Assembly: GCA_934045075.1 (NCBI GenBank)
Contig: CAKOGX010000003.1
Span: 31,001 to 95,000, forward strand
DNA from: Yponomeuta sedellus
Taxonomy: Eukaryota; Arthropoda; Insecta; Lepidoptera; Yponomeutidae
Direction of reading: 5' to 3'
DNA: 64,000 nt
This document shows, piece by piece, positions 1-64,000 of this stretch (position 1 is the stretch's first letter; every line of letters starts with the position of its first letter). Both the position numbers and the translations under genes were made by a program. The notes beneath the pieces are model-generated. The model did no database searches. It worked only from the letters and a program-made list of their open reading frames with translations, and was not told where the DNA came from.

Positions 1-330
1 AATAAAGAACAAGGAATAAGGAATAGCACAGAAATCAAAACACAATAGGCGATAGGCTACAATATTCAACCAATCACACAATATTCAACCAACCAATCAA
101 CTTTGAACGAACTCGGAAACCGAAAGAAAGGTTATGTGGACTCACGACACTTCGTTGAAAAAATTCCCTGCGATTGGCTGGCTATAAGAAATAAGAAACA
201 AATTCCCACCGTGACGGAAATTTTATTCTTATTTATTATTCCTTATTTTTGAATTATGAATTGATTAACGGTGCTGGATTCCGCTATTCCTTATTCCTTG
301 TTCCTTATTCCTTATCTCTTATAGCTTATT
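1..330. repeat. inverted-repeat element, left end cut by window
   Basis: The first 25 bases (GGAATAAGGAATAG and similar) are the reverse complement of CTATTCCTTATTCCTTG near 282-300. The middle is A/T-rich with no coding potential, so this looks like a MITE-like hairpin. Confidence 0.5.
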
Positions 331-468
331 TTTTTCATTGTGTAATGGGCTTAAGTGTTAACATTGCACGCCACAACGGTGTTACCAAATCGCCAAAAAA
401 AATTTGATAGGTGTTTCTGATATTGAAGTTTTACGAAAAACGATTCATGGATTTTACACAATGAAAAA
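331..468. repeat. small terminal-inverted-repeat unit
   Basis: TTTTTCATTGTGTAA at 331-345 is matched by its exact reverse complement at 454-468. Nothing coding is seen inside. Confidence 0.5.
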
Positions 469-469
469 A

Positions 470-2110
470 GTAATACTATCAATAAACAAAATACTTCATG
501 AATGAAAGACATTGGATTTGAAGGCAGCCGCGAAATTCTAAGCTTCAAAAAGATTGGTTTCCTATTTAGGAAAATAAAAAGTAACAGAAAGGTTTAAACT
601 AGAAGAAATTATATAAGTGCGTGGCGTGCTCATTATCTACAGGCCGTAAAGCAAAATGAAGAGAAATTTTACCCGTAGTCTCAATACAGATATACTAAAA
701 ACACTTGCTGTTTAGATATTGTAGAGAATCAAGCGTTACTTTACGGAAATCCATAATAGCATTAAAATGTGAAAATTACTTTGCTAAATTCCACCAAAAT
801 CCCACAAGCACCATGCGGTTAATAAATAAAATAAAATAAAGCTTATTTGCCAGTAAAAAAAAGATTTTAAGATTAAAATAGGTGCAAATTAGTTTATACA
901 TTTTAATTTTATTAAAAAAAAACTATATTACCGTGTGAGAATTCCAATAGATAACATTTTAACAGTTATTATTAGTTAATTAAATTATTATGATGCATAT
1001 CGTTAAATAGAGTTCTTAGTTTAAATTAATAGAATCAGGAGTCTGTATTCATGAAACTACTTTTAAATAACTACGCTGCAGTACTGTCGTAAGTTTTGTC
1101 TTTCAAATAATTGCGAAATATTATTTTGGCATTTCAAATCCCACACAATTTCGAATCCCACACTCCTTAGAGGTAGAATTGTATAGATGTGGAATAAGGA
1201 ATCTGGCAAATTGCTTACTAAAGACCATCATTAGGGAGGGTATGAGCAATAGGTGGTCGCACCGTTTTGGTCTGGTTTTGGGGTCTGATGATCTTACCAT
1301 AATCCTATGGCCAGCCCTTATTATTTTATAAATGAATTGTCTTCGAACGCTTAGCACCTGAGCATCGAAAAACAGACTGGTAGTAGGGTACCCAAAAGAC
1401 TTCCTATATTACTGTATTATGTTAATATATTACTTTGTCTGTACTACTTACAGAGCTGCAAAGTAGGTAGGCGGGGCTGCAAGTGTCTTCAGCCAGATGT
1501 CGCTGCCTGTAAGTAATAGGTACAGAGAGTATTGTAAAGAGGTTTGAAATTTCACTGATGCAATAGCACGGGTTGGTGCAATAAAATGAATATAATCAGG
1601 ATAATTATGTTTTGGTATCTTTGTTTTCTGATGACTTTACTATAATTTATGATCAACATGAACATCGTCTAGAGGTTGTATGGTATCAAAATCTTCACTA
1701 TCTTCATCGTTGGTATCATTATTATCATCACTATTTTCATCGCTGTCTGACCAGGATTTTATGATGATAAGACCCTTGACAAGGGAACAACAATTGCGCC
1801 ATTCATGGACAGGTAGGACTTTTTAACCTTCTAAGGCCCAATGTCCTCAAGTGATCACAAAACTACTGTCATTTTCAAGGTCGGGCCTTACGAGATTAAA
1901 TGCCTTTTCCGCCATTTTCGGAATTTCGTTTTAGTTCCGAATTTGACCAAGTGCCAAATGATCCTTTTAGCACTGTAATGTACAGAAATCGAGGGCGGAG
2001 GACACAGAACAATTAGGTATTTTTATTTTTTATAAACTGATGGCAAATATGCTCTGTGGCAACAAAATAAATATGGCAGCGGGCGACTGAGTGATTTTCG
2101 CGATTTTCGT
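470..2110. other. AT-rich region upstream of the ZAD gene
   Basis: No supported gene. Contains a piece (about 755-800) related to the hairpin MITE family seen at 47.4 kb and a partial SINE-A at about 1452-1592. The promoter of the zinc-finger gene is presumably between 1900 and 2170; no TATA box is convincing. Confidence 0.5.
1452..1592 (+). repeat. SINE-A, partial
   Basis: Matches the 5' part (GCAAAGTAGGTA, CAGATGTCGCTGCCTGTA, AATTTCACTGATGC) and the tail (TAGCACGGGTTRGTGCA), but lacks the tRNA-like middle. Confidence 0.75.
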
Positions 2111-2175
2111 TTGTTTTGTTTTGTTGGCAAACACAGTTGTTTTTCGGGATTTTTAGCATAGTGAAGTCGTATAAA

Positions 2176-2280
2176 ATGGAACGAATTTGCACAGCGTGCC
2201 TGAGCGTAGACAGAAAACTTTATAAACTCGAAGATTTGCAATTATTCTACGATTTACTCATACCATACACAGAATTCAAT
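2176..2280 (+). CDS. ZAD-C2H2 gene exon 1: first half of ZAD
   Basis: Encodes 35 residues beginning MERICTACLS, with the first CxxC pair of the ZAD. The donor is gtaagt directly after 2280 and the phase is 0. The ATG at 2176 is chosen because the ZAD begins immediately after it. A further in-frame ATG lies at 2116. Confidence 0.9.
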
Positions 2281-5200
2281 GTAAGTTCAATTCAATTCGG
2301 ACTCAGTGCACTGATTGTCCAGTACAACTTCGCCAATATCACGTGTTAGACAAGACTATAGCCAATCACAAGCGAACTTATTATGATGACATTTTGTTTA
2401 TATTTATTCATAACAAATCAATGTTCATTTATTTGCAGCTCCCAGAGGTACAAATCTGTTGGGAATGCAGAAACACACTCAGAAAATGTAGTCAGTTCCA
2501 GAGAATCGCATTGACTGCTAGGGATTTGTTAATTTCCTACTGTCTGGATCCCCATGTAAGTTTAGCTTAGCTTTCCTTACCTTTTTAGATTGTCACATCA
2601 TCTGAATCAAAATCCCCTGTAGCCCCCAACTTTACCCATCAACCGAAACCTAACTGCAAAGTAGGTACTCGGGACTGCAAAGTGATGCAAATTATTTCAA
2701 CCAGATGTCGCTGCCTGTATGTATTACAGAGAATATTGTAAGGATCGAAATTTCACTGATGCCTGATTCATAATTAACTTTTGTAATTTTTGCCGAGGGT
2801 AGTAAGCTAACAGTTAATGCTTTCAAAAAGACGCCTATCACCTCAGTCATCCGAGACCACGGCACCTGTAAAACTGCTGAAACATTGGAAAATTGTAAAA
2901 ATTATAATAAATGTGAAAGTGAAATCCGTGTAAAAACAGTTTTAATTATTCACTGATGCCGTTAGTCGCCAATTAGCTCAGTTGGGAGAACGCTGGCACG
3001 GTTAGCCAGAGGTCGCGGGTTTGAGTTCCGTCATGGGTGGAATTTTTAGCCTCCAAATAGATTTTTAAAATATTTCTTCACTTCCAGTCTTTTGATGAAC
3101 AAGATCTGCTGTCACAGTCACACTCAGCGCTTCACACCTCACTGCGAACCAAAATTGACTACAACTATATTTACGAAGGAAATTCAGAAAGTCCTGCATG
3201 CATAAAACAGGAATCTGACGCAGAGGAAACTTTTCAAGCACCCCTTAACCACGTCAAGTTGGAAGGCAGTTTCGTCACTGCGTCTCCACTGCCAATACTG
3301 ACAGACAATGACGTATCATCACCGCTACCAAGCCTAACAAAGGACCCACTGTGTGACGGTCCGCAGAGGGTGGTTATACATCCGGAGCCACAATTTGAAG
3401 TACCGTTAAAACCTAATCTGAAGGTGGTGCCGTCCGTTCAAGTGCCTAAAGAATTGGTGAAGCAACTGCAAGAATCCACTCTACACGGGTCAAGTAAGGG
3501 CGTTATAAAGCTAACAAAATTGTCTCCGGACCAGATAGAACTCTTGAAAGGTCAGACGTCTTTGAAGGTGAAAATTAGCGACACAAAGCCCCAGAGGCTT
3601 GTATTGGTTAACCCAAAACACGGGTCGAAGCGTAATGCTAAGAAAACACTAGTAGAGACTTTGCAAAGAGTAAAATGTGCCAAATTGCTGAAGAAGGTGA
3701 AGAAAACTGCACCAACCGATGAAGAAACGGCCATACCGACAACAGCAGAAATATACCAGTCGTTTTTGGCTACACTCAGTGAGGAATACAAAAAGAATTT
3801 TAAGGTAATCCTTCCTACTATATCTATCTTCTTCTTCAGGAAGTGGACATTCATAGTAGTCCACTGCTGGACATAGCCCTCCCCTAATGAGCGCCATAGC
3901 GCAAGGTTGTGCCATCATTCGGGGGTAATGCCCATAATCCCCACGCTGGGCATGCGGGTTGGGGATCGCAGTTCGGTGGAATTGTACTGCAGGGGGCGCT
4001 GCTGCCCACCCCCCGGTTTGTGTCCCTTAGTCGCCTTTTACGACACCCGCGGTAGGAATTGGGTTGGTGCTATTCTCTAGGCCGACACCACGAACGCCGG
4101 TTCTGGGTGAAATGCTGTCCTTTTCTATTTGGTCGAAATTTGTGCGCCTGGGACGTCACTTACCGGCTCCTCCACTCGCATTCGCTCGAATATCACATGT
4201 CTATCACTCCATCAAATGTTTCAGGTAATTGTGATGTCAGAAGAGGAATTGGCGATACGGCGAGAAGAGATGTCCAAAGAGCCCCAGTATGTCAACTCGG
4301 AGTACAAATGCACAGACTGCATAGTAGGGTACTACTCTGCACAGCAGTTAGAGGATCATCGGAGCGCCAAACATACAGAGGTTTGTACTATGTACTTACG
4401 TGTAAAATATTTCTTTGTGTTTAGTAAAGTAAAGGATGATATACTATACAGGGCGTCCCACGGCTATGCCACATCGAGGGTGAGTACCTTTAATATTGTA
4501 GATGGAACATTTTACTGAAAGAAGACATTATTTTAATTTAAAAAACAATCTAAACTGCATTCTTTGATTTAAAAACCTTAGATTTCTAAAATATCGCGCT
4601 ACACGAGAAAAAAAATACCCTGTAGCTTTATCACACCGATCGGAAGGCTTCATCATAAGGATTATTATTTGCTAAATAGCATACTATCAGAAATAAAAGG
4701 AAGACCGTAAATTTTAACATTTTTAATACAAAATTAATCAATTTATTAAATGCTCAAAATGAGTCCCCGCCTGTTGAATACAAAGTCGCACTCTTTTGAT
4801 TATTTCACTCCCTGTCGATCTTTTGATCTTGTTGTGGTGGATATTCAGGATAATACGTCTAAGTTCTGTTTGTAGCTCATAGACACTTTCATACTGGTTC
4901 TTGTAAACTAAACTTTTTACATAACCCCATAAAAAAATCTAACGGCGTTAGATTTGTCCCGATCCAGGGACGATAGTATTCGTTGTCCCTTGTTCTATAA
5001 CTGTTATGAGCCGGAGCCCCATCTTGCTGAAAAATAAGGTTTTGTCGTTCTGCAACCGGAAGATTATTTATCTCATTTCTTAAAAAAAGTATTTTGCTTT
5101 TCGAAATTCCGATTACTTCTTCACCTTCCCTCACTGAACTTTTAGGATTTGCCTCAAAGTAAATCAAAATGTCGAGTTTATCGTCAGTATTTATCATTTG

Positions 5201-8200
5201 GTGCCGCGGTTGTGGTGCGCCATGATCGAAACGTCCCAAATTTAGCAGATTATCCAACAGCCGTTTCATAATAAATCGAGATGGTGTATTTCTATCAGGA
5301 TATCTTTCACGGTGCCATTGTAAGGCTTCTGTTATGTTTTTGTGGTTCAAAAATTATGCTTCCGTTAAATAAAAATTATTTTGATACGCCATGGTTATGT
5401 AAAAAATCACAATACAATGCAAAAATCCAACAATGAAAATCACAGAAACAAAAGAATAAAAGTTCGAAAATAGAACAAATTATTGAACTAATTCTTTATA
5501 ATCAGCCAGCTGCATTGCGATGGGCAAAATAATTTACGCGTGTTTCGGCTCAGGCTACGGCTCGATTTGTTGCATACAACCAGGTACCACTAATTACGTG
5601 TCTCTTTATCATTTTATCATGCACTTAAATTATAAAAGATAAAGATAAAGAAAATTTATTTCAGGTTCGTACACAATCACACAATTAATTACCGTGTAAT
5701 TATTTAAAAATCTATGAATGCAGTTTAGATTGTTTTTGAAATTAAAATAATGTCTTGTTTATACTATTTTTATTTTAAATGCACTAACCCGTGCTAAGGA
5801 ACAAATTTAAAAACCTATTTAGAGGCTTTTTGCTTAAGTCAGATGTTGCTGCCTGTACGTAATACAGGGAATAGTGTAAAGAGTTTCGAAATATCACTGA
5901 TGCCGTGAGTCACCCATTAGCTCAGTTGGAAGAGCGCTGGCACGGTTTTTTTTTTGTCTAGGTACTGCTCGTGTTAACCTTAGAAAATACTAGGAACTGC
6001 CACTATTTATCGTGTGGCAACTTTTAAGTCAGTTCTATTAAAAAAACCGGCCAAGTGCGAGTCAGACTCGCGCACCGAGGGTTCCGTACAAACCTGTATT
6101 ATAGACCTGAGTATTTGGTATGAATTTCAATTTAATACCCCTACGCGTTTATGAGGAAATGGGTAGTAAGTTTAAAATTATTAAAAAAAAATATATTATG
6201 TGATGTAACTAAAAATTTATGGTTTTCGTAATTTTTCCTTTATCTATGCTATAAGACGTTGCTTCGTACAAAATTTCAAGATTCTGAGTTCACGGGAAGC
6301 ACCCTGTAGGTTTTGATTCCCTTGCAAGTGTCGAAAATTTGCGGCATAAACGGCTGTATCTTTTGATTGCGTTGGCTTAGACGTTTGATTTTTTCACAGC
6401 TTCAAGGGACAGTAGACTTGAGTAATTGATATAAATTTCAGCTTCATACCTCCACGCGTTCCTGAGAAAAAGGGTCTTGACAGACGGACGGACGGACGGA
6501 CAGACGGACAACAAAGTGATCCTATAAGGGTTCCGTTTTTTCCTTTTGAGGTACGGAACCCTAAAAATGGAGTAGTTCAATTTAATAAAATACTTTAAGA
6601 TTACACTATTTCTATTTTTAATGCACTAACCCGTGCTAAGGAACAAATTTAAAAACCTATTTAGAGGCTAAAAATTTCACCCATGCCGGGATTCGAACCC
6701 GCAACCTCTGGCTATCCGTACCAGATGTGTCGTACTTTAAGATGTTAAAAATTATATAAAAAATAAATTTGATATTAAAATTAATAATGTACAATTAATT
6801 CGTCGTCATATAGTCTAAACGTAAGTATCTAAATATAAAAATGTCCTAGTGTCCACGTAGCTTACTGGGCTAAAATATTTGTCATTTTTGTTTTCTGTTT
6901 TTTCTTTTTTTTCTGGCACGGTTAGCCAGAGGTCGCGGGCTCGGGTCCCGGCGTGGGTGGAATTTTCAGCCTCTAAACGGGTTTTTAAGACTCGCTTTTG
7001 TAATGTGATTTGTGTGATGAGACGCCCCCCTCTGCCCCCCAGAGCGTGGAGCAGCGGCGGACTCGAACCTACGTCACACCGTCGACCCGCCAATGCTCAG
7101 TCTGTCGCACCTTCGTGCCGGCCGACCGTTTCGCGTTCCACTACGGACGCCACCGCGTCCTCTACCAGTGCGTGTTGTGCGACCGAGTGGTCGCGGACGC
7201 GGGGAAGGTGCGGGCGCACAGCCGCGGTCACAAGGCCGCGGTCAAGACGGCTTACGGGTGCGGCGTATGCGGAAGGAAGTTTAGGTCAGTGTAATATATT
7301 CTTCTATCTTCTGTAATATAAAAATGAATCGCTGAATATGTTGGTAAGCGCAAATCTCGAGATCAGCTGAACAGATTTCGCTGATTCTTTTTTTAGCACA
7401 TTCCTTGAAGTACGAGGATGGTTCTTACGGAGAGAAAAATTAAAGAATCGACTGTTAGGCGGTACGAAGTTCGCTGGGTCAGCTAGTCTTCTCTATAATA
7501 TAAAAATTAATCACTGAATGTGTTGGTAAGCGCAAATCTCGAGAGCAGCTGAACCGATTTCGCTGATTCTTTTTTTACAATATTCCTTGCAGTACGAGGA
7601 TGGTTCTTACGGAGAGAGAAATAAAAAAATATTAAAGAATCAACTGCTAGGCGGTACGAAGTTCGCTGGGTCAACTAGTTATTAGATAAAATTAAATTGT
7701 CCTACAGTAAGTGTCGCCGCACACGGGCCACACGCGACAGCCACAAACGCCGCCACGAGAAGCTAGAAGCGGCTACAAAGGTAGCTGAAGCGCGCGACAG
7801 CCACTTGTGGCCGGTGGTCGACACTTGCGGTCGGTGGCTGCTACTTTTTTTAACCCTTGCGTGGCGTGCAGTATCATAATGGACTCTGACGAAGAAGGTT
7901 TAATTGCGCTACTTTTGATAAAAAGACGTCGTCGTAGAAGACGAAACCGTAGTTATTGGATACCTACTTCCAGTTTTAACGAATGTACACAAATGCAACG
8001 AACATTTCGATAATCTTCTAAACCATTCTAAAAAGTTTTTCAAACATTTTCGTTTAAATATAGGTACGTTTTGGGAACTACATGCTTTATTATATGCTGG
8101 ATTAAAGCACCACGACACCAACATGCGGAAAAGCATCGCACCTGCGGAAAGACTAGCTATTACATTAAGGTAAGTTTCACAATAATTTCATTTAACAATT

Positions 8201-8671
8201 CGCAGATTTCTTCCTAGGCCTTCACTTTTTCTCCTCTATTACTATAACTATCACGTTTTGAATCCCAAATCTCAGGTCGGGATTGTATCCCTGATATAAA
8301 TAATTATATATCCATATTTATCTACCTATATGAACCACATACTACCGTACCATGCGTTACCGTCGACTTTACAGCACAGGTTAACTGAGGCAAAGGAGAG
8401 GGGGGCGTGGAATCGCGTGAGTGGCGTGTGGCGGCTTTTTGTGTCGACGTTTAGTGGCCGGTGCGAGCCACAAGAAGCAAGCTGCGACGATTTGTAGCGT
8501 GTGGCCGCCACCGGCGCCAACCGTGTGCGGCGAGTCCATATAAAATGTATGAAAATTACAGGAAATATGCCAGTGGCGGCGTTTTGTGGTTGTGGCCGGT
8601 GGCCCGTGTGCGGTGACCCTATCTTAATGGGAATTTATGAACTTCAAAACATTCATTACAATGATTACAGG

Positions 8672-8703
<32 letters not shown>

Positions 8704-11700
8704 GATCACTTTATTACACAACCAGACAAAAAATAAAGAAATGCAACCATGATTTCCTAAATGCATACTTTTATATCAACCCTCGTATGTCCCCACTGCT
8801 GGGGCACGGGTCTCTTCCTGCATCCCAGGAAGGTTAGGCCATACTCCACCACGGGGGCCAAGTCCGGGTTGGTGGAGGATTGTAAGACAGTGGCGGGCCA
8901 TACTGTGTTTACTTGCATTAAAGAAATTACGTAGATATTACTAACAGCGAGGATGTTATACTAGAATAATATTGTTACGGGCTAGGGTTCTGGATTTGGA
9001 TGTAAAACACCAATGACAACTTCTTAGGATTTATTCACGCAGGGTCTGGTCTGCAGGTCTTCACGACACTAAGTCCACACGTAGATTCCAATCGAAGTCC
9101 AATAGTATCGCTGAGGTAGTAGGTTATCGCTCGTATCGCAGGTATGTTCCCTCGAAGTTCACTCTTCGCTATTCCAAACGGAACTGACAGCGCGCCGCGG
9201 CGACCGCTATTTATATCCGCCGGCAAGGGTTCTAGAACATTCAAGTACGTACCTACACTCGGTGCACGCGGCAACGTCGCTCGAACAGTTTCACGTCAAA
9301 GAGTTTTAGAAATAAGACACAACAATCACTTATACTAGAGGCATTAGTGACAGTTTAAAGAGACTTATTTAACAGTATATTAATTACAAATGAAGACAAA
9401 AAGGTCTGTGCCTCGGCTTGTAACTAATGTACACTAATACAAATTTTAGCAACCCTTTTCGCCCCCTTAGGGGTTGAATTAAAAAAAATCCGGTGTCTTT
9501 CCTAAATACATTATATATAGACCCTCTGTGAAAAATTTCAGCTTCCTAGGTCCAACGGCTCGGGCTGGGCGTTGATGAGTGAGTCAGTCAGTCACGACTT
9601 TGAGAGAATTTCATTTGTATAGATTATTCGAATTCACTGTTTGCAATAAAGAATATATAAATCACGTGACTTGTCGCGTCTTGTACCAGTGCGTGTTGTG
9701 CGACCTAATATAGTTATCTTATTTCTTTCAAATCTTTGATTATTTCAATAATAATAAATATTCATGGACATACTACACAGATCTCGTCAGCTCTATGCTG
9801 AGTACAACTAAATGACTTGTGTTATAGGTGCCAACTCGACGATAGATTTAATACAACAAATACATAGATAACATCCAAGACCCGAGACTAAATAGAAAAG
9901 TTCGTTTCCTAGTTTTATCCGGCCGGGGATCGAACCCGAGACCTTTGGTTTTACAGGCAGCGTGCCAAACCGCTGCGCCACCGCTACTTGATACTACTAT
10001 TGTCACGCCTACTGATCCAATGTCTCTTCCCGCAGCACCAGGCATCGACTGAACACTCACAAGGAGTCCCACCTCTCGGACCAGGGACACTACACCTGCG
10101 AGATCTGCGGCAAAGGCTTCACGGCCAAGTGGTCACTGGAGAACCACGTCAAGTGAGTTCGATATCAACCCGTGTATCTCCCCACTGCTGGGGCACGGAT
10201 CTCTTGCACGGGAGTGACAATGTGGGGCCATAGTAACTGAAACTTAAATTCTTGACTAAAATCATCATCATCAAGCCATTATGTCCCCACCGTGGGGCAC
10301 GGGTCTCATCCCTTAAAAAGGTATAGGCCATACTCCACCACGGGCGCCAAGTTCGGATTGGTGGGGGATTGTAAGACAGTGGCGGGTCTTACTGTCAGAA
10401 GTTATCAAGCCGCCCATGAGGCCTCTGACATGGTTAGCGACTGTCATTACATCCCTTAAGGGTTAAATAAAAAAACGGCGAAACACGTGTTCAATCAATT
10501 GTGTTGAAGAGTATTTGTTTTAAGTTTAAAGAAAATTAGACAACATCATACAACATTCTTTATTACCTCCCATACAAATTTTGGCAACCCTTTTCGCCCC
10601 CTCAGGGGTTGAATTTCAAAAAATCCGGTCTTATTCCTTGCCTACATTATACATAGACCCTCTTTGCAAAGTTTCAGCTTCCTAGCTCCAACGGCTTGGG
10701 CTGGGCGTTGATGAGTGAGTCAGTCAGTCAGGACTATGAATTTTATTTATAAAGACAGATAGGCAGATGCTGGATGCGGCAAGCTGAAGACAGGGCACTA
10801 TGGCGCTCATTAGAGAAGGGCTATGTCCAGCAGTGGACTAGTATAACCTGACGACGACGACGACATAGATAGATAGATAGATATGAAGATACTATCTCCA
10901 AAAAAAATTCCGCAGACGCCACTCCATCAAGAAGGAGCCAGTGAAGTGCGATATCTGCAACAAGGAGTACAAGAACCGGTACTCGCTCGCCAGTCACATA
11001 AAAAACGGTGAGATATTTAGTTCAAACATACTTTACAAGAGACTAGTGTACACAATCATATTTACATATTTTACACTTGTTTGGTTTTGCTATTTCTGTT
11101 TTTTTATTGACTTACGTTTGCATCGCAGTTTTAAATCGTAATATAAATTATAATTAAAAATATCATCCCCACTGCTGGGGCACGGGTCTCTTCGGCCATA
11201 CTCCACCACAGGGGCCAAGTGCGGGTTGGTGGAGGATTGTAAGACAGTGGCGGGTCTTACTGTCAGAAGTTATCAAGCCGCCCATAACGCCTCTGACATG
11301 GCTTAAAATGTATTTAGGGTAATTAAAGTAGAGCCAATTTAATAGGCCACATTTGCCATGTGTCAGTTTTAGCTTCATAGTGAGGTGAACTGCTAAAAAT
11401 CATTGATTAAATCGAATGATTCGATACGGACTTCAAACATTTATGAATCGAATGCAGTTATTGTGAAAGAGTACGTATAGGTACTGTAATTTTAATTGAG
11501 TTCCATCGAAAATCAAATCAAATAAACAATTATTAATCAAATCCCTGTCCCATCATTGTCTAACCAAAATTTATAAAACAAAATAAGACACGTATATAGT
11601 TTAACCAAGAAAAACTGCATTTATTCACTAGAACTAATAGAACTATAACGAGTGTTGTCATCGTCATCACTGCTGTCCGCTCCCACAAATATAATAAATT

Positions 11701-14700
11701 CTTCTTCGATAATGTTGTCTATTCTCACATCTCGTTCAAAATCATCGAAAATTATTTTCTTTGTTTTCTCGACGACTTTTCTCCAGTCTTCTGAAGTGAC
11801 TTCTGCACATGCAGTTTGTAGCAGAACCATCATTTTTGCAGTACTGAAGGGTGGCTCAGTATTGTTACGCGCTGCATGACCCTTTTGTTTGTGCCCAAAT
11901 AAGCTCGATAGCGTTATACTGGCAGTGGTAAGGTGGCAATCGAATAACTTCGTGTCCATGCTCTAGTGCTATTTCATCAATTACATAGCAAGGCTTGGAT
12001 GGCTTGTTTGCTTTTACCAAATTCAACAACTCAGCTTTCAATAAAGTTGGACTTGCTTCCACATTTTTTTTCCAGCCACGAGACAATTTCTTGCTTTTTA
12101 TTTGCTTTAGTTGGTGGTTTATCAACTTGTACAAAGTTTGGACCTGGAACGAACATTATGGACAAGCTCTAGTGTTGCCAAGAACATCCTACGAGTTTTT
12201 TTTTGCCTAAAAGTGTAATAATATAATGAAACGAGAAACAAGAAAATATTTACAAGATAAATCGTCTAAAAATTAACACTCAAACGAAAAAGATATTTAT
12301 AAAACACAACAAATATTTGACTTTGACCTTATACAAAGAATTACCTGCGTTAACAAGTTGTCTTCGGATACATAAAATGAAAAAACGTTAGACCTGGCTG
12401 AACGGACGAAAGTCCTTTACCTATTCTGCTATCAGCAGAAAAACAAGATAAAAAAAATGAAACTGATTTTGTCTTTATTCAATTATTTTTGTATTTTTTA
12501 TATTATTGAAAGAATAATATAATAATGAAAACAAAACTCTTGACAAACATTACGCATAGGCCAAAAACAAAAAACTAAAGTTTTATTACGATACAGGTCT
12601 TGTATGGACACCTGTATAATAATATAACTTTTTAATCATAACGATACACCTATACAACCTCTAGCTGGACCAAGAAGGTTGAACCTCTACTTAAAAAAAA
12701 AGGTTTCAATGAACGAGTCCGCGCCGACACAACACGCATGCGCAATCGATGTTTGCGCCTTGGCGCCAATATTTAACATTTAAAAAAACTTTTCAATATA
12801 AACAAAATTTGGTTCTATTTTTATGTAAGTATTATAGTATGAGAGTAGATAAAGTAGTGTATGACACTGTACATAACTTGGTCTTATAACAATCGTGTGA
12901 TACTATAAAAAAACTCGCCTACAGTTCATTTCTTTAAAATACACTAGTGTTATAAGAACCCTTATTATGCAACGGTATCTTAAACTACTATTTTCCCTTC
13001 TCACGCTATAAAAGTTCGTCTTTATGTGATGCATACTAGTTGTACAATCTACTAATAAAATAATCACAATATGGAATTATGTATGGCGATACATTCCTTT
13101 ACTTAGGTAATCATTGCATTCAATACAACTTTTTCACTTATGATTCCTTTGATTTTTACGGTAACATCCCTAGTTTTTAAAAACAAAAAGGGTTGACCGA
13201 CATAACCTTGTGATGAAGTTCAGTTTTTTAGGACAAACATTGTTTATTAAGTTTAGAATGGTTTATTAGTCAAAGCAAATCGTAATAATGCCTTCTTTTG
13301 ACATTATTACAATAAATTTGTATTATTAACTGAAGAAAGTGAAGCAATTGTGCAGTTATAATTTTGAAAAACTAAATAATATTGTGTGCCCTGCGTTACA
13401 AGGTTACGTTGACGAATTTTGATGGAGTGTCAAATGTGACCTATTAAATTGGCTTTACTGTACGTTTACATAAATTGCAATACTCTTTACTCTATACTTC
13501 ATAATGACATTTATTACACGTGTTATTTGGACGGGTTCCTCACTTTAAAACAAAGCGGCGAGAATTTACGTTTATGTACTTTACACTACGCTTTTTCACA
13601 CTTTTATAAATACATTTATTACACGTATTGTTTGGACCCGTCCAAACCAAACTTAGTCACACAAAAATTTATGATAATTTATGTTTACTTACTTTACATT
13701 ATGAAGTGTGGACTGGACACTTCATTATTACATTTATTACACATGTTGTACAAAGGGACTAGCCACACAGAAATTAAGTACTATCTACAGTTTCATAACA
13801 AAAATGTAATGCATGTTCGTTGCAGATGACCAGTGTAATTAGACCTATCAATATCAATATCGACCCTGGTATGTCCCCACTGCTGGGGCATGGGTCTCTT
13901 CCTGCATCGCAGAAAGGTTAGGCCATACTCCACCACGGGGGATAATATGAACTATAGATATAATAATTATAAATATAGAATAGGCATGACGAAAGATTTT
14001 TAAATCCTTTGGGGACACTTTTATTATTTGCAAAAAAACCTATATTTCAGGAACAAACTAAAGTTTAACGAAGGTTAAAGCCATTTTTGTAAAATGATTT
14101 TAAATCTATGAAAAATCAGTTCGCAGTGTCATGGCGTTGAATCTGACGACACCCGCGGGAATAATTAAGTTGGTGCTATTCTCTAGGCCGACACCGCACA
14201 GCAGATCATTCATTTCATTCATTATACTATTTTTAATGCACTAACCCGTGCTAAGGACAAATTAAAAAACCCATTTAGAGGCTAAAAATTTCACCCGTGC
14301 AGGGATTCGAACCCGCAACCTCTGGCTATCCGTGCCAGCGCTCTACCAATTGAGCCAATGGGCGACTCACCGGCATCAGTGAAATTTCGAACCTCTTTAC
14401 ACTGTTCTCTGTATTACGTACAGGCAGCGACATCTGGCTCAAGCAAATTGCATCACCTACATTTCATTTTCATTCCACAGTTCGTCCATTAATTCATTCC
14501 AACACAACACTTATGAACACTAATATCTACCCGTCTCACTTTTCCTTCAGCAACTCTCCATCGTGGGTTGCCTGGAAGAAGTTGCTCTGAGCAATAAGGC
14601 CGCCAATTGTACTGTATCTTTGTAATTATGTTTCGTTTGTTTTTTCCTGGTGTACACTAAAGAATATTTATATGGTATTCCTTGTCTCTTACTGTGTGTA

Positions 14701-14730
14701 CATATCATATGTATTTTATAGTGATGTTTA

Positions 14731-14817
<87 letters not shown>

Positions 14818-17800
14818 GTTTAGTATATTATATATATATGTGTAAGTATATAATAATGTGGAAGGTTGTCTTTTTCCTTTTTTTTTTTTTTTGCACGCCT
14901 GCCAAGTTTTCGTTCTACCTCCTGCGATTGACTGGTAGAAAATGCTTATGGCATTAAGTTCGCCGCATTGTACAATTTTATGGTGCAACAAAGTATTAAC
15001 AAGTTCCCTGTCCATGAGTGGTATATGACTCAGAGGAGTATATTGGAATAAGTTCATGAGTCACATTTGAGAGAGAGAGAGAGAACACTTTATTGTACAT
15101 AAACATGGAAATTACTCATTTTCATTACATCTTCCGGTATATAACTATCTAACTGTGGACGTAGGGTATTGGAATTTAATTATATCTTGGACAGGGAAGT
15201 TGTTAATAATAATATTCTTATCTTATCTTATGTTTGCACTGTGGGGCAGTGCACGCGCGCGCGCCGGGCGCGTGCTACCGCTGCGCGTCGTGCGCGCTCT
15301 CATTCGTGTCCGAGCAGTGCCTCAACGCGCACTTGCGCTGCTCGCGCGCGCACGCAGACCCCGCGCATTTCAAGTGAGTGCGAAAAACATTTGAACGGTA
15401 ACAAGGGAAGAACTTGCAATGTCGCATTTTTCGTTATCAACCCTTGTATGCCCCCGCTGCTGGGGCACGGGTCTCTTCCTGCATCGCAGGAAGGTTAGGC
15501 CGTACTCCACCACGGGGGCCGAGTCCGGGTTGGTGGAGGATTGTAAGGGCGAGATAAATAGTCGTTGCTTAGCCCAAGTCCGTACTCATGCTTCCCTAAG
15601 CATTACTTCAGGCTAACTTAGCTAAGAATCAATGCGTTACTAAAATAGACGTTTGCTTAGCTAAGCATGATTACACTATTTTTATTTTTAATGCACTAAC
15701 CCGTGCTAAGGAACAATACAGACGTAATACAGAGAATATTGTAATAAAGAGGTTCGAAATTTCACTGATGTCGTGAGTCGCCCATTGGCTCAATTGGTAG
15801 AGCGCTGGTACGGATAGCCAGAGGTTGCGGGTTCGAATCCCGGCATGGGTGAAATTTTTAGCCTCTAAATAGGTTTTTAAATTAGCTAAGCATGTTCTTA
15901 GGCCAATGCTAAGAATTAGTCCGGGTTTCGCGACTTAGAGAGTGCCAAAGTACTGTCTATAAACAAATCGATTGTTAAGCAAGTGCTTTCGCTAAGACTC
16001 GTTCTTAAAAGCGACTATTTATCTCGCCCTAAGACAGTGGCGGGCCTTACTGTAAGAAGTTATCAAGCCGCCCATAAGGCCTCTGACATGGCTCAACGAC
16101 TGCCATTATATGACAGCCGGCACCAACGGCTTAGCGTGCCTTGCGAAGCACGGAAGCGCTCGGAAAAATGCCACTAGCGGTAGTCACGGGATGCTCACCC
16201 ATCCAGATTAACCAAGTGATTGATTCCAATCACTCGGAATCAATCACTTGGTTAATCAATTACTCTGTCGCATTTTTACTTTTTTTAAACTGTTAATGCC
16301 ATTTTGTAGCGTAAAAGTGGTAGAACGAAACGCAAAAACGCTCTTGAGAAAAACATGCAGAGTCTCTGAGTAATCGCCTTATAAAAATACTACTACAGTG
16401 CAAAAACATGCAAGGTCCTAGTCGTACACGGAAAAAAAATGTTTCGTCCATGGTTCATTTCAGTTTTGATGGCGATCTGCGAAAACTGCCGGCAGATGCT
16501 GGATGCGGCAAGCTGAAGACAGGGCGCTATGGCGCTCATTAGGGGAGGGCTATGTCCAGCAGTGGACTAATATAGCCTGAAGAAGAAGAATTCATTTCAT
16601 TATGACGACCTCTGTGGCGTAGCGGTAGCGCGTCTACCTACCATGCAGGAGGTCCCGGGTTCGAATCCCGGCTGGGAACAAAAAAAAACCGCAGGTCTTG
16701 GATGTTTACATGTTTGTGATGTCGTTGTTTCTGGTTCCCACGACACAGGGTATCCTAGTGTGGGGCCAGAAGCAATGTATGTCGTTATCAACCCTTGGGT
16801 GTCCCCACTGCTGGGGCACGGGTCTCTTCCTGCATCGCAGGAAGGTTAGGCCATACTCCACCACGGGGGCCAAGTCCGGGTTGGTGGAGGATTGTAAGAC
16901 AGTGGCGGGCCTTACTGTCAGAAGTTATCAAGCCGCCCATAAGGCCTCTGACATGGCTTAACGACTGCCATTATATGACAGCCGGCACCAACGGCTGAAC
17001 GTGCCTTGCGAAGCACGGAAGCGCTCGGAAAAATGCCACTAGCGGTAGTCACGGGATGCTCACCCATCCAGATTAACCAAGTGATTGATTCCAATCACTC
17101 GGAATCAATCACTTGGTTAATCAATTACTCTGTCGCATTTTTACTTTTTTTAAACTGTTAATGCCATTTTGTAGCGTAAAAGTGGTAGAACGAAACGCAA
17201 AAACGCTCTTGAGAAAAACATGCAGAGTCTCTGAGTAATCGCCTTATAAAAATACTACTACAGTGCAAAAACATGCAAGGTCCTAGTCGTACACGGAAAA
17301 AAAATGTTTCGTCCATGGTTCATTTCAGTTTTGATGGCGATCTGCGAAAACTGCCGGCAGATGCTGGATGCGGCAAGCTGAAGACAGGGCGCTATGGCGC
17401 TCATTAGGGGAGGGCTATGTCCAGCAGTGGACTAATATAGCCTGAAGAAGAAGAATTCATTTCATTATGACGACCTCTGTGGCGTAGCGGTAGCGCGTCT
17501 ACCTACCATGCAGGAGGTCCCGGGTTCGAATCCCGGCTGGGAACAAAAAAAAACCGCAGGTCTTGGATGTTTACATGTTTGTGATGTCGTTGTTTCTGGT
17601 TCCCACGACACAGGGTATCCTAGTGTGGGGCCAGAAGCAATGTATGTCGTTATCAACCCTTGGGTGTCCCCACTGCTGGGGCACGGGTCTCTTCCTGCAT
17701 CGCAGGAAGGTTAGGCCATACTCCACCACGGGGGCCAAGTCCGGGTTGGTGGAGGATTGTAAGACAGTGGCGGGCCTTACTGTCAGAAGTTATCAAGCCG

Positions 17801-20800
17801 CCCATAAGGCCTCTGACATGGCTTAACGACTGCCATTATATGACAGCCGGCACCAACGGCTGAACGTGCCTTGCGAAGCACGGAAGCGCTCGGAAAAATG
17901 CCACTAGCGGTAGTCACGGGACGCTCACCCATCCTGTACCTGACCGCGCCTGTTGTTGCTTAACCAAGTGATTGATTCCAATCACTCGGTTCGCCTAGGC
18001 CACGAGCGCTTCGTCGCTTCGAAATGTATGTGCTTGTATGTAAATGTTATGTTATGTGCATACAAATCATCGTAACACATTTCTCGGCTTCAGGCACATT
18101 TGCCACGCGTGCGGCAAGGGCTTCATGTCCGAACGTCACCTGCGCGATCACGACAACTACGTGCACAAGGGACAGACTGAGTACGTCTGCAGCTACTGCA
18201 GCAAGGTACGTTTTAAAAGCCTATTTAGAGGCTAAAAATTCCACCCATGCCGGGACTCCAACCCGCGACCTCTGGCTATCCGTGCCAGCGCTCTCCCAAC
18301 TGAGCTAATAGGCGACTCACCGGCATTAGTGAAATTTCGAACCTCTTTACAATACTCTCTGTATTACGTACAGGCAGCGACATCTGGCTGAAGTAATTTG
18401 CATCACTTGCAGCCCCGAGTACCTACTTTGCAGTTAGGTTTTGGATTAATCAACACATCTTTTGAACCGCGATTCAGGCAAGCTTAATATATCTTGAGGG
18501 ATTTTACTATAGAAGCGTATACAGTGCCCCCAAATAGTGGGAACAAAAGTTTATGTTTATTTCTAGTATTTACATTATATTGGCTAACTAAAGTTTGAAA
18601 GTTACTGATATTTTTCCTATTGATGTTTTAAATCTGCGGTAAATCAGCTCGCAGTGTATTGGCGTCGCATCTGACGTCACGCCCAGGTAAACAGACCCGT
18701 TATCACTAGCAGTCGCAACAAAGCACGGGTGAAGTTTACCAATGTTTAACAGTGACGTCACGCTACGTGATTGGTGGTTTAGTCAAAATGGCTGAAAGCA
18801 GTACTTGTATAATCCTAAGTACTAGTATATAGTATAATCTTTTCTTTTATTGAAAATATTAGTAATCTCATTTTGTTTTAAAAAACTAAATCATTATTTT
18901 CTTTTTAATGCACTAACCCGTGGTAAGGTCACTTTTTAAAAACCTATTTAGAGGCTAATAATAATTCCTAAATAAATGTACGTAATACAGAGAATATTGT
19001 AAAGAGGTTCGAAATTTCACTGATGCCGGTGAGTCGCCCATTGGCACAGTTGGAAAGAGCGCTGGCACGGATAGCCAGAGGTCGCGGGTTCGAATCCCGG
19101 CATGGGTGGAATTTTTAGCTTCTAAACAGGTTTTTAACAACCAAATCAGTGTTTTAAATCCTCTCAATGTGTATTTTCCCCAAACATCGTTAAATCTTTG
19201 ATTATTTGATAAAGACGTCACGCCTATTGTTAGTCTGAATGAGGAATGCTCCACAGATGTACAGCTCGGCTGGCGGGCTTCGGAAGCACATCAAGTTCGT
19301 TCACGAGGGCGGGCGCTATCTGAAAGACAAGAAATGCAACGTTTGCGGCAAAGCCTTCACTGTGAGTTTGTTTCGCGACCTCTATACTTATAAATGGAAT
19401 GTCAGATTCGACGTGACTACACTATCTACGTTGTAGACTGAAAGAGGATGTAGTGACTAGAATTGTGAAAGGAATGTTGCGTTGGATTGGACATGTTGAG
19501 AGGATGAATGGAGAAAGATTTACGAAACAAATATATATTGCGAACTAGCTGACCCAGCGAACTTCGTACCGCCTAACAGTCGATTCTTTAATTTTTTTTT
19601 TCTCCGTAAGAACCATCCTCGTATTTGAAGGAATATTCTAAAAAAAGAATTAGCGAAATCGGTTCAGCTGCTCTCGAGATTTGAGTTTACCAACACGGTC
19701 AGCGATTCATTTTTATATTATAGAGGTTAATATTATAACATTACATAACTGTTCAAAATAGCGAAGAAAAGTTTTATACAGAGCAGGAAGTACACTTGTG
19801 TGCTTTCGGCGAAAACCGAAGCCTACTCTAGCCTCCTGAGCCCTGGTGGTAACAGTTACTTCAAGTCTTCCAAAACTACATAGATTTCGAAAAACTTTTT
19901 CTTCTTGTTGTCCAAAAAATTATAAGGAAAATTTAAAAACCTATTTATTTATCATGTGGGTACAGTGATATCGTTCCGATGTTAAACCTAACTGCAAAGT
20001 AGGTAGTCGGGGCTGTAAGTAATGCAATTTGCTTAAGTCAGATGTCGCTGCCTGTACGTAATACAGAGAATATTGTAAAGAGGTTCGAAATTTCACTGAT
20101 GCCGTGAGTCGGCCATTGGCTCAATTGGTAGAGCGCTGGCACGGATAGCCAGAGGTTGCGGGTTCGAATCCCGGCATGGGTGAAATTTTTAGCCTCTAAA
20201 TAGGTTTTTAAATTTGTTCCTTAGCACGGGTTAGTGCATTAAAAATAAAAAAATAGTGTAATTATAAGGAAAATGTTGGACCTGGAACAGTAAGTTTTCC
20301 GGACTTCCTAGTAAATCATTGGGTGTGAATTAAGAAAGTTATTTGTGATGTCCTATTTCTAGGACGCCAGGGTTTAGGACGCTAGAGCCCGAGGTATATT
20401 CTAAAAGCTAACGGACTGTTCATGTATTCAATGACAGGGTTCGAAATTATTAAGGTAATTACGCTGCTTGATAATTATCCGATAATTATCGGATAATTAT
20501 AACGATAATTATCCGATAATTATCGGATAATTATAACGATAATTATCACCCGTGTAAGAAATTATATTGCTATATTGTTTGCTAACAAATACATTATAAT
20601 TTGGCCAATTCTAACAAAAACAAATAAATTTTATGATTTAAAAACCTATTTAGAGGCTAAAAATTTCACCCATGCCGGGATTCGAACCCGCAACCTCTGG
20701 CTATCCGTGCCAGATGAAATTTTTAGCCTCTAAATAGGTTTTTAAATTTGTCCCTTAGCACGGGTTAGTGCATTAAAATAAAATCAGTATAAATTTTATG

Positions 20801-22528
20801 ATTTTTATTTAAAATTCAACACAAAATAACATCAATTGAAGTAAAAAGTTTCCATCAGATTCGACATTCTAAATATATATTAAATTGGATTGACAAAAGA
20901 TGCCAAAGGAATATCTTCATCCGATGATGATTCTATTTCCATTGGCTGTGTTGCCGCTGTAGCTGCAGTAATCCTAATAGCCAACTAAGATCTTGCTGCT
21001 TCGTTTTGTTTGCTTTGCATAAACGATATCAATTGTTAATTATCGAGCTATTTTTATCAAGATAAATATCATGATAATTATCACGGATAATTATCCTTTC
21101 GAACCCTGTTCATTGAAGCGTTTTCTATATATTCTCCAGTCGCCGAAGACTCTGCGGGAACACCAAAACATCCACAACGGCACTCGCCCCTTCAAGTGTC
21201 CGGTTTGCGGCGACACGTTCAAGCAATCCGCAGCTCTGTACACGCACAGGTGACTATATATTGTTACGGGCTAGGGTTCTGGATTTGGATGTAAAACGCC
21301 AATGACAGCTTCTTAGGATTTATTCACGCAGGGTCTGGTCTGCAGGTCTTCACGACACGAAGTCCACACGTAGATTCCAATCGCAGGTTCAATCGAAGTC
21401 CAATAGTATCGCTGAGGTCGTAGGTTATCGCTCGTATCGCAGGTATGTTCACTTGAAGTTCACTCTTCGCTATTCCAAACGGAACTGACAGCGCGCCGCG
21501 GCGACCGCTATTTATATCCGCCGGCAAGGATTCTAGAACATTCAAGTACGTACCTACACTCGGTGCACGCGGCAACGACTCTAGAACAAAGTCCTTGTCA
21601 AAGAGATTTGAACCTTCTACTAGTGGACATACGAGTCACTATTGCTTGCAGCGTTTTATTGTTTACTAAAACGCAGCATGCGGCGACTATTCGATAGGCT
21701 TCCAGAAAGCTCTATTCTAGATGGTTCGGGATAGGACCGCGACAATATGTTACAAACCTATTTAGAGGCTAAAATTCCACCCATGTCCACCCTGTCGCGA
21801 GTTGTGTCATTCTGAAATTCGCACGTCTTACTGGCCCACCCTGTATGAATTTGTACATGTTTTTTACTTAGTTGCCATATGCAGAAACTTATTTTTATAG
21901 TTAGTCTTTTTTAAAAACCTATTTAGAGGCTAAAAATTCCACCCATGCCGGGATTCGAACGCGCGACCTCTCTTTCCAACATACCTAATGGGCGACTCAC
22001 CGGCATCAGTGAAATTTCGACCCTCTTTACAATATAGCACGCTGACTGTAAAACCGAAGGTTTCGGGTTCGATCCCCGGCCGGGTGAAACTAGGAAACGA
22101 ACTTTTCTAGTTTGTCTCGGGTCTTGGATGTTATCTATGTATTTATTGTATTAAATCTATCGTCGATGACCTGTAACACAAGTCATTTAGTTGTACTTAG
22201 TATAGGGCTAACGAGATCTGTGTAATATGTCCATGAATGTTTATTTATTTATTTAATTTTTTTTTTAGTATTTTTTTTTATTTATTTTTAATTTTTTTCA
22301 GTATTCATTCATTCATTCATTCATTCATTCACTCATTCACTCATTCACTCACTCACTCACTAGCGGTGCCTATATAGTCTTGCCTATCCGGATCACCCTC
22401 TATTTTATGTGTTTAATTGCAGGCGACTGGTGCACCTGGGCTATAAGATGCGGAACAAGAAAGTCGTCAAAGTTAGCGGCCCTGCCGTCGCAGACACCTA
22501 CGTCGCTCCTCCGCAAATAAGCGCATAA
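2176..22528 (+). CDS. ZAD-C2H2 zinc-finger protein gene, 12 coding exons (span)
   Basis: Joined exons are 2176-2280, 2439-2555, 3088-3804, 4225-4380, 7043-7284, 10036-10152, 10916-11007, 15250-15373, 18094-18205, 19257-19361, 21140-21249 and 22423-22528. They total 2103 nt with no internal stop: 700 residues plus TAA. Every intron is GT-AG and every phase matches. Residues 1-74 form a ZAD zinc-associated domain (zinc ligands C5, C8, C42, C45), which in insects mediates homodimerisation. Residues about 75-340 are a charged, low-complexity linker. Residues about 340-680 hold eleven C2H2-type fingers, some joined by short linkers. The protein is probably a nuclear DNA-binding transcription regulator; the target cannot be told. 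Introns total about 18 kb and are mostly transposable elements. An in-frame upstream ATG at 2116 would add 20 residues, but 2176 puts the ZAD at residue 4, as is usual for the family. The exact orthologue is not recognised. Confidence 0.9.
2439..2555 (+). CDS. ZAD-C2H2 gene exon 2: second half of ZAD
   Basis: 39 residues following a ttgcag acceptor. The second CxxC pair sits in VQICWECRNTL, followed by a helical segment ending CLDPH. The donor is gtaagt and both ends are phase 0. The split of the ZAD into two short exons is typical of this family. Confidence 0.9.
2652..3071 (+). repeat. SINE-A pieces flanking a MITE fragment
   Basis: The 5' half of SINE-A is at 2655-2768. Then comes a hairpin-family fragment (about 2800-2945), then the tRNA-like half at 2947-3071. 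The order suggests one SINE interrupted by another element. It ends 16 bp before exon 3. Confidence 0.7.
3088..3804 (+). CDS. ZAD-C2H2 gene exon 3: linker
   Basis: 239 residues, the longest exon, after a cttccag acceptor, with donor gtaatc. It contains acidic stretches (for example QESDAEETF), a possible SUMOylation-type IKQE motif, and a basic Lys-rich segment near the end (KCAKLLKKVKKTAP) that could serve as a nuclear localisation signal. The last residues, EEYKKNFK, lead into exon 4. No fingers are present. A SINE-A copy (2947-3071) ends 16 bp before the exon. Confidence 0.9.
3855..4110 (-). repeat. interspersed repeat family C
   Basis: Shows the family hallmarks AGTCCACTGCTGGACATAGC, CCTCCCCTAATGAGCGCC, CCCCACGCTGGGCATGCGGG and GGCCGACACCAC. 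The same sequence recurs at 25.8, 50.5, 56.0 and 61.7 kb. It lies in the intron after exon 3. A short LINE fragment (GAAATTTGTGCGCCTGGGAC) follows to about 4200. Confidence 0.75.
4225..4380 (+). CDS. ZAD-C2H2 gene exon 4: finger 1
   Basis: 52 residues starting VIVMSEEELAIRREEM after a tttcag acceptor, then finger 1 (YKCTDC, then H and H spaced by four residues). The donor is gtttgt, a weaker but acceptable form. Phase 0 at both ends. Confidence 0.88.
4448..5756 (-). mobile_element. mariner/IS630-superfamily element, defective
   Basis: Starts CAGGGCGTCCCA after TA. An internal inverted repeat (AAGACATTATTTTAATTT to about 4570) is mirrored at 5700-5756, where the right end is truncated. An ORF on the - strand (4889-5350) joins an N-terminal helix-turn-helix part (WHRERYPDRNTPSRF) to the transposase catalytic motif NLIFQQDGAPAHN followed by LTPLDFFMG. 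The middle of the transposase is missing, so it is an internally deleted, inactive copy. A related but better-preserved TIR element lies at 40675-41879. Confidence 0.8.
4889..5350 (-). pseudogene. truncated mariner-like transposase
   Basis: 153-codon open frame. The N-terminal DNA-binding region is followed directly by the DDE-domain motif QQDGAPAHN and the LTPLDFF block, so roughly the central half of a normal transposase (about 340 residues) is absent. The end (GLCKKFSLQEPV) is out of register with the family. Not functional. Confidence 0.75.
5765..6735. repeat. SINE-A copies split by a GGCCAAGTGCGAGTC element
   Basis: SINE-A pieces at 5765-5944 and 6593-6725 flank a 5945-6570 insertion. 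The insertion carries CCGGCCAAGTGCGAGTCAGA near its left end. Near its right end is a GACGGACGGACGGACAGACG stretch followed by AAAGTGATCCTATAAGGGTT. This is a common repeat family in moth genomes as I recall it. No coding capacity. Confidence 0.7.
6916..6990 (+). repeat. SINE-A, tRNA-like part only
   Basis: GGCACGGTTAGCCAGAGGTC through GCCTCTAAACGGGTTTTTAA. Lies about 50 bp before exon 5. Confidence 0.75.
7043..7284 (+). CDS. ZAD-C2H2 gene exon 5: fingers 2, 3 and half of 4
   Basis: 80 codons plus 2 nt after a ccccag acceptor. Carries finger 2 (QCSVC, HYGRH), finger 3 (YQCVLC, HSRGH) and the Cys half of finger 4 (YGCGVCGRKF). The donor is gtcagt. The finger is completed by exon 6. The exon is very GC-rich compared with the flanking introns. 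A fragment of it is copied near 9672. Confidence 0.9.
7307..7678 (+). mobile_element. two tandem Helitron-like copies
   Basis: Copies at 7307-7486 and 7487-7678 each run from TC...ATAATATAAAAAT to GTCAGCTAG or GTCAACTAG followed by T. The TC start, CTAG end and lack of terminal inverted repeats fit non-autonomous Helitrons. Reverse copies are at 19553-19725 and 28312-28498, and mixed copies at 49742-50280. Confidence 0.7.
7711..8619 (+). mobile_element. PIF/Harbinger element, defective
   Basis: The ends carry inverted repeats (left GTCGCCGCACACGGGCCAC, right its near-complement GTGGCCCGTGTGCGGTGAC) plus an inner pair around GCCACAAACGCCGCCAC. Inside is the N-terminal part of a Harbinger transposase: MDSDEEGLIALLLI, then an Arg run. 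After a frame change come KKFFKHFRLNIGTFWEL and DTNMRKSIAPAERLAITLR, ending at a possible donor near 8170. The catalytic domain is absent. Confidence 0.7.
7879..8170 (+). pseudogene. HARBI1-like transposase fragment
   Basis: The open frame from ATG 7879 stops at 8013. The homologous continuation is in another frame from about 7994 to 8169, so at least one frameshift is needed. The order of motifs is that of the first quarter of Harbinger nucleases. The rest is lost. Confidence 0.65.
8664..8702. repeat. (GATA)n microsatellite
   Basis: About eight to nine uninterrupted GATA units. A shorter run is at 10864-10882. Confidence 0.9.
8775..8905 (+). repeat. family B repeat, partial
   Basis: TCAACCCTCGTATGTCCCC, CTGCTGGGGCACGGGTCTC, then GTAAGACAGTGGCGGGCC. 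The family recurs about fifteen times in the window; its fullest copy is at 35805-36175. Confidence 0.8.
8973..9325 (+). mobile_element. solo LTR, truncated at its end
   Basis: Begins TGTTACGGGCTAGGGTTCTG and follows the intact copies at 21262-21744 and 52972-53441 to the AAAGAGTTTT region, then diverges. Confidence 0.75.
9672..9707 (+). pseudogene. stray fragment of ZAD-gene exon 5
   Basis: The block around TACCAGTGCGTGTTGTGCGAC repeats exon 5 at about 7160-7190 (second half of finger 3 linker and CxxC). It breaks off into an in-frame TAG. It lies inside the intron following exon 5 and has no flanking splice site. Confidence 0.65.
9750..10005 (-). repeat. SINE-E (tRNA-derived), reverse
   Basis: Reverse copy of a SINE with a tRNA-like head (GGCGCAGCGGTTTGGCACGC, then GGTTCGATCCCCGGCCGG) and a body containing TCTTGGATGTTATCTATGTA. 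Forward copies at 22030-22250 and 41903-42155. Ends about 30 bp before exon 6. Confidence 0.75.
10036..10152 (+). CDS. ZAD-C2H2 gene exon 6: end of finger 4, finger 5
   Basis: Begins after a cgcag acceptor and completes finger 4 (LNTHKESH). It then encodes finger 5 (YTCEICGKGF, ENHVK), whose second His lies in exon 7. The donor is gtgagt. Entry and exit phases agree with the neighbours. Confidence 0.9.
10160..10460 (+). repeat. family B repeats (two partial copies)
   Basis: A short piece at 10165-10205 and a longer one at 10267-10450 with TGGGGCACGGGTCTC and TCAAGCCGCCCATGAGGCC. They follow exon 6 by only about 10 bp. Confidence 0.7.
10745..10860. repeat. family C fragment
   Basis: GGCAGATGCTGGATGCGGCA to ATGTCCAGCAGTGGACTAG, then a (GAC)n run and GATA repeats. 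Confidence 0.7.
10916..11007 (+). CDS. ZAD-C2H2 gene exon 7: finger 6
   Basis: Begins after a cgcag acceptor, supplies RH to end finger 5, then finger 6 (VKCDICNKEY, ASHIKN). The intron falls between the two zinc-binding His codons. The donor is gtgaga. Confidence 0.88.
11163..11310 (+). repeat. family B repeat, partial
   Basis: CCCACTGCTGGGGCACGGGT to CCGCCCATAACGCCTCTGAC, with an internal deletion after CTCTTC. Confidence 0.75.
11621..12195 (-). pseudogene. IS630/Tc1-type transposase C-terminal remnant
   Basis: Two overlapping frames on the - strand. The 11865-12134 frame has the motif IRLPPYHCQYNAIELIWAQ of the DDE domain end. The 11621-11959 frame continues the C-terminal tail (acidic, GADSSDDDDNTR). 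A frameshift near 11870 is needed to join them. The N-terminal two-thirds is not seen. Inactive. Confidence 0.7.
12200..13855. other. AT-rich intron stretch with no recognised feature
   Basis: Between exons 7 and 8. No long open frame and no match to the other repeat families in the window. It may be the remaining body of the transposon whose transposase remnant is at 11.6-12.2 kb, since it is bounded on the right by a family B copy at 13860. Confidence 0.4.
13858..13945 (+). repeat. family B repeat, 5' piece
   Basis: TCGACCCTGGTATGTCCCC to ACTCCACCACGGGGG. Confidence 0.75.
14221..14462 (-). repeat. SINE-A, reverse, nearly complete
   Basis: From TTTAATGCACTAACCCGTGC through the complement of the tRNA-like head (CGCTCTACCAATTGAGCCAA) to CAGGCAGCGACATCTGGCTC. 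Confidence 0.85.
14535..14685 (+). mobile_element. LINE 3' end (family K)
   Basis: Contains GGAAGAAGTTGCTCTGAGCA, AATAAGGCCGCCAATTGTAC and ends ACTAAAGAATATTTAT. The same 3' end is at 38.2, 41.5, 53.8 and 57.9 kb. At 41.2 kb it follows a reverse-transcriptase C terminus. Confidence 0.65.
14733..14816. repeat. (AT)n microsatellite
   Basis: About 40 uninterrupted AT units. Confidence 0.95.
15250..15373 (+). CDS. ZAD-C2H2 gene exon 8: finger 7 (variant)
   Basis: Extremely GC-rich exon after a ggggcag acceptor. It completes finger 6 (second His, VH) and encodes finger 7, YRCASC then NAHLRCSRAH. The last ligands are irregular: C lies three positions after the first His and the next His is further away, so this finger may be C2HC or degenerate. 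The donor is gtgagt. The exon is isolated, with about 4.2 kb of intron before it and 2.7 kb after. Confidence 0.85.
15430..15550 (+). repeat. family B repeat, 5' part
   Basis: Runs to GGTGGAGGATTGTAAG, where a 480-bp block containing SINE-A interrupts it. The family resumes at 16031 with TAAGACAGTGGCGGGCC. Confidence 0.75.
15663..15885 (+). repeat. SINE-A with inverted 5' tail
   Basis: The reversed tail (TTTAATGCACTAACCCGTGC, 15690-15715) is followed by a forward body with the whole tRNA-like domain GCCCATTGGCTCAATTGGTA to CCCGGCATGGGTG. Confidence 0.8.
16600..16785 (+). repeat. SINE-D (tRNA-derived), copy 1
   Basis: The tRNA-like head GTGGCGTAGCGGTAGCGCG to GGTTCGAATCCCGGCTGGGA resembles tRNA-Gly. 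The body has GTTTCTGGTTCCCACGACAC and GTGGGGCCAGAAGCAATGTA. Confidence 0.8.
17465..17650 (+). repeat. SINE-D, copy 2 of the duplication
   Basis: Identical in appearance to the copy 865 bp to the left, as expected from the tandem duplication. Confidence 0.8.
18094..18205 (+). CDS. ZAD-C2H2 gene exon 9: finger 8 and half of 9
   Basis: After a cttcag acceptor it encodes finger 8 (HICHACGKGF, RDHDNYVH) and the Cys half of finger 9 (YVCSYCSK). The donor is gtacgt, phase 0. A SINE-A copy in reverse orientation starts only about 5 bp beyond the exon end. Confidence 0.9.
18211..18442 (-). repeat. SINE-A, reverse
   Basis: From AAAGCCTATTTAGAGGCTAA to TACTTTGCAGTTAGG. It starts just after the exon 9 donor, so only the first bases of the intron precede it. 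Confidence 0.8.
18905..19135 (+). repeat. SINE-A pieces
   Basis: A reversed tail at 18905-18960 followed by a forward body at 18975-19135, with the tRNA-like head carrying CCCATTGGCACAGTTGGAAA. Confidence 0.75.
19257..19361 (+). CDS. ZAD-C2H2 gene exon 10: rest of 9, half of 10
   Basis: 35 residues after a ccacag acceptor. Completes finger 9 (RKHIKFVH) and encodes the Cys half of finger 10 (KKCNVCGKAFT). The donor is gtgagt. Phase 0 both sides. Confidence 0.9.
19438..19552 (+). mobile_element. LINE reverse-transcriptase C-terminal fragment
   Basis: Same sequence as 54030-54140 (GAAAGAGGATGTAGTGACTA, GGACATGTTGAGAGGATGAA). It is cut at ATATATTGCGA by the Helitron-like copy that follows. Confidence 0.65.
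19553..19725 (-). mobile_element. Helitron-like copy, reverse
   Basis: Begins with CTAGCTGACCCAGCGAACTT and ends TTTTATATTATAGAG, the reverse of the 7.3-kb copies. It interrupts a LINE fragment. Confidence 0.7.
19731..20420. repeat. MITE-H interrupted by a full SINE-A
   Basis: Left part 19731-19840 (CAAAATAGCGAAGAAAAGTT, GCTTTCGGCGAAAACCGAAG). The right end piece, near 20385-20420 (GCCCGAGGTATATTCTAAAA, GCTAACGGACTGT), lies after the SINE-A at 19951-20266. Confidence 0.6.
19951..20266 (+). repeat. SINE-A, full length
   Basis: About 316 bp, from ATCATGTGGGTACAGTGATA to TTAGTGCATTAAAAATAAA. The tRNA-like domain GCCATTGGCTCAATTGGTAG to CCCGGCATGGGTG can fold into a cloverleaf, with acceptor GCCCAT against ATGGGT in most copies. 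The loop base before the would-be anticodon is C instead of U, so it is not a working tRNA. Confidence 0.88.
20460..20550. repeat. ATAATTATCCGATAATTATC tandem repeat
   Basis: Short self-complementary units of GATAATTATC repeated several times. A further related stretch is near 21040-21095. Confidence 0.7.
20636..20786. repeat. SINE-A, two inverted 3' parts
   Basis: A reverse piece to about 20712 (CTATCCGTGCCAG) joins a forward 3' piece from about 20716 (ATGAAATTTTTAGCCTCTAA) to 20786, a head-to-head arrangement. Confidence 0.7.
21140..21249 (+). CDS. ZAD-C2H2 gene exon 11: rest of 10, finger 11
   Basis: After a ctccag acceptor it completes finger 10 (REHQNIH), has a TGEKP-like linker (NGTRPFKC), and encodes most of finger 11 (CPVCGDTF, LYTHR). 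The donor is gtgact. A solo LTR begins 12 bp after the exon. Confidence 0.9.
21262..21744 (+). mobile_element. solo LTR, intact, 483 bp
   Basis: Starts TGTTACGGGCTAGGGTTCTG, ends GGGATAGGACCGCGACA. Flanked by ATAT on both sides, a 4-bp target duplication typical of Gypsy- or Pao-like LTR elements. No internal region, primer site or second LTR is present. It lies in the intron after exon 11. Confidence 0.8.
21900..22250. repeat. SINE-A (reverse) and SINE-E (forward)
   Basis: Reverse SINE-A at 21908-22035 is cut into by a SINE-E lacking its first 30 bases (22030-22250; GGTTTCGGGTTCGATCCCCG, GTCTTGGATGTTATCTATGT). Confidence 0.7.
22303..22362. repeat. (ATTC)n/(ACTC)n microsatellite
   Basis: CATTCATTCATT passing into CACTCACTCACT, just before exon 12. 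Confidence 0.9.
22423..22528 (+). CDS. ZAD-C2H2 gene exon 12: C terminus and stop
   Basis: After a ttgcag acceptor it supplies the last His of finger 11 (RRLVH) and a basic tail (GYKMRNKKVVKVS). It ends in PQISA and TAA at 22526-22528. Confidence 0.9.
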
Positions 22529-22529
22529 A

Positions 22530-23400
22530 TAATCGCGATTAAATTATAGGACCCGTTCAATGTATTTCGGAGTACATAAATAACAATGTCTAGTATTGTG
22601 TATAGTTTTATATTGAACAGGCCTAATATATTTCAGATACATACGGAATAAATTAAATTAATCGCGATCATTTATTAGGCAAAACGTAATTACCTTAGAA
22701 ATAATCGCGATAAATTCATTTATGTTACCACTCCTTAAAGACTCGCGATCCTCGTAGAAATTTATATATTAAACGGGTCTAAGCGCGATTATTTATTAGA
22801 ATTTAATTACCTACCTAATGATAAATCGCGATTATACCAGTTTAAAAAATAACCTGTATGAGCATCGCGAGTCATTAAGAAATGGTATTATTTATAAGAA
22901 CATGATTATCTTAAAACACTCCTTAGAGTAGTGTTCGATTGAGGGACCTAGGTTCGATTCCCAGTGCGGGCACTGTTTTTCAACACAAATCTTAGAAACC
23001 TATTTAGAGGCTAAAAATTCCACCCATGACGGGATTCGATCCCGCGACCTCTGGCTATCCGTGCCAGCGATCTATCCAACTGAGCTAATGGGCGACTCAC
23101 CGGCATCAGTGAAATTTCGAACCTCTTAAATCTCAGAAATAGGTACACTAGTTTTATATGAAACGGGTCTTGTTTCAATTTATTTATTATATACTAAACA
23201 GGTCTTACCTGTTTAGTATATATAACTATGTGTGAGAATCGCGAGTCATTAAGAAGTGAATTAGAAATTAATCGCGATTATTACGTTACGTTATTACGTT
23301 TTGCCTAATAAATAATCGCGTTTAGATCCGTTCAATATATAAGTATGTACGAGGATCGCGAGTCATTAAGAAATACAATTTCAGAAATCTCTCTAAAGCT
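22530..23400. repeat. ATCGCGATT-rich inverted-repeat element, with SINE-A insertion
   Basis: Several copies of ATCGCGATTATTTATTAG-like and TCGCGAGTCATTAAGAA-like motifs lie in both orientations. The two halves are partly complementary, with a reverse SINE-A copy (about 22986-23127) inside. Related short pieces lie near 40600 and 50965. This is probably an old hairpin DNA element that forms the putative 3' UTR of the zinc-finger gene. Confidence 0.55.
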
Positions 23401-23457
23401 CTCCTTTGTGCATGTATTTTTCTTAAATCAACATTCCTGAATTGTGTTTTTGTATGC

Positions 23458-23463
23458 AATAAA
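23458..23463 (+). terminator. candidate poly(A) signal of the ZAD gene
   Basis: AATAAA about 930 nt after the stop codon, followed by a T-rich stretch. An earlier AATAAA near 22647 is also possible. The intervening sequence contains inverted ATCGCGAT-rich repeats and a SINE-A copy. Confidence 0.4.
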
Positions 23464-23650
23464 ATATAATAACAATTCCTTGTAATTTTTTTATTGCGCT
23501 AATTACATGTGTAAATGTACAAAGGCGTGCTTAATGCAAGAAGCATTCTCTTCCAGCAAACCTTTGATGTTGAAGAGACTGGCAAAGGGTTGTGCGGAGA
23601 AAGAAGGTGAAATACAATAATAATGTTTCATAATAAGCTTACATAAAGTT

Positions 23651-23900
23651 ACAGTCTATTTATTCGTACTTGTCCAATTTAGTAAACAAGATTCTACCCT
23701 TACACTGTGACTTTTTAGTCCAAAACTGCCATATTTCAATAAATGAAGTAACCTGGAACACTCTTTTAGATAGCACGCTGCAAATTTTATAAACATAGTT
23801 CATGAATTTGCGAGAAAATGTCTAGTTTAGGCATCTAATCTCAATTTTAAGGTTAGAATCTTGTTTACTAAATTGGACAAGTAAGAATAAATAGACTGTA
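23651..23900. mobile_element. palindromic MITE-I, copy 1
   Basis: Starts ACAGTCTATTTATTCGTACT and ends with its complement AGTAAGAATAAATAGACTGT. The terminal inverted repeats extend about 45 bp, including CCAATTTAGTAAACAAGATT. Copy 2 lies at 62606-62855 in the opposite orientation. Confidence 0.85.
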
Positions 23901-24277
23901 CTTCTTATGTATAAAATAAAAAGGTTCCTTAAAACACCCAATGAGACGCATTTTAACCTGATGTGTTTAAGACAATTAACAAAAAGTTCTATTGTTAGAT
24001 TGTTACCGATGAAACTCTTCGGGTTATAACAGTCTGTGGCGAGCACATGTCAACTCTGCGCGCGCACTACAAACTCCAACATTCCTGCATCGCGCAATCA
24101 AAGTGTTCCAATGACATACCATAAATATAACGTCCGACTAACAATAGTTGGACCGGCCGTCCCCAGGCATACGATCTGCCTGGCGAGAAATTTCCCTTTA
24201 TAGTGGAAGAGCACGATAACCCGCTCTTCTCTATAAGTCTGCGGTAGAGACTTTACAATGGAAATACTTTGATCTAT

Positions 24278-24510
24278 ATAAACCCTTGTATGTCCCCACT
24301 GCTGGGGCACGGGGCTCTTCCTGCATCGCAGGAAGGTTAGGCCATACTCCACCACGGGGGCCAAGTCCGGGTTGGTGGAGGATTGTAAGACAGTGGCGGG
24401 CCTTACTGTCAGAAATTGTCAAGCCGCCCATAAGCCCTCTGACATGACTTAACGACTGCCCTTATATTATATGGTTGTTGCTTAACCAAGTGATTGATTC
24501 CAATCACTTT
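24278..24510 (+). repeat. family B repeat
   Basis: AACCCTTGTATGTCCCCAC to TTGATTCCAATCACTTTC, with internal shortening. Confidence 0.8.
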
Positions 24511-24751
24511 CAATCAAGGGAAAGACTTTACCACAGACTATTTATAATGCGTTTATGGAGTGTTTTAAGGGAAACGTGTTTTCATAAATAACACAACTTA
24601 TCAACTCTGCGAACACATAGAATATAAGTTATTGTATATATTACAGAAAATAAAATTATGTACAATTATAAAGTTTCTTTTTACCAGCCCATTATCTTAA
24701 ACCTGGAAGCGCTCGTGGCCTAGTCGAACCGAGTGATTTGGCTCAAACACT

Positions 24752-25009
24752 TGAAAACCTATTTAGAGGTAAAAAATTTGCTTAAGTCAGATGTCGCTGC
24801 CTGTACGTAATACAGAGAATAGTGTAGAGGTTCGAAATTTCACTGATGCCGCGAGTCGCCCATTGGCTCAATTGGTAGAGCGCTGGCACGGATAACCAGA
24901 AGTTGCGGGTTCGAATCCCGGCATGGGTGAAATTTTTAGCCTCTAAATAGGTTTTTAAATTTGTTCCTTAGCACGGGTTAGTGCATTAAAAATAAAAATA
25001 GTATAATCA
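24752..25009 (+). repeat. SINE-A inserted in family B
   Basis: A SINE-A with a full tRNA-like head. It sits in a reverse family B copy (pieces 24705-24750 and 25010-25265), since CGCTCGTGGCCTAG and CGAGTGATT lie to its left and the rest to its right. Confidence 0.75.
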
Positions 25010-25019
25010 AACACTTGAG

Positions 25020-25265
25020 TTAAGCGACAAGAGGCGCGGTCAGGTGCAGGATGGGAGACCGTCCTGTGACTACCGCTAGTGGCATTTTTTCAGAGCGCTT
25101 CCGTGCTTCGCAAGGCACGTAAGCAGTCGGTGCCGGCTGCCGTCGATAGATGGCAGTCGTTAAGCCAAGTCAGAGGCCTTAGGGCGGCGTGAAAACTTCT
25201 GACAGTAAGACCAGGTCACAGGTATCCATGCACTGAACGCGCCCTATGTTGCTTAACCACTGATC
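25020..25265 (-). repeat. family B repeat, reverse
   Basis: TTCCGTGCTTCGCAAGGCAC, ATGGCAGTCGTTAAGCCAAG and similar in reverse order. Confidence 0.75.
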
Positions 25266-25326
25266 TTTTAAGGTCACTCATTCAGCCGGGGCTAAGGCTG
25301 CTCATTTTGTGGAAATTGAATTGGTA

Positions 25327-25650
25327 CAAAAACCAATTTAGAGGCTAAAAATTCCACCCATGCCGGGATTCGAACCCGCGACCTCTAACTATCCGTGCCA
25401 GCGCTCTTTCCAACTGAGCTAATGGGCGACTCACCGGCATCAGTGAAATTTCGAACCTCTTTACAATACTCTCCGTATTACGTACAGGCAACGACATCTG
25501 GCTGAAGTAATTTGCATCACTTGCAGAGCGCTGGCACGGATAGTCAGAGGTCGCGGGTTCGAATCCCGGCACGGGTGGAATTTTTAGCCTCAATAGGTTT
25601 TTAAATTTGTCCTTAGCACGGGTTAGTGCATTAAAAATAATATAATTGAA
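25327..25650. repeat. SINE-A head-to-head pair
   Basis: A reverse copy (25327-25526) is joined at GCAGAGCGCTGGCACGG to a forward 3' part (25527-25650). Confidence 0.78.
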
Positions 25651-25834
25651 TTGGTAGTAAAATGAAAATAATGAAACCAATAAAGTTTTGTAAAATCATG
25701 TCCTTTTTATTAGTCTAATATTTTGTGTGCAACAGATACGGTACGTATCGTGAAAAATATTTACCCTTGGTAATAATCGAGGGTGCGTTCCGAGAAATCG
25801 ATTACAGTCCCAATCCATATAAGTGCAGTAGGCA

Positions 25835-26090
25835 CCAACAGTGCGGTGTCGGCCTAGAGAATAGCACAAACCCAAATTCTTCCCGCGGGTGTCGTAAAAG
25901 GCGACTAAGGGACACAAACCGGGGGGTGGGCAGCAGCGCCCCCTGCAGTACAATTCCACCAAACTGCGATCCCCAACCCGCATGCCCAGCGTGGGGATTA
26001 TGGGCACTACCCCCTAATGATGGCACAACGTGGCGCTCATTAGGGGAGGGCTATGTCCAGCAGTGGAAAAATATAGCCTGAAAAAGAAGA
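25835..26090 (+). repeat. family C repeat
   Basis: GTGCGGTGTCGGCCTAGAGA to GTCCAGCAGTGGAAAAATAT. This is the opposite orientation to the copies at 3.9 and 50.5 kb. Confidence 0.8.
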
Positions 26091-26293
26091 AGGCACAAAC
26101 ACTCTATTTCGTGCGAGATACTTTGGGACTGCGAAATTTGGTCGGATTAGCGCTGTAATCGATTTCATCGCATCTTGGAACGCAGGGCGATTCATCGCTT
26201 AGTAGACGAGCTAACAGAGTTACCAACTACGAACAAAAAAAATATATTTGGTCTAATGTTTGCTTGCAAATCAATGCAGAAATGAAATAGACT

Positions 26294-26625
26294 TAAGCCG
26301 CGTTTTGACGGTCTTAGGCTGACATTCAGAGACGAAAACTAAGCGAAGACTGGTCTTAGAAATGTCAAAATCACGTACTAAATATTTGTATTTTGACATT
26401 TCTGAGACCGATCTTAGCTTAGTTTTCGTCTCTGAATGTCAGCCTTAGTGCGCTCGGTCCGAGTTGATTTAATTATTCTGTGGTCCGAGTGCGCCATCCG
26501 AGTAAACTAATGCTTCTGATTGGCTGTTTTGGTGTGGTCACGAAAAGCCGACCAATCAGGAGCATTAGTTTACTTGGATGGCGCACTCGGTCCGAGCGTA
26601 CTAAGACTGTGAAAAGCTGGCCTTA
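26294..26625. repeat. nested palindromes
   Basis: An outer pair is AAGCCGCGTTTTGACGGTCT against its relaxed complement at 26601-26624. Inside lie two perfect-looking hairpins: GGCTGACATTCAGAGACGAA at 26326 with its complement ending about 26450, and ATTAGTTTACTTGGATGGCG with its complement around 26490. This is probably one foldback element containing another. Confidence 0.75.
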
Positions 26626-27082
26626 CAGTCTGTTAGCTTTTATTTTAGAATATACCTCGGCTACTATCGGATAGAGTCTGATATATTCGTGTAATAGAAA
26701 TATCCGAACTAATATGACCATTTATTATAATCTTTTTAATGCACTAAACCATGCTAACGACAATTTTGTACGTAATACAGAGAGTGTTGTAAAGAGGTTC
26801 GAAATTTCACTGATGCCGGTGAGTCGCCCATTAGCTCAGTTGGAATGAGCACTGGCGCGGATAGCCAGAGGTCGCGGGTTCGAATCCCGGCATGGGTGGA
26901 ATTTTTAGCCTCTAAATAGGTTTTTAATAATATGACATGTTACGTAACTTTTCAAAATAGTGAAGAAAAGTTTTATACAGAGCAGGAAGTAGTATTACAC
27001 TCGTGAGCTTTCGACGAAAACCGAAGCCTAGGTACTCTAGAGCCCGAGGTATATTTTAAAAGCTAACAGACTGTAATTCTTT
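26625..27082. mobile_element. MITE-H interrupted by SINE-A
   Basis: The ends ACAGTCTGTTAGCTTTT and AAAAGCTAACAGACTGT are complementary. A SINE-A (about 26730-26928) sits between the halves. An uninterrupted relative of about 232 bp is at 40312-40544. Confidence 0.8.
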
Positions 27083-27129
27083 CTAAAAAAATTACGCTAC
27101 AAAACCGCCTAAATTCTCACGATTCGTCA

Positions 27130-27895
27130 TCAACCCTTTATGTCCCCACCGAGGGGCACGGGTCTCTTCCCTAAGGCGAATGCTACACGCAAAATTGTGA
27201 TCTGATATTGTGATCCGTCAATATATACTGTCGGATCACGATATTTATTGACGTGTAGGGTAGTGTATTGAGAGATCACAATATTTATCGCTGGATTTCC
27301 GGAAATCCTTGTGATCTGATATCGTGATATTTATCTTGCGTGTAGTGTTGCGCGTCAATATTTATCGGACGGATCGAGACGGCAGCAATAGAGGACGTTT
27401 ATGACACCGATTCTGCTTCTGAATCATTGACAGGCGACAAGATTGTCTTAAAAGAGCTTAAACTGAACTTAGGATCCTTTCCATAAGTTCATCTATCCCG
27501 TCAATTTCATTGTGAAGGCAAATTTCGTCCAATAAATACAAATTTGTAAACATTGCTCTCTTTTGTAGCCAATTTTTCATTCAACGCTTCCTTTTTACGC
27601 GTTTTTTTATTGATTGGGATATAATTATCGCCACACAAGCTCTTATTTTGCTCTAGGGTCCATCACGTCTGCTTCATATAAAACGCTGCAATACTGACGC
27701 GATCTTTGGTGTAGGGTGTGCTGTGATCCGGCTCATGATACTTCAATGAAATTAAATATATTTATTTTAAGGAATGGTTACAAAGACTTACATTCTTGAG
27801 CTTCAATATCGTGATAATTATCACAATTTATATTGACGTGTAGCGTTCGCCTAAGGAAGGTATAGGCCATACTCAACCACGGGGGGACTATAAAT
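27130..27895 (+). repeat. family B repeat split by a DNA transposon
   Basis: Left half to GGGTCTCTTCCCTAA (27174), right half from TAAGGAAGGTATAGGCC (27852). Confidence 0.8.
27175..27851. mobile_element. non-autonomous PIF/Harbinger element with TAA target duplication
   Basis: Terminal inverted repeats GGCGAATGCTACACG and CGTGTAGCGTTCGCC. TAA stands on each side (27172-27174, 27852-27854), and removing the element and one TAA restores the family B sequence. The interior (677 bp in all) has GTGATCTGATATCGTGAT-like subterminal repeats and no transposase. Confidence 0.85.
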
Positions 27896-28024
27896 ACAAT
27901 TGTGCGAACATACTCGTATAATAAGTGCTACAAAAGCCTGCAGCTCACTCAATTGCTAGCCACAGGTGATCAGCGCTGAGTTTCTGCTGCACCTGATTCG
28001 CTGATTTATGAATTGCAAAGAAAA

Positions 28025-28205
28025 CTTTACATAACATAACCTCACGCCTGTATCCCAGAGGGGTAGGCAGAGACCAGGGACTGCCACTTGCCACGATCCT
28101 GACAGATCACCTCCGCTTCATCAACGTTCATAGGTCGTTGCATGCACGCACGCCGGTTCCGGGTACTTTTAATGTTACCCTTCCACTTCTCCTTCCGTTC
28201 CACTT
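28025..28205 (-). mobile_element. LINE 3' coding fragment
   Basis: Reverse-strand equivalent of the 37.9-38.1 kb fragment (CCTCTGGGATACAGGCGTGA, CGTTGCATGCACGCACGCC). A short forward piece is at 28525-28615. Confidence 0.6.
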
Positions 28206-28311
28206 TTATAGATAGATAGGATATTCTATATTGTACAAGGAAATCAGCAAACAGAAATTGTATATAATATAGGACAATTGGTGCCCTTATGTAATAAATT
28301 TTATTGCATTA

Positions 28312-28498
28312 CTAGCTGACCCAGCGAACTTCGTACCGCCTAACAGTCGATTCTTTATTTTTTTTTAATTTTTCTCTCCGTAAGAACCATCCTCGTACTT
28401 CAAGGAATATTCTAAAAAAAGAATTAGCGAAATCGGTCCAGCTGCTCTCGAGATTTGCGCTTACCAACACATTCAGCGATTCATTTTTATATTATAGA
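28312..28498 (-). mobile_element. Helitron-like copy, reverse
   Basis: CTAGCTGACCCAGCGAACTT to TTTATATTATAGA, as at 19.55 kb. Confidence 0.72.
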
Positions 28499-28734
28499 TA
28501 AAAAAAATATTATAAACTAATGGACTTCGATGAAGCAAAGGTGATCTGTCAGGATCGTGGCATGTGACAGTCCCTGGTCTCTGCCTACCCCTCTGGGATA
28601 CAGGCGTGAGGTTAAGGTACGTGTTTTTTATTCTGTCTTTGAAATTTATTCAGAAAACCAGCGCTGGTCAACCTGTGGCTAGCATTTGGCTGAGCTGCAG
28701 ACTTTTGATTGCACTTGTGCTCGCACAATTGTAT

Positions 28735-29045
28735 TTATTGGCCCCCGTGGTGAAGTATGGCCTAACCTTCCTGCGATGCTGGCAGAGACCCGTGCCCCAG
28801 CAGTGGGGACATCGTTATCAACCCTTATATGTCCCCACTGCTGGGGCACGGGTCTCTTCCTGCATCGCAGGAAGGTTTGGTGGAGGATTGTAAGACAGTG
28901 GCGGGCCTTACTGTCAGAAGTTATCAAGCCGCCCATAAGGCCTCTGACATGGCTTAACGACTGCCCTTATATTATATGGTTGTTGCTTAACTAAGTGATT
29001 GATTCCAATCACTGGGTTCGCCTAGGCCACGAGCGCTTCATAGTG
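28735..29045. repeat. family B, inverted pair
   Basis: A reverse piece (28735-28806, ending GCAGTGGGGACATCG) abuts a forward copy (28815-29045) with an internal deletion. Confidence 0.75.
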
Positions 29046-29447
29046 GGGACATAATAATATTGGCCTTTTTGCATCTACTTAATGAGATGATTTATACAGC
29101 GTCCAGTGGTATCTTCACTCACACTAGATGGGTGAAGGGACCACTCCGACGCTGTAGTGCCTGGGACATGGTTTTATACCTCACGCTAACGGTGAAGGAA
29201 AACATAGTGAGTGGGGACATGCAAGGGTTGATATCGAATTGTTATTAAAACAATTTTCAGTTTTTTCTTAAAAAAGATATTTTATTTTTGTCTTACATTC
29301 ACTTGTGTCACAATAGAAAAGTTTTCACTTTCACTTATTGCTAAAATCAATTTCCTCCAGGCAACCATAGACAGTCGGTGCAATTAAAAAATAAATCAAA
29401 TACTCCGCTTGAATATAACTCACCTACTTAATAACAATGTTAGCAGA

Positions 29448-29645
29448 GACGACCTCTGTGGCGTAGCGGTAGCGCGTCTGCCTGCCATGCAAGAGGTCCC
29501 GGGTTCGAATACCGGCTGGGAACAAAAAAAAAACCCAGGTCTTGGATGTTTACATGTTTGTGATGTCGTTGTTTCTGGTTCCCACGACACAGGGTACCCT
29601 AGTGTGGGGCCAGAAGCAATGTATGTGCTGGTATGTAAATGTTAT
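29448..29645 (+). repeat. SINE-D
   Basis: The best tRNA-like head of the family: GGCGTAGCGGTAGCGCGTCT, GCCTGCCATGCAAGAGGTCC, GGGTTCGAATACCGGC. Resembles tRNA-Gly. Confidence 0.8.
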
Positions 29646-29649
29646 GTTA

Positions 29650-30830
29650 AATAGTAACTTCTTTCTTTTTAATCGGTCCCTCAATTCTGAAGATCGTGAC
29701 CATATACAATTGTTCTCTATTTTTGTTTCGGTCATCAATGGGATGCGTGCTGAATGGATCCCCCAGCTAAGGGGCATCCCAGTTAGTGATAAGTTCACTG
29801 TAAAATAACAGAGTCACTGTAAAATGTTTTTTAAATAAATTATCTTTATCTTATCTTTATCTTTAGCTGCCTTCTTTATGGCATCGGACCACCGCATTGG
29901 TGTTCTGCCTCTCGCTCGTCTGCCCTCTAACTAATAAAGAATAAAGAATTTTTAATTTTGAATTTTGTCCTGGCTCCCAAACTAGGATTCCCTGTGCTAT
30001 GTGTAGCCAGGCTACTTCCTAATGGTTAAAACTTAATTGTACTGTAGGCACTTAAACATAAAATTACAAAACATTGCAAAACGTATTACTAAGGCCGGAT
30101 TTTTCAATAGTCAGACAACACCCTGTCACTGTCTTATCGTGTGATTTAGACAGTGACAGCATGCGATTCACTCCCCAGGCAATCTTCATCCGACGACTGA
30201 AATATTGGCCCCTAGTTATAAGTTCAACAATCGCTCAGTACATTTCTATATGATTTCTTCCACTTCTTGTGGGTATAAAAAGAAAATAGACAAGCCGGCC
30301 GAGCGGCAACGCCCGGGTGCCCCCAGTGGTCACCTTCGCACTGGCAACTGGCCCAAAACGATCTGCTTCTCTAGGCTATGACGTCGTGACCGCATAATAT
30401 GCCCAAAACAGCTGAGGGACCTCTGGCGACAGACTGTCTATGGATGAGTGACGGATGTCACTGATTTTACTTTGTTTTCCAACGTCAATGAAAATGGATA
30501 GTATACGTTTGCTGATTATTTGATATTTTGGTATTTGATAAAGTTCACTATTATCCCGTACCTAAGTAGGTACCTTCACACTGACGACAGTCTCTTCGTT
30601 GTACCGAGCTCGTTAAGTATAGAAATATTGGTTCTGAAGGCGGTCCACGGGATTCTGAGAAATAGTAACTAAGGGAGTTATTTAATAAACTACGTACATG
30701 ATTCCTCGAAAACATTCCTGTAATACAGTCTTGCCTAAATGAACTATTCCTTGGCACCTGAAAAAGAGATTTTAACTAGTACAGGTATCAACGACCCCTA
30801 CTTTAGCATTAGCATATGAAATGATTAAAC
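29650..30830. other. no gene seen; unclassified repeats
   Basis: Includes a TTATCTTTATCTTATCTTTA tract near 29840-29870, typical of a LINE 3' end, and unrecognised moderately GC-rich sequence at 30290-30470. No open frame with recognisable content. Confidence 0.4.
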
Positions 30831-30837
30831 TAAGCTA

Positions 30838-31056
30838 CAGTCCGTTAGCTTCTAGAATATACCTCGGGCTCTAGAGTAGGCTTCGGTTTTCGCCGAAAGC
30901 ACACGAGTGTAATACTACTTCCTGCTCTGTGTAAAACTTCTTCGCGTTTTTGAAAAGTTATTATAACCGTATTAGTTCCGATATATCTATTACACGAATA
31001 TATCAGATTCTGTCTGACAGTGGCCGAGGTGTATTCTAAAAGCAAACAGACTGCAA
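30838..31056 (-). mobile_element. MITE-H copy
   Basis: CAGTCCGTTAGCTTCTAGAA to TTCTAAAAGCAAACAGACTG, with GGCTTCGGTTTTCGCCGAAA inside. Reverse relative to the 40.3-kb copy. Confidence 0.78.
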
Positions 31057-31189
31057 GCCCTTATGTAAACACTTCTTATGGTCAATAACTTTTTTCGTTC
31101 TCTACCACAGACTATAAACTGCTTTTGAACAAGTGTTTCAAAAGTGTGTATTTTACAATGCACAATTATACACAATTTACCTAGAACGG

Positions 31190-31290
31190 AACCGCGGAAC
31201 TAAAGAAACCGCGGCCGCCAGAGGCAGTCGAACCTACGACTACCGGCATGGTAATCTGACGCGATATCGCTAGACCAGGCCGTCACTCAG
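31190..31290 (-). repeat. tRNA-like SINE head (family L)
   Basis: On the - strand, GGTCTAGCGATATCGCGTCA through GTCGTAGGTTCGACTGCC has A- and B-box spacing of a tRNA-derived head. No body was matched elsewhere in the window. Confidence 0.5.
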
Positions 31291-31299
31291 GAGTATTTT

Positions 31300-31545
31300 A
31301 GTTTTAAAAACCTATTTAGAGGCTAAAAATTCCACCCATGCCGGGATTCGAACCCGCGACCTCTGGCTATCCGTGCCAGCGCTCTTTCCAACTGAGCTAA
31401 TGGGCAACTCACCGGCATCAGTGAAATTTCGAACCTCTTTACAATATTCTCTGTATTAAAGAGGTTGGGCACGGATAGCCAGAGGTCGCGGGTTCGAGTC
31501 CCGGCATGGGTGAAATTTTTAGCCTCTTAATAGGTTTTTATTATA
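31300..31545. repeat. SINE-A head-to-head pair
   Basis: Reverse part to 31458, forward 3' part from 31466 (GGGCACGGATAGCCAGAGG). Confidence 0.75.
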
Positions 31546-31939
31546 AAAGAAGTTATGATTTTTATTCCATTGGCGGCGCTAGTGTGCACGCCAAAGCGCT
31601 TTAAAATAAAACACATCTATCGGCTTCATAACACTACGAGATCGATCGATAATGTTACAGTAGATTTATCTAGAGAGAAGTTAGAAGACATTTTACAATC
31701 TATCTTCTTTGGACAGTTTCAGATTTCTTTTATTAATCATCAAGCACAATATCCTACTTAAATGTTAGTAATAGCCGTGTTTTAACACTAGATTAGTAAA
31801 GTTTGCCTTACAGACATGATTTATTAGTAATTTCCAGAGTTGTTTAACTCTTTCTCAGTATTTAAATAATACAAAACGTTAACAGAAAACACAAAAGTCA
31901 AAAGTTAAAATTAAAGCATCTCTTGTGATTAATTAAATT

Positions 31940-33498
31940 CGTGAATAAGTGTCCTCACAATTTCAAACTGCAGAGTCGGGTACATATGGAAAGACCCGAG
32001 CCAGCCTGTCTACGGCGATGGTGATCTCCCAGCAAGCCAAAAATCCTAGAAAGTACTCTTTTGTAAGCAACCTTAGGTTGGTGATTCAGTCCTCGAGCAT
32101 ACACAAGTTGTAAGCAAACTTCGGTCGGTGAATAAGTCCTTACAATTTTAAACTGCAGAGTCCGCTATACGCGAGAATACACAAGTTGTAAGCAAACTTC
32201 AGTTGCTGAATCAGTCCTTACATTCAAACAGCAGTCCTTCAAACAGCAGAGTCGGGTATATGCGGAACTACACAAGTTGCAAGCAGACTTTGAATAAGTC
32301 CTCAAATCTTCAAACTGCAGAGTCGGGTATGTATGGGAACACCTGAGCCAGCCTGCCCACGGCGATGGTGATCTCCCAGCAAGCCAAAAATCCTAGATAG
32401 TACTCTTTTGTAAGCACAGTGAATCAGTCCTCACATCTTCAAACTGCAGAGTCCAGTATATGACGGAAGACTTGAGTAATCCTTTCCAAGAATCGTAGAA
32501 TCTTCATCTTGTGAGTTTTTTGTAGTAGTGTAGGACGCCCTCCGACTAGGTAGGATGAAGATCAGCGAAAAACTGCCGGCAGACGCTGGATGCGGCAAGC
32601 TGAAGCAAGAAGACAGGGCGCTATGGCAAACTTAGGTTGGTGAATAAGTGTCCTCACAATTTCAAACTGCAGAATCGGGTACATATGGAAAGACCCGAGC
32701 CAGCCTGCCCACGGCGACGCTGGTCTCCTAGCAAGCCAAAAATCCTAGAAAGTACTTTTTTGTAAACAACCTTAGGTTGGTGAAACAGTCCTCGAGCATA
32801 CACAAGTTGTAAGCAAACTTCGGTCGGTGAATAAGTCCTCACAATTTTAAACTGCAGAGTCCGGTACATGCGGGAATACACAAGTTGTAAGTAAACTTCG
32901 GTTGCTGAATCAGTCCTCGAGCATACACAAGTTGCAAGCAAACTTCGATTGGTGAATAAGTCCTCGAGAATACACAAGTTTGTAAGCAAATTTCGGTTGC
33001 TGAATTAGTCCTCGGGAATACACAAGTTGTAAGCAGATTTCGGTCGGTGAATCAGTCCTCACATCTTCAAACTGCAGAGTCCGGTATGTATGGGAACACC
33101 TGTGCCAGTCTGCCCACAGCGGTGGTGATCTCCCAGCAAGCCAAAAATCCTAGAACGTACACTTTTGTAAGCAACTTTTGTAAGGTTGGTGAATCAGTCC
33201 TCACATCTTCAAACTGCAGAGTCTGGTATGTATGGGAACACCTGTGCCAGCCTGCCCACGGCGGTGGTATTTCTTCGGTTGCTGAATCAGTTCTTACATC
33301 TTCAAACTGCAGAGTCGGATATATGCGAGAAGATTTATGCCAGCTTCCCCACGGCGGCCAAAAATCCTAGAAAGTGCTCTTTTGTAGGCAATCTTAAGTT
33401 GGGAACAAGTCCTCAAATCTTCAAACTGCAGAGTCCGGTATATGCGGGAATACACAAGTTGCAAGCAAACTTCGGTTGGTGAATCAGTCCTCACACCT
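31940..33498 (-). repeat. array of GTPBP2-like last-exon 3' ends
   Basis: About eleven degenerate copies of the end of the terminal exon. Each has, on the - strand, the coding end, the stop (CTCTGCAGTTTGAA-type) and the bases after it (GTGAGGACTGATTCACCAAC). Some units also hold CCGTGGGCAGGCTGGC and TTCCCATACATACC. Units are 90-200 bp and irregular. A family C piece (32565-32635) interrupts. See the finding on this array. Confidence 0.8.
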
Positions 33499-33681
33499 TC
33501 AAAGTGCGGAGTCGGGTATGTATGGGAAGACCTGCGCCAGCCGGCCCACGGCGGTGGTGTCTTGTCCAGCTCGCAGCAGCAGCCGGCGCCGCGGCCGCAC
33601 GTACTCGGCGCAGCGCGAGAAGCGGAACACCACGGACGCGCGAGCGCCCACTGACAGCACGCCGCACGGCGAGAGGATGCC
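33499..33681 (-). CDS. GTPBP2: GTPBP2-like exon o: last exon, stop
   Basis: 60 codons and TGA at 33499-33501. [20 protein letters not shown] then [20 protein letters not shown], ending IPDSAL. Matches the family's LRTGEKAVVRFRFLKHPEYL. Acceptor CTCCCGCCAG. Both its start and its end are amplified in the flanking DNA. Confidence 0.88.
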   Translation of the reverse strand, partial: GILSPCGVLSVGARASVVFRFSRCAEYVRPRRRLLLRAGQDTTAVGRLAQVFPYIPDSAL

Positions 33682-36600
33682 CTGGCGGGAGAGTGGACTA
33701 TCATTCAAAAAACTATGAAGCTGGTGTAAGGCTTCAACACCACGGAGGCAAAGAGGATGCCCTGGCGGGAGAGTGGACTATCATTCAAAAAAGTTTGAAG
33801 CTCAAATAAGAAAACCAGTTGGAGATTAAGCTTCAACACCACGGAGGCAAAGAGGATGCCCTGGCGGGAGAATGGACTATAACAAACTTTTAAAGTGTAT
33901 CACGCGCGTATGTCACAGTGCGAATGTGTGTGCAGATGGATCGATAAAATAGCGAGCGAGCGGCACGAGCGACGGCACCGGAACGACTCAGAATAATGAG
34001 TGAATGACCACAGATTCTTGATTACGTCGCGCGATCGATTCTCGCGCGAACGACTATCATTCAAAAAACTATGAAGCTGGTGTAAGAAAACCAGTAAGAG
34101 ATTATAAGAAATTAAGCTTCAACACCACGGAGGCAAAGAAGATGCCCTGGCGGGAGAATGGACCATCATTCAAAAAAATTTGAAGCACAAATAAGAAAAC
34201 CAGTTGGAGATGAAGCTTCAACACCACGGAGGCAAAGAAGATGCCCTGGCGGGAGAGTGGACTATCATTCAAAACAGTATGAAGCTCAAATAAGAAAACC
34301 AGTTGGAGATTATAAGAAATTAAGCTTCAACACCACGGAGGCACGAGCGCCCACAGACAGCACGCCGCACGGCGAGCGACAGCGTTATGCCAGTTCGAAC
34401 GGTTAACTTACTCATACTCACTGCTCGATTAACACGGTAGTAAAGTTCGGTAGTAAACTCGCACTAAGCACTCAGAGTGCTTAGTGCGAGTTTGACAGAT
34501 CCAATCGAATAACTTTACTACCGCGTTAATCGAGCATTGAGTAGTGAGTATGAGTAAGTTAACCGTTCGAACTGGCAAAACGCTGTCACAGTGCAACTCG
34601 CACTCGCGTTTATTCGTGTTTTGGCTGGTAAACGTGTTCACATCTCAACGTAAACCATAACAACTCGCACTCGGCAATTTTAGTTTCCATACTTGTCGCT
34701 AGGTGGCGCTTCCTCGATGCCATAGAAATATGAGTTTACGTGAACGCGATCGAGTAGTTAAAAAACTCTCACTAAGCACTCTGGTCGACCGAACAGTCCG
34801 TGCAACACCACGATTTCTTTTAGACTCTCGATTGACAGCTTGTCACTGGTGTTTTTCTTCATGCACTCGCGTTTTAAATAGGATCGGACTTTGGGGGTGG
34901 GAGGGCAAAATATTGACGGATCAACTCCGCGCTAAATTCAAAAATAAGTTTTTAAAACGTAAAAAGTGTGAGAAGAAACAGAATTGTTACCTCAATGATA
35001 GCCGTTTGCCTGACGTTGCCGATGTGGACGGTACACTGGAAGCCGGGACTGATGTATGCCGTTGAGTGCCTCAGGAGATGCACCGTCGCCTGGAATAGGT
35101 GAAAATTTGTCCATCACCGCTGTTAGGAAAAGTTGCTCAGGCTTGCACTGAACAGAGATTCTTTATTAACATTTTACATACAGGCACATACATTGCTTCT
35201 GGCCCCACACTAGGATACCCTGTGTCGTGGGAACCAGAAACAACGACATCACAAACATGTAAACATCCTAGACCTGTACTTTTCTTTTTTTGTTTCCAGC
35301 CGGGATTCGAACCCGAGACCTCTTGCATGGTAGGCAGACGCGCTACCGCTACGCCACAGAGGTCGTCCTATTGCACTAAAACTTGTTTTAATTAAATACC
35401 TACTTATATCAGTAAGGAGAGCTTTTATGGATCCACCTGTAGAAGCAGATCGAGCCATAATTATCTTCGGCTGCGACCGTTTGTGGAGTAAGGTGTCTGC
35501 GATACTTTGCGCTGAGTGGTCGCATTTGGTTGTATGTGGCTTGATGTGTTTTGGCGCTCGTCCATATTCTAACATGCTGTCATCACACGTTAAAGGATAT
35601 GTAACTAGATTATAAGCTTTCGTCATGATATTTTTACATGTTATGTTACTTATGTATTGTGTAATGCTATAAATAAAATAAAACAAATTTGTACAAAGGC
35701 GAGCTTAATACCAGATAGTATTTTCTTCCAGCTAAGCCACGATAATGCGGGCAGTGGAAGGGGTAGTGCCAGTAAGCAATATAATATAAGAGTGATTTAT
35801 TACATAGTTATCAACCCTTGTATGTCCCCACTGCTGGGGCACGGGTCTCTTTCTGCATCGCAGGAAGGTTAGGCCATACTCCACCACGGGGGCCAAGTCC
35901 GTGTTGGTGGAGGATTGTAAGACAGTGGCGGGCCTTACTGACAGAAGTTATCAAGCCGCCCATAAGGCCTCTGACATGGCTTAACGACTGCCATTATATG
36001 ACAGCCGGCACCAAGGGCTTAACGTGCCTTGCGAAGCACGGAAGCGCTCGGAAAAATGCCACTAGCGGTAGTCACGGTACGCTCACCCATCCCGTTCCTG
36101 ACCGCGCCTTTTGTTGCTTAACCAAGTGATTGATTCCAATCACTCGGTTCGCCTAGGCCACGAGCGCTTCTTGATTTATTACATAACCTAGGTTAACTAA
36201 ATATTACAAATATAATTTAAATACACATACGTATATAAAATAGCACAAAATATATAAAATGAATGTTGGTACATATCATATATTTAAAATATATTTAACT
36301 AGCTTTTGCCCGCGACTCCGTCCGCGTGGAACTTCGATTAAAAATTTTGCAACACCGTTCACTCGCGTAAGGATTAAATTTAAAAAACAAACGGCGAAAC
36401 ACACGTTCAATCAATTGTGTTGAAGAGTATTTATTTTAAGTTTCAAGAAAATTAGACAACGTTCTTTTGAATATATTGAAGTTTTTGAACTAAAACTTTC
36501 GTAAGCACGACACATTGTAGACTTTTAGTCCGGATCTACTTACACCCGTACTTACAACACCCGTAAGTAGGTCCGGACTAAAAGTCTACAATATATTGAA

Positions 36601-39600
36601 GTTATTTTAAATGAAATGCAGCGGTTTCCACTAATCAAGCTGTTTTAATTTGATATTAGAACTGTGCAGTTACAAGTTCCGGGCAGAGAAAAAGAAAAAT
36701 CATCATTATCTAATGTTGGCAGTACTTCTTCTTCTGCCGTTAGGTTACTAGTACTTAGATATTCTTGTCTACAGTGCGTTCACATTAACTTGACGCGTGA
36801 GAGAATTGGTAACAAGGACATAACATGTGAATTAGCTTTTGGTCCTAATCGGAAGATGGTAAAACAAGCCCTCAATCTATTTATTTTCCCCAAGTAATGG
36901 GAATGATTTCTTATTTAACATGGTAACAGTAAACATCTCAGTGCTACCAATTCTCTCACGCGTCAAGTTAATGTGAACGCACTGTATACAAGAATATCTA
37001 AGTACTAGTAACCTAACGGCAGAAGCATTCTCATTATTCAACATATATTAAATATCTGTGCCAAAAGGTAGCGCTTTTGGCACTAAGTCTATAACATTAT
37101 TAATTATTTAGATGACAATGATGTCTGGAATTAAAGCCAGTACAATGTATGAGTTTTGTAAAAATTATGTAAACTATACTATTTTTATTTTTAATGCACT
37201 AACCCGTGCTAAGGAACAAATTTAAAAACCTATTTAGAGGCTAAAAACTCTGGCACGGATAGCCAGAGGTTGCGGGTTCGAATCCCGGCATGGGTGAAAT
37301 TTTTAGCCTCTAAATAGGTTTTTAAATTATGTAAACTGTTAATTAAGGACCTTGAAAAGACTAAGTTTGGAGTTTTTTTGTCCATTTTTTCTCCAAAATG
37401 ATCTAGATTTTGAAATGGACACCAAGTTGACTTCTAAGGTTCATTAAGCCACAGTTTCTGCGCTACTTTGAAAAAAAACCATTTCATATAATGGCAGTCG
37501 TTAAGCCATGTCACAGGCCTCATGGGCGGCTTGATAACTCTGACAGTAAGGCCCGCCACTGTCTTACAATCCTCCACCAACCACTGCAAGTGATGCAAAT
37601 TACTTCAGCCAGATGTCGCTGCCTGTACGTAATACAGAGAATATTGTAAAGAGGTTCGAAATTTCACTGATGCTGGTGAGTCGCCCATTAGCTCAGTTGG
37701 AAAGAGCGCTGGCACGGATAGCCAGAGGTCGCGGCTCGAATCCCGGCATGGATGGAATTTTCAGCCTCTAAATAGGTTTTTTAAAATCCTCCATCAACCT
37801 GGACTTGGCCCCCGTGGTGGAGTACGGCCCAGCCTTCCTGCGATGCAGGAAGAGACCCGTACCCCAGCAGTGGGGACATACAAGGGTTCATATCGAAGGC
37901 CATGAAACATACATACATAACCTCACGCCTGTACCCCAGAGGGGTAGGCAGAGACCAGGGACTGCCACTTGCCACGATCCTGACAGATCACCTTCGCATC
38001 ATCAGCGTTCATAAGTCGTTGCATGCACGCACGCCGGTTCCGGGTACTTTTTATCTTTCCCTTTGCTAATACATCCCCTATTTGGTCGATGTATGTCCGC
38101 CTGGAACGTCCCTTACCAGCCCTTCCACTCACATTCGCAATATAATTCTAATTTCCTTCCGCAACTTTCCATCGTAAGGTTGTCTGGAAGAAATAGCTTT
38201 TAGCAATAAGGCCGCCGCAATTGTACTAAGTATATTTGCAATTGTTTTGTATTTGCTGTTTTTCCAGTGTACATTAAAGAATATTCTTTTATCTCATGTT
38301 ATCTTATAATTATATTTTCGTCATGAAACCTACCTGGAGATAGAGACAGCCAGTGTACTATTCTTATCTTATCCTAACCTAATCTTGTCTTGTCCTCTCC
38401 TGTCCTCATCTTATCTTATAATTATGGGCGGTGGTAGCGGAGCAGTGTGGAACGCCGGCCTCTCAATCGGGAGGTCGTGGGTTCAAACCCCGGCATGTAC
38501 CAATGACTTTGTTTTCTAAGTTATGTACATTTGTGAAATTATAGTAGCAATACTACTCGCCGACGGTGAAGGAAAACAACGTAAGGAAACCCTAGTGTCT
38601 GAGGTGTTAGAGTACCTCAGCGCTTGCTACGTACAATGGCCCAACTATGAGGCTAAGTGCGGAAATCTCAGGGCTAACTATCTTTCTTATGATTATAATT
38701 TTTTCGTCATGAAACCTACCTGGAAATAGGGACAGCCAGTGTACTATTCTTATCTTATCCTATCCTAGCATAACCTATCTTATCTTGTCTTGTCTTGTCC
38801 TGTCCTGTCCTGTCCTGTCCTGTCCTGTCCTGTCTTGTCCTGTCCTGTCCTGTCCTGTCCTGTCCTGATCTTATAATTATAATTTTTTCGTCATGAAACC
38901 TACCTGGAAATAGAGACAGCCCCTCGGGTCGTTCGGATCGTCCAGGTATACTAATCCACCGCAGCCGCAGTGGGCCGGCCGCTCTGACTTCCCCGGCTCC
39001 TCCGGCTTGAAGATGTTGCTTTGAGACCCAACCGGAGTCTTCTTCAGGCTGTCTTCGACCAACTGCGGATGGTAGTAAGCATAACATGACAACCCGTTAA
39101 CCTATTTAGCCTCCAAATAGGTTTTTAAAATTGTCCTCAGCACGGGTTACGGCCTGCGCAGACGAAGGAATGTTCTCCCCAAGGGACAAAAGTTCCTGAA
39201 ACGTTAAAAAATTTCCTCAGAGTACTTGTCGCGGTGGTGCCGTAGGTGCCGGCTGTCATATAATGGCAGTCGTTAAGCCATGTCAGAGGCCTTATGGGCG
39301 GCTTGACAACTTCTGGCAGTAAGGCGCGCCACTGTCTTACAACCCTCCACCAACCCGGACTTGGCCCCCGTGGTGGAGTATGGCCTAACCTTCCTGCGAT
39401 GCAGGAAGAGACCCGTGCCCCAGCAGTGGGGACATACGAGGGTTGATAACGAACGAACGATCTTGTCGCGGACTCAACGCCTACGGTGTGCGCTCATTTG
39501 TTCCCCGGGAATTGAGTGATGGAAGTACGCTATGGAAGCAAATATTATGAGATTACACTGTGTTGTAATTTACATGAGGTTGAAAAATAAAAGGCGTTTT

Positions 39601-42600
39601 AAAAGTAAACACCGAACTTTCGTCCAGTCCGGTCTGTTGATGTCCTCGGTAACTTGACGGACTTTTTGTACGGGGTACTTTTAGTCCTTCGTGTGCGTTA
39701 TTCGATACAATTTATAAGAGAGATCTATAGCGACGGACAAAAAAGTACCCGGGGGATAGTACCTCGTCTGCGCAGGCCTTTAGTGGAACAAAAATAATAT
39801 AATCATGTGGGTACAGCGATATCATTCCAATGTAAAACCTAACTGCAAAGTAGGTACTCGGGGCTGCAAGTGACGCAAATTACTTCAGCCAGATGTCGCT
39901 GCCTGTAAATAATACAGAGAATATTTTAAATAGGTTCTAAATTTCGCTGATGCCGGCACTTGCCCACTGGCTCAGTTGAGAGAACGCTGGCACGGTTAGC
40001 CAGAGGTCGCGGGTTCGAGTCCCGGCATGGGCGGAATTTTTAGTCTTTTTAAAATTGTCCTTAGCACGGGTTAGTGCAAAAAAAGAATATAGTAACATAA
40101 CATTTACATACAAGCACATACATTGTTTCTGGCCCCACACTAGGAACCCCTGTCTCGTGGGAACCAGAAACAGCGACGTCACAAACATGTAAACATCCAA
40201 GACCTGGGGTTTTTTTTTGTCCCCAGCTAGGATTCGAACCCGGGACCTCTTGCATGGTAGGCAGACTCGGTACCGCTGTGCCACAGAGGTCGTCAAAATA
40301 AACACATTTAAATATAGTCTGTTAGCCTTTAGAATATACCTCGGCTACTACAGGATAGATTCGGATAGATTCGTGTAATAGAAATATCAGAACTAATATG
40401 ACACTTAATGTTACATAACTTTTCAAAACAGTGAAGAAAAGTTTTACACAGAGCAGGAAGTAGTATTACACTCGTGTGCTTTCGGCGAAAACCGAAGCCT
40501 ACTCTAGAGCCCGAGGTATTTTCTAAAAGCTAACAGACTGTACTCGCATTGATCTTACATTGGACTCACAGTGTTTTTTGGGTACTTATATATTAACAAG
40601 TCTAATCGTGATTATTTATTAGGTAACGTCCTAAGTACTTGAATCGATCTTACATCGGAGTCACAATGTATATACAGGGCGCGTCCCAAAGTTATGGGCC
40701 ATGAAGGGAAAGTACCTTAAATATCGTAGATAGGGTATTTCGCTGAAAGAAGACTTTATGTTATTTTTAAAAGTTAGTAATTCTGCATTCAAAGATTTTC
40801 TAAAAATTACTTTCCTTGTCTGGGAATCGAACCGACTTAAATTAAAAAAAAAAACACCCCTACTTTTATGATGCCAATCGAAATAATGGCTAAAAACTAA
40901 TAACTCTTCTTAAATAACATAGAATTTTTAAAGAAAGGAACAGCGTTAAATTAATCATTTTAATCAAATTAGAAACATTCATGAAACTGTCGTAGTTAAT
41001 TACATAAGTGGGTATTATTTGTAAATTAATCAATTAAATGCTCACAATGTGATCCCTCTTGTCTTACGTAAATCGCAAATCTTTTAATGAGTCCGCTGCC
41101 TGTTGATTTTCATTTTTCATTTTCCACTTAATTGACTACGACAGTTTCATGTATGTTTATAATTTGATTAAAATGATTAATTTCACGCTGTTCCTTTCTT
41201 TTAAAATACTCGGCTGTGGAACGATCTTCCGGTATCAATAAGGCGCTCTCCTTCCTCACCTGTCTTTAAAAGCAAGGTTAAGGAGTTTTATCTGTCCCTG
41301 CAAGTTTAGTATTCGTGAATTGTCCTTTTCATTTTGTCTTTTCCGTATGTCTCCATATAGGTACACAATATTGTATTTATTTCCTCATCGTGTAGATTGT
41401 TATTTTAACGTATTTATGTAAGTTTATCATAACTATGTATGTAACTGTATTAATGTAGGTATATTGTTATTTATATAAGTAGTGTATTAATATATTTATA
41501 TTTGCACCGACTACCCGTCTCTTATTTCCTCCAGCAACTTTCCGTCGTAAGGTTGTCTGGAAGAAATTGCTTTTAGCAATAAGGCCGCCAATTGTACTTT
41601 GTATCATTACATGTTTTATAATATGTGCTCTGGTGTACACAATAAAGAATATTCTTATCTTATCTTATATTACTTAAGAAGAGTTATAATTTTTTGGCCA
41701 TTATTTCGATTTTTTTTTTTAGTCGGTTCGATTCCCAGACAAGGCAAGTTATTTTTAGAAAATCTTTGAATGCAGAATTACTAACTTTTAAAAATAACAT
41801 AGTCTTCTTTCATCAAAATACCCTATCTAAGATATTTAAGGTACTTTCCCTTCATGGCCCATAACTTTGGGACGCCCTGTATACGAGTACATACATGTAA
41901 CGACGGCCTCGGTGGCGCAGCGGTGTGGCACGCTGACTCTAAAACCGACGGTCTCGGGTTCAATCCCCGGCCGGGTCAAACTGGGAAACGAACTTATCTA
42001 GTTTGTCTCCAGTCTTGGATGTTATCTATGTATTTATTGTATTTTAAATCTATTGTCGAGTTAGCACCTGTAACACAAGTCATTTAGTTGTACGTAGTAT
42101 AGGGCTAACGAGATCTGTGTAATATGTCCATGAATATTTATTTATTAATTATTTATACTTGTCTTAATAGTTTACAAAAAAGACCAACAGAATATATTCC
42201 AGCGTGCGTTGCTTGCGAGTGAGATTTGCAGAGTAACTCGCCGGCGCGCAGGTGAAGTATATCCGCAAAGAGGCTAAATAATATTCAAGCCGTCTTAACT
42301 CATAAGTAGACAGCGGCACGTTATATGTACGGGCGTGTACATACTCTTCGTTATTTCCTTCCTTCTTCTGTTCGTCCATCCGCCTTTCTTCCCTCCTTCT
42401 CTCCATTTTTTCCCACCATTCCTTCTTCCTTCCTTGCTTCATTGCACGTTCCTTTTTACCTTCATTCCTACCCTCCTTCCTTCCTCCCTCCATTGTACAA
42501 TCTCTCCTTTTTAATTTTCTTCTTTCCATCCTTTTTACCTTCATTCCTAACCTACTTCGTTTCCTCCTTTGTACAATCCTTCCTTTTTATTTTCCTTCCC

Positions 42601-45600
42601 TCCTTCCTTTTTACCTTCATTCCTACCTTCCTTCCCTCCATTGTACCTTCCTTCCTTCCTCGCTTACCTGTATATCCTTCAAGAAGTTGTTCTCTTTCCG
42701 CCTCTCGTTCTTGTGCCTCTTCCCCTGCGGGCCGTCCCCCCCCGTCCCCGGCGCGGGGCACCTCCCCCGGCAGTCCCTGAAGGCGGCGCGGCGCGGGGGG
42801 CGGCTGTTGTAGTGCTCCGGGATCCCCAGCAGCACCATCCCGGGACGCAGGTTGGGGGGGTGCTGGCTCAGGCCTGCGGGCGGTTCAGATGACTATCAGC
42901 ATCAGCATCAACCCATTATGTCCCCACCGAGGGGCACGGGTCTCTTCCCTGAGGAAGGTGTAGGCCATACTCCACCACGGAAGCAGAGTCCGGGCTGGTG
43001 GAGGATTGTAAGACAGTGGCGGGCCTTACTGGTAGAAATTATCGAGAGGCTTAGCCTCATAGTTGGACCATTGTATGTTAACAATTCAGATACTAGGGTG
43101 CTCTTGGCCATCTTGGCTGTTGCTCAACTCACCCAGACTGGCGGACTGCTAGCTTGCTGGTAGCTCGACTTACCCAGACTGGCGAACTGCTAGCTTGCTG
43201 GTAGCTCAACTCACCCAGACTGGCGGACTGCTAGCTTGGTTGGTAGCTCAACTCACCCAGACTGGCGGACTGCTAGCTTGGTTGGTAGCTCAACTCACCC
43301 AGACTGGCGGACTGCTAGCTTGGTTGGTAGCTCAACTCACCCAGACTGGCGGACTGCTAGCTTGGTTGGTAGCTCAACTCACCCAGACTGGCGGACTGCT
43401 AGCTTGGTTGGTAGCTCAACTCACCCAGACTGGCGGACTGCTAGCTTGGTTGGTAGCTCGACTCACCCAGACTGGCGGACTGCTATCTTGCTGGTAGCTC
43501 AACTAACCCAGACTGGTGGACTGCTAGCTTGCTGGTAGCTCGACTCACCCAGACTGGCGGACTGCTATCTTGCTGGTAGCTCAACTCACCCAGACAGGCG
43601 GACTGCTAGCTTAACTCACACAGACTGGCGGACTGCTAGCTTAACTCACCCAGACTGGCGGACTGCTAGCTTAACTCACCCAGACTGGCGGACTGCTAGC
43701 TTGGCTGGTAGCGCAACTCACCCAGACTGGCGGACTGCTAGCTTGGTTGGTAGCTCGACTCACCCAGACTGGCGGACTGTCCGGCGCGCACGCTGTCGCA
43801 AGGTACTCGGTTGCGGTAGATGGTGCTCACGGATATCTTCACGAACTCGCCCGTGTCTAGTGGACCTGAGGGCAAGTGTTTTAGAGTTAAACATGACGAT
43901 TCGAAGTCTTTCCACATTAAAATGTGAAAATACTTTGCTGAATTCCGCCAAAAATAATAAGTAAACAGTTACAGTAACAGTTAATGCTTTCAAAAAGAAA
44001 CGTCGGAATATTGTAATAAACGAGAAAAATCCGTATAAAAACAGTTTTAATATAGTAAACATTAGCATTTTTTTTATTCGTTATCAACCCTTGTATGTCC
44101 CCACTGCTGGGGCACGGGTAGTAAACATTGTTTAAAGAAAAAAACACATTAATTCATTGATTAATTTTCGAGATTGATTGAACGAACTCATGAATGAATT
44201 AGTGATTGACTGACTGACTCGCTTATTGACTGACTGATTAGTTCAGTAAGTATTTCACTCCGTGAGGACTTTATGACTGACAAACTGAATGAATGAATGA
44301 ATGAATGAATGAATGAATGAATAGTATTTTCTAAGGTTATCACGAGCACTAGACATAATTAAAACTGTTTCTATACGGATTTATGCTCGTTTATTACACG
44401 TTTACAATTTTTTACATTTTTAAAATTGTAAAATGTAATAAACGAGCATGAATCCGTATAGAAACAGTTTTAATTATTTACTTACTCACTCACTCACTCA
44501 CTCAGTATGTATGTATGTATGTATGTATGTATGTATGTATGTATGTATGTATGTATGTATGTTTGTATGTATGTATGATGTATGTATGTATGGATCTTGC
44601 ACGTACAGTACCTACTAAATAACTACGTTGCCACCAATATTGTCATATCGACTGACTTTTATTCATTCATTTATTTATTTATTTATTTATTTAATATTGG
44701 GAAGACTAACAGCACATAACAAAGAGTATGAATGAAGTGAAAAGATCGAATGATTATTTTCCAAACTCAGGTATATTTAGACGGCAGTGATACAATCAAT
44801 GGAGCAGGCTCACCTAGCAGCAGCCGCTCCCCCTCCCGCAGCGCCCCCCCGGCCAGCAGCCCCCCCACCACAGGCCCCGCCGAGTCCCCCACGTGGAAGA
44901 TCTCGTCGATCTGGAACTCGCACGACTCCTGCCGGGAGACGGAAGACCCATTCAAATATTGGTCGAAATTGTTATTAAAAACCTATTGAGAGGCTAAAAT
45001 TCCACTCATGCCGGGATTTGGACCCGCGATCTCTGGTTATCCGTGCCAGCGCTCTACCAATTGAGCCAATGGACAACTCACCGACATCAGTGAAATTTCG
45101 AACCTCTTTACACTATTCTCTGTATAACGTTCAGGCAGCGACATCTGGCTGAAGTAATTTGCATCACTTGCAGCCCCGAGTACCTACTTTGCAGTTAGGT
45201 TTTACATCGGAACGATACCACATGATTAAACTATTTTTATTTTTAATTGTTTGTTTGTTAAAATTGTCCTTAGCACGGGTTAGTGCATTAAAAATAAAAA
45301 AAATAGAATATCTTCAGGGATTTGTGTGAACAGAGGGACTCCCCAAAGATTGTCACGAGCGACCGAGGAGTTGATTAAAAATAATTTATATACTTACAGA
45401 GTCACCACTAGGAGTCTACACTAATACAATATTACTTATTCTAAGGTGTTGAGACTATTTACAATAAAAGTATTGATACATCAGCATCAATCGATTGACG
45501 TCAAGGCCTACTTAGAAGAAGTGCCAACGGAGGTCATTCGGGGAGGTCGGTGTGACTTAGCCAGCGCGACTCACGTCCTCGGGCATCCTCGGGCCGGCGT

Positions 45601-48600
45601 CGCGGTCGGCCGCGGGGGGCGCGGGGCGCGCGGGCGGCGCCAGCGCCAGCAGGTAGGCGTGCAGCGCGCTCAGCCCCAGCCCGCGCACGCAGCTCACCGG
45701 GAACACGGCCACCGCCTCCGCCCTGCGGGGACACGAGCCGGGATCACTCTCGCGCTCGGCTCGCGCCGGTGCGGCTGTGATTCACTCATTTACTGCACGC
45801 GCACACACCCACACGCACGCTGACACGCACGCACGCACTCATTCACACGCGTACGGACGCATTCAGCACGCATTCACACACGCACGCACTCATTCACGGA
45901 CGCACGGACGCACGCACGCATTCATTCACGCACGCACGCATTCACTCACGCTCGCACGGACGCATTCACTCGCGCATTCATTCACGCACGCACGCATTCA
46001 CTCACGCTCGCACGCATTGGCGCACGGACGCATTCACTCGCGCATTCATTCACGCACGCACGCATTCACGAACGCAACTACGCATGCACACACGCATTCT
46101 CACACGCACGGGCGCATTCACGCACGTAATCACACACGCACGGACGCATTCACACACGCACGGACGCATTCACACACGCACGGACGCATTCACACACGCA
46201 CGGACGCATTCACACACGCACGGGCGCATTCACCACGCAATCACACACGCACGGGCGCATTCACGCACGCATTCACACACGGACGCACGCATTCACTCAC
46301 GCACGTGCGCACGCGCGAAATCTCGTAGGGCTGAGTATAAATGTCAGTACCCATTTTTGGTTTCTGTTTTTTTTTTTTATTATATAAATTTTGTTTATTT
46401 CTGTAATTACTCTGTCGGTCTTAATTTGTTTAAAGTGTCAGCATGTTTCATACCTTGTTGTACTAGTTGCATACCTTATTGTACTAGTTTTTTTGGGATA
46501 CTGATACCCAAGATTCTGATCTAATTTAGGACCCAGTCTGTCCACAAATCACTTTTACTGCACCAATTGTACCTCAGCTATTTGTAAATAATTTCTTCTT
46601 CTTCAGGCTATATTATGTAGTCCACTGCTGGACAGAGCCCTCCCCTAATAAGCGCCATAGCGCCCTGTCTTCAGCTTGCCGCATCCAGCAACTAATTCAT
46701 GAACGGAGAAATAAGGATCAGTGGTATTTACTGAATGACCCGGTCTACTTGGTATCACCTATCATAGACATTAAAACTCTGCCTTCTCTTTCTTTATTTC
46801 TGTCTTTCTTCCCTCCCCGCCCCGCCCTCCGATCAAACATACTCTTAAACTATGTTGTCATATAACACAAATGTAAAGTATGTCAAAACAAAAATACTCA
46901 CTCGTCCGACTCCTGTGGAGGGTCCAAAACTTCCGCGCCGGTGTCGACCGAGTCCAGTATCAGTTTCCGCGGTCCCACGCAGGTGCGCGCGAGATGCTCG
47001 TCCGTGATCAACAGTGGTTTCTGAAACCACACATCAATATGTGTGGTTAAAACGTAGCTAAAATATACTCTTACAAGACACTTATCTGATATATCATCAT
47101 ATCACAATTAATTGTTAGAATATTTTCGGGGCTTAATCGCGTAGTAATTTATTGCTATTTTACCTCGACGTTTCGACGACGTTACAGTCATCGTGGTCAC
47201 GAGAAGACTCAACTATGAAGACTATGTGTACAAGTCGCGAAAGCAAATGTTGAAATAAAACCACAACGGCAAACAATACAATTTTGAATGTCAAAAATTA
47301 AGAAGATTAATTTTCGAGTTCAATCATTTTACACGATAGTGGATTATTAGTTAACTTTGAAGCATCATAGTAGGATAATTTGCTAAAATATATAGTATTT
47401 TCTAAGGTTAACACGAGCACTAGACATAATTAAAACAGTTTTTTCACGGATTTATGCTCGTTTATTTACAATTTTCCGACGTTTCGGCACTTTTTCAGGT
47501 GCCGATCATCCGGGACCACGGCACCTGAAAAAGTGCCGAAACGTCGGAAAATTGTAAAAATGTAATAAACGTGCATAAATCCGTGTAAAAACCGTTTTAA
47601 TTATGTTAAAATATAGTTATTTCAAAATCTTTTACTAGTATTTTGTTCTGGTATAGACCCTTGCCTTATGGGTACTTTTGTTCTGGTAAAGACACCTGCC
47701 TTGTGGTCACTTTTGATCTGGTATATAGACACCAACCTTATTTCTCCTAGTGATTAACTTGCCTTATCTTTTGATGTAGTATAGAAACAGTAGTGTTGTT
47801 CTAATTTAAAGAAATAAAGAATTTAAACAAACGAACCGTTACTGAGTTACATTGCGATAGTGAGCGATTATTATCTCTGTCCTTGTCACACGTACGCGGT
47901 AATGGCGTCAGTTGATCGACGAAAGCTGTCGTTGCGTATTTCGTGGTACAGGAAAACTTTCACTACGGTAGTTGTCAACATTTGGTGCCATCCGCCATTT
48001 TGTGAACTATAACCGCCTTATTATAAAAACCTGAATAAGTCCTGGTTTAAACCAAGACTAAAAGATCTAGGATTGTTACGGTATCAAAGTTAGACCCAGA
48101 TCAAATGTGTGTCGTTATTACAAATAGAAGACTATTCGAGGATCAGTTAAACCAGAGATCAGCCATGGTTCAAATAATATTCACTGATTCGTTCATTCAA
48201 CGTTCATTCAATGCTGCGTTCCGTTTCACTAAATGGATATTATCTTCACATTTTAAACGCAAAAATATTCATTATTGCGTTTAAAATACATATACATCGT
48301 AAATTGTTCTTTGTTTAGGTTCCAATCTAACTAAAATGAGCACTATTAATTATTATATTGTTATTGAAGCGTTTTTATAAACAAATGGCTACTCTCGTGT
48401 GAAATGGAGTGAAATATTCGAGCGCGCGCGCCAATCCGAGACGTCAAAAATTTTCTGATAGTTTCATACTGGGAATAGGTATTATTAATTTTTAAACTTT
48501 GGGCGGTTTCGGTGTTGATTATTATAATAATAAAATGGAACATTTGAAGAAAAACGTGAACCTATATTTGTATCGAAAATCTTCGTCACTTAATTTGAAG

Positions 48601-51600
48601 GGATTTACACGATGACGAAGTTTAAATCATGGCCTAATCGTCCAAATCATCGAAATCCATCATATCAGTGGCGTCCATAATATCAATTATTTATTGCTAT
48701 CTATCACACACACAAAACGAAACAAATTCAAACGTCAACTTGGAGGTTAGTCCATAGATAAACTAGGGGTATCAGAAGTTAAACTTTAGTACCATAGATA
48801 GTCCTTGACGTAGCGATAAACTTCGTTTTGTAATAACATTTTACTTGGTCTATGGTTTAAACCTGGTAACAATCCCAGTACTAAATTTAGACCGCGTTTT
48901 GGAATAAGGCCGTAATAGTTCATTCCTGTTTAAATTGCATTGGATGTGATACGAGGACAAGTTTTATAGCCATATTGACAACATGATTGATAATAATATG
49001 GATAGTTTTGTCATAAATACGGCTGATTCGTACTCTTCCGGTGAATAATGTTTGACTAATACAGACGACAGGGATTAGAATAGGGAATCCGAAATTTGTA
49101 TAACTATAATTTATTCAAATAAAAATGTTTTGAACCCCTGAAACTATGTTTACATTCTTTATCTCGTCTCATTGGCCTTCCTTTAGACACTCGCCTCATT
49201 GCTAATTCTGTTGCCCTATGCCACTGACCTTGTTGCTCCGCTTCAAGATGGCGGCCAGCTCGTCCACTATGGCGGCGTAGGGCTGCAGCTCGCACTTGTG
49301 ACCTAGTTTAGTCACTCGTGGTCTAGTATGGTCACTGACCTTATTGCTCCGCTTCAAGATGGCGGCCAGCTCGTCCACTATGGCGGCGTAGGGCTGCAGC
49401 TCGCACTTGTGACCTAGTTTAGTCACTCGTGGTCTAGTATGGTCACTGACCTTATTGCTCCGCTTCAAGATGGCGGCCAGCTCGTCCACTATGGCGGCGT
49501 AGGGCTGCAGCTCGCACTTGCTGATGACTGTGAAGAAGGGGAGCTCCAGAGCCAGCAGCAGCCCGATGTGCTCCCGCGTGATGTGCGTGATGCCAGCCGT
49601 CGCTGACACCTGGTGGGTTGGACAACTTTTGTAAGTAACCAGCTCAGTTGGAAAGAGCGCTGGCACGGATAGCCAGAGGTCGCGGGTTCGAATCCCGGCA
49701 TGGGTGGAATTTTTAGCCTCTAAATAGGTTTTTAAAGTAACTAGCTGACCCAGCGAACTTCGTACCGCCTGACAGTCGGTTCTTTAGGTTTTTTTTTATT
49801 TTCCCCTCCGCAAAAACTATCCTATCCGCTATGGCACTCATTAGGGGAGGGCTATGTCCAGCAGTGGACTAATATAGCCTGAAGAAACAGAAGAACGATT
49901 TACGTATGTACTTCAAGGAATATTGTAAAAAAAGGATTAGCGAAATCGGTTCGGCTGCTCTCGAGATTTGCGCTTACCAACTCGATAGCAGCTGAACCGA
50001 TTTCGCTAATTATTTTTTTAGAATATTCCTTGAAGTACGAAGATGTTTCTATGGAGAGAAAACTAAAAAAAATTAAGAATCGCCTGTTAGGCGGTATCTT
50101 CTCTATAATATAAAAATGAATCGCTCAATGTGTTGGTAAGCGCAAATCTCGAGAGCAGCCGAACCGATTTCGCTAATTCTTTCTTTAGAATATTCCTTGA
50201 AGTACGAGGATGGTTCTTACGGAGAAAAAAAACTAAAGAATCGACTATCAGGCGGTAAGAAGTTCGCTGGGTCAGCTAGTAGTTTATATTTATAATAAAA
50301 ACGGAAAACTGGATAAAAACGGACAAGTACGTAATATAGTCAGATCTGGTCGAAGGGTAAAGTTGTAGTGATGAAAATGAGGGAAAATTCGAAATGTGTG
50401 ACATAATTTAAACATTTGAAAATGATAGATAGAAAAAGAAATAAAAATGGTGTAAAAAGGTTTGCACCATTACAACCTGAGCGGAGGCGGAGATGGCAAC
50501 TCACTATTAGGACTAACTTTTTCAGGCTATATTAGTCCACTGCTGGACATAGCCCTCCCCTAATGAGCGCCATAGCGCAAGGTTGTGCCATCATTGGGGG
50601 GTAATGGCCATAATCCCCACGCTGGGCATGCGGGTTGGGGATCGCAGTTCGGTGTAATTGTACTGCAGGGGGCGCTGCTGCCCACCCCCCGGTTTGTGTA
50701 CCTTAGTCGCCTTATACGACACCCGCGGGAAGAATTTGGGTTCGTGCTATTCTCTAAGCCGACACCACACAGCATAACTAACTTACGAAGACATAAATAG
50801 AGAACACTTTATTGCTCAAACAGAAAAAAATAATACCACCATGATTTAATTTTCTTAAATCTAAGTAGTAATTATACTATTTTTATTTTTAATGCACTAA
50901 CCCGTGCCAAGGACGCTCTAAATAGGTTTCTAAGTAGTAATGTAAGAAGACATTGATTGTTACATATTAAACGGGTAACCGCGATTATTTATTAAATTTA
51001 CATTGACAATGGACTATTGTGGACGACGGTGGACTCATCTATAGCATAGCCTAGGGTGGGGAATGCTCAGTCAAGCTTTATAATACGTAAGTATCGCGCA
51101 ATGTGGCTAATACCCAACGGTGTTCCTCTATTATTTCCAATGGTTACATTGACAATGGACGATAGTGAATGACGGTGGGCACATCACAAACACAGCATAG
51201 TGTCGCAAAGCTGTAGACGGTATTCCGGTAGTTCGTGCCACAGTTTATACCGAGAGTGGACGGCGGTGGACTAAGCACAGGGCAGTGTGGCGAATACCCA
51301 GTCAAACCTTAGACAATGTTCCGTTGGTACTTGCAACGGTTTACACTGATAATGGACGACGGTGGACTCGCCACAAGCATGACAAAGTGTAACGAACAGC
51401 CAGACAAGCTGCAGACAATGCTCCGCTAGTGCTTGCAAAGGTTTACATTGACGACGGACGACAGTGGCCGACGGTGGACTCACCACAAGCATGGCGTAGT
51501 GTGGCGAGTAGCCCGTGAGGCCGGAGACGGTGGTCCTCTGATACTTCCGGTGGCCAGCCAGGTCTAGGAAGGATACCAGCTTGGCTGAGCGCTCGCCGAT

Positions 51601-54600
51601 GCGCTCCGCTGTCATCAGCTCCGAACATCCGTAGTTGACCACGTTACCCTGCGAGGAAAGTTATGCGTATTTAAATTTTTCAATAGTTAAGCAACACCAG
51701 GCGCGGTCAGGTACAGGACGGGTGAGCGTCCCGTGACTACCGCTAGTGGCATTTTTCCGAGCGCTTCCGTGGTTCGCAAGGCACGTTGAGCCGTCGGTGC
51801 CGGCTGTCATATAATGGCAGTCGTTAAGCCATGTCAGAGGCCTTATGGGCGGCTTGATAACTTCTGTCAGTAAGGCCCGCCATTGTCTTACAATCCTCCA
51901 CCAACCCGGACTTGGCCCCCGTGGTGGAGTATAGCCTAGCCTTCCTGCGATGCAGGAAGAGGCCCGTGCCGAAATTTTTAAAGTAATTTAATACATCATT
52001 ATCAGCCGACCACGGTTTAATTTGAAAATTACAACTGATATATTTGAAACTTACAATGCATGAATTTGGAGTTTTCTGCTGAAAAAATGTGGAAATTTTT
52101 GCTCAATAGTTTAAATTTACAACTGATCAATTCGAAATTTACAACTAAAAATTTCAAACTTTGTGCTCAATACGTTAAATTTGCAACTGATAAATATGAA
52201 ATTTTTACACTATTTTTATTTTTAATGCACTAACCCGTGCTAAGGAACAAATTTAAAAACCTATTTAGAGGCTAAAAATTTCACCCATGCCGGGATTCGA
52301 ACCCGCAACCTCTGGCTATCCGTACCAGCGCTCTACCAATTGAGCCAATGGGCGACTCACGACATGAAATTTTTAACTGATCGTTTTAAAATTTACAAAG
52401 TTTAATTTACTGCTAAATAATTAGGAATTGATTTGCTGAATAATTTAAATTTACATCAAATTTATTTCGAATTTTCTGCTGAATAATTAGGATTTTTTTT
52501 GCTGAATTTAAAATTGCAACTGATAAATTTGAAAATTACAACTGCAATTGTATAATAGTACTCGTATAATAAATTTATTTGCTGATGAATGAAGGAATTT
52601 CGGATGATAAATTTGAAAGTACTACCAAGCTACTTATTGGTGCTTAGTCCACGCTAGATGGAATGATTGATTGATTGCTTACAACAAATATTTCAAGAGG
52701 CCTTGTTAACTCATCGATTGATAACAGGATTATTTAGTTATAAGGAAGGTTTAAGCCCCTGGAAACTTTTGTATAATTACATAAGCTATGCACTATACGT
52801 GAATACAAGTGACCACCACTGTAAAGCCTGTTTGTGTATATTTTATTTATTAAGAACATAAAAAGAGGCGTTACACAACCCGAAAATTCGCACAAAGCTT
52901 CGTCACTATATTCGTTCGTGGTATAAATAGCACTATAAATGTACCATCATGTTTGTGCAATATAGAAATACTGTTACGGGCTAGGGTTCTGGATTTGGAT
53001 GTAAAACGCCAATGACAACTTCTTAGGATTTATTCACGCAGGGTCTGGTCTGCAGGTCTTCACGACACGAAGTCCACACGTAGATTCCAATCGCAGGTCC
53101 AATCGAAGTCCAATAGTATCGCTGAGGTCGTAGGTTATCGCTCGTATCGCAGGTATGTTCACTTGAAGTTCACTCTTCGCTATTCCAAACGGAACTGACA
53201 GCTATTTATATCCGCCGGCCAGGGTTCTAGAACATTCCCGTAACTATGTACCTACACTCGGTACACGCGGCAAGGTCGCTCGAACAGTTACACATTTAAA
53301 GAGTTTTGAACCTTACTCTAGTGGACATACGAGTCATTATTGCTTGCAGCGTTTATTGTTTACTAAAACGCAGCATGCGGCGACTATTCGATAGGCTTCC
53401 AGAAGGCTCTATTCTAGATGGTTCGGGATAGGACCGCGACAATACTTTACTTATTTAGTTTGTTTATGTATTTTAATGTAAAAATATATTTGGATGTCAA
53501 TCTAGCTTAAAAATCGCGAATATTACAATATTATATTATGATTATCTACATAACAATCATAGTAAGTTTTCTTTTTGTCTGTTTACATGTAAAATGTATA
53601 TATTAGTATATTATAATTATATATGTATGTTTGTATAATACTCGTATATAAATTAGTAATATTTATTATATTAAGTATATATGTATATGTAATATATGTA
53701 TATATAATATATATATGAATATTAGTTGTAAGTCAGTTTATGTACATACTCTTCCTGTATACTTCATGTACACCTACCTACCTACTCTCTTCATCTTTCA
53801 GTTCTATCCATCCCAAGGTTGTCTGTAAGAGATCGCTTTTAGCGATAAGACCGCCAATTGTATACGGCAATAGTTAGATATGTAAGCCTTATTATAAAAT
53901 TTGTTTTCTAGTGTGTACAATAAAGAGTTCTAATCTAATCTAATCTATATTATACTAAGATTGTCCTTGAGAAGTATGTGTAGTGTTACTTTGAATGACA
54001 GGATACGCAATAGTCTGGTTAGAGAACGTCGTGGACTGAAAGAGGATGTAGTGACTAGAATTGAGAAAGGAATGCTGCGTTGGTTTGGACATGTGGAGAG
54101 GATGAAGGGAGAAAGATTGACGAAACAAATATATACTGCGAATGTGAGTGGAAGGGTTGGTAAAGGTCGTCCCAGGCGGACATACATCGACCATACATGA
54201 TCTGTCAGGATCGTTGCAAGTGGCAGTCCCTGGTCTCTGCCTACCCCTCTGGGATACAGGCGTGAGGTTATATGTATGTATGTACTAAGATTGTTACTTG
54301 TTTTACATGACTAATAAGCAAAATAAATAAATGTATCGAGCTGCACGTCAGAGCCGAGTATCTCGCGCCAGTACCTGCGCGTCAAAGCCGAGTCTCTCGC
54401 GCCAGTACCTGTGCGTCAAAGCCGAGTATCGGCGCCAGTACCTGTGCGTCAAAGCCGAGTCTCTCGCGCCAGTACCTGTGCGTCAAAGCCGAGTATCGGC
54501 GCCAGTACCTGTGCGTCAAAGCCAAGTCTCTTGCGCCAGTACCTGTGCGTCAAAGCCAAGTATCGGCGCCAGTACCTGTGCGTCAAGCTGAGTATCTCGC

Positions 54601-57600
54601 GCCAGTACCTGTGCGTCGAAGCCGAGTATCTCGCGCCAGTACCTGTGCGTCGAAGCCGAGTATCTCGCGCTAGTACCTGTGCGTCGAAGCCGAGTATCTC
54701 GCGCTAGTACCTGTGCGTCGAAGCCGAGTATCTCGCGCCAGTACCTGTGCGTCGAAGCCGAGTATCTCGCGCCAGTACCTGCGCGTCAAAGCCGAGTATC
54801 TCGCGCCAGTACCTGTGCGTCAAAGCCGAGTATCTCGCGCCAGTACCTGTGCGTCAAAGCCGAGTATCTCGCGCCAGTACCTGTGCGTCAAAGCCGAGTA
54901 TCCCGCGCCAGTACCTGTGCGTGCAAGCCGAGTATCTCGCGCCAGTACCTGTGCGTGCAAGCCGAGTATCTCGCGCCAGTACCTGTTCGTCAAAGCCGAG
55001 CATCTCGCGCCAGTACCTGTGCGTCAAAGCCGAGTATCTCGCGCCAGTACCTGTGCGTCAAAGCCGAGTATCTCGCGCCAGTACCTGTGCGTCAAAGCCG
55101 AGTATCTCGCGCCAGTACCTGTGCGTGCAAGCCGAGTATCTCGCGCCAGTACCTGTGCGTCAAACCCGAGTATCTCACGCCAGTACCTGTGCGTCAAAGC
55201 CGAGTATCTCGCGCCAGTACCTGTGCGTCGAAGCCGAGTATCTCGCGCCAGTACCTGTGCGTCGAAGCCGAGTATCTCGCGCCAGTACCTGTGCGTCAAA
55301 GCCGAGTATCTCGCGCCAGTACCTGCGCGTCAAAGCCGAGTATCTCGCGCCAGTACCTGTGCTTCAAACCCGAGTATCTCGCGCCAGTACCTGTGCGTCA
55401 AAGCCGAGTATCTCGCGCCAGTACCTGTGCGTCAAAGCCGAGTATCTCGCGCCAGTACCTGTGCGTCAAAGCCGAGTATCCCGCGCCAGTACCTGTGCGT
55501 GCAAGCCGAGTATCTCGCGCCAGTACCTGTGCGTGCAAGCCGAGTATCTCGCGCCAGTACCTGTGCGTCAAAGCCGAGTATCTCGCGCCAGTACCTGTGC
55601 GTCAAAGCCGAGTATCTCGCGCCAGTACCTGTGCGTCAAAGCCGAGTATCTCGCGCCAGTACCTGTGCGTCAAAGCCGAGTATCTCGCGCCAGTACCTGT
55701 GCGTCAAAGCCGAGTATCTCGCGCCAGTACCTGTGCGTCAAAGCCGAGTATCTCGCGCCAGTACCTGTGCGTCAAAGCCGAGTATCTCGCGCCAGTACCT
55801 GTGCGTCGAAGCCGAGTATCTCGTGGCTGAGCGAGGAGGTTCGTCCGCTGCGGACCTCGTGAACGTGTCTGAACATGTTGAGTCGTGCCGAGCCGCGCCC
55901 GTTGTCCAGCTCGCCTGGTGAACCACATACATCACATAAGACATCTGTGCAACTTCCACATGTAAACATACAAAGTACAAGTTGTTACCCTATTGCATCT
56001 TCTTCGTCAGGCTATATTAGTCCACTGCTGGACATAGCCCTCCCCTAATGAGCGCCATAGCGCAAGGTTGTGCCATCATTGGGGGGTAATGGCCATAATC
56101 CCCACGCTGGGCATGCGGGTTGGGGATCGCAGTTCGGTGTAATTGTACTGCAGGGGGCGCTGCTGCCCACCCCCCGGTTTGTGTCCCTTAGTCGTCTTTT
56201 ACGACACCCGCGGGAAGAATTTGGGTATTGCATAAATAATAATATTTATTTCCAGAACAAGTCCAATACATTTCAAACACAAACGCACACACACACACAA
56301 TAAAGGAACTTAAAGTAAATTCCATTAAATCATTAATTTACTTATTGATACTTTTATTGCCATTTCAAGCGCTAGGGTAATTGAACACCTCAGATACCCA
56401 GGTTTTCTTTCTCACATGCTATAGTACATTTAATTTAATTTGTCAACTGGTGAACTTCTAGCATTATTAATGTAAGAAATTAATGTAAGATATTTTCTGA
56501 TTCACCGAAAATATCTTACGTTTATACGTTGTCTAACCGTTGGGCGTGCCTCCCCTCACTCACCCTGAGTCAGCACGCCGATGAGCGTCCTCCCCTCACT
56601 CACCCTGAGTCAGCACGCCGATGAGCGTGGACTTGCCAGCCTCGTTAGCTCCGGTCACAGCAACCCGCAGCTCTACGCTCTGCTGCGTCTCTGCCAGCTG
56701 GTGGAGGCAAGGATAATAATAATAACAATAATAATAGACATTTCGGAAGAAAAAAAAACAGTGTTCCATAGTTATGTTAGTCCTCGTCAGGCTATACTAG
56801 TCCACTGCTGGACATAGCCCTCCCCTAATGAGCGCCATAGCGCCCTGTCTTCAGCTTGCCGCATCCAGCATCTGCCGGCAGTTTTTCGCAGATCGTCATC
56901 CCACCCAGTTGGAGGGCGTCCCACACTACGTTAGAAACTTAAAAAAAATAATCTAAACTAAAGGTAAAACTATGTTAGTAGGCTTAATATCAACGTTCTT
57001 GTAAACTCATTCACTCAGATAGAATAGCGTAAGATAAAATAAGATAAAAATATGACGGCCTCGCTAGCGCAGCGGTTTGGCACGCTGTCTGTACAACTCA
57101 AAGATTCAAAAGTCCTTTAAAAAGCGCGCAGTTGCGCCCTTTTATTTGACGGTGGAGGACACGTACCTTTCTAATGTACACCTCAGCTACGGCCCTATGC
57201 GGGGTCACGACATGCGCGCTTTCGCACCATGCGTCTCAAAGTCCTCAAAGAGGCGCACAGTGCTTAAATGCATTTTTGTTGGAGAAAAACACAGTATTTT
57301 TCAATCCAGAGAATCAAAAGTTTTTCAAAAAGCGCGCAGTTGCGCATTTTTAACAAAGAACTACACATAATATTAATTAATAAGCACAGTATTTCCTAAT
57401 TCAGAGTCTCAAAAGCCCTTCCAAAAGCGCAATTGCGCTCTTTTACTATACGGTGATTGACATACCTTTCTAATGTAGACCTCAGCGACGGCCTGATGCG
57501 GCGCCACGCGTCTGACCGTGACGTGCGTCAAATGCACGCCCAAAGAACGCGCCATTCGACGCAAAGCGCATTTTTTTCAGAGATAAGCACAGTATTTCTT

Positions 57601-60600
57601 TAATTTGGAGACGCAAAGTCCTTCAAAAAGTGCACAGTTGCGCACTTTTACCAGATTTTTCTAATTTAGATATTTAATTTAGAGACGCAAAGTCCTTCCA
57701 AAAGCGCGCAATTGCGCACCTTTACCACAAAAAACACTTTATTTCAACGCAGACCGATACAATACCTTCCTGATGTAGGCCTCGGCAACGGCCCGGTGCG
57801 GCGCCACGCGCCTGGCCGTGACGTGTGTCAAATGCGCGTCCAGAGATCGCCATTCGATGCAAAGAGCATTTTTTTTCGGAAATAAACACAGTTTTTTTTT
57901 AAATTAGGACACGCAAAGTCCTTCCTCAAGTCTTAAGAGATCACTTTTAATTATAAGGCCGGGGTTTGTACTCTAAGGTTAAGAAATATATGTGTAATTT
58001 CCATTTTTATGTACAATAAAGTGTTCTCTATCTCTATTTATCGTTCAAAAAGTGCGTAATTGTGCACTTTTACCATTTAATTTAGAGATGCAATGTCCAT
58101 CAAAAAGCGCGCAATTGCGCCCTTTTATTTGACGGTGTAGGCCACATACCTTCCTGATGTAGACCTCTGCGACGGCCCGGTGCGGCGCGACGCGCCTGGC
58201 CGTGACGTGCGCCAGATGCGCGCCCAGCGCGCGCGCCATGCGCCTCAAAGTCCGCAGCGAGGCGCGCAGTGCGCGCGCGCGCAGGCCTCGCAGCGCGCCG
58301 CAGTCGCGCACCCGCCCACCAGGTAGATGGCCGCGCCGCCGCCCGAGCGGAGCCGCCATTTCAGCTGCGCGGACAACGTTCCGAATTGAGTAGCTGTGCG
58401 GAATGTGCTTCTATTTCGACCGTGCAGATGAAATTCTGTTACATCTGTGCGGATGAGGTTCTATTATGTCTGTGCGGACAACGGTTTGGAATAGAATAGC
58501 TGTGCGGAATATGTTTCTATTTCGCCCGTGCAGATGAAATTCTGTTATATCTGTGCGAATGAGGTTCTATTATGTCTGTGCGGACAACGGTTTGGAATAG
58601 AATAGCTGTGCGGAATATGTTTCTATTTCGCCCGTGCAGATGAAATTCTGTTATATCTGTGCGAATGAGGTTCTATTATGTCTGTGCGGACAACGGTTTG
58701 GAATAGAATAGCTGTGCGGAATATGTTTCTATTTCGCCCGTGCAGATGAAATTCTGTAATATCTGTGCGAATGAGGTTCTATTATGTCTGTGCGGACAAC
58801 GGTTTGGAATAGAATAGCTGTGCGGAATATGTTTCTATTTCGCCCGTGCAGATGAAATTCTGTTATATCTGTGCGGATGAGGTTATATTAAGTCTGTGCG
58901 GACAACGGTTTGGAATAGAATAGCTGTGCGGAATATGTTTTTATTTCGACCGTGCAGATGAAATTCTGGTTATATCTGTGCGGATGAGGTTCTTTTATAT
59001 CTGTGCGGACAATTTGTTGTTTTAGATGTGCAGACAATGTTTTGTTTTAGCTGCGCGGATAACGGTTCGGAATGGAGTAGTTGTGCGAAATAAAAATAAA
59101 ATACTATTTATTATAAAATTTCACAATTTATAAAAGGGTAAAGACCCCGTACTAGGTAAAAACCTGTATTACGGAAAGTCCTTCTTTTTCGATTACCATT
59201 GTGGAAAAAAAACAATTTCTTAAAATAGTGTTTAGTACACCATTAAAAAAAAAGGAAACATTTATTTAAATTGCCATAAATGTACACACATAAAAAATAA
59301 CACAGTAATGGGAAAGATGAACATCATTATACTATTTTTATTTTTAATGCACTTAACCGTGCTAAGGACAAATTTAAAAACCTATTTAGAGGCCAGAAGC
59401 AATGTATGTGCCTGCATGTAAATGTTATAATTCCGAACCGTTGTCCGCGCAGCTGAAACAAAACATTGTTCGCACAGATATAATAGAATCTCATCCGCAC
59501 AGATATAACAGAATTTCATCTGCACGGTCGAAATAGATACACATTTTAGTTTTTTAATTTTATAGTTATTTCTTAGTTCTTTTGAAAAGTAATATCGAAC
59601 TGTTTATTGTATTTTTACTTCCTAATTGATGTTCATCTTTAAAAACCTATTTAGAGGCTAAAAATTTCACCCATGCCGGGATTCGAACCCGCAACCTCTG
59701 GCTATCCGTGCCGGCGCTCTACCAATTGAGCCAATGGCACGGATAGCCAGAGGTTGCGGGTTCGAATCCCGGCATGGGTGAAAATTTTTAGCCTCTAAAT
59801 AGGTTTTTAGTATACAGTTTCATATTACTATCTTTTCAACAAAATTTCAAAAAGAACTAAGAAATAACTATAAAATTAATAAACTAAATTGTGTATCTAT
59901 TTCGACCGTGCAGATGAAATTCCATTATGTCTGTACGGATGAGATTATATTATATTTGTGCGGACAATGTATTGTTTTAACTGCGCGAACAACAGTTCGG
60001 AATGGATTTATCCGGACACGGATATTGATAGCGACGGTATTGCAGCAGTTAGACGACGGCTGGCTGCGAATTTTTTTTTTAGAAGTGAGTGAGTACGCTC
60101 TCTTCGCATTATTTATGTATAAATTTTAGCTATATATTTTTCCTTCTGAAATGCTTACACCTTAATTTATTTTTCACTGAAACTCGTTTTTTTGCGGTGA
60201 CTTAATCTCAGTTAATCATTAGTTTTAACAATTTATGGCTACAAGTGGAAGCCTGTTAATGGACTTTCTGTTTCATATTTTTAAATAGCATTAAGTGATA
60301 TAATGCCAATGGCTTTCCTAAAACTAAATAAATAAAAATAATAATAAATAGAATATTATTTATTGCTGTGTGGAATACTTTTTATTTCGACCGTGCAGAT
60401 AAAATTCTATTATATCTGTGCGGACAATGTTTTGTTTTAGATGTGCGGACAGTGGTTTGGAATAGAATAGTTGTGCGGAATATGTTTGTATTTCAACCGT
60501 GCAAATGAAATTCTATTACACCTGTGCGGATGAGATTCTATTATAGATATGCGGACAATGTTTTGTTTTAGCTGAGCGGGCAATGTTTTATTTCAGCTGC

Positions 60601-62582
60601 ACGGACAATGATTCGGAATGGAGTAGCTGTGCGGAATGTGTTTCTTTTTCGACCGTGCATATGTGCGGATGACATTTTATTTTATCTGTGCCGATGATAT
60701 TATGTTTTGTTTTAGCTGTGCGGAATATGTTTCTATTTCAACCATGCAGATAAGATTCTATTATATTGATCTGTGTGGACGACATTTTATTTTAACTGTG
60801 CTGATGATTTTTGTTTCGTTTTAGGTGTGCGGTCAATGTTTTGTGTTGGAGCCCTACGTCACTGAGCGGTGCCCCGCGCCCCGCAGGCCAGAACCGGCCG
60901 GACAACTTGCGAGCAGGTCGGCGGGCCGAGCCGCGGCATGCGGCACTTCACACCATCCGACGTGTCGATACACACTAATTTTGAATTATCTTCTTTTTCC
61001 AATTAAACCATCAATTTATACAGTCCACTAGCTTATTTATCTCGATATCAAGACCCTGAGCTAACATTTGTTTTAGCTGTTCGGAATATGTTTCTATTTC
61101 AACCGTGCAGATGAAATTCTATTATATCTGTGCGGTCAATGTTTTGTTATAGCTGAGCTGGCAATGTTTTATTTCAGCTGCACGGACAATGGTTTGGAAT
61201 AGAATAGCTGTGCGGAATTTAATTCTATTTTAAGACGCCATTTCAGCTGTGCGGACAATGTTATGATTCATTTTAGCTGTGCGGAATATGTTTCTATTTC
61301 AAACGTGCAGATGAGATTCTATTATATGAATCTGTGCAGATGACATTCTGCTGTGATCCTGTTTTTGCTGTGCGGATAATTTTTTATATATTAGCTATGC
61401 AGACCATGTTTTATATTAGCTGCGCGGGCAGTGTTTTGTTTTAGCTGTGCGGATTATGTTTTGTTTCAGTTGAACGGAATTTCTGAATTAATTTGAAAAG
61501 ACGTCTGGTCAACTCCTCACCTGCGTGACCAGATGCTGGAACCTTCTCTCGCAGGGAGAGACGAGTTGAAGCTTGTACTCCACTCCGCCGTAACGGGGCT
61601 CCGGCGGCAGAGAGCCGTAGGTTTCATCGCTCGTGTCTTCTAGCTCCGAGGCGCTGCTGAAGAGAGGTGGCTCTTTGTGAAACGAATCATTCATTTATTC
61701 AAACGTCGTCGTCGTCGCCAGGCTATACTAGTCCACTGCTGGACACAGCCCTCCCCTAAAGAGCGCCACGTTGTGCTATCATTGGGTGGTAATGCCCGTA
61801 ATCCCCACGCTGGGCATGCGGGTTGGGGATCGCAGTTCGGTGGAATTGTACTGCAGGGGGCGCTGCTGCCCACCCCCCGGTTTGTGTCCCTTAGTCGCCT
61901 TTTACGACACCCGCGGGAAGAATTGGGTTGGTGCTATTCTCTAGGCCGACACTACACAGCAATATGGTGTGGTGTGTGGCTTTATTCATACATTCATTCA
62001 TATTCATTCTTTGACATAAAAAAGCACGTCTCCACATTTAACTCACATCCCCAGATATAACTCAGGTCCCCACATATAACTCAGGTCACCACATGTAAAT
62101 CACGTCCACACATATAACTCCGGTCCCCGCATTTAACCCAGGTCCCCAAATATACCATCTAAGTCATGTCCCCACATTTAACTCAAGTCCCGACATAATA
62201 TAACTTACGTTCCCATACATATCTCACGTGCCCACATATAACTGACGTCCCCACATATAACTCAAGTCCCCACATAATATATCTTACGTTCCCACACATG
62301 ACTCACGTCCCCACATATAACTCACGTCCCCACATATAACTCAAGTCCCTACATAATATAACTTACGTTCCCACACATAACTCACGTCCCCACATATAAC
62401 TCAAGTCCCCACATATAACTCACGACTACACGTTTCACTCACCTGTCCCCGTAGGAGTCGGTATCCTCGTCGTCATCCGAGTACATGACGTCATCCCCCA
62501 AGTCCGCCGGGTTGAAGTCCCCGCAGGTGTAAGCGTCATCTTTAAGGCTCACCTTCTCCAGTTTGTCTATGACGTTGTGGAC
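33499..62582 (-). CDS. GTPBP2: GTPBP2-like GTPase gene, 15 exons (span; 5' exon(s) missing)
   Basis: Exons in coding order: 62582-62443, 61656-61521, 58364-58150, 56697-56604, 55914-55799, 51648-51484, 49609-49451, 47020-46902, 45722-45575, 44928-44814, 43865-43764, 42873-42668, 39062-38904, 35089-34991, 33681-33499. All borders are GT-AG and all phases match, apart from one missing base in the third exon. Order of similarity follows animal GTPBP2/GTPBP1: EYKLQLVSP and [16 protein letters not shown]1 [41 protein letters not shown]3 [24 protein letters not shown], then the EF-Tu-like beta domains to [11 protein letters not shown]. These are translational-type GTPases linked to ribosome-rescue and RNA surveillance. 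The identity, and paralogue 2 rather than 1, are inferred from remembered vertebrate sequences. It runs convergent to the zinc-finger gene. Confidence 0.85.
33682..34375 (-). repeat. array of GTPBP2-like last-exon starts
   Basis: Four to five units, each having on the - strand the acceptor and first codons (CTCCCGCCAGGGCATC) joined, with internal exon sequence deleted, to GCCTCCGTGGTGTTGAAGCT. One copy (34330-34375) retains the [13 protein letters not shown] codons. The intervening 33890-34055 is unrelated. Confidence 0.82.
34379..34586. mobile_element. palindromic MITE
   Basis: The left arm ACAGCGTTATGCCAGTTCGA is mirrored by TCGAACTGGCAAAACGCTGT at the right end. The arms extend about 65 bp, with a central hairpin GCACTAAGCACTCAGAGTGC. 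Confidence 0.82.
34991..35089 (-). CDS. GTPBP2: GTPBP2-like exon n
   Basis: 33 codons: [20 protein letters not shown] then [13 protein letters not shown], matching the family's GFQVTVHVGNVRQTAVVE. Acceptor ACCTATTCCAG, donor GTAACA. Too short to appear as a long open frame. Confidence 0.88.
35165..35365 (-). repeat. SINE-D, reverse
   Basis: CATTGCTTCTGGCCCCACAC to the complement of the tRNA-like head, GCGCTACCGCTACGCCACAG. Confidence 0.8.
35400..35800. other. intron stretch without recognised feature
   Basis: Between exons m and n of the GTPase gene. Nothing coding was recognised. A polypyrimidine-poor AT stretch at 35630-35690 precedes a family B copy. Confidence 0.4.
35805..36175 (+). repeat. 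family B repeat, fullest copy
   Basis: From AGTTATCAACCCTTGTATGT through GGCCTCTGACATGGCTTAAC and ATGACAGCCGGCACCAAGGG to CGCCTAGGCCACGAGCGCTT, about 370 bp. No tRNA-like head and no target duplication was recognised. Probably the 3' end of a LINE or an unusual SINE. Confidence 0.8.
36515..36591. repeat. perfect hairpin
   Basis: TTGTAGACTTTTAGTCCGGA at the left and its complement TCCGGACTAAAAGTCTACAA at the right, with about 20 bp between the stems. Confidence 0.8.
36731..37025. mobile_element. palindromic MITE
   Basis: CTTCTGCCGTTAGGTTACTA at the left is complemented by TAGTAACCTAACGGCAGAAG at the right. The arms run at least 90 bp and include GTGCGTTCACATTAACTTGA. No coding capacity. Confidence 0.85.
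37177..37326. repeat. SINE-A pieces
   Basis: A reversed tail (to about 37248) joined to a forward 3' part from GGCACGGATAGCCAGAGG. Confidence 0.75.
37490..37890 (-). repeat. family B, reverse, split by SINE-A
   Basis: Family B pieces at 37490-37582 and 37786-37890 flank a forward SINE-A at 37583-37784; both pieces read TCCTCCA(T/C)CAACC at the junction, so it is likely a target duplication. Confidence 0.8.
37920..38132 (-). mobile_element. LINE reverse-transcriptase C-terminal fragment
   Basis: Open on the - strand: [20 protein letters not shown], then [36 protein letters not shown]. The same type of tail is coded at 53.96-54.27 kb. A C-terminal fragment only. Confidence 0.65.
38145..38310 (+). 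mobile_element. LINE 3' end (family K)
   Basis: CTTCCGCAACTTTCCATCG to TACATTAAAGAATATTC, as at 14.5 and 41.5 kb. Confidence 0.65.
38315..38903 (-). repeat. copies of the exon m 5' splice site, a SINE head and a (GGACA)n array
   Basis: The exon m end and donor (TATTTCCAGGTAGGTTTCAT on the - strand) recur at about 38318-38355 and 38706-38745 besides the real one at 38890-38915. Between them lie a tRNA-like SINE head (38424-38500, + strand, GGTTCAAACCCCGGCATG) with its body to about 38690, and a pentanucleotide array TGTCC (38785-38872). Confidence 0.8.
38904..39062 (-). CDS. GTPBP2: GTPBP2-like exon m: Cys-containing insertion
   Basis: 53 codons, phase 0, acceptor CCATCCGCAG, donor [26 protein letters not shown] then [19 protein letters not shown], ending LYFQ. 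The final residues run into exon n as [10 protein letters not shown], which replaces the family's FEAEIVLLFH. The spaced Cys residues could bind a metal. Confidence 0.75.
39238..39450 (-). repeat. family B repeat, reverse
   Basis: TGTCATATAATGGCAGTCGT to AGTGGGGACATACGAGGGTT. Confidence 0.82.
39803..40086 (+). repeat. SINE-A, nearly full length
   Basis: ATCATGTGGGTACAGCGATA to TAGCACGGGTTAGTGCA, with the 3' part shortened after GAATTTTTAG. Confidence 0.85.
40095..40295 (-). repeat. SINE-D, reverse
   Basis: Same extent as the copy at 35165-35365, next to a SINE-A. Confidence 0.8.
40312..40544. mobile_element. MITE-H, uninterrupted copy
   Basis: The terminal repeats AGTCTGTTAGCCTTTAGAAT and TTTTCTAAAAGCTAACAGACT are complementary with few mismatches. 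About 233 bp. Confidence 0.83.
40675..41879. mobile_element. mariner-superfamily element with long TIRs, non-autonomous
   Basis: TA CAGGGCG...CGCCCTG TA. The inverted repeats run about 170 bp (40675-40845 against 41710-41879). A further inner pair carries CATGAAACTGTCGTAGTTAA and its complement. There is no transposase; instead a LINE 3' piece (41200-41680) is inserted in the middle. It is related to the 4.4-kb element by its CAGGGCGTCCCA end. Confidence 0.85.
41200..41680 (+). mobile_element. LINE fragment: RT C terminus and 3' end (family K)
   Basis: At 41217-41309 the frame [20 protein letters not shown] then [10 protein letters not shown] and TAG is the usual C terminus of Jockey/CR1-type ORF2. 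It is followed by the 3' UTR with AATAAGGCCGCCAATTGTAC and a TTATCTTATC tail. It sits inside the mariner-type element. Confidence 0.7.
41903..42155 (+). repeat. SINE-E, full length
   Basis: The head is CGGCCTCGGTGGCGCAGCGG to GGTTCAATCCCCGGCCGGG (tRNA-like A and B boxes). The body contains TCTTGGATGTTATCTATGTA and ends GTCCATGAATATTTATTTAT. Confidence 0.82.
42345..42667 (-). repeat. purine-rich array after exon l donor
   Basis: Degenerate CCTTCCTTTTACCTTCATTC-type units of about 65-70 bp directly following the exon l donor. On the coding strand the units contain AAGGTA. It gives open frames on both strands that are not genes. Confidence 0.7.
42668..42873 (-). CDS. GTPBP2: GTPBP2-like exon l
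   Basis: Acceptor CCGCCCGCAG, donor [22 protein letters not shown] aligns with the family's RKGMVMVSP. The rest, from [15 protein letters not shown] through [18 protein letters not shown], has no counterpart I recognise and begins the insertion. A GA-rich purine tract (on the coding strand) follows the donor. Confidence 0.82.
42902..43060 (+). repeat. family B repeat, partial
   Basis: AACCCATTATGTCCCCACCG to CGGGCCTTACTGGTAGAAAT. Shows the uninterrupted site that the 27-kb Harbinger element disrupts. Confidence 0.78.
43120..43763 (-). repeat. 42-bp array of exon k 5' splice sites
   Basis: About sixteen units. On the - strand each contains CAGTCCGCCAGTCTGG|GTGAGT followed by TGAGCTACCAACCAAGCTAG-like filler. 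The first 16 bases are the end of exon k and GTGAGT is its donor. The central block (43195-43440) is almost perfect. Confidence 0.9.
43764..43865 (-). CDS. GTPBP2: GTPBP2-like exon k
   Basis: [20 protein letters not shown] then [14 protein letters not shown], the RAGQ-containing strand of domain II. Acceptor TGCCCTCAG, donor GTGAGT. Its last 16 nt and donor seed the 42-bp array at 43120-43763. Confidence 0.9.
43900..44475. repeat. hairpin MITE-J copies, a family B piece and an (ATGA)n array
   Basis: Pieces of the family described at 47393-47612 lie at 43905-44060 and 44330-44475. The second is a hairpin: TTATGCTCGTTTATTACA with its complement. A family B piece is at 44083-44120 and (GAAT)n at 44286-44322. 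Confidence 0.7.
44484..44692. repeat. microsatellites (ACTC)n, (GTAT)n, (TTTA)n
   Basis: Three tetranucleotide tracts: 44484-44503, 44504-44592 and 44662-44692. Confidence 0.92.
44814..44928 (-). CDS. GTPBP2: GTPBP2-like exon j: start of beta domain II
   Basis: [20 protein letters not shown] then [18 protein letters not shown]. Matches the family's EFQVDEIYTVPEVGTVVGG stretch. Acceptor CCCGGCAG, donor GTGAGC, exit phase 1. Confidence 0.9.
44974..45232 (-). repeat. SINE-A, reverse, nearly full
   Basis: AAACCTATTGAGAGGCTAAA to GGAACGATACCACATGAT. A forward tail piece (45262-45303) follows. Confidence 0.83.
45575..45722 (-). CDS. GTPBP2: GTPBP2-like exon i: G5 region
   Basis: Acceptor CCCCGCAG, donor [26 protein letters not shown] corresponds to the SSVSG-type G5 segment; then [20 protein letters not shown] and a Pro/Ala-rich end. 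Extremely GC-rich. A CACGCA-rich array lies immediately upstream (45790-46316). Confidence 0.85.
45790..46316. repeat. CGCACGCATTCA-type tandem array
   Basis: Degenerate units of about 8-24 bp built from CACGCACGCATTCA and CACACGCACGGACGCATT. It lies immediately 5' of exon i. Both overlapping + strand frames are open (Thr/His/Arg/Ala-rich), but they only reflect the repeat. Confidence 0.85.
46595..46692 (-). repeat. family C fragment
   Basis: TTCTTCTTCAGGCTATATTA to AGCTTGCCGCATCCAGCA. Confidence 0.72.
46902..47020 (-). CDS. GTPBP2: GTPBP2-like exon h
   Basis: 39 codons plus 2 nt after [51 protein letters not shown] surface-loop region between G4 and the end of the G domain, poorly conserved in the family. 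Assigned by phase and position. Donor GTGAGT. Confidence 0.72.
47393..47612. mobile_element. hairpin MITE-J, intact
   Basis: Near-perfect foldback: AATTTTCCGACGTTTCGGCA, CTTTTTCAGGTGCCG, a 15-bp loop, then the complement. The outer arms run from CATAATTAAAACAGTTTTTT. Related sequence at 44330, 43905 and 2800. Confidence 0.82.
47640..49100. other. intron stretch without recognised feature
   Basis: Between exons g and h. AT-rich. Four loose repeats of TTTTGTTCTGGTA(T/A)AGAC near 47638-47730. An imperfect inverted region 48030-48900 (GGTTTAAACCAAGACTAA against TCTATGGTTTAAACCTGG) may be an old element. Confidence 0.4.
49229..49450 (-). repeat. two extra copies of the exon g 3' end with donor (111-bp unit)
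   Basis: Copies end at 49340 and 49229, each with [20 protein letters not shown] and the GTCAGT donor. The spacer reads [13 protein letters not shown] in frame. The unit is 37 codons, so the frame stays open across all copies. Confidence 0.88.
49451..49609 (-). CDS. GTPBP2: GTPBP2-like exon g: G4 region
   Basis: 53 codons, acceptor [44 protein letters not shown], then [17 protein letters not shown]. Donor GTCAGT at 49445-49450. The last 111 bp with donor are repeated twice more in frame; use of the donors at 49334 or 49223 would add 37 or 74 residues. The G4 position reads SKCE instead of the family's SKID. Confidence 0.88.
49634..49735 (+). repeat. SINE-A, 3' half
   Basis: CCAGCTCAGTTGGAAAGAGC to CCTCTAAATAGGTTTTTAAA. 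Lies 25 bp upstream of exon g's acceptor. Confidence 0.78.
49742..50281. mobile_element. Helitron-like copies, one interrupted by family C
   Basis: A reverse copy from CTAGCTGACCCAGCGAACTT (49742) is interrupted by a family C piece (49827-49885) and continues to about 49980. Forward partial and full copies follow, to GGTCAGCTAGTA at about 50281. Confidence 0.7.
50522..50772 (-). repeat. family C repeat, full
   Basis: TATTAGTCCACTGCTGGACA to TCTCTAAGCCGACACCACAC. Confidence 0.8.
51000..51483 (-). repeat. degenerate copies of the exon f 3' end with donor
   Basis: About four to five diverged units of 90-145 bp. GGTGGACT-type donor-side anchors are at about 51029, 51174, 51265 and 51361, with the real one at 51474. 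On the - strand each resembles the CTCACGGGCTACTCGCCACA to GTGAGTCCACCGTC region, with many substitutions and stops. Confidence 0.8.
51484..51648 (-). CDS. GTPBP2: GTPBP2-like exon f: G3 motif
   Basis: 55 codons, phase 0. [20 protein letters not shown], then [18 protein letters not shown] with the G3 motif DLAG, then [14 protein letters not shown]. Donor GTGAGT. Degenerate copies of its 3' end follow to about 51000. Confidence 0.9.
51685..51975 (-). repeat. family B repeat, reverse
   Basis: TAGTTAAGCAACACCAGGCG to GATGCAGGAAGAGGCCCGTG. Confidence 0.82.
52000..52625. repeat. AT-rich loose repeat with SINE-A insertion
   Basis: Many degenerate units of the type AAATTTACAACTGATAAATT and TTTGCTGAATAATTTAAATT, of about 35-45 bp. 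A reverse SINE-A (52206-52360) interrupts the array. Confidence 0.7.
52972..53441 (+). mobile_element. solo LTR, intact, 470 bp
   Basis: TGTTACGGGCTAGGGTTCTG to GGGATAGGACCGCGACA, flanked on both sides by ATAC. Same family as 21262-21744. Confidence 0.83.
53790..53945 (+). mobile_element. LINE 3' end (family K)
   Basis: CATCCCAAGGTTGTCTGTAA, GATAAGACCGCCAATTGTAT and a TCTAATCTAATCTA tail. Confidence 0.65.
53961..54275 (+). mobile_element. LINE reverse-transcriptase C-terminal fragment
   Basis: The open frame [20 protein letters not shown], then [20 protein letters not shown] and [14 protein letters not shown] is the post-RT region of a non-LTR element. After 54190 the frame jumps to the 3' end (CTGATCGTTGCAAGTGG-like, CCTCTGGGATACAGGCGTGA) through an internal deletion. 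Confidence 0.7.
54340..55798 (-). repeat. 34-bp array of exon e 5' splice sites
   Basis: About 43 units. On the - strand each reads GATACTCGGCTTTGACGCAC then AG|GTACTGGCGC, that is the last codons of exon e (ILGFDAQ) plus its donor. Since 34 is not a multiple of three, all frames are open on the + strand and give spurious open frames of up to 402 codons. The left end (54340-54600) has shorter or altered units. Confidence 0.93.
55799..55914 (-). CDS. GTPBP2: GTPBP2-like exon e: switch I region
   Basis: [20 protein letters not shown] then [19 protein letters not shown], the region holding the switch I Thr. The acceptor is TTCACCAG. The apparent donor is CAG|GTACTG, repeated about 43 times in the 34-bp array that follows; which one is used is unknown. 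Confidence 0.88.
55985..56228 (-). repeat. family C repeat
   Basis: TCTTCGTCAGGCTATATTAG to CGACACCCGCGGGAAGAATT. Lies 70 bp upstream of exon e's acceptor. Confidence 0.8.
56549..56628 (-). repeat. 40-bp duplication of the exon d end and donor
   Basis: Two exact units, 56549-56588 and 56589-56628. Each has on the - strand ACGCTCATCGGCGTGCTGAC followed by TCAGGGTGAGTGAGG. The second belongs to exon d. Confidence 0.92.
56604..56697 (-). CDS. GTPBP2: GTPBP2-like exon d: P-loop
   Basis: 31 codons plus 1 nt. [20 protein letters not shown] then [11 protein letters not shown]. This holds the G1/P-loop GxxxxGKST that binds the GTP phosphates. Donor GTGAGT. The last 40 bp including the donor are tandemly duplicated. 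Confidence 0.9.
56783..56912 (-). repeat. family C fragment
   Basis: CTCGTCAGGCTATACTAGTC to GCATCTGCCGGCAGTTTTTC. Confidence 0.75.
57090..58130 (-). repeat. decayed tandem copies of the exon c 3' half and donor
   Basis: Three more copies of the VAEVYIRK and donor region, at 57761-57865, 57461-57569 and 57160-57262 (- strand, e.g. GCCGTTGCCGAGGCCTACAT in the first). Around them are about eight copies of GCAAAGTCCTTCAAAAAGCG-type units, which match the CTCAAAGTCCGCAGCGAGGC part of exon c. A family K LINE end (57921-58030) is inserted. Confidence 0.82.
58150..58364 (-). CDS. GTPBP2: GTPBP2-like exon c (one base short)
   Basis: Acceptor GTCCGCGCAG, donor GTATGT. The first part reads [18 protein letters not shown]; the second, in a different frame, reads [19 protein letters not shown] and [14 protein letters not shown]. 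The exon is 215 nt, whereas 216 would keep both neighbours in phase. A missing G in the GGGCGGG run at about 58311-58320 would explain it. Very GC-rich. Its tail is repeated downstream and its acceptor upstream. Confidence 0.8.
58365..61450 (-). repeat. array of exon c 3' splice sites
   Basis: Near 58500-58930 the unit is 106 bp and nearly perfect (four copies), itself made of about 26-30-bp monomers of the type CTGTGCGGACAATGTTTTGT. On the - strand each monomer ends TTGTCCGCACAG, like the exon c acceptor TTGTCCGCGCAG. Interruptions are at 59090-59430, 59540-59895 (with an inverted SINE-A pair at 59638-59809) and 60010-60350. Confidence 0.85.
60850..60970. other. GC-rich island in the splice-site array
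   Basis: About 110 bp of GC-rich sequence (GCCCCGCGCCCCGCAGGCC, GGCGGGCCGAGCCGCGGCAT) unlike its AT-rich surroundings. It might be a decayed copy of exon c's beginning (- strand GTGAAGTGCCG against CTGAAATGGCG), but the match is weak. Confidence 0.35.
61521..61656 (-). CDS. GTPBP2: GTPBP2-like exon b
   Basis: Acceptor CTCTCTTCAG was chosen because it alone gives the right phase. Encodes [20 protein letters not shown] and then [19 protein letters not shown], ending LVTQ. Donor GTGAGG. Confidence 0.85.
61712..61965 (-). repeat. family C repeat, full
   Basis: GCCAGGCTATACTAGTCCAC to TCTCTAGGCCGACACTACAC. Lies about 55 bp upstream of exon b. Confidence 0.8.
62038..62442 (-). repeat. 19-bp array of the exon a 5' splice site
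   Basis: About twenty units. On the - strand most read GTGGGGACGTGAGTTATAT or GTGGGGACTTGAGTTATAT. Exon a ends GGGGACAG|GTGAGT, so the unit repeats the exon end and donor with two bases lost. Confidence 0.88.
62443..62582 (-). CDS. GTPBP2: GTPBP2-like exon a
   Basis: 46 codons plus 2 nt from a CTCCCTCAG acceptor. Encodes [16 protein letters not shown] and an acidic stretch ([13 protein letters not shown]). Donor GTGAGT. No ATG lies at its beginning, so an upstream exon must exist. MITE-I copy 2 ends 23 bp upstream of the acceptor. Confidence 0.8.
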
Positions 62583-62605
62583 CTGAGGGAGAAAACACAC
62601 TATAT

Positions 62606-62855
62606 ACAGTCTATTTAATCTTACTTATCCAATTTAGTAAACAAGATTCTAACCTTGAAATTGAGATTAGATGCCTAAACTAGACATTTTCTCGCAAATT
62701 CATGAACTATGTTTATAAAATTGGCAGCGTGTTATCTAAACGAGTGTTCCAGGTTACTTCATTTATGGAAATATGGCAGTTTTGGACTAAAAAGTCACAG
62801 TTTAAGGGTAGAATCTTGTTTACTAAATTGCACAAGTAAGAATAAATAGACTGTA
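62606..62855. mobile_element. palindromic MITE-I, copy 2
   Basis: ACAGTCTATTTAATCTTACT to GTAAGAATAAATAGACTGTA. The same element as 23651-23900 in the other orientation. Confidence 0.85.
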
Positions 62856-63193
62856 ATTAGGAATAGCCGAACTGTAAGAGCTTTCAAATCTAAGTACAAA
62901 AAGTGTCTTCTACATTTACAAAATTCCTAGGTATGAAATGAAATTTGAAATGAAATTAAATTTATTGGGCAGAAAAAGAAACCTTTCACACGGCTTTACA
63001 CTGTTTGTTAAACTTAAAATATTTATGAAGATGTGATGTCGTTCAGGTTTCAGTTTTAAAGTTACAGCTGATATCTAAGCTAGACTAGGTCTGTAATATA
63101 GATATCAGCTTCCATTAATTATGTAGTCTGAGGCTACACTACAGTAAGCACGAGTGAAAACCTGAAGGGCACAGATGTTGGTTTACTTTAAAT

Positions 63194-63465
63194 TATACTA
63201 TTTTTATTTTTAATGCACTAACCCGTGCTAAGGACAAATTTAAAAAACCTATTTAGAGGCTAAAAATATCACCCCATGCCGGGATTCGAACCCCGCAACC
63301 TCTGGCTATCCGTGCCAGCGCTCTACCAATTGAGCCAATGGGCGACTCACCGGCATCAGTGAAATTTCGAACCTCTTTACACTATCCTCTGTATTACGTA
63401 CAGGCAGCGACATGCGGGTTCGAATCCCGGCATGGGTGAAATTTTTAGCCTCTAAATAGGTTTTT
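63194..63465. repeat. SINE-A, reverse, with a forward 3' tail
   Basis: Reverse copy to GGCAGCGACAT (63413), then forward GCGGGTTCGAATCCCGGCAT to TAGGTTTTTT. The same head-to-head pattern as at 25.3, 31.3 and 59.6 kb. Confidence 0.8.
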
Positions 63466-63469
63466 TACT

Positions 63470-64000
63470 TTATATTATTGTTAAAATGGTATATTTATAT
63501 GTGGTATATGTAGTGTATATTTTATTTTACGGAAGTATGTATCGATTGTTACGTTTCTGTAGTTATCCCCGCAGCACTCACTCATTCCCAAATACGCGCA
63601 CACACGCTCACGCATAACTAATACATTTCAATGTTTTTATGATGGGCATAAAAAAATAAAATAAAAAAAAAATATTGCGGCCTCACGGTAGATGCCGTTC
63701 TGTGTCTAAGTTTTGTTTGTTCTGTGTTGTTTTGTTGTGGTATCCGCTGAGAACCAGGGTCGTGGTCGCTATCGGCCACGGCATAAAGCTGAGCGGGGGG
63801 GGGGGGGGGCATTTGGTGCCAATTCCTAGTTCTTAAATATCTAGGTTATATATTTTATTTTTTATAATGGTGCCAAATAAACGTGTTATATTCTATATCA
63901 CATGGCCCCGCGGGCCCATGGAAGTCTTCTTCAATATATTGGGTATTTTCGAGACAAAGACCACCTCGTAGTCTTCGTACACAAAAACATTATTTAAGGC
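63470..64000. other. right end of window, no gene supported
   Basis: AT-rich with a (G)14-15 run at about 63796-63809 and a moderately GC-rich unmatched block (63700-63790). The missing 5' exon of the GTPase gene was looked for on the - strand here and not found. Confidence 0.4.

Follow-up and report, generated by a model that had tools for sequence, protein, structure and literature searches.

Tandem repeats lying over exon-intron borders have been described in amphioxus under the name of mirages. The reports cover Adh3, the globins BflGb6 and BflGb9, troponin C and PGBD5, where minisatellite-like copies extend over the border on its 5' or 3' side, with units of 10-72 bp in Adh3 and 150-160 bp in the globins (PMC3087553, PMC3902484). 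In the same accounts the AG/GT signals are intact in many units, normal splicing is reported as undisturbed, and the arrays are described as unstable (PMC3087553, PMC3902484). Two related situations are the internal tandem repeats at exon-intron boundaries of human segmental duplications, with units averaging 30 bp and with alteration of gene structure (PMC2812944), and the gain of introns by tandem genomic duplication, in which a stretch carrying a splice signal is duplicated (PMC4974935, PMC3443670). In the open-licence literature, no report of exon-border minisatellites was found for Lepidoptera.

By sequence criteria, the arrays described here in the moth Yponomeuta sedellus are exon-border minisatellites of the mirage kind, so that the view of the initial annotation, that nothing comparable had been described, did not hold. 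They are like those of amphioxus in their tandem units over exon-intron borders, their varied lengths and the conservation of AG/GT, and they differ in belonging to Lepidoptera, in affecting nine borders of one gene with up to 43 copies, and in including the end with the stop codon, which has no splice site; the moth case is known from the sequence of one assembly. The human repeats are tied to recent paralogues and transcript change, whereas the moth copies seem to be intronic and silent. In the tandem-duplication model of intron gain, new introns are made inside exons, whereas the moth gene multiplies existing borders, and its protein aligns to orthologues across its exons, which is relevant to any intron gain inside a former exon. 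In the literature found, such minisatellites were a curiosity of lancelets, and they now appear in a moth by several coding frames. Their origin thereby becomes testable in Lepidoptera, a group with many sequenced genomes, with a bearing on the tolerance of splice sites to copies, on intron growth and on the possible birth of new introns.

Gene identity and exon map

The window is the whole stretch of 64,000 nucleotides analyzed (C32:31001-95000), and the coordinates below are window positions. The genome comprises 657.5 Mb in 57 contigs, and because several of the others measure 10 to 27 Mb, contig C32, with 157,175 bp, is presumably an unplaced scaffold. Judging from its predicted product, the minus-strand gene is the lepidopteran GTP-binding protein 2 (GTPBP2), of the GTPBP1/2 family. 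The product matched PF00009 (GTP_EFTU) with an E value of 1.3e-11, a PDB search led to GTP-binding protein 1, and the best among the matches listed in a protein search were lepidopteran GTPBP2 proteins of Cydia, Brenthis, Bicyclus and Vanessa (65-70%).

The exon map was drawn by hand and then compared with lepidopteran GTPBP2 proteins. Fifteen exons (a to o) were placed in the window and at least two more 5' exons outside it, matched at L008:4789-4923 and L005:7181-7312, which gives the gene a span of about 75 kb of C32. The window exons, all taken from the exon map, are as follows.

62443..62582, minus strand: exon a, also by protein alignment; border copies unsupported (exon-directed BLAST, TRF unit alignment)
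61521..61656, minus strand: exon b; without border copies by exon-directed BLAST and local-copy scan
58150..58364, minus strand: exon c; donor end copied (exon-directed BLAST)
56604..56697, minus strand: exon d
55799..55914, minus strand: exon e
51484..51648, minus strand: exon f
49451..49609, minus strand: exon g
46902..47020, minus strand: exon h; without border copies by exon-directed BLAST and local-copy scan
45575..45722, minus strand: exon i; without tandem border copies by exon-directed BLAST and local-copy scan
44814..44928, minus strand: exon j; without border copies by exon-directed BLAST and local-copy scan
43764..43865, minus strand: exon k
42668..42873, minus strand: exon l; without border copies by exon-directed BLAST and local-copy scan
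38904..39062, minus strand: exon m
34991..35089, minus strand: exon n; without border copies by exon-directed BLAST and local-copy scan
33499..33681, minus strand: exon o, terminal, with the stop codon; also by protein alignment

The 14 exons other than c are open and their phases fit, and five orthologues share 66-71% identity with the joined protein. Such a conserved frame would be consistent with undisturbed splicing. The alignment of the exons with orthologous proteins indicates that their borders are probably those of real coding exons. In exon c the homologous reading frame shifts near 58311-58314, whether through an error in a base, a true frameshift or unusual splicing. Next to the window, on its upstream side, is a run of 5,000 N (C32:95001-100000; L004 1-5000), either a gap or a withheld stretch.

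Copied borders of GTPBP2

A border copied into the flanking DNA was found in eight of the 15 window exons by exon-directed BLAST, TRF and a local-copy scan, in agreement with the initial annotation, which had counted at least eight. The nine borders are the donors of exons c, d, e, f, g, k and m, and the acceptor and the stop end of exon o, and the extra copies lie towards the intron or beyond the stop. From the borders that had been listed before, the donors d, e, f, g, k and m, the 3' half of exon c and both ends of exon o were recovered, but donor a and acceptor c were not. The copies, followed by the two arrays whose border origin was not retained, are listed below.

57095..57864, minus strand: three degenerate copies of the exon c 3' half with its donor (exon-directed BLAST, 70-78% identity)
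56537..56629, minus strand: donor d array, 40 bp x 2.3, with 25 exonic and 15 intronic nt (TRF)
54346..55823, minus strand: donor e array, 34 bp x 43.6, with 25 exonic and 9 intronic nt (TRF)
50997..51434, minus strand: four old copies of the exon f donor region (exon-directed BLAST, 63-79% identity)
49222..49520, minus strand: donor g array, 111 bp x 2.7, with 70 exonic and 41 intronic nt (TRF and exon-directed BLAST; 99% identical)
43122..43779, minus strand: donor k array, 42 bp x 16.7, with 16 exonic and 26 intronic nt (TRF)
38301..38737, minus strand: two further copies of the exon m donor, at 38685-38737 and 38301-38351 (exon-directed BLAST, 93-96%)
33834..34376, minus strand: copies of the acceptor of exon o and of the first part of that exon (TRF and exon-directed BLAST)
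31938..33357, minus strand: ten matches, some overlapping, to the coding end of exon o with its stop and downstream sequence (TRF and exon-directed BLAST)
58365..59059, minus strand: 25/106-bp array abutting the exon c acceptor, with weak border content (TRF and exon-directed BLAST)
62025..62424, minus strand: 19-bp x 20 array in intron a, border origin unsupported (TRF)

The TRF units for the donors of d, e, g and k and for the acceptor of o cross the borders and were found without reference to the exons, the copies of c, f and m come from exon-directed BLAST, and those of exon d, which exon-directed BLAST missed, come from TRF and the local-copy scan. Exon-directed BLAST gave three matches to the exon o acceptor (33834-34312), and the exon m copies do not adjoin head to tail but are separated. 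In array e, AG/GT is present in 36 of 43 slices, the other seven being out of register, and in array k it was seen by eye to be intact in most units. Donor a was rejected as an array source, as the 19-bp array begins 18 bp into the intron and its unit gave no cross-border alignment; acceptor c was likewise set aside, with only about 6-14 exonic bases in its weak matches.

No border copies were detected at exons a, b, h, i, j, l and n by exon-directed BLAST, TRF and the local-copy scan, and b, h, i, j and n had already been noted as free of them. Identities of the border copies by exon-directed BLAST range from 63% (f) to 99% (g), which indicates copies of different ages, and the units run from 22 to 111 bp, with four of the nine measured being multiples of three and five not. 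These differences in units and ages uphold the earlier proposal of independent events. A further array of 61 bp and about 16 copies was noticed in a GTPBP2 5' intron, from L007 9885 to L008 875, distant from the exons found.

Frequency of border arrays in the gene and elsewhere

For the seeding test, TRF families were taken blind to the exons, and 31 of 63 rows were kept after a period and complexity filter. Eight of 19 TRF units aligned over a border, against 0.27 expected with random seeding along the gene (P 4e-11). When the 25-bp families were pooled and two weak exon c matches dropped, the count was 6 of 15 against 0.24 expected (P 4e-8), a result that depends on our pooling and on the filter that kept 31 of the 63 rows, and that is in line with the claim that cross-border units are more frequent than if units were sown at random over the gene. 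With the analysis restricted to the exon-dense part, the count was 6 of 11, with 0.40 expected (P 4e-7; P 3e-6 when the largest periods are used). An earlier test of random placement did not reach significance (3 of 18 clusters, P 0.18; within 25 bp, 4 of 18, P 0.085), and it was replaced by the unit test because its complexity filter had lost long units, such as the 111-bp array.

At base level and a score of at least 20, no excess was detected, with a local copy at 9 of 30 borders versus 31% of points drawn at random from the introns of that gene, the rates at comparison points being 16% in the window left half and 5.5% on chromosomal sequence. We read this result as circular, because arrays grown from borders fill the introns, and consequently the claim is carried by the seeding argument alone. 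Good copies were found at 7 of 14 donors versus 1 of 15 acceptors (Fisher P 0.014; plain 7:1 binomial P 0.07). In the gene stretch, tandem repeats of period 15 or more occupy 19.1% of the sequence; the share is 0.70% in the part of the window before position 31940 and 3.75% in 16 hand-picked 10-kb controls from large contigs. The low share before 31940 bears on the remark in the initial annotation that the neighbouring zinc-finger gene has nothing comparable beyond one exon fragment.

The idea that a single gene is targeted had to be given up, since like arrays adjoin other coding frames on large contigs and the GTPBP2 protein models of two other moths also repeat exon ends. The longest array among the 16 large-contig controls (L020, on C23) has 43 bp x 39, and its unit contains an open-frame end with a GTGAGT donor (about 1700-1850, reverse strand); the frame looks coiled-coil-like by eye and gave no Pfam match. 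A search of the genome for three perfect AGGTRAGT donors spaced 18-48 bp apart produced 170 matches, and the motif read backwards 89. Among the 100 of these 170 matches listed, which reach C19, there were 16 clusters, 15 of them without an 8-bp microsatellite, amounting to at least 15 non-microsatellite donor arrays on nine large contigs among the matches listed. The backwards-motif control, in full, gave 13 clusters, with five on C1-C19, of which four lacked an 8-bp microsatellite. On C1-C19 the comparison of non-microsatellite clusters is 15 for the donor motif versus 4 for the backwards motif (binomial P 0.019), and this donor-motif proxy for a genome-wide scan mildly favours a border excess. 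Tandem GTAAGT with a 14-bp period gave 402 matches versus 319 in the control and was not informative.

In four of the four flanks examined, from the 15 arrays listed, the unit appears to consist of an open-frame end plus its putative donor; in L030, 63 bp follow the exon's own donor before the first array-like copy. One flanking frame is a TRIM9/TRIM67-like SPRY exon (PDB 7qs5, E 6e-15) and another is GBF1-like (PF23325, E 5.8e-5, below the Pfam cut-off, with no useful PDB match), while the remaining two, one Ig-like by eye and one Ala/Pro-rich, had no family match. A 65-bp x 10.6 array at L008 8227-8913, adjoining an open-frame end that was read as a retrotransposon tail, is perhaps another edge-derived array.

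Other moths were compared through predicted proteins. Among the 120 proteins listed, of 967 GTPBP2-family proteins found, repeated 9-mers were detected in two, those of Ostrinia nubilalis and Cydia amplana. The O. nubilalis model contains five matches to exon g, with repeats that stop where exon h starts, and another five to a portion of exon l, where the border was not placeable; in the C. amplana model the end of exon m is present in eight copies. Neither the O. furnacalis model, an isoform whose C-terminus differs, nor that of C. splendana contained these repeats. A 7-mer screen of the first 55 proteins gave a third case, Iphiclides P0018, with two short repeated words.

Origin of the arrays

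We consider it somewhat probable that mirages arose in this lepidopteran genome through recurrent short tandem duplication, with unequal exchange enlarging the arrays and with retention wherever the copies stay silent. Replication slippage or microhomology-type repair would repeatedly produce short local tandem duplications, some of which would cross an exon edge, and the arrays would then grow and erode by unequal exchange or conversion, as their copy numbers and ages suggest. They would persist where the cell has finished with the exon. Behind a donor, the first donor would be used and the extra copies removed with the intron, and behind the stop codon the copies would be untranslated. Survival of silent copies would give a donor bias, copies at the stop end and unit lengths without frame selection, and acceptor arrays would be fewer because extra acceptor copies are more easily read; the copies carried by the exon o acceptor count against it. 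A short stretch shared at the breakpoint was seen, by eye, in array d only, and about 34 intronic bases of the array g unit are not found after its last copy, which is contrary to simple slippage. This model does not account for the higher number of border seeds than of intron seeds, nor for the many arrays of GTPBP2.

More tentatively, lepidopteran genomes may have an active border-seeking tandem duplication that copies donor edges in many genes, with GTPBP2 as a recurrent hotspot whose exons g and m were hit separately in different moths. If such a process were true, a second animal lineage, far from amphioxus, would share one mutational habit.

It seems rather doubtful that GC-rich or structure-prone exon edges seed the minisatellites, with splice borders as bystanders. 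Exon GC (0.56-0.82) is indeed higher than intron GC (0.31-0.56), but its mean is 0.65 in exons with arrays and 0.66 in those without, so that the GC-rich edges invoked in the initial annotation do not stand as the sole cause. Exons i (0.82) and j (0.73) are free of arrays, though exon c (0.76) is not, and acceptor edges with an equal GC step are seldom involved.

It is unlikely that the arrays mark a duplicated or decaying gene copy, whether haplotig, sex-linked or pseudogene, from which repeats are not purged. The small size of the presumably unplaced C32, the frame change within exon c and the N run just upstream would fit such a copy, but the open exons with their fitting phases, the identity of the protein to its five orthologues and the like arrays on chromosome-scale contigs argue against it.

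Retention of the extra donors by selection, as decoys or spares, is very improbable. The intact AG/GT of the 36 in-phase units of array e and of most array k units would agree with it, but the donor positions of array e (0.858) are not conserved beyond the exonic (0.853) and intronic (0.876) ones (43 slices, the last seven out of register), five of the nine units are not multiples of three, and the copies of f and c have decayed. That the arrays are an assembly artefact is hardly credible, for although the copy numbers come from one assembly, the copies differ mutually and cover a range of ages, the same gene is repeated in protein models of two other moths, and in lancelets the authors report confirmation of the PGBD5 repeats by new sequence data (PMC3087553, PMC3902484).

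Outside the gene, window positions 16491-17838 contain a pair of similar stretches, lying 865 bp apart, that seem to be repeat-rich DNA copied in tandem, and the 16,390-bp contig C57 (L027) is AT-rich and of about mitochondrial size.
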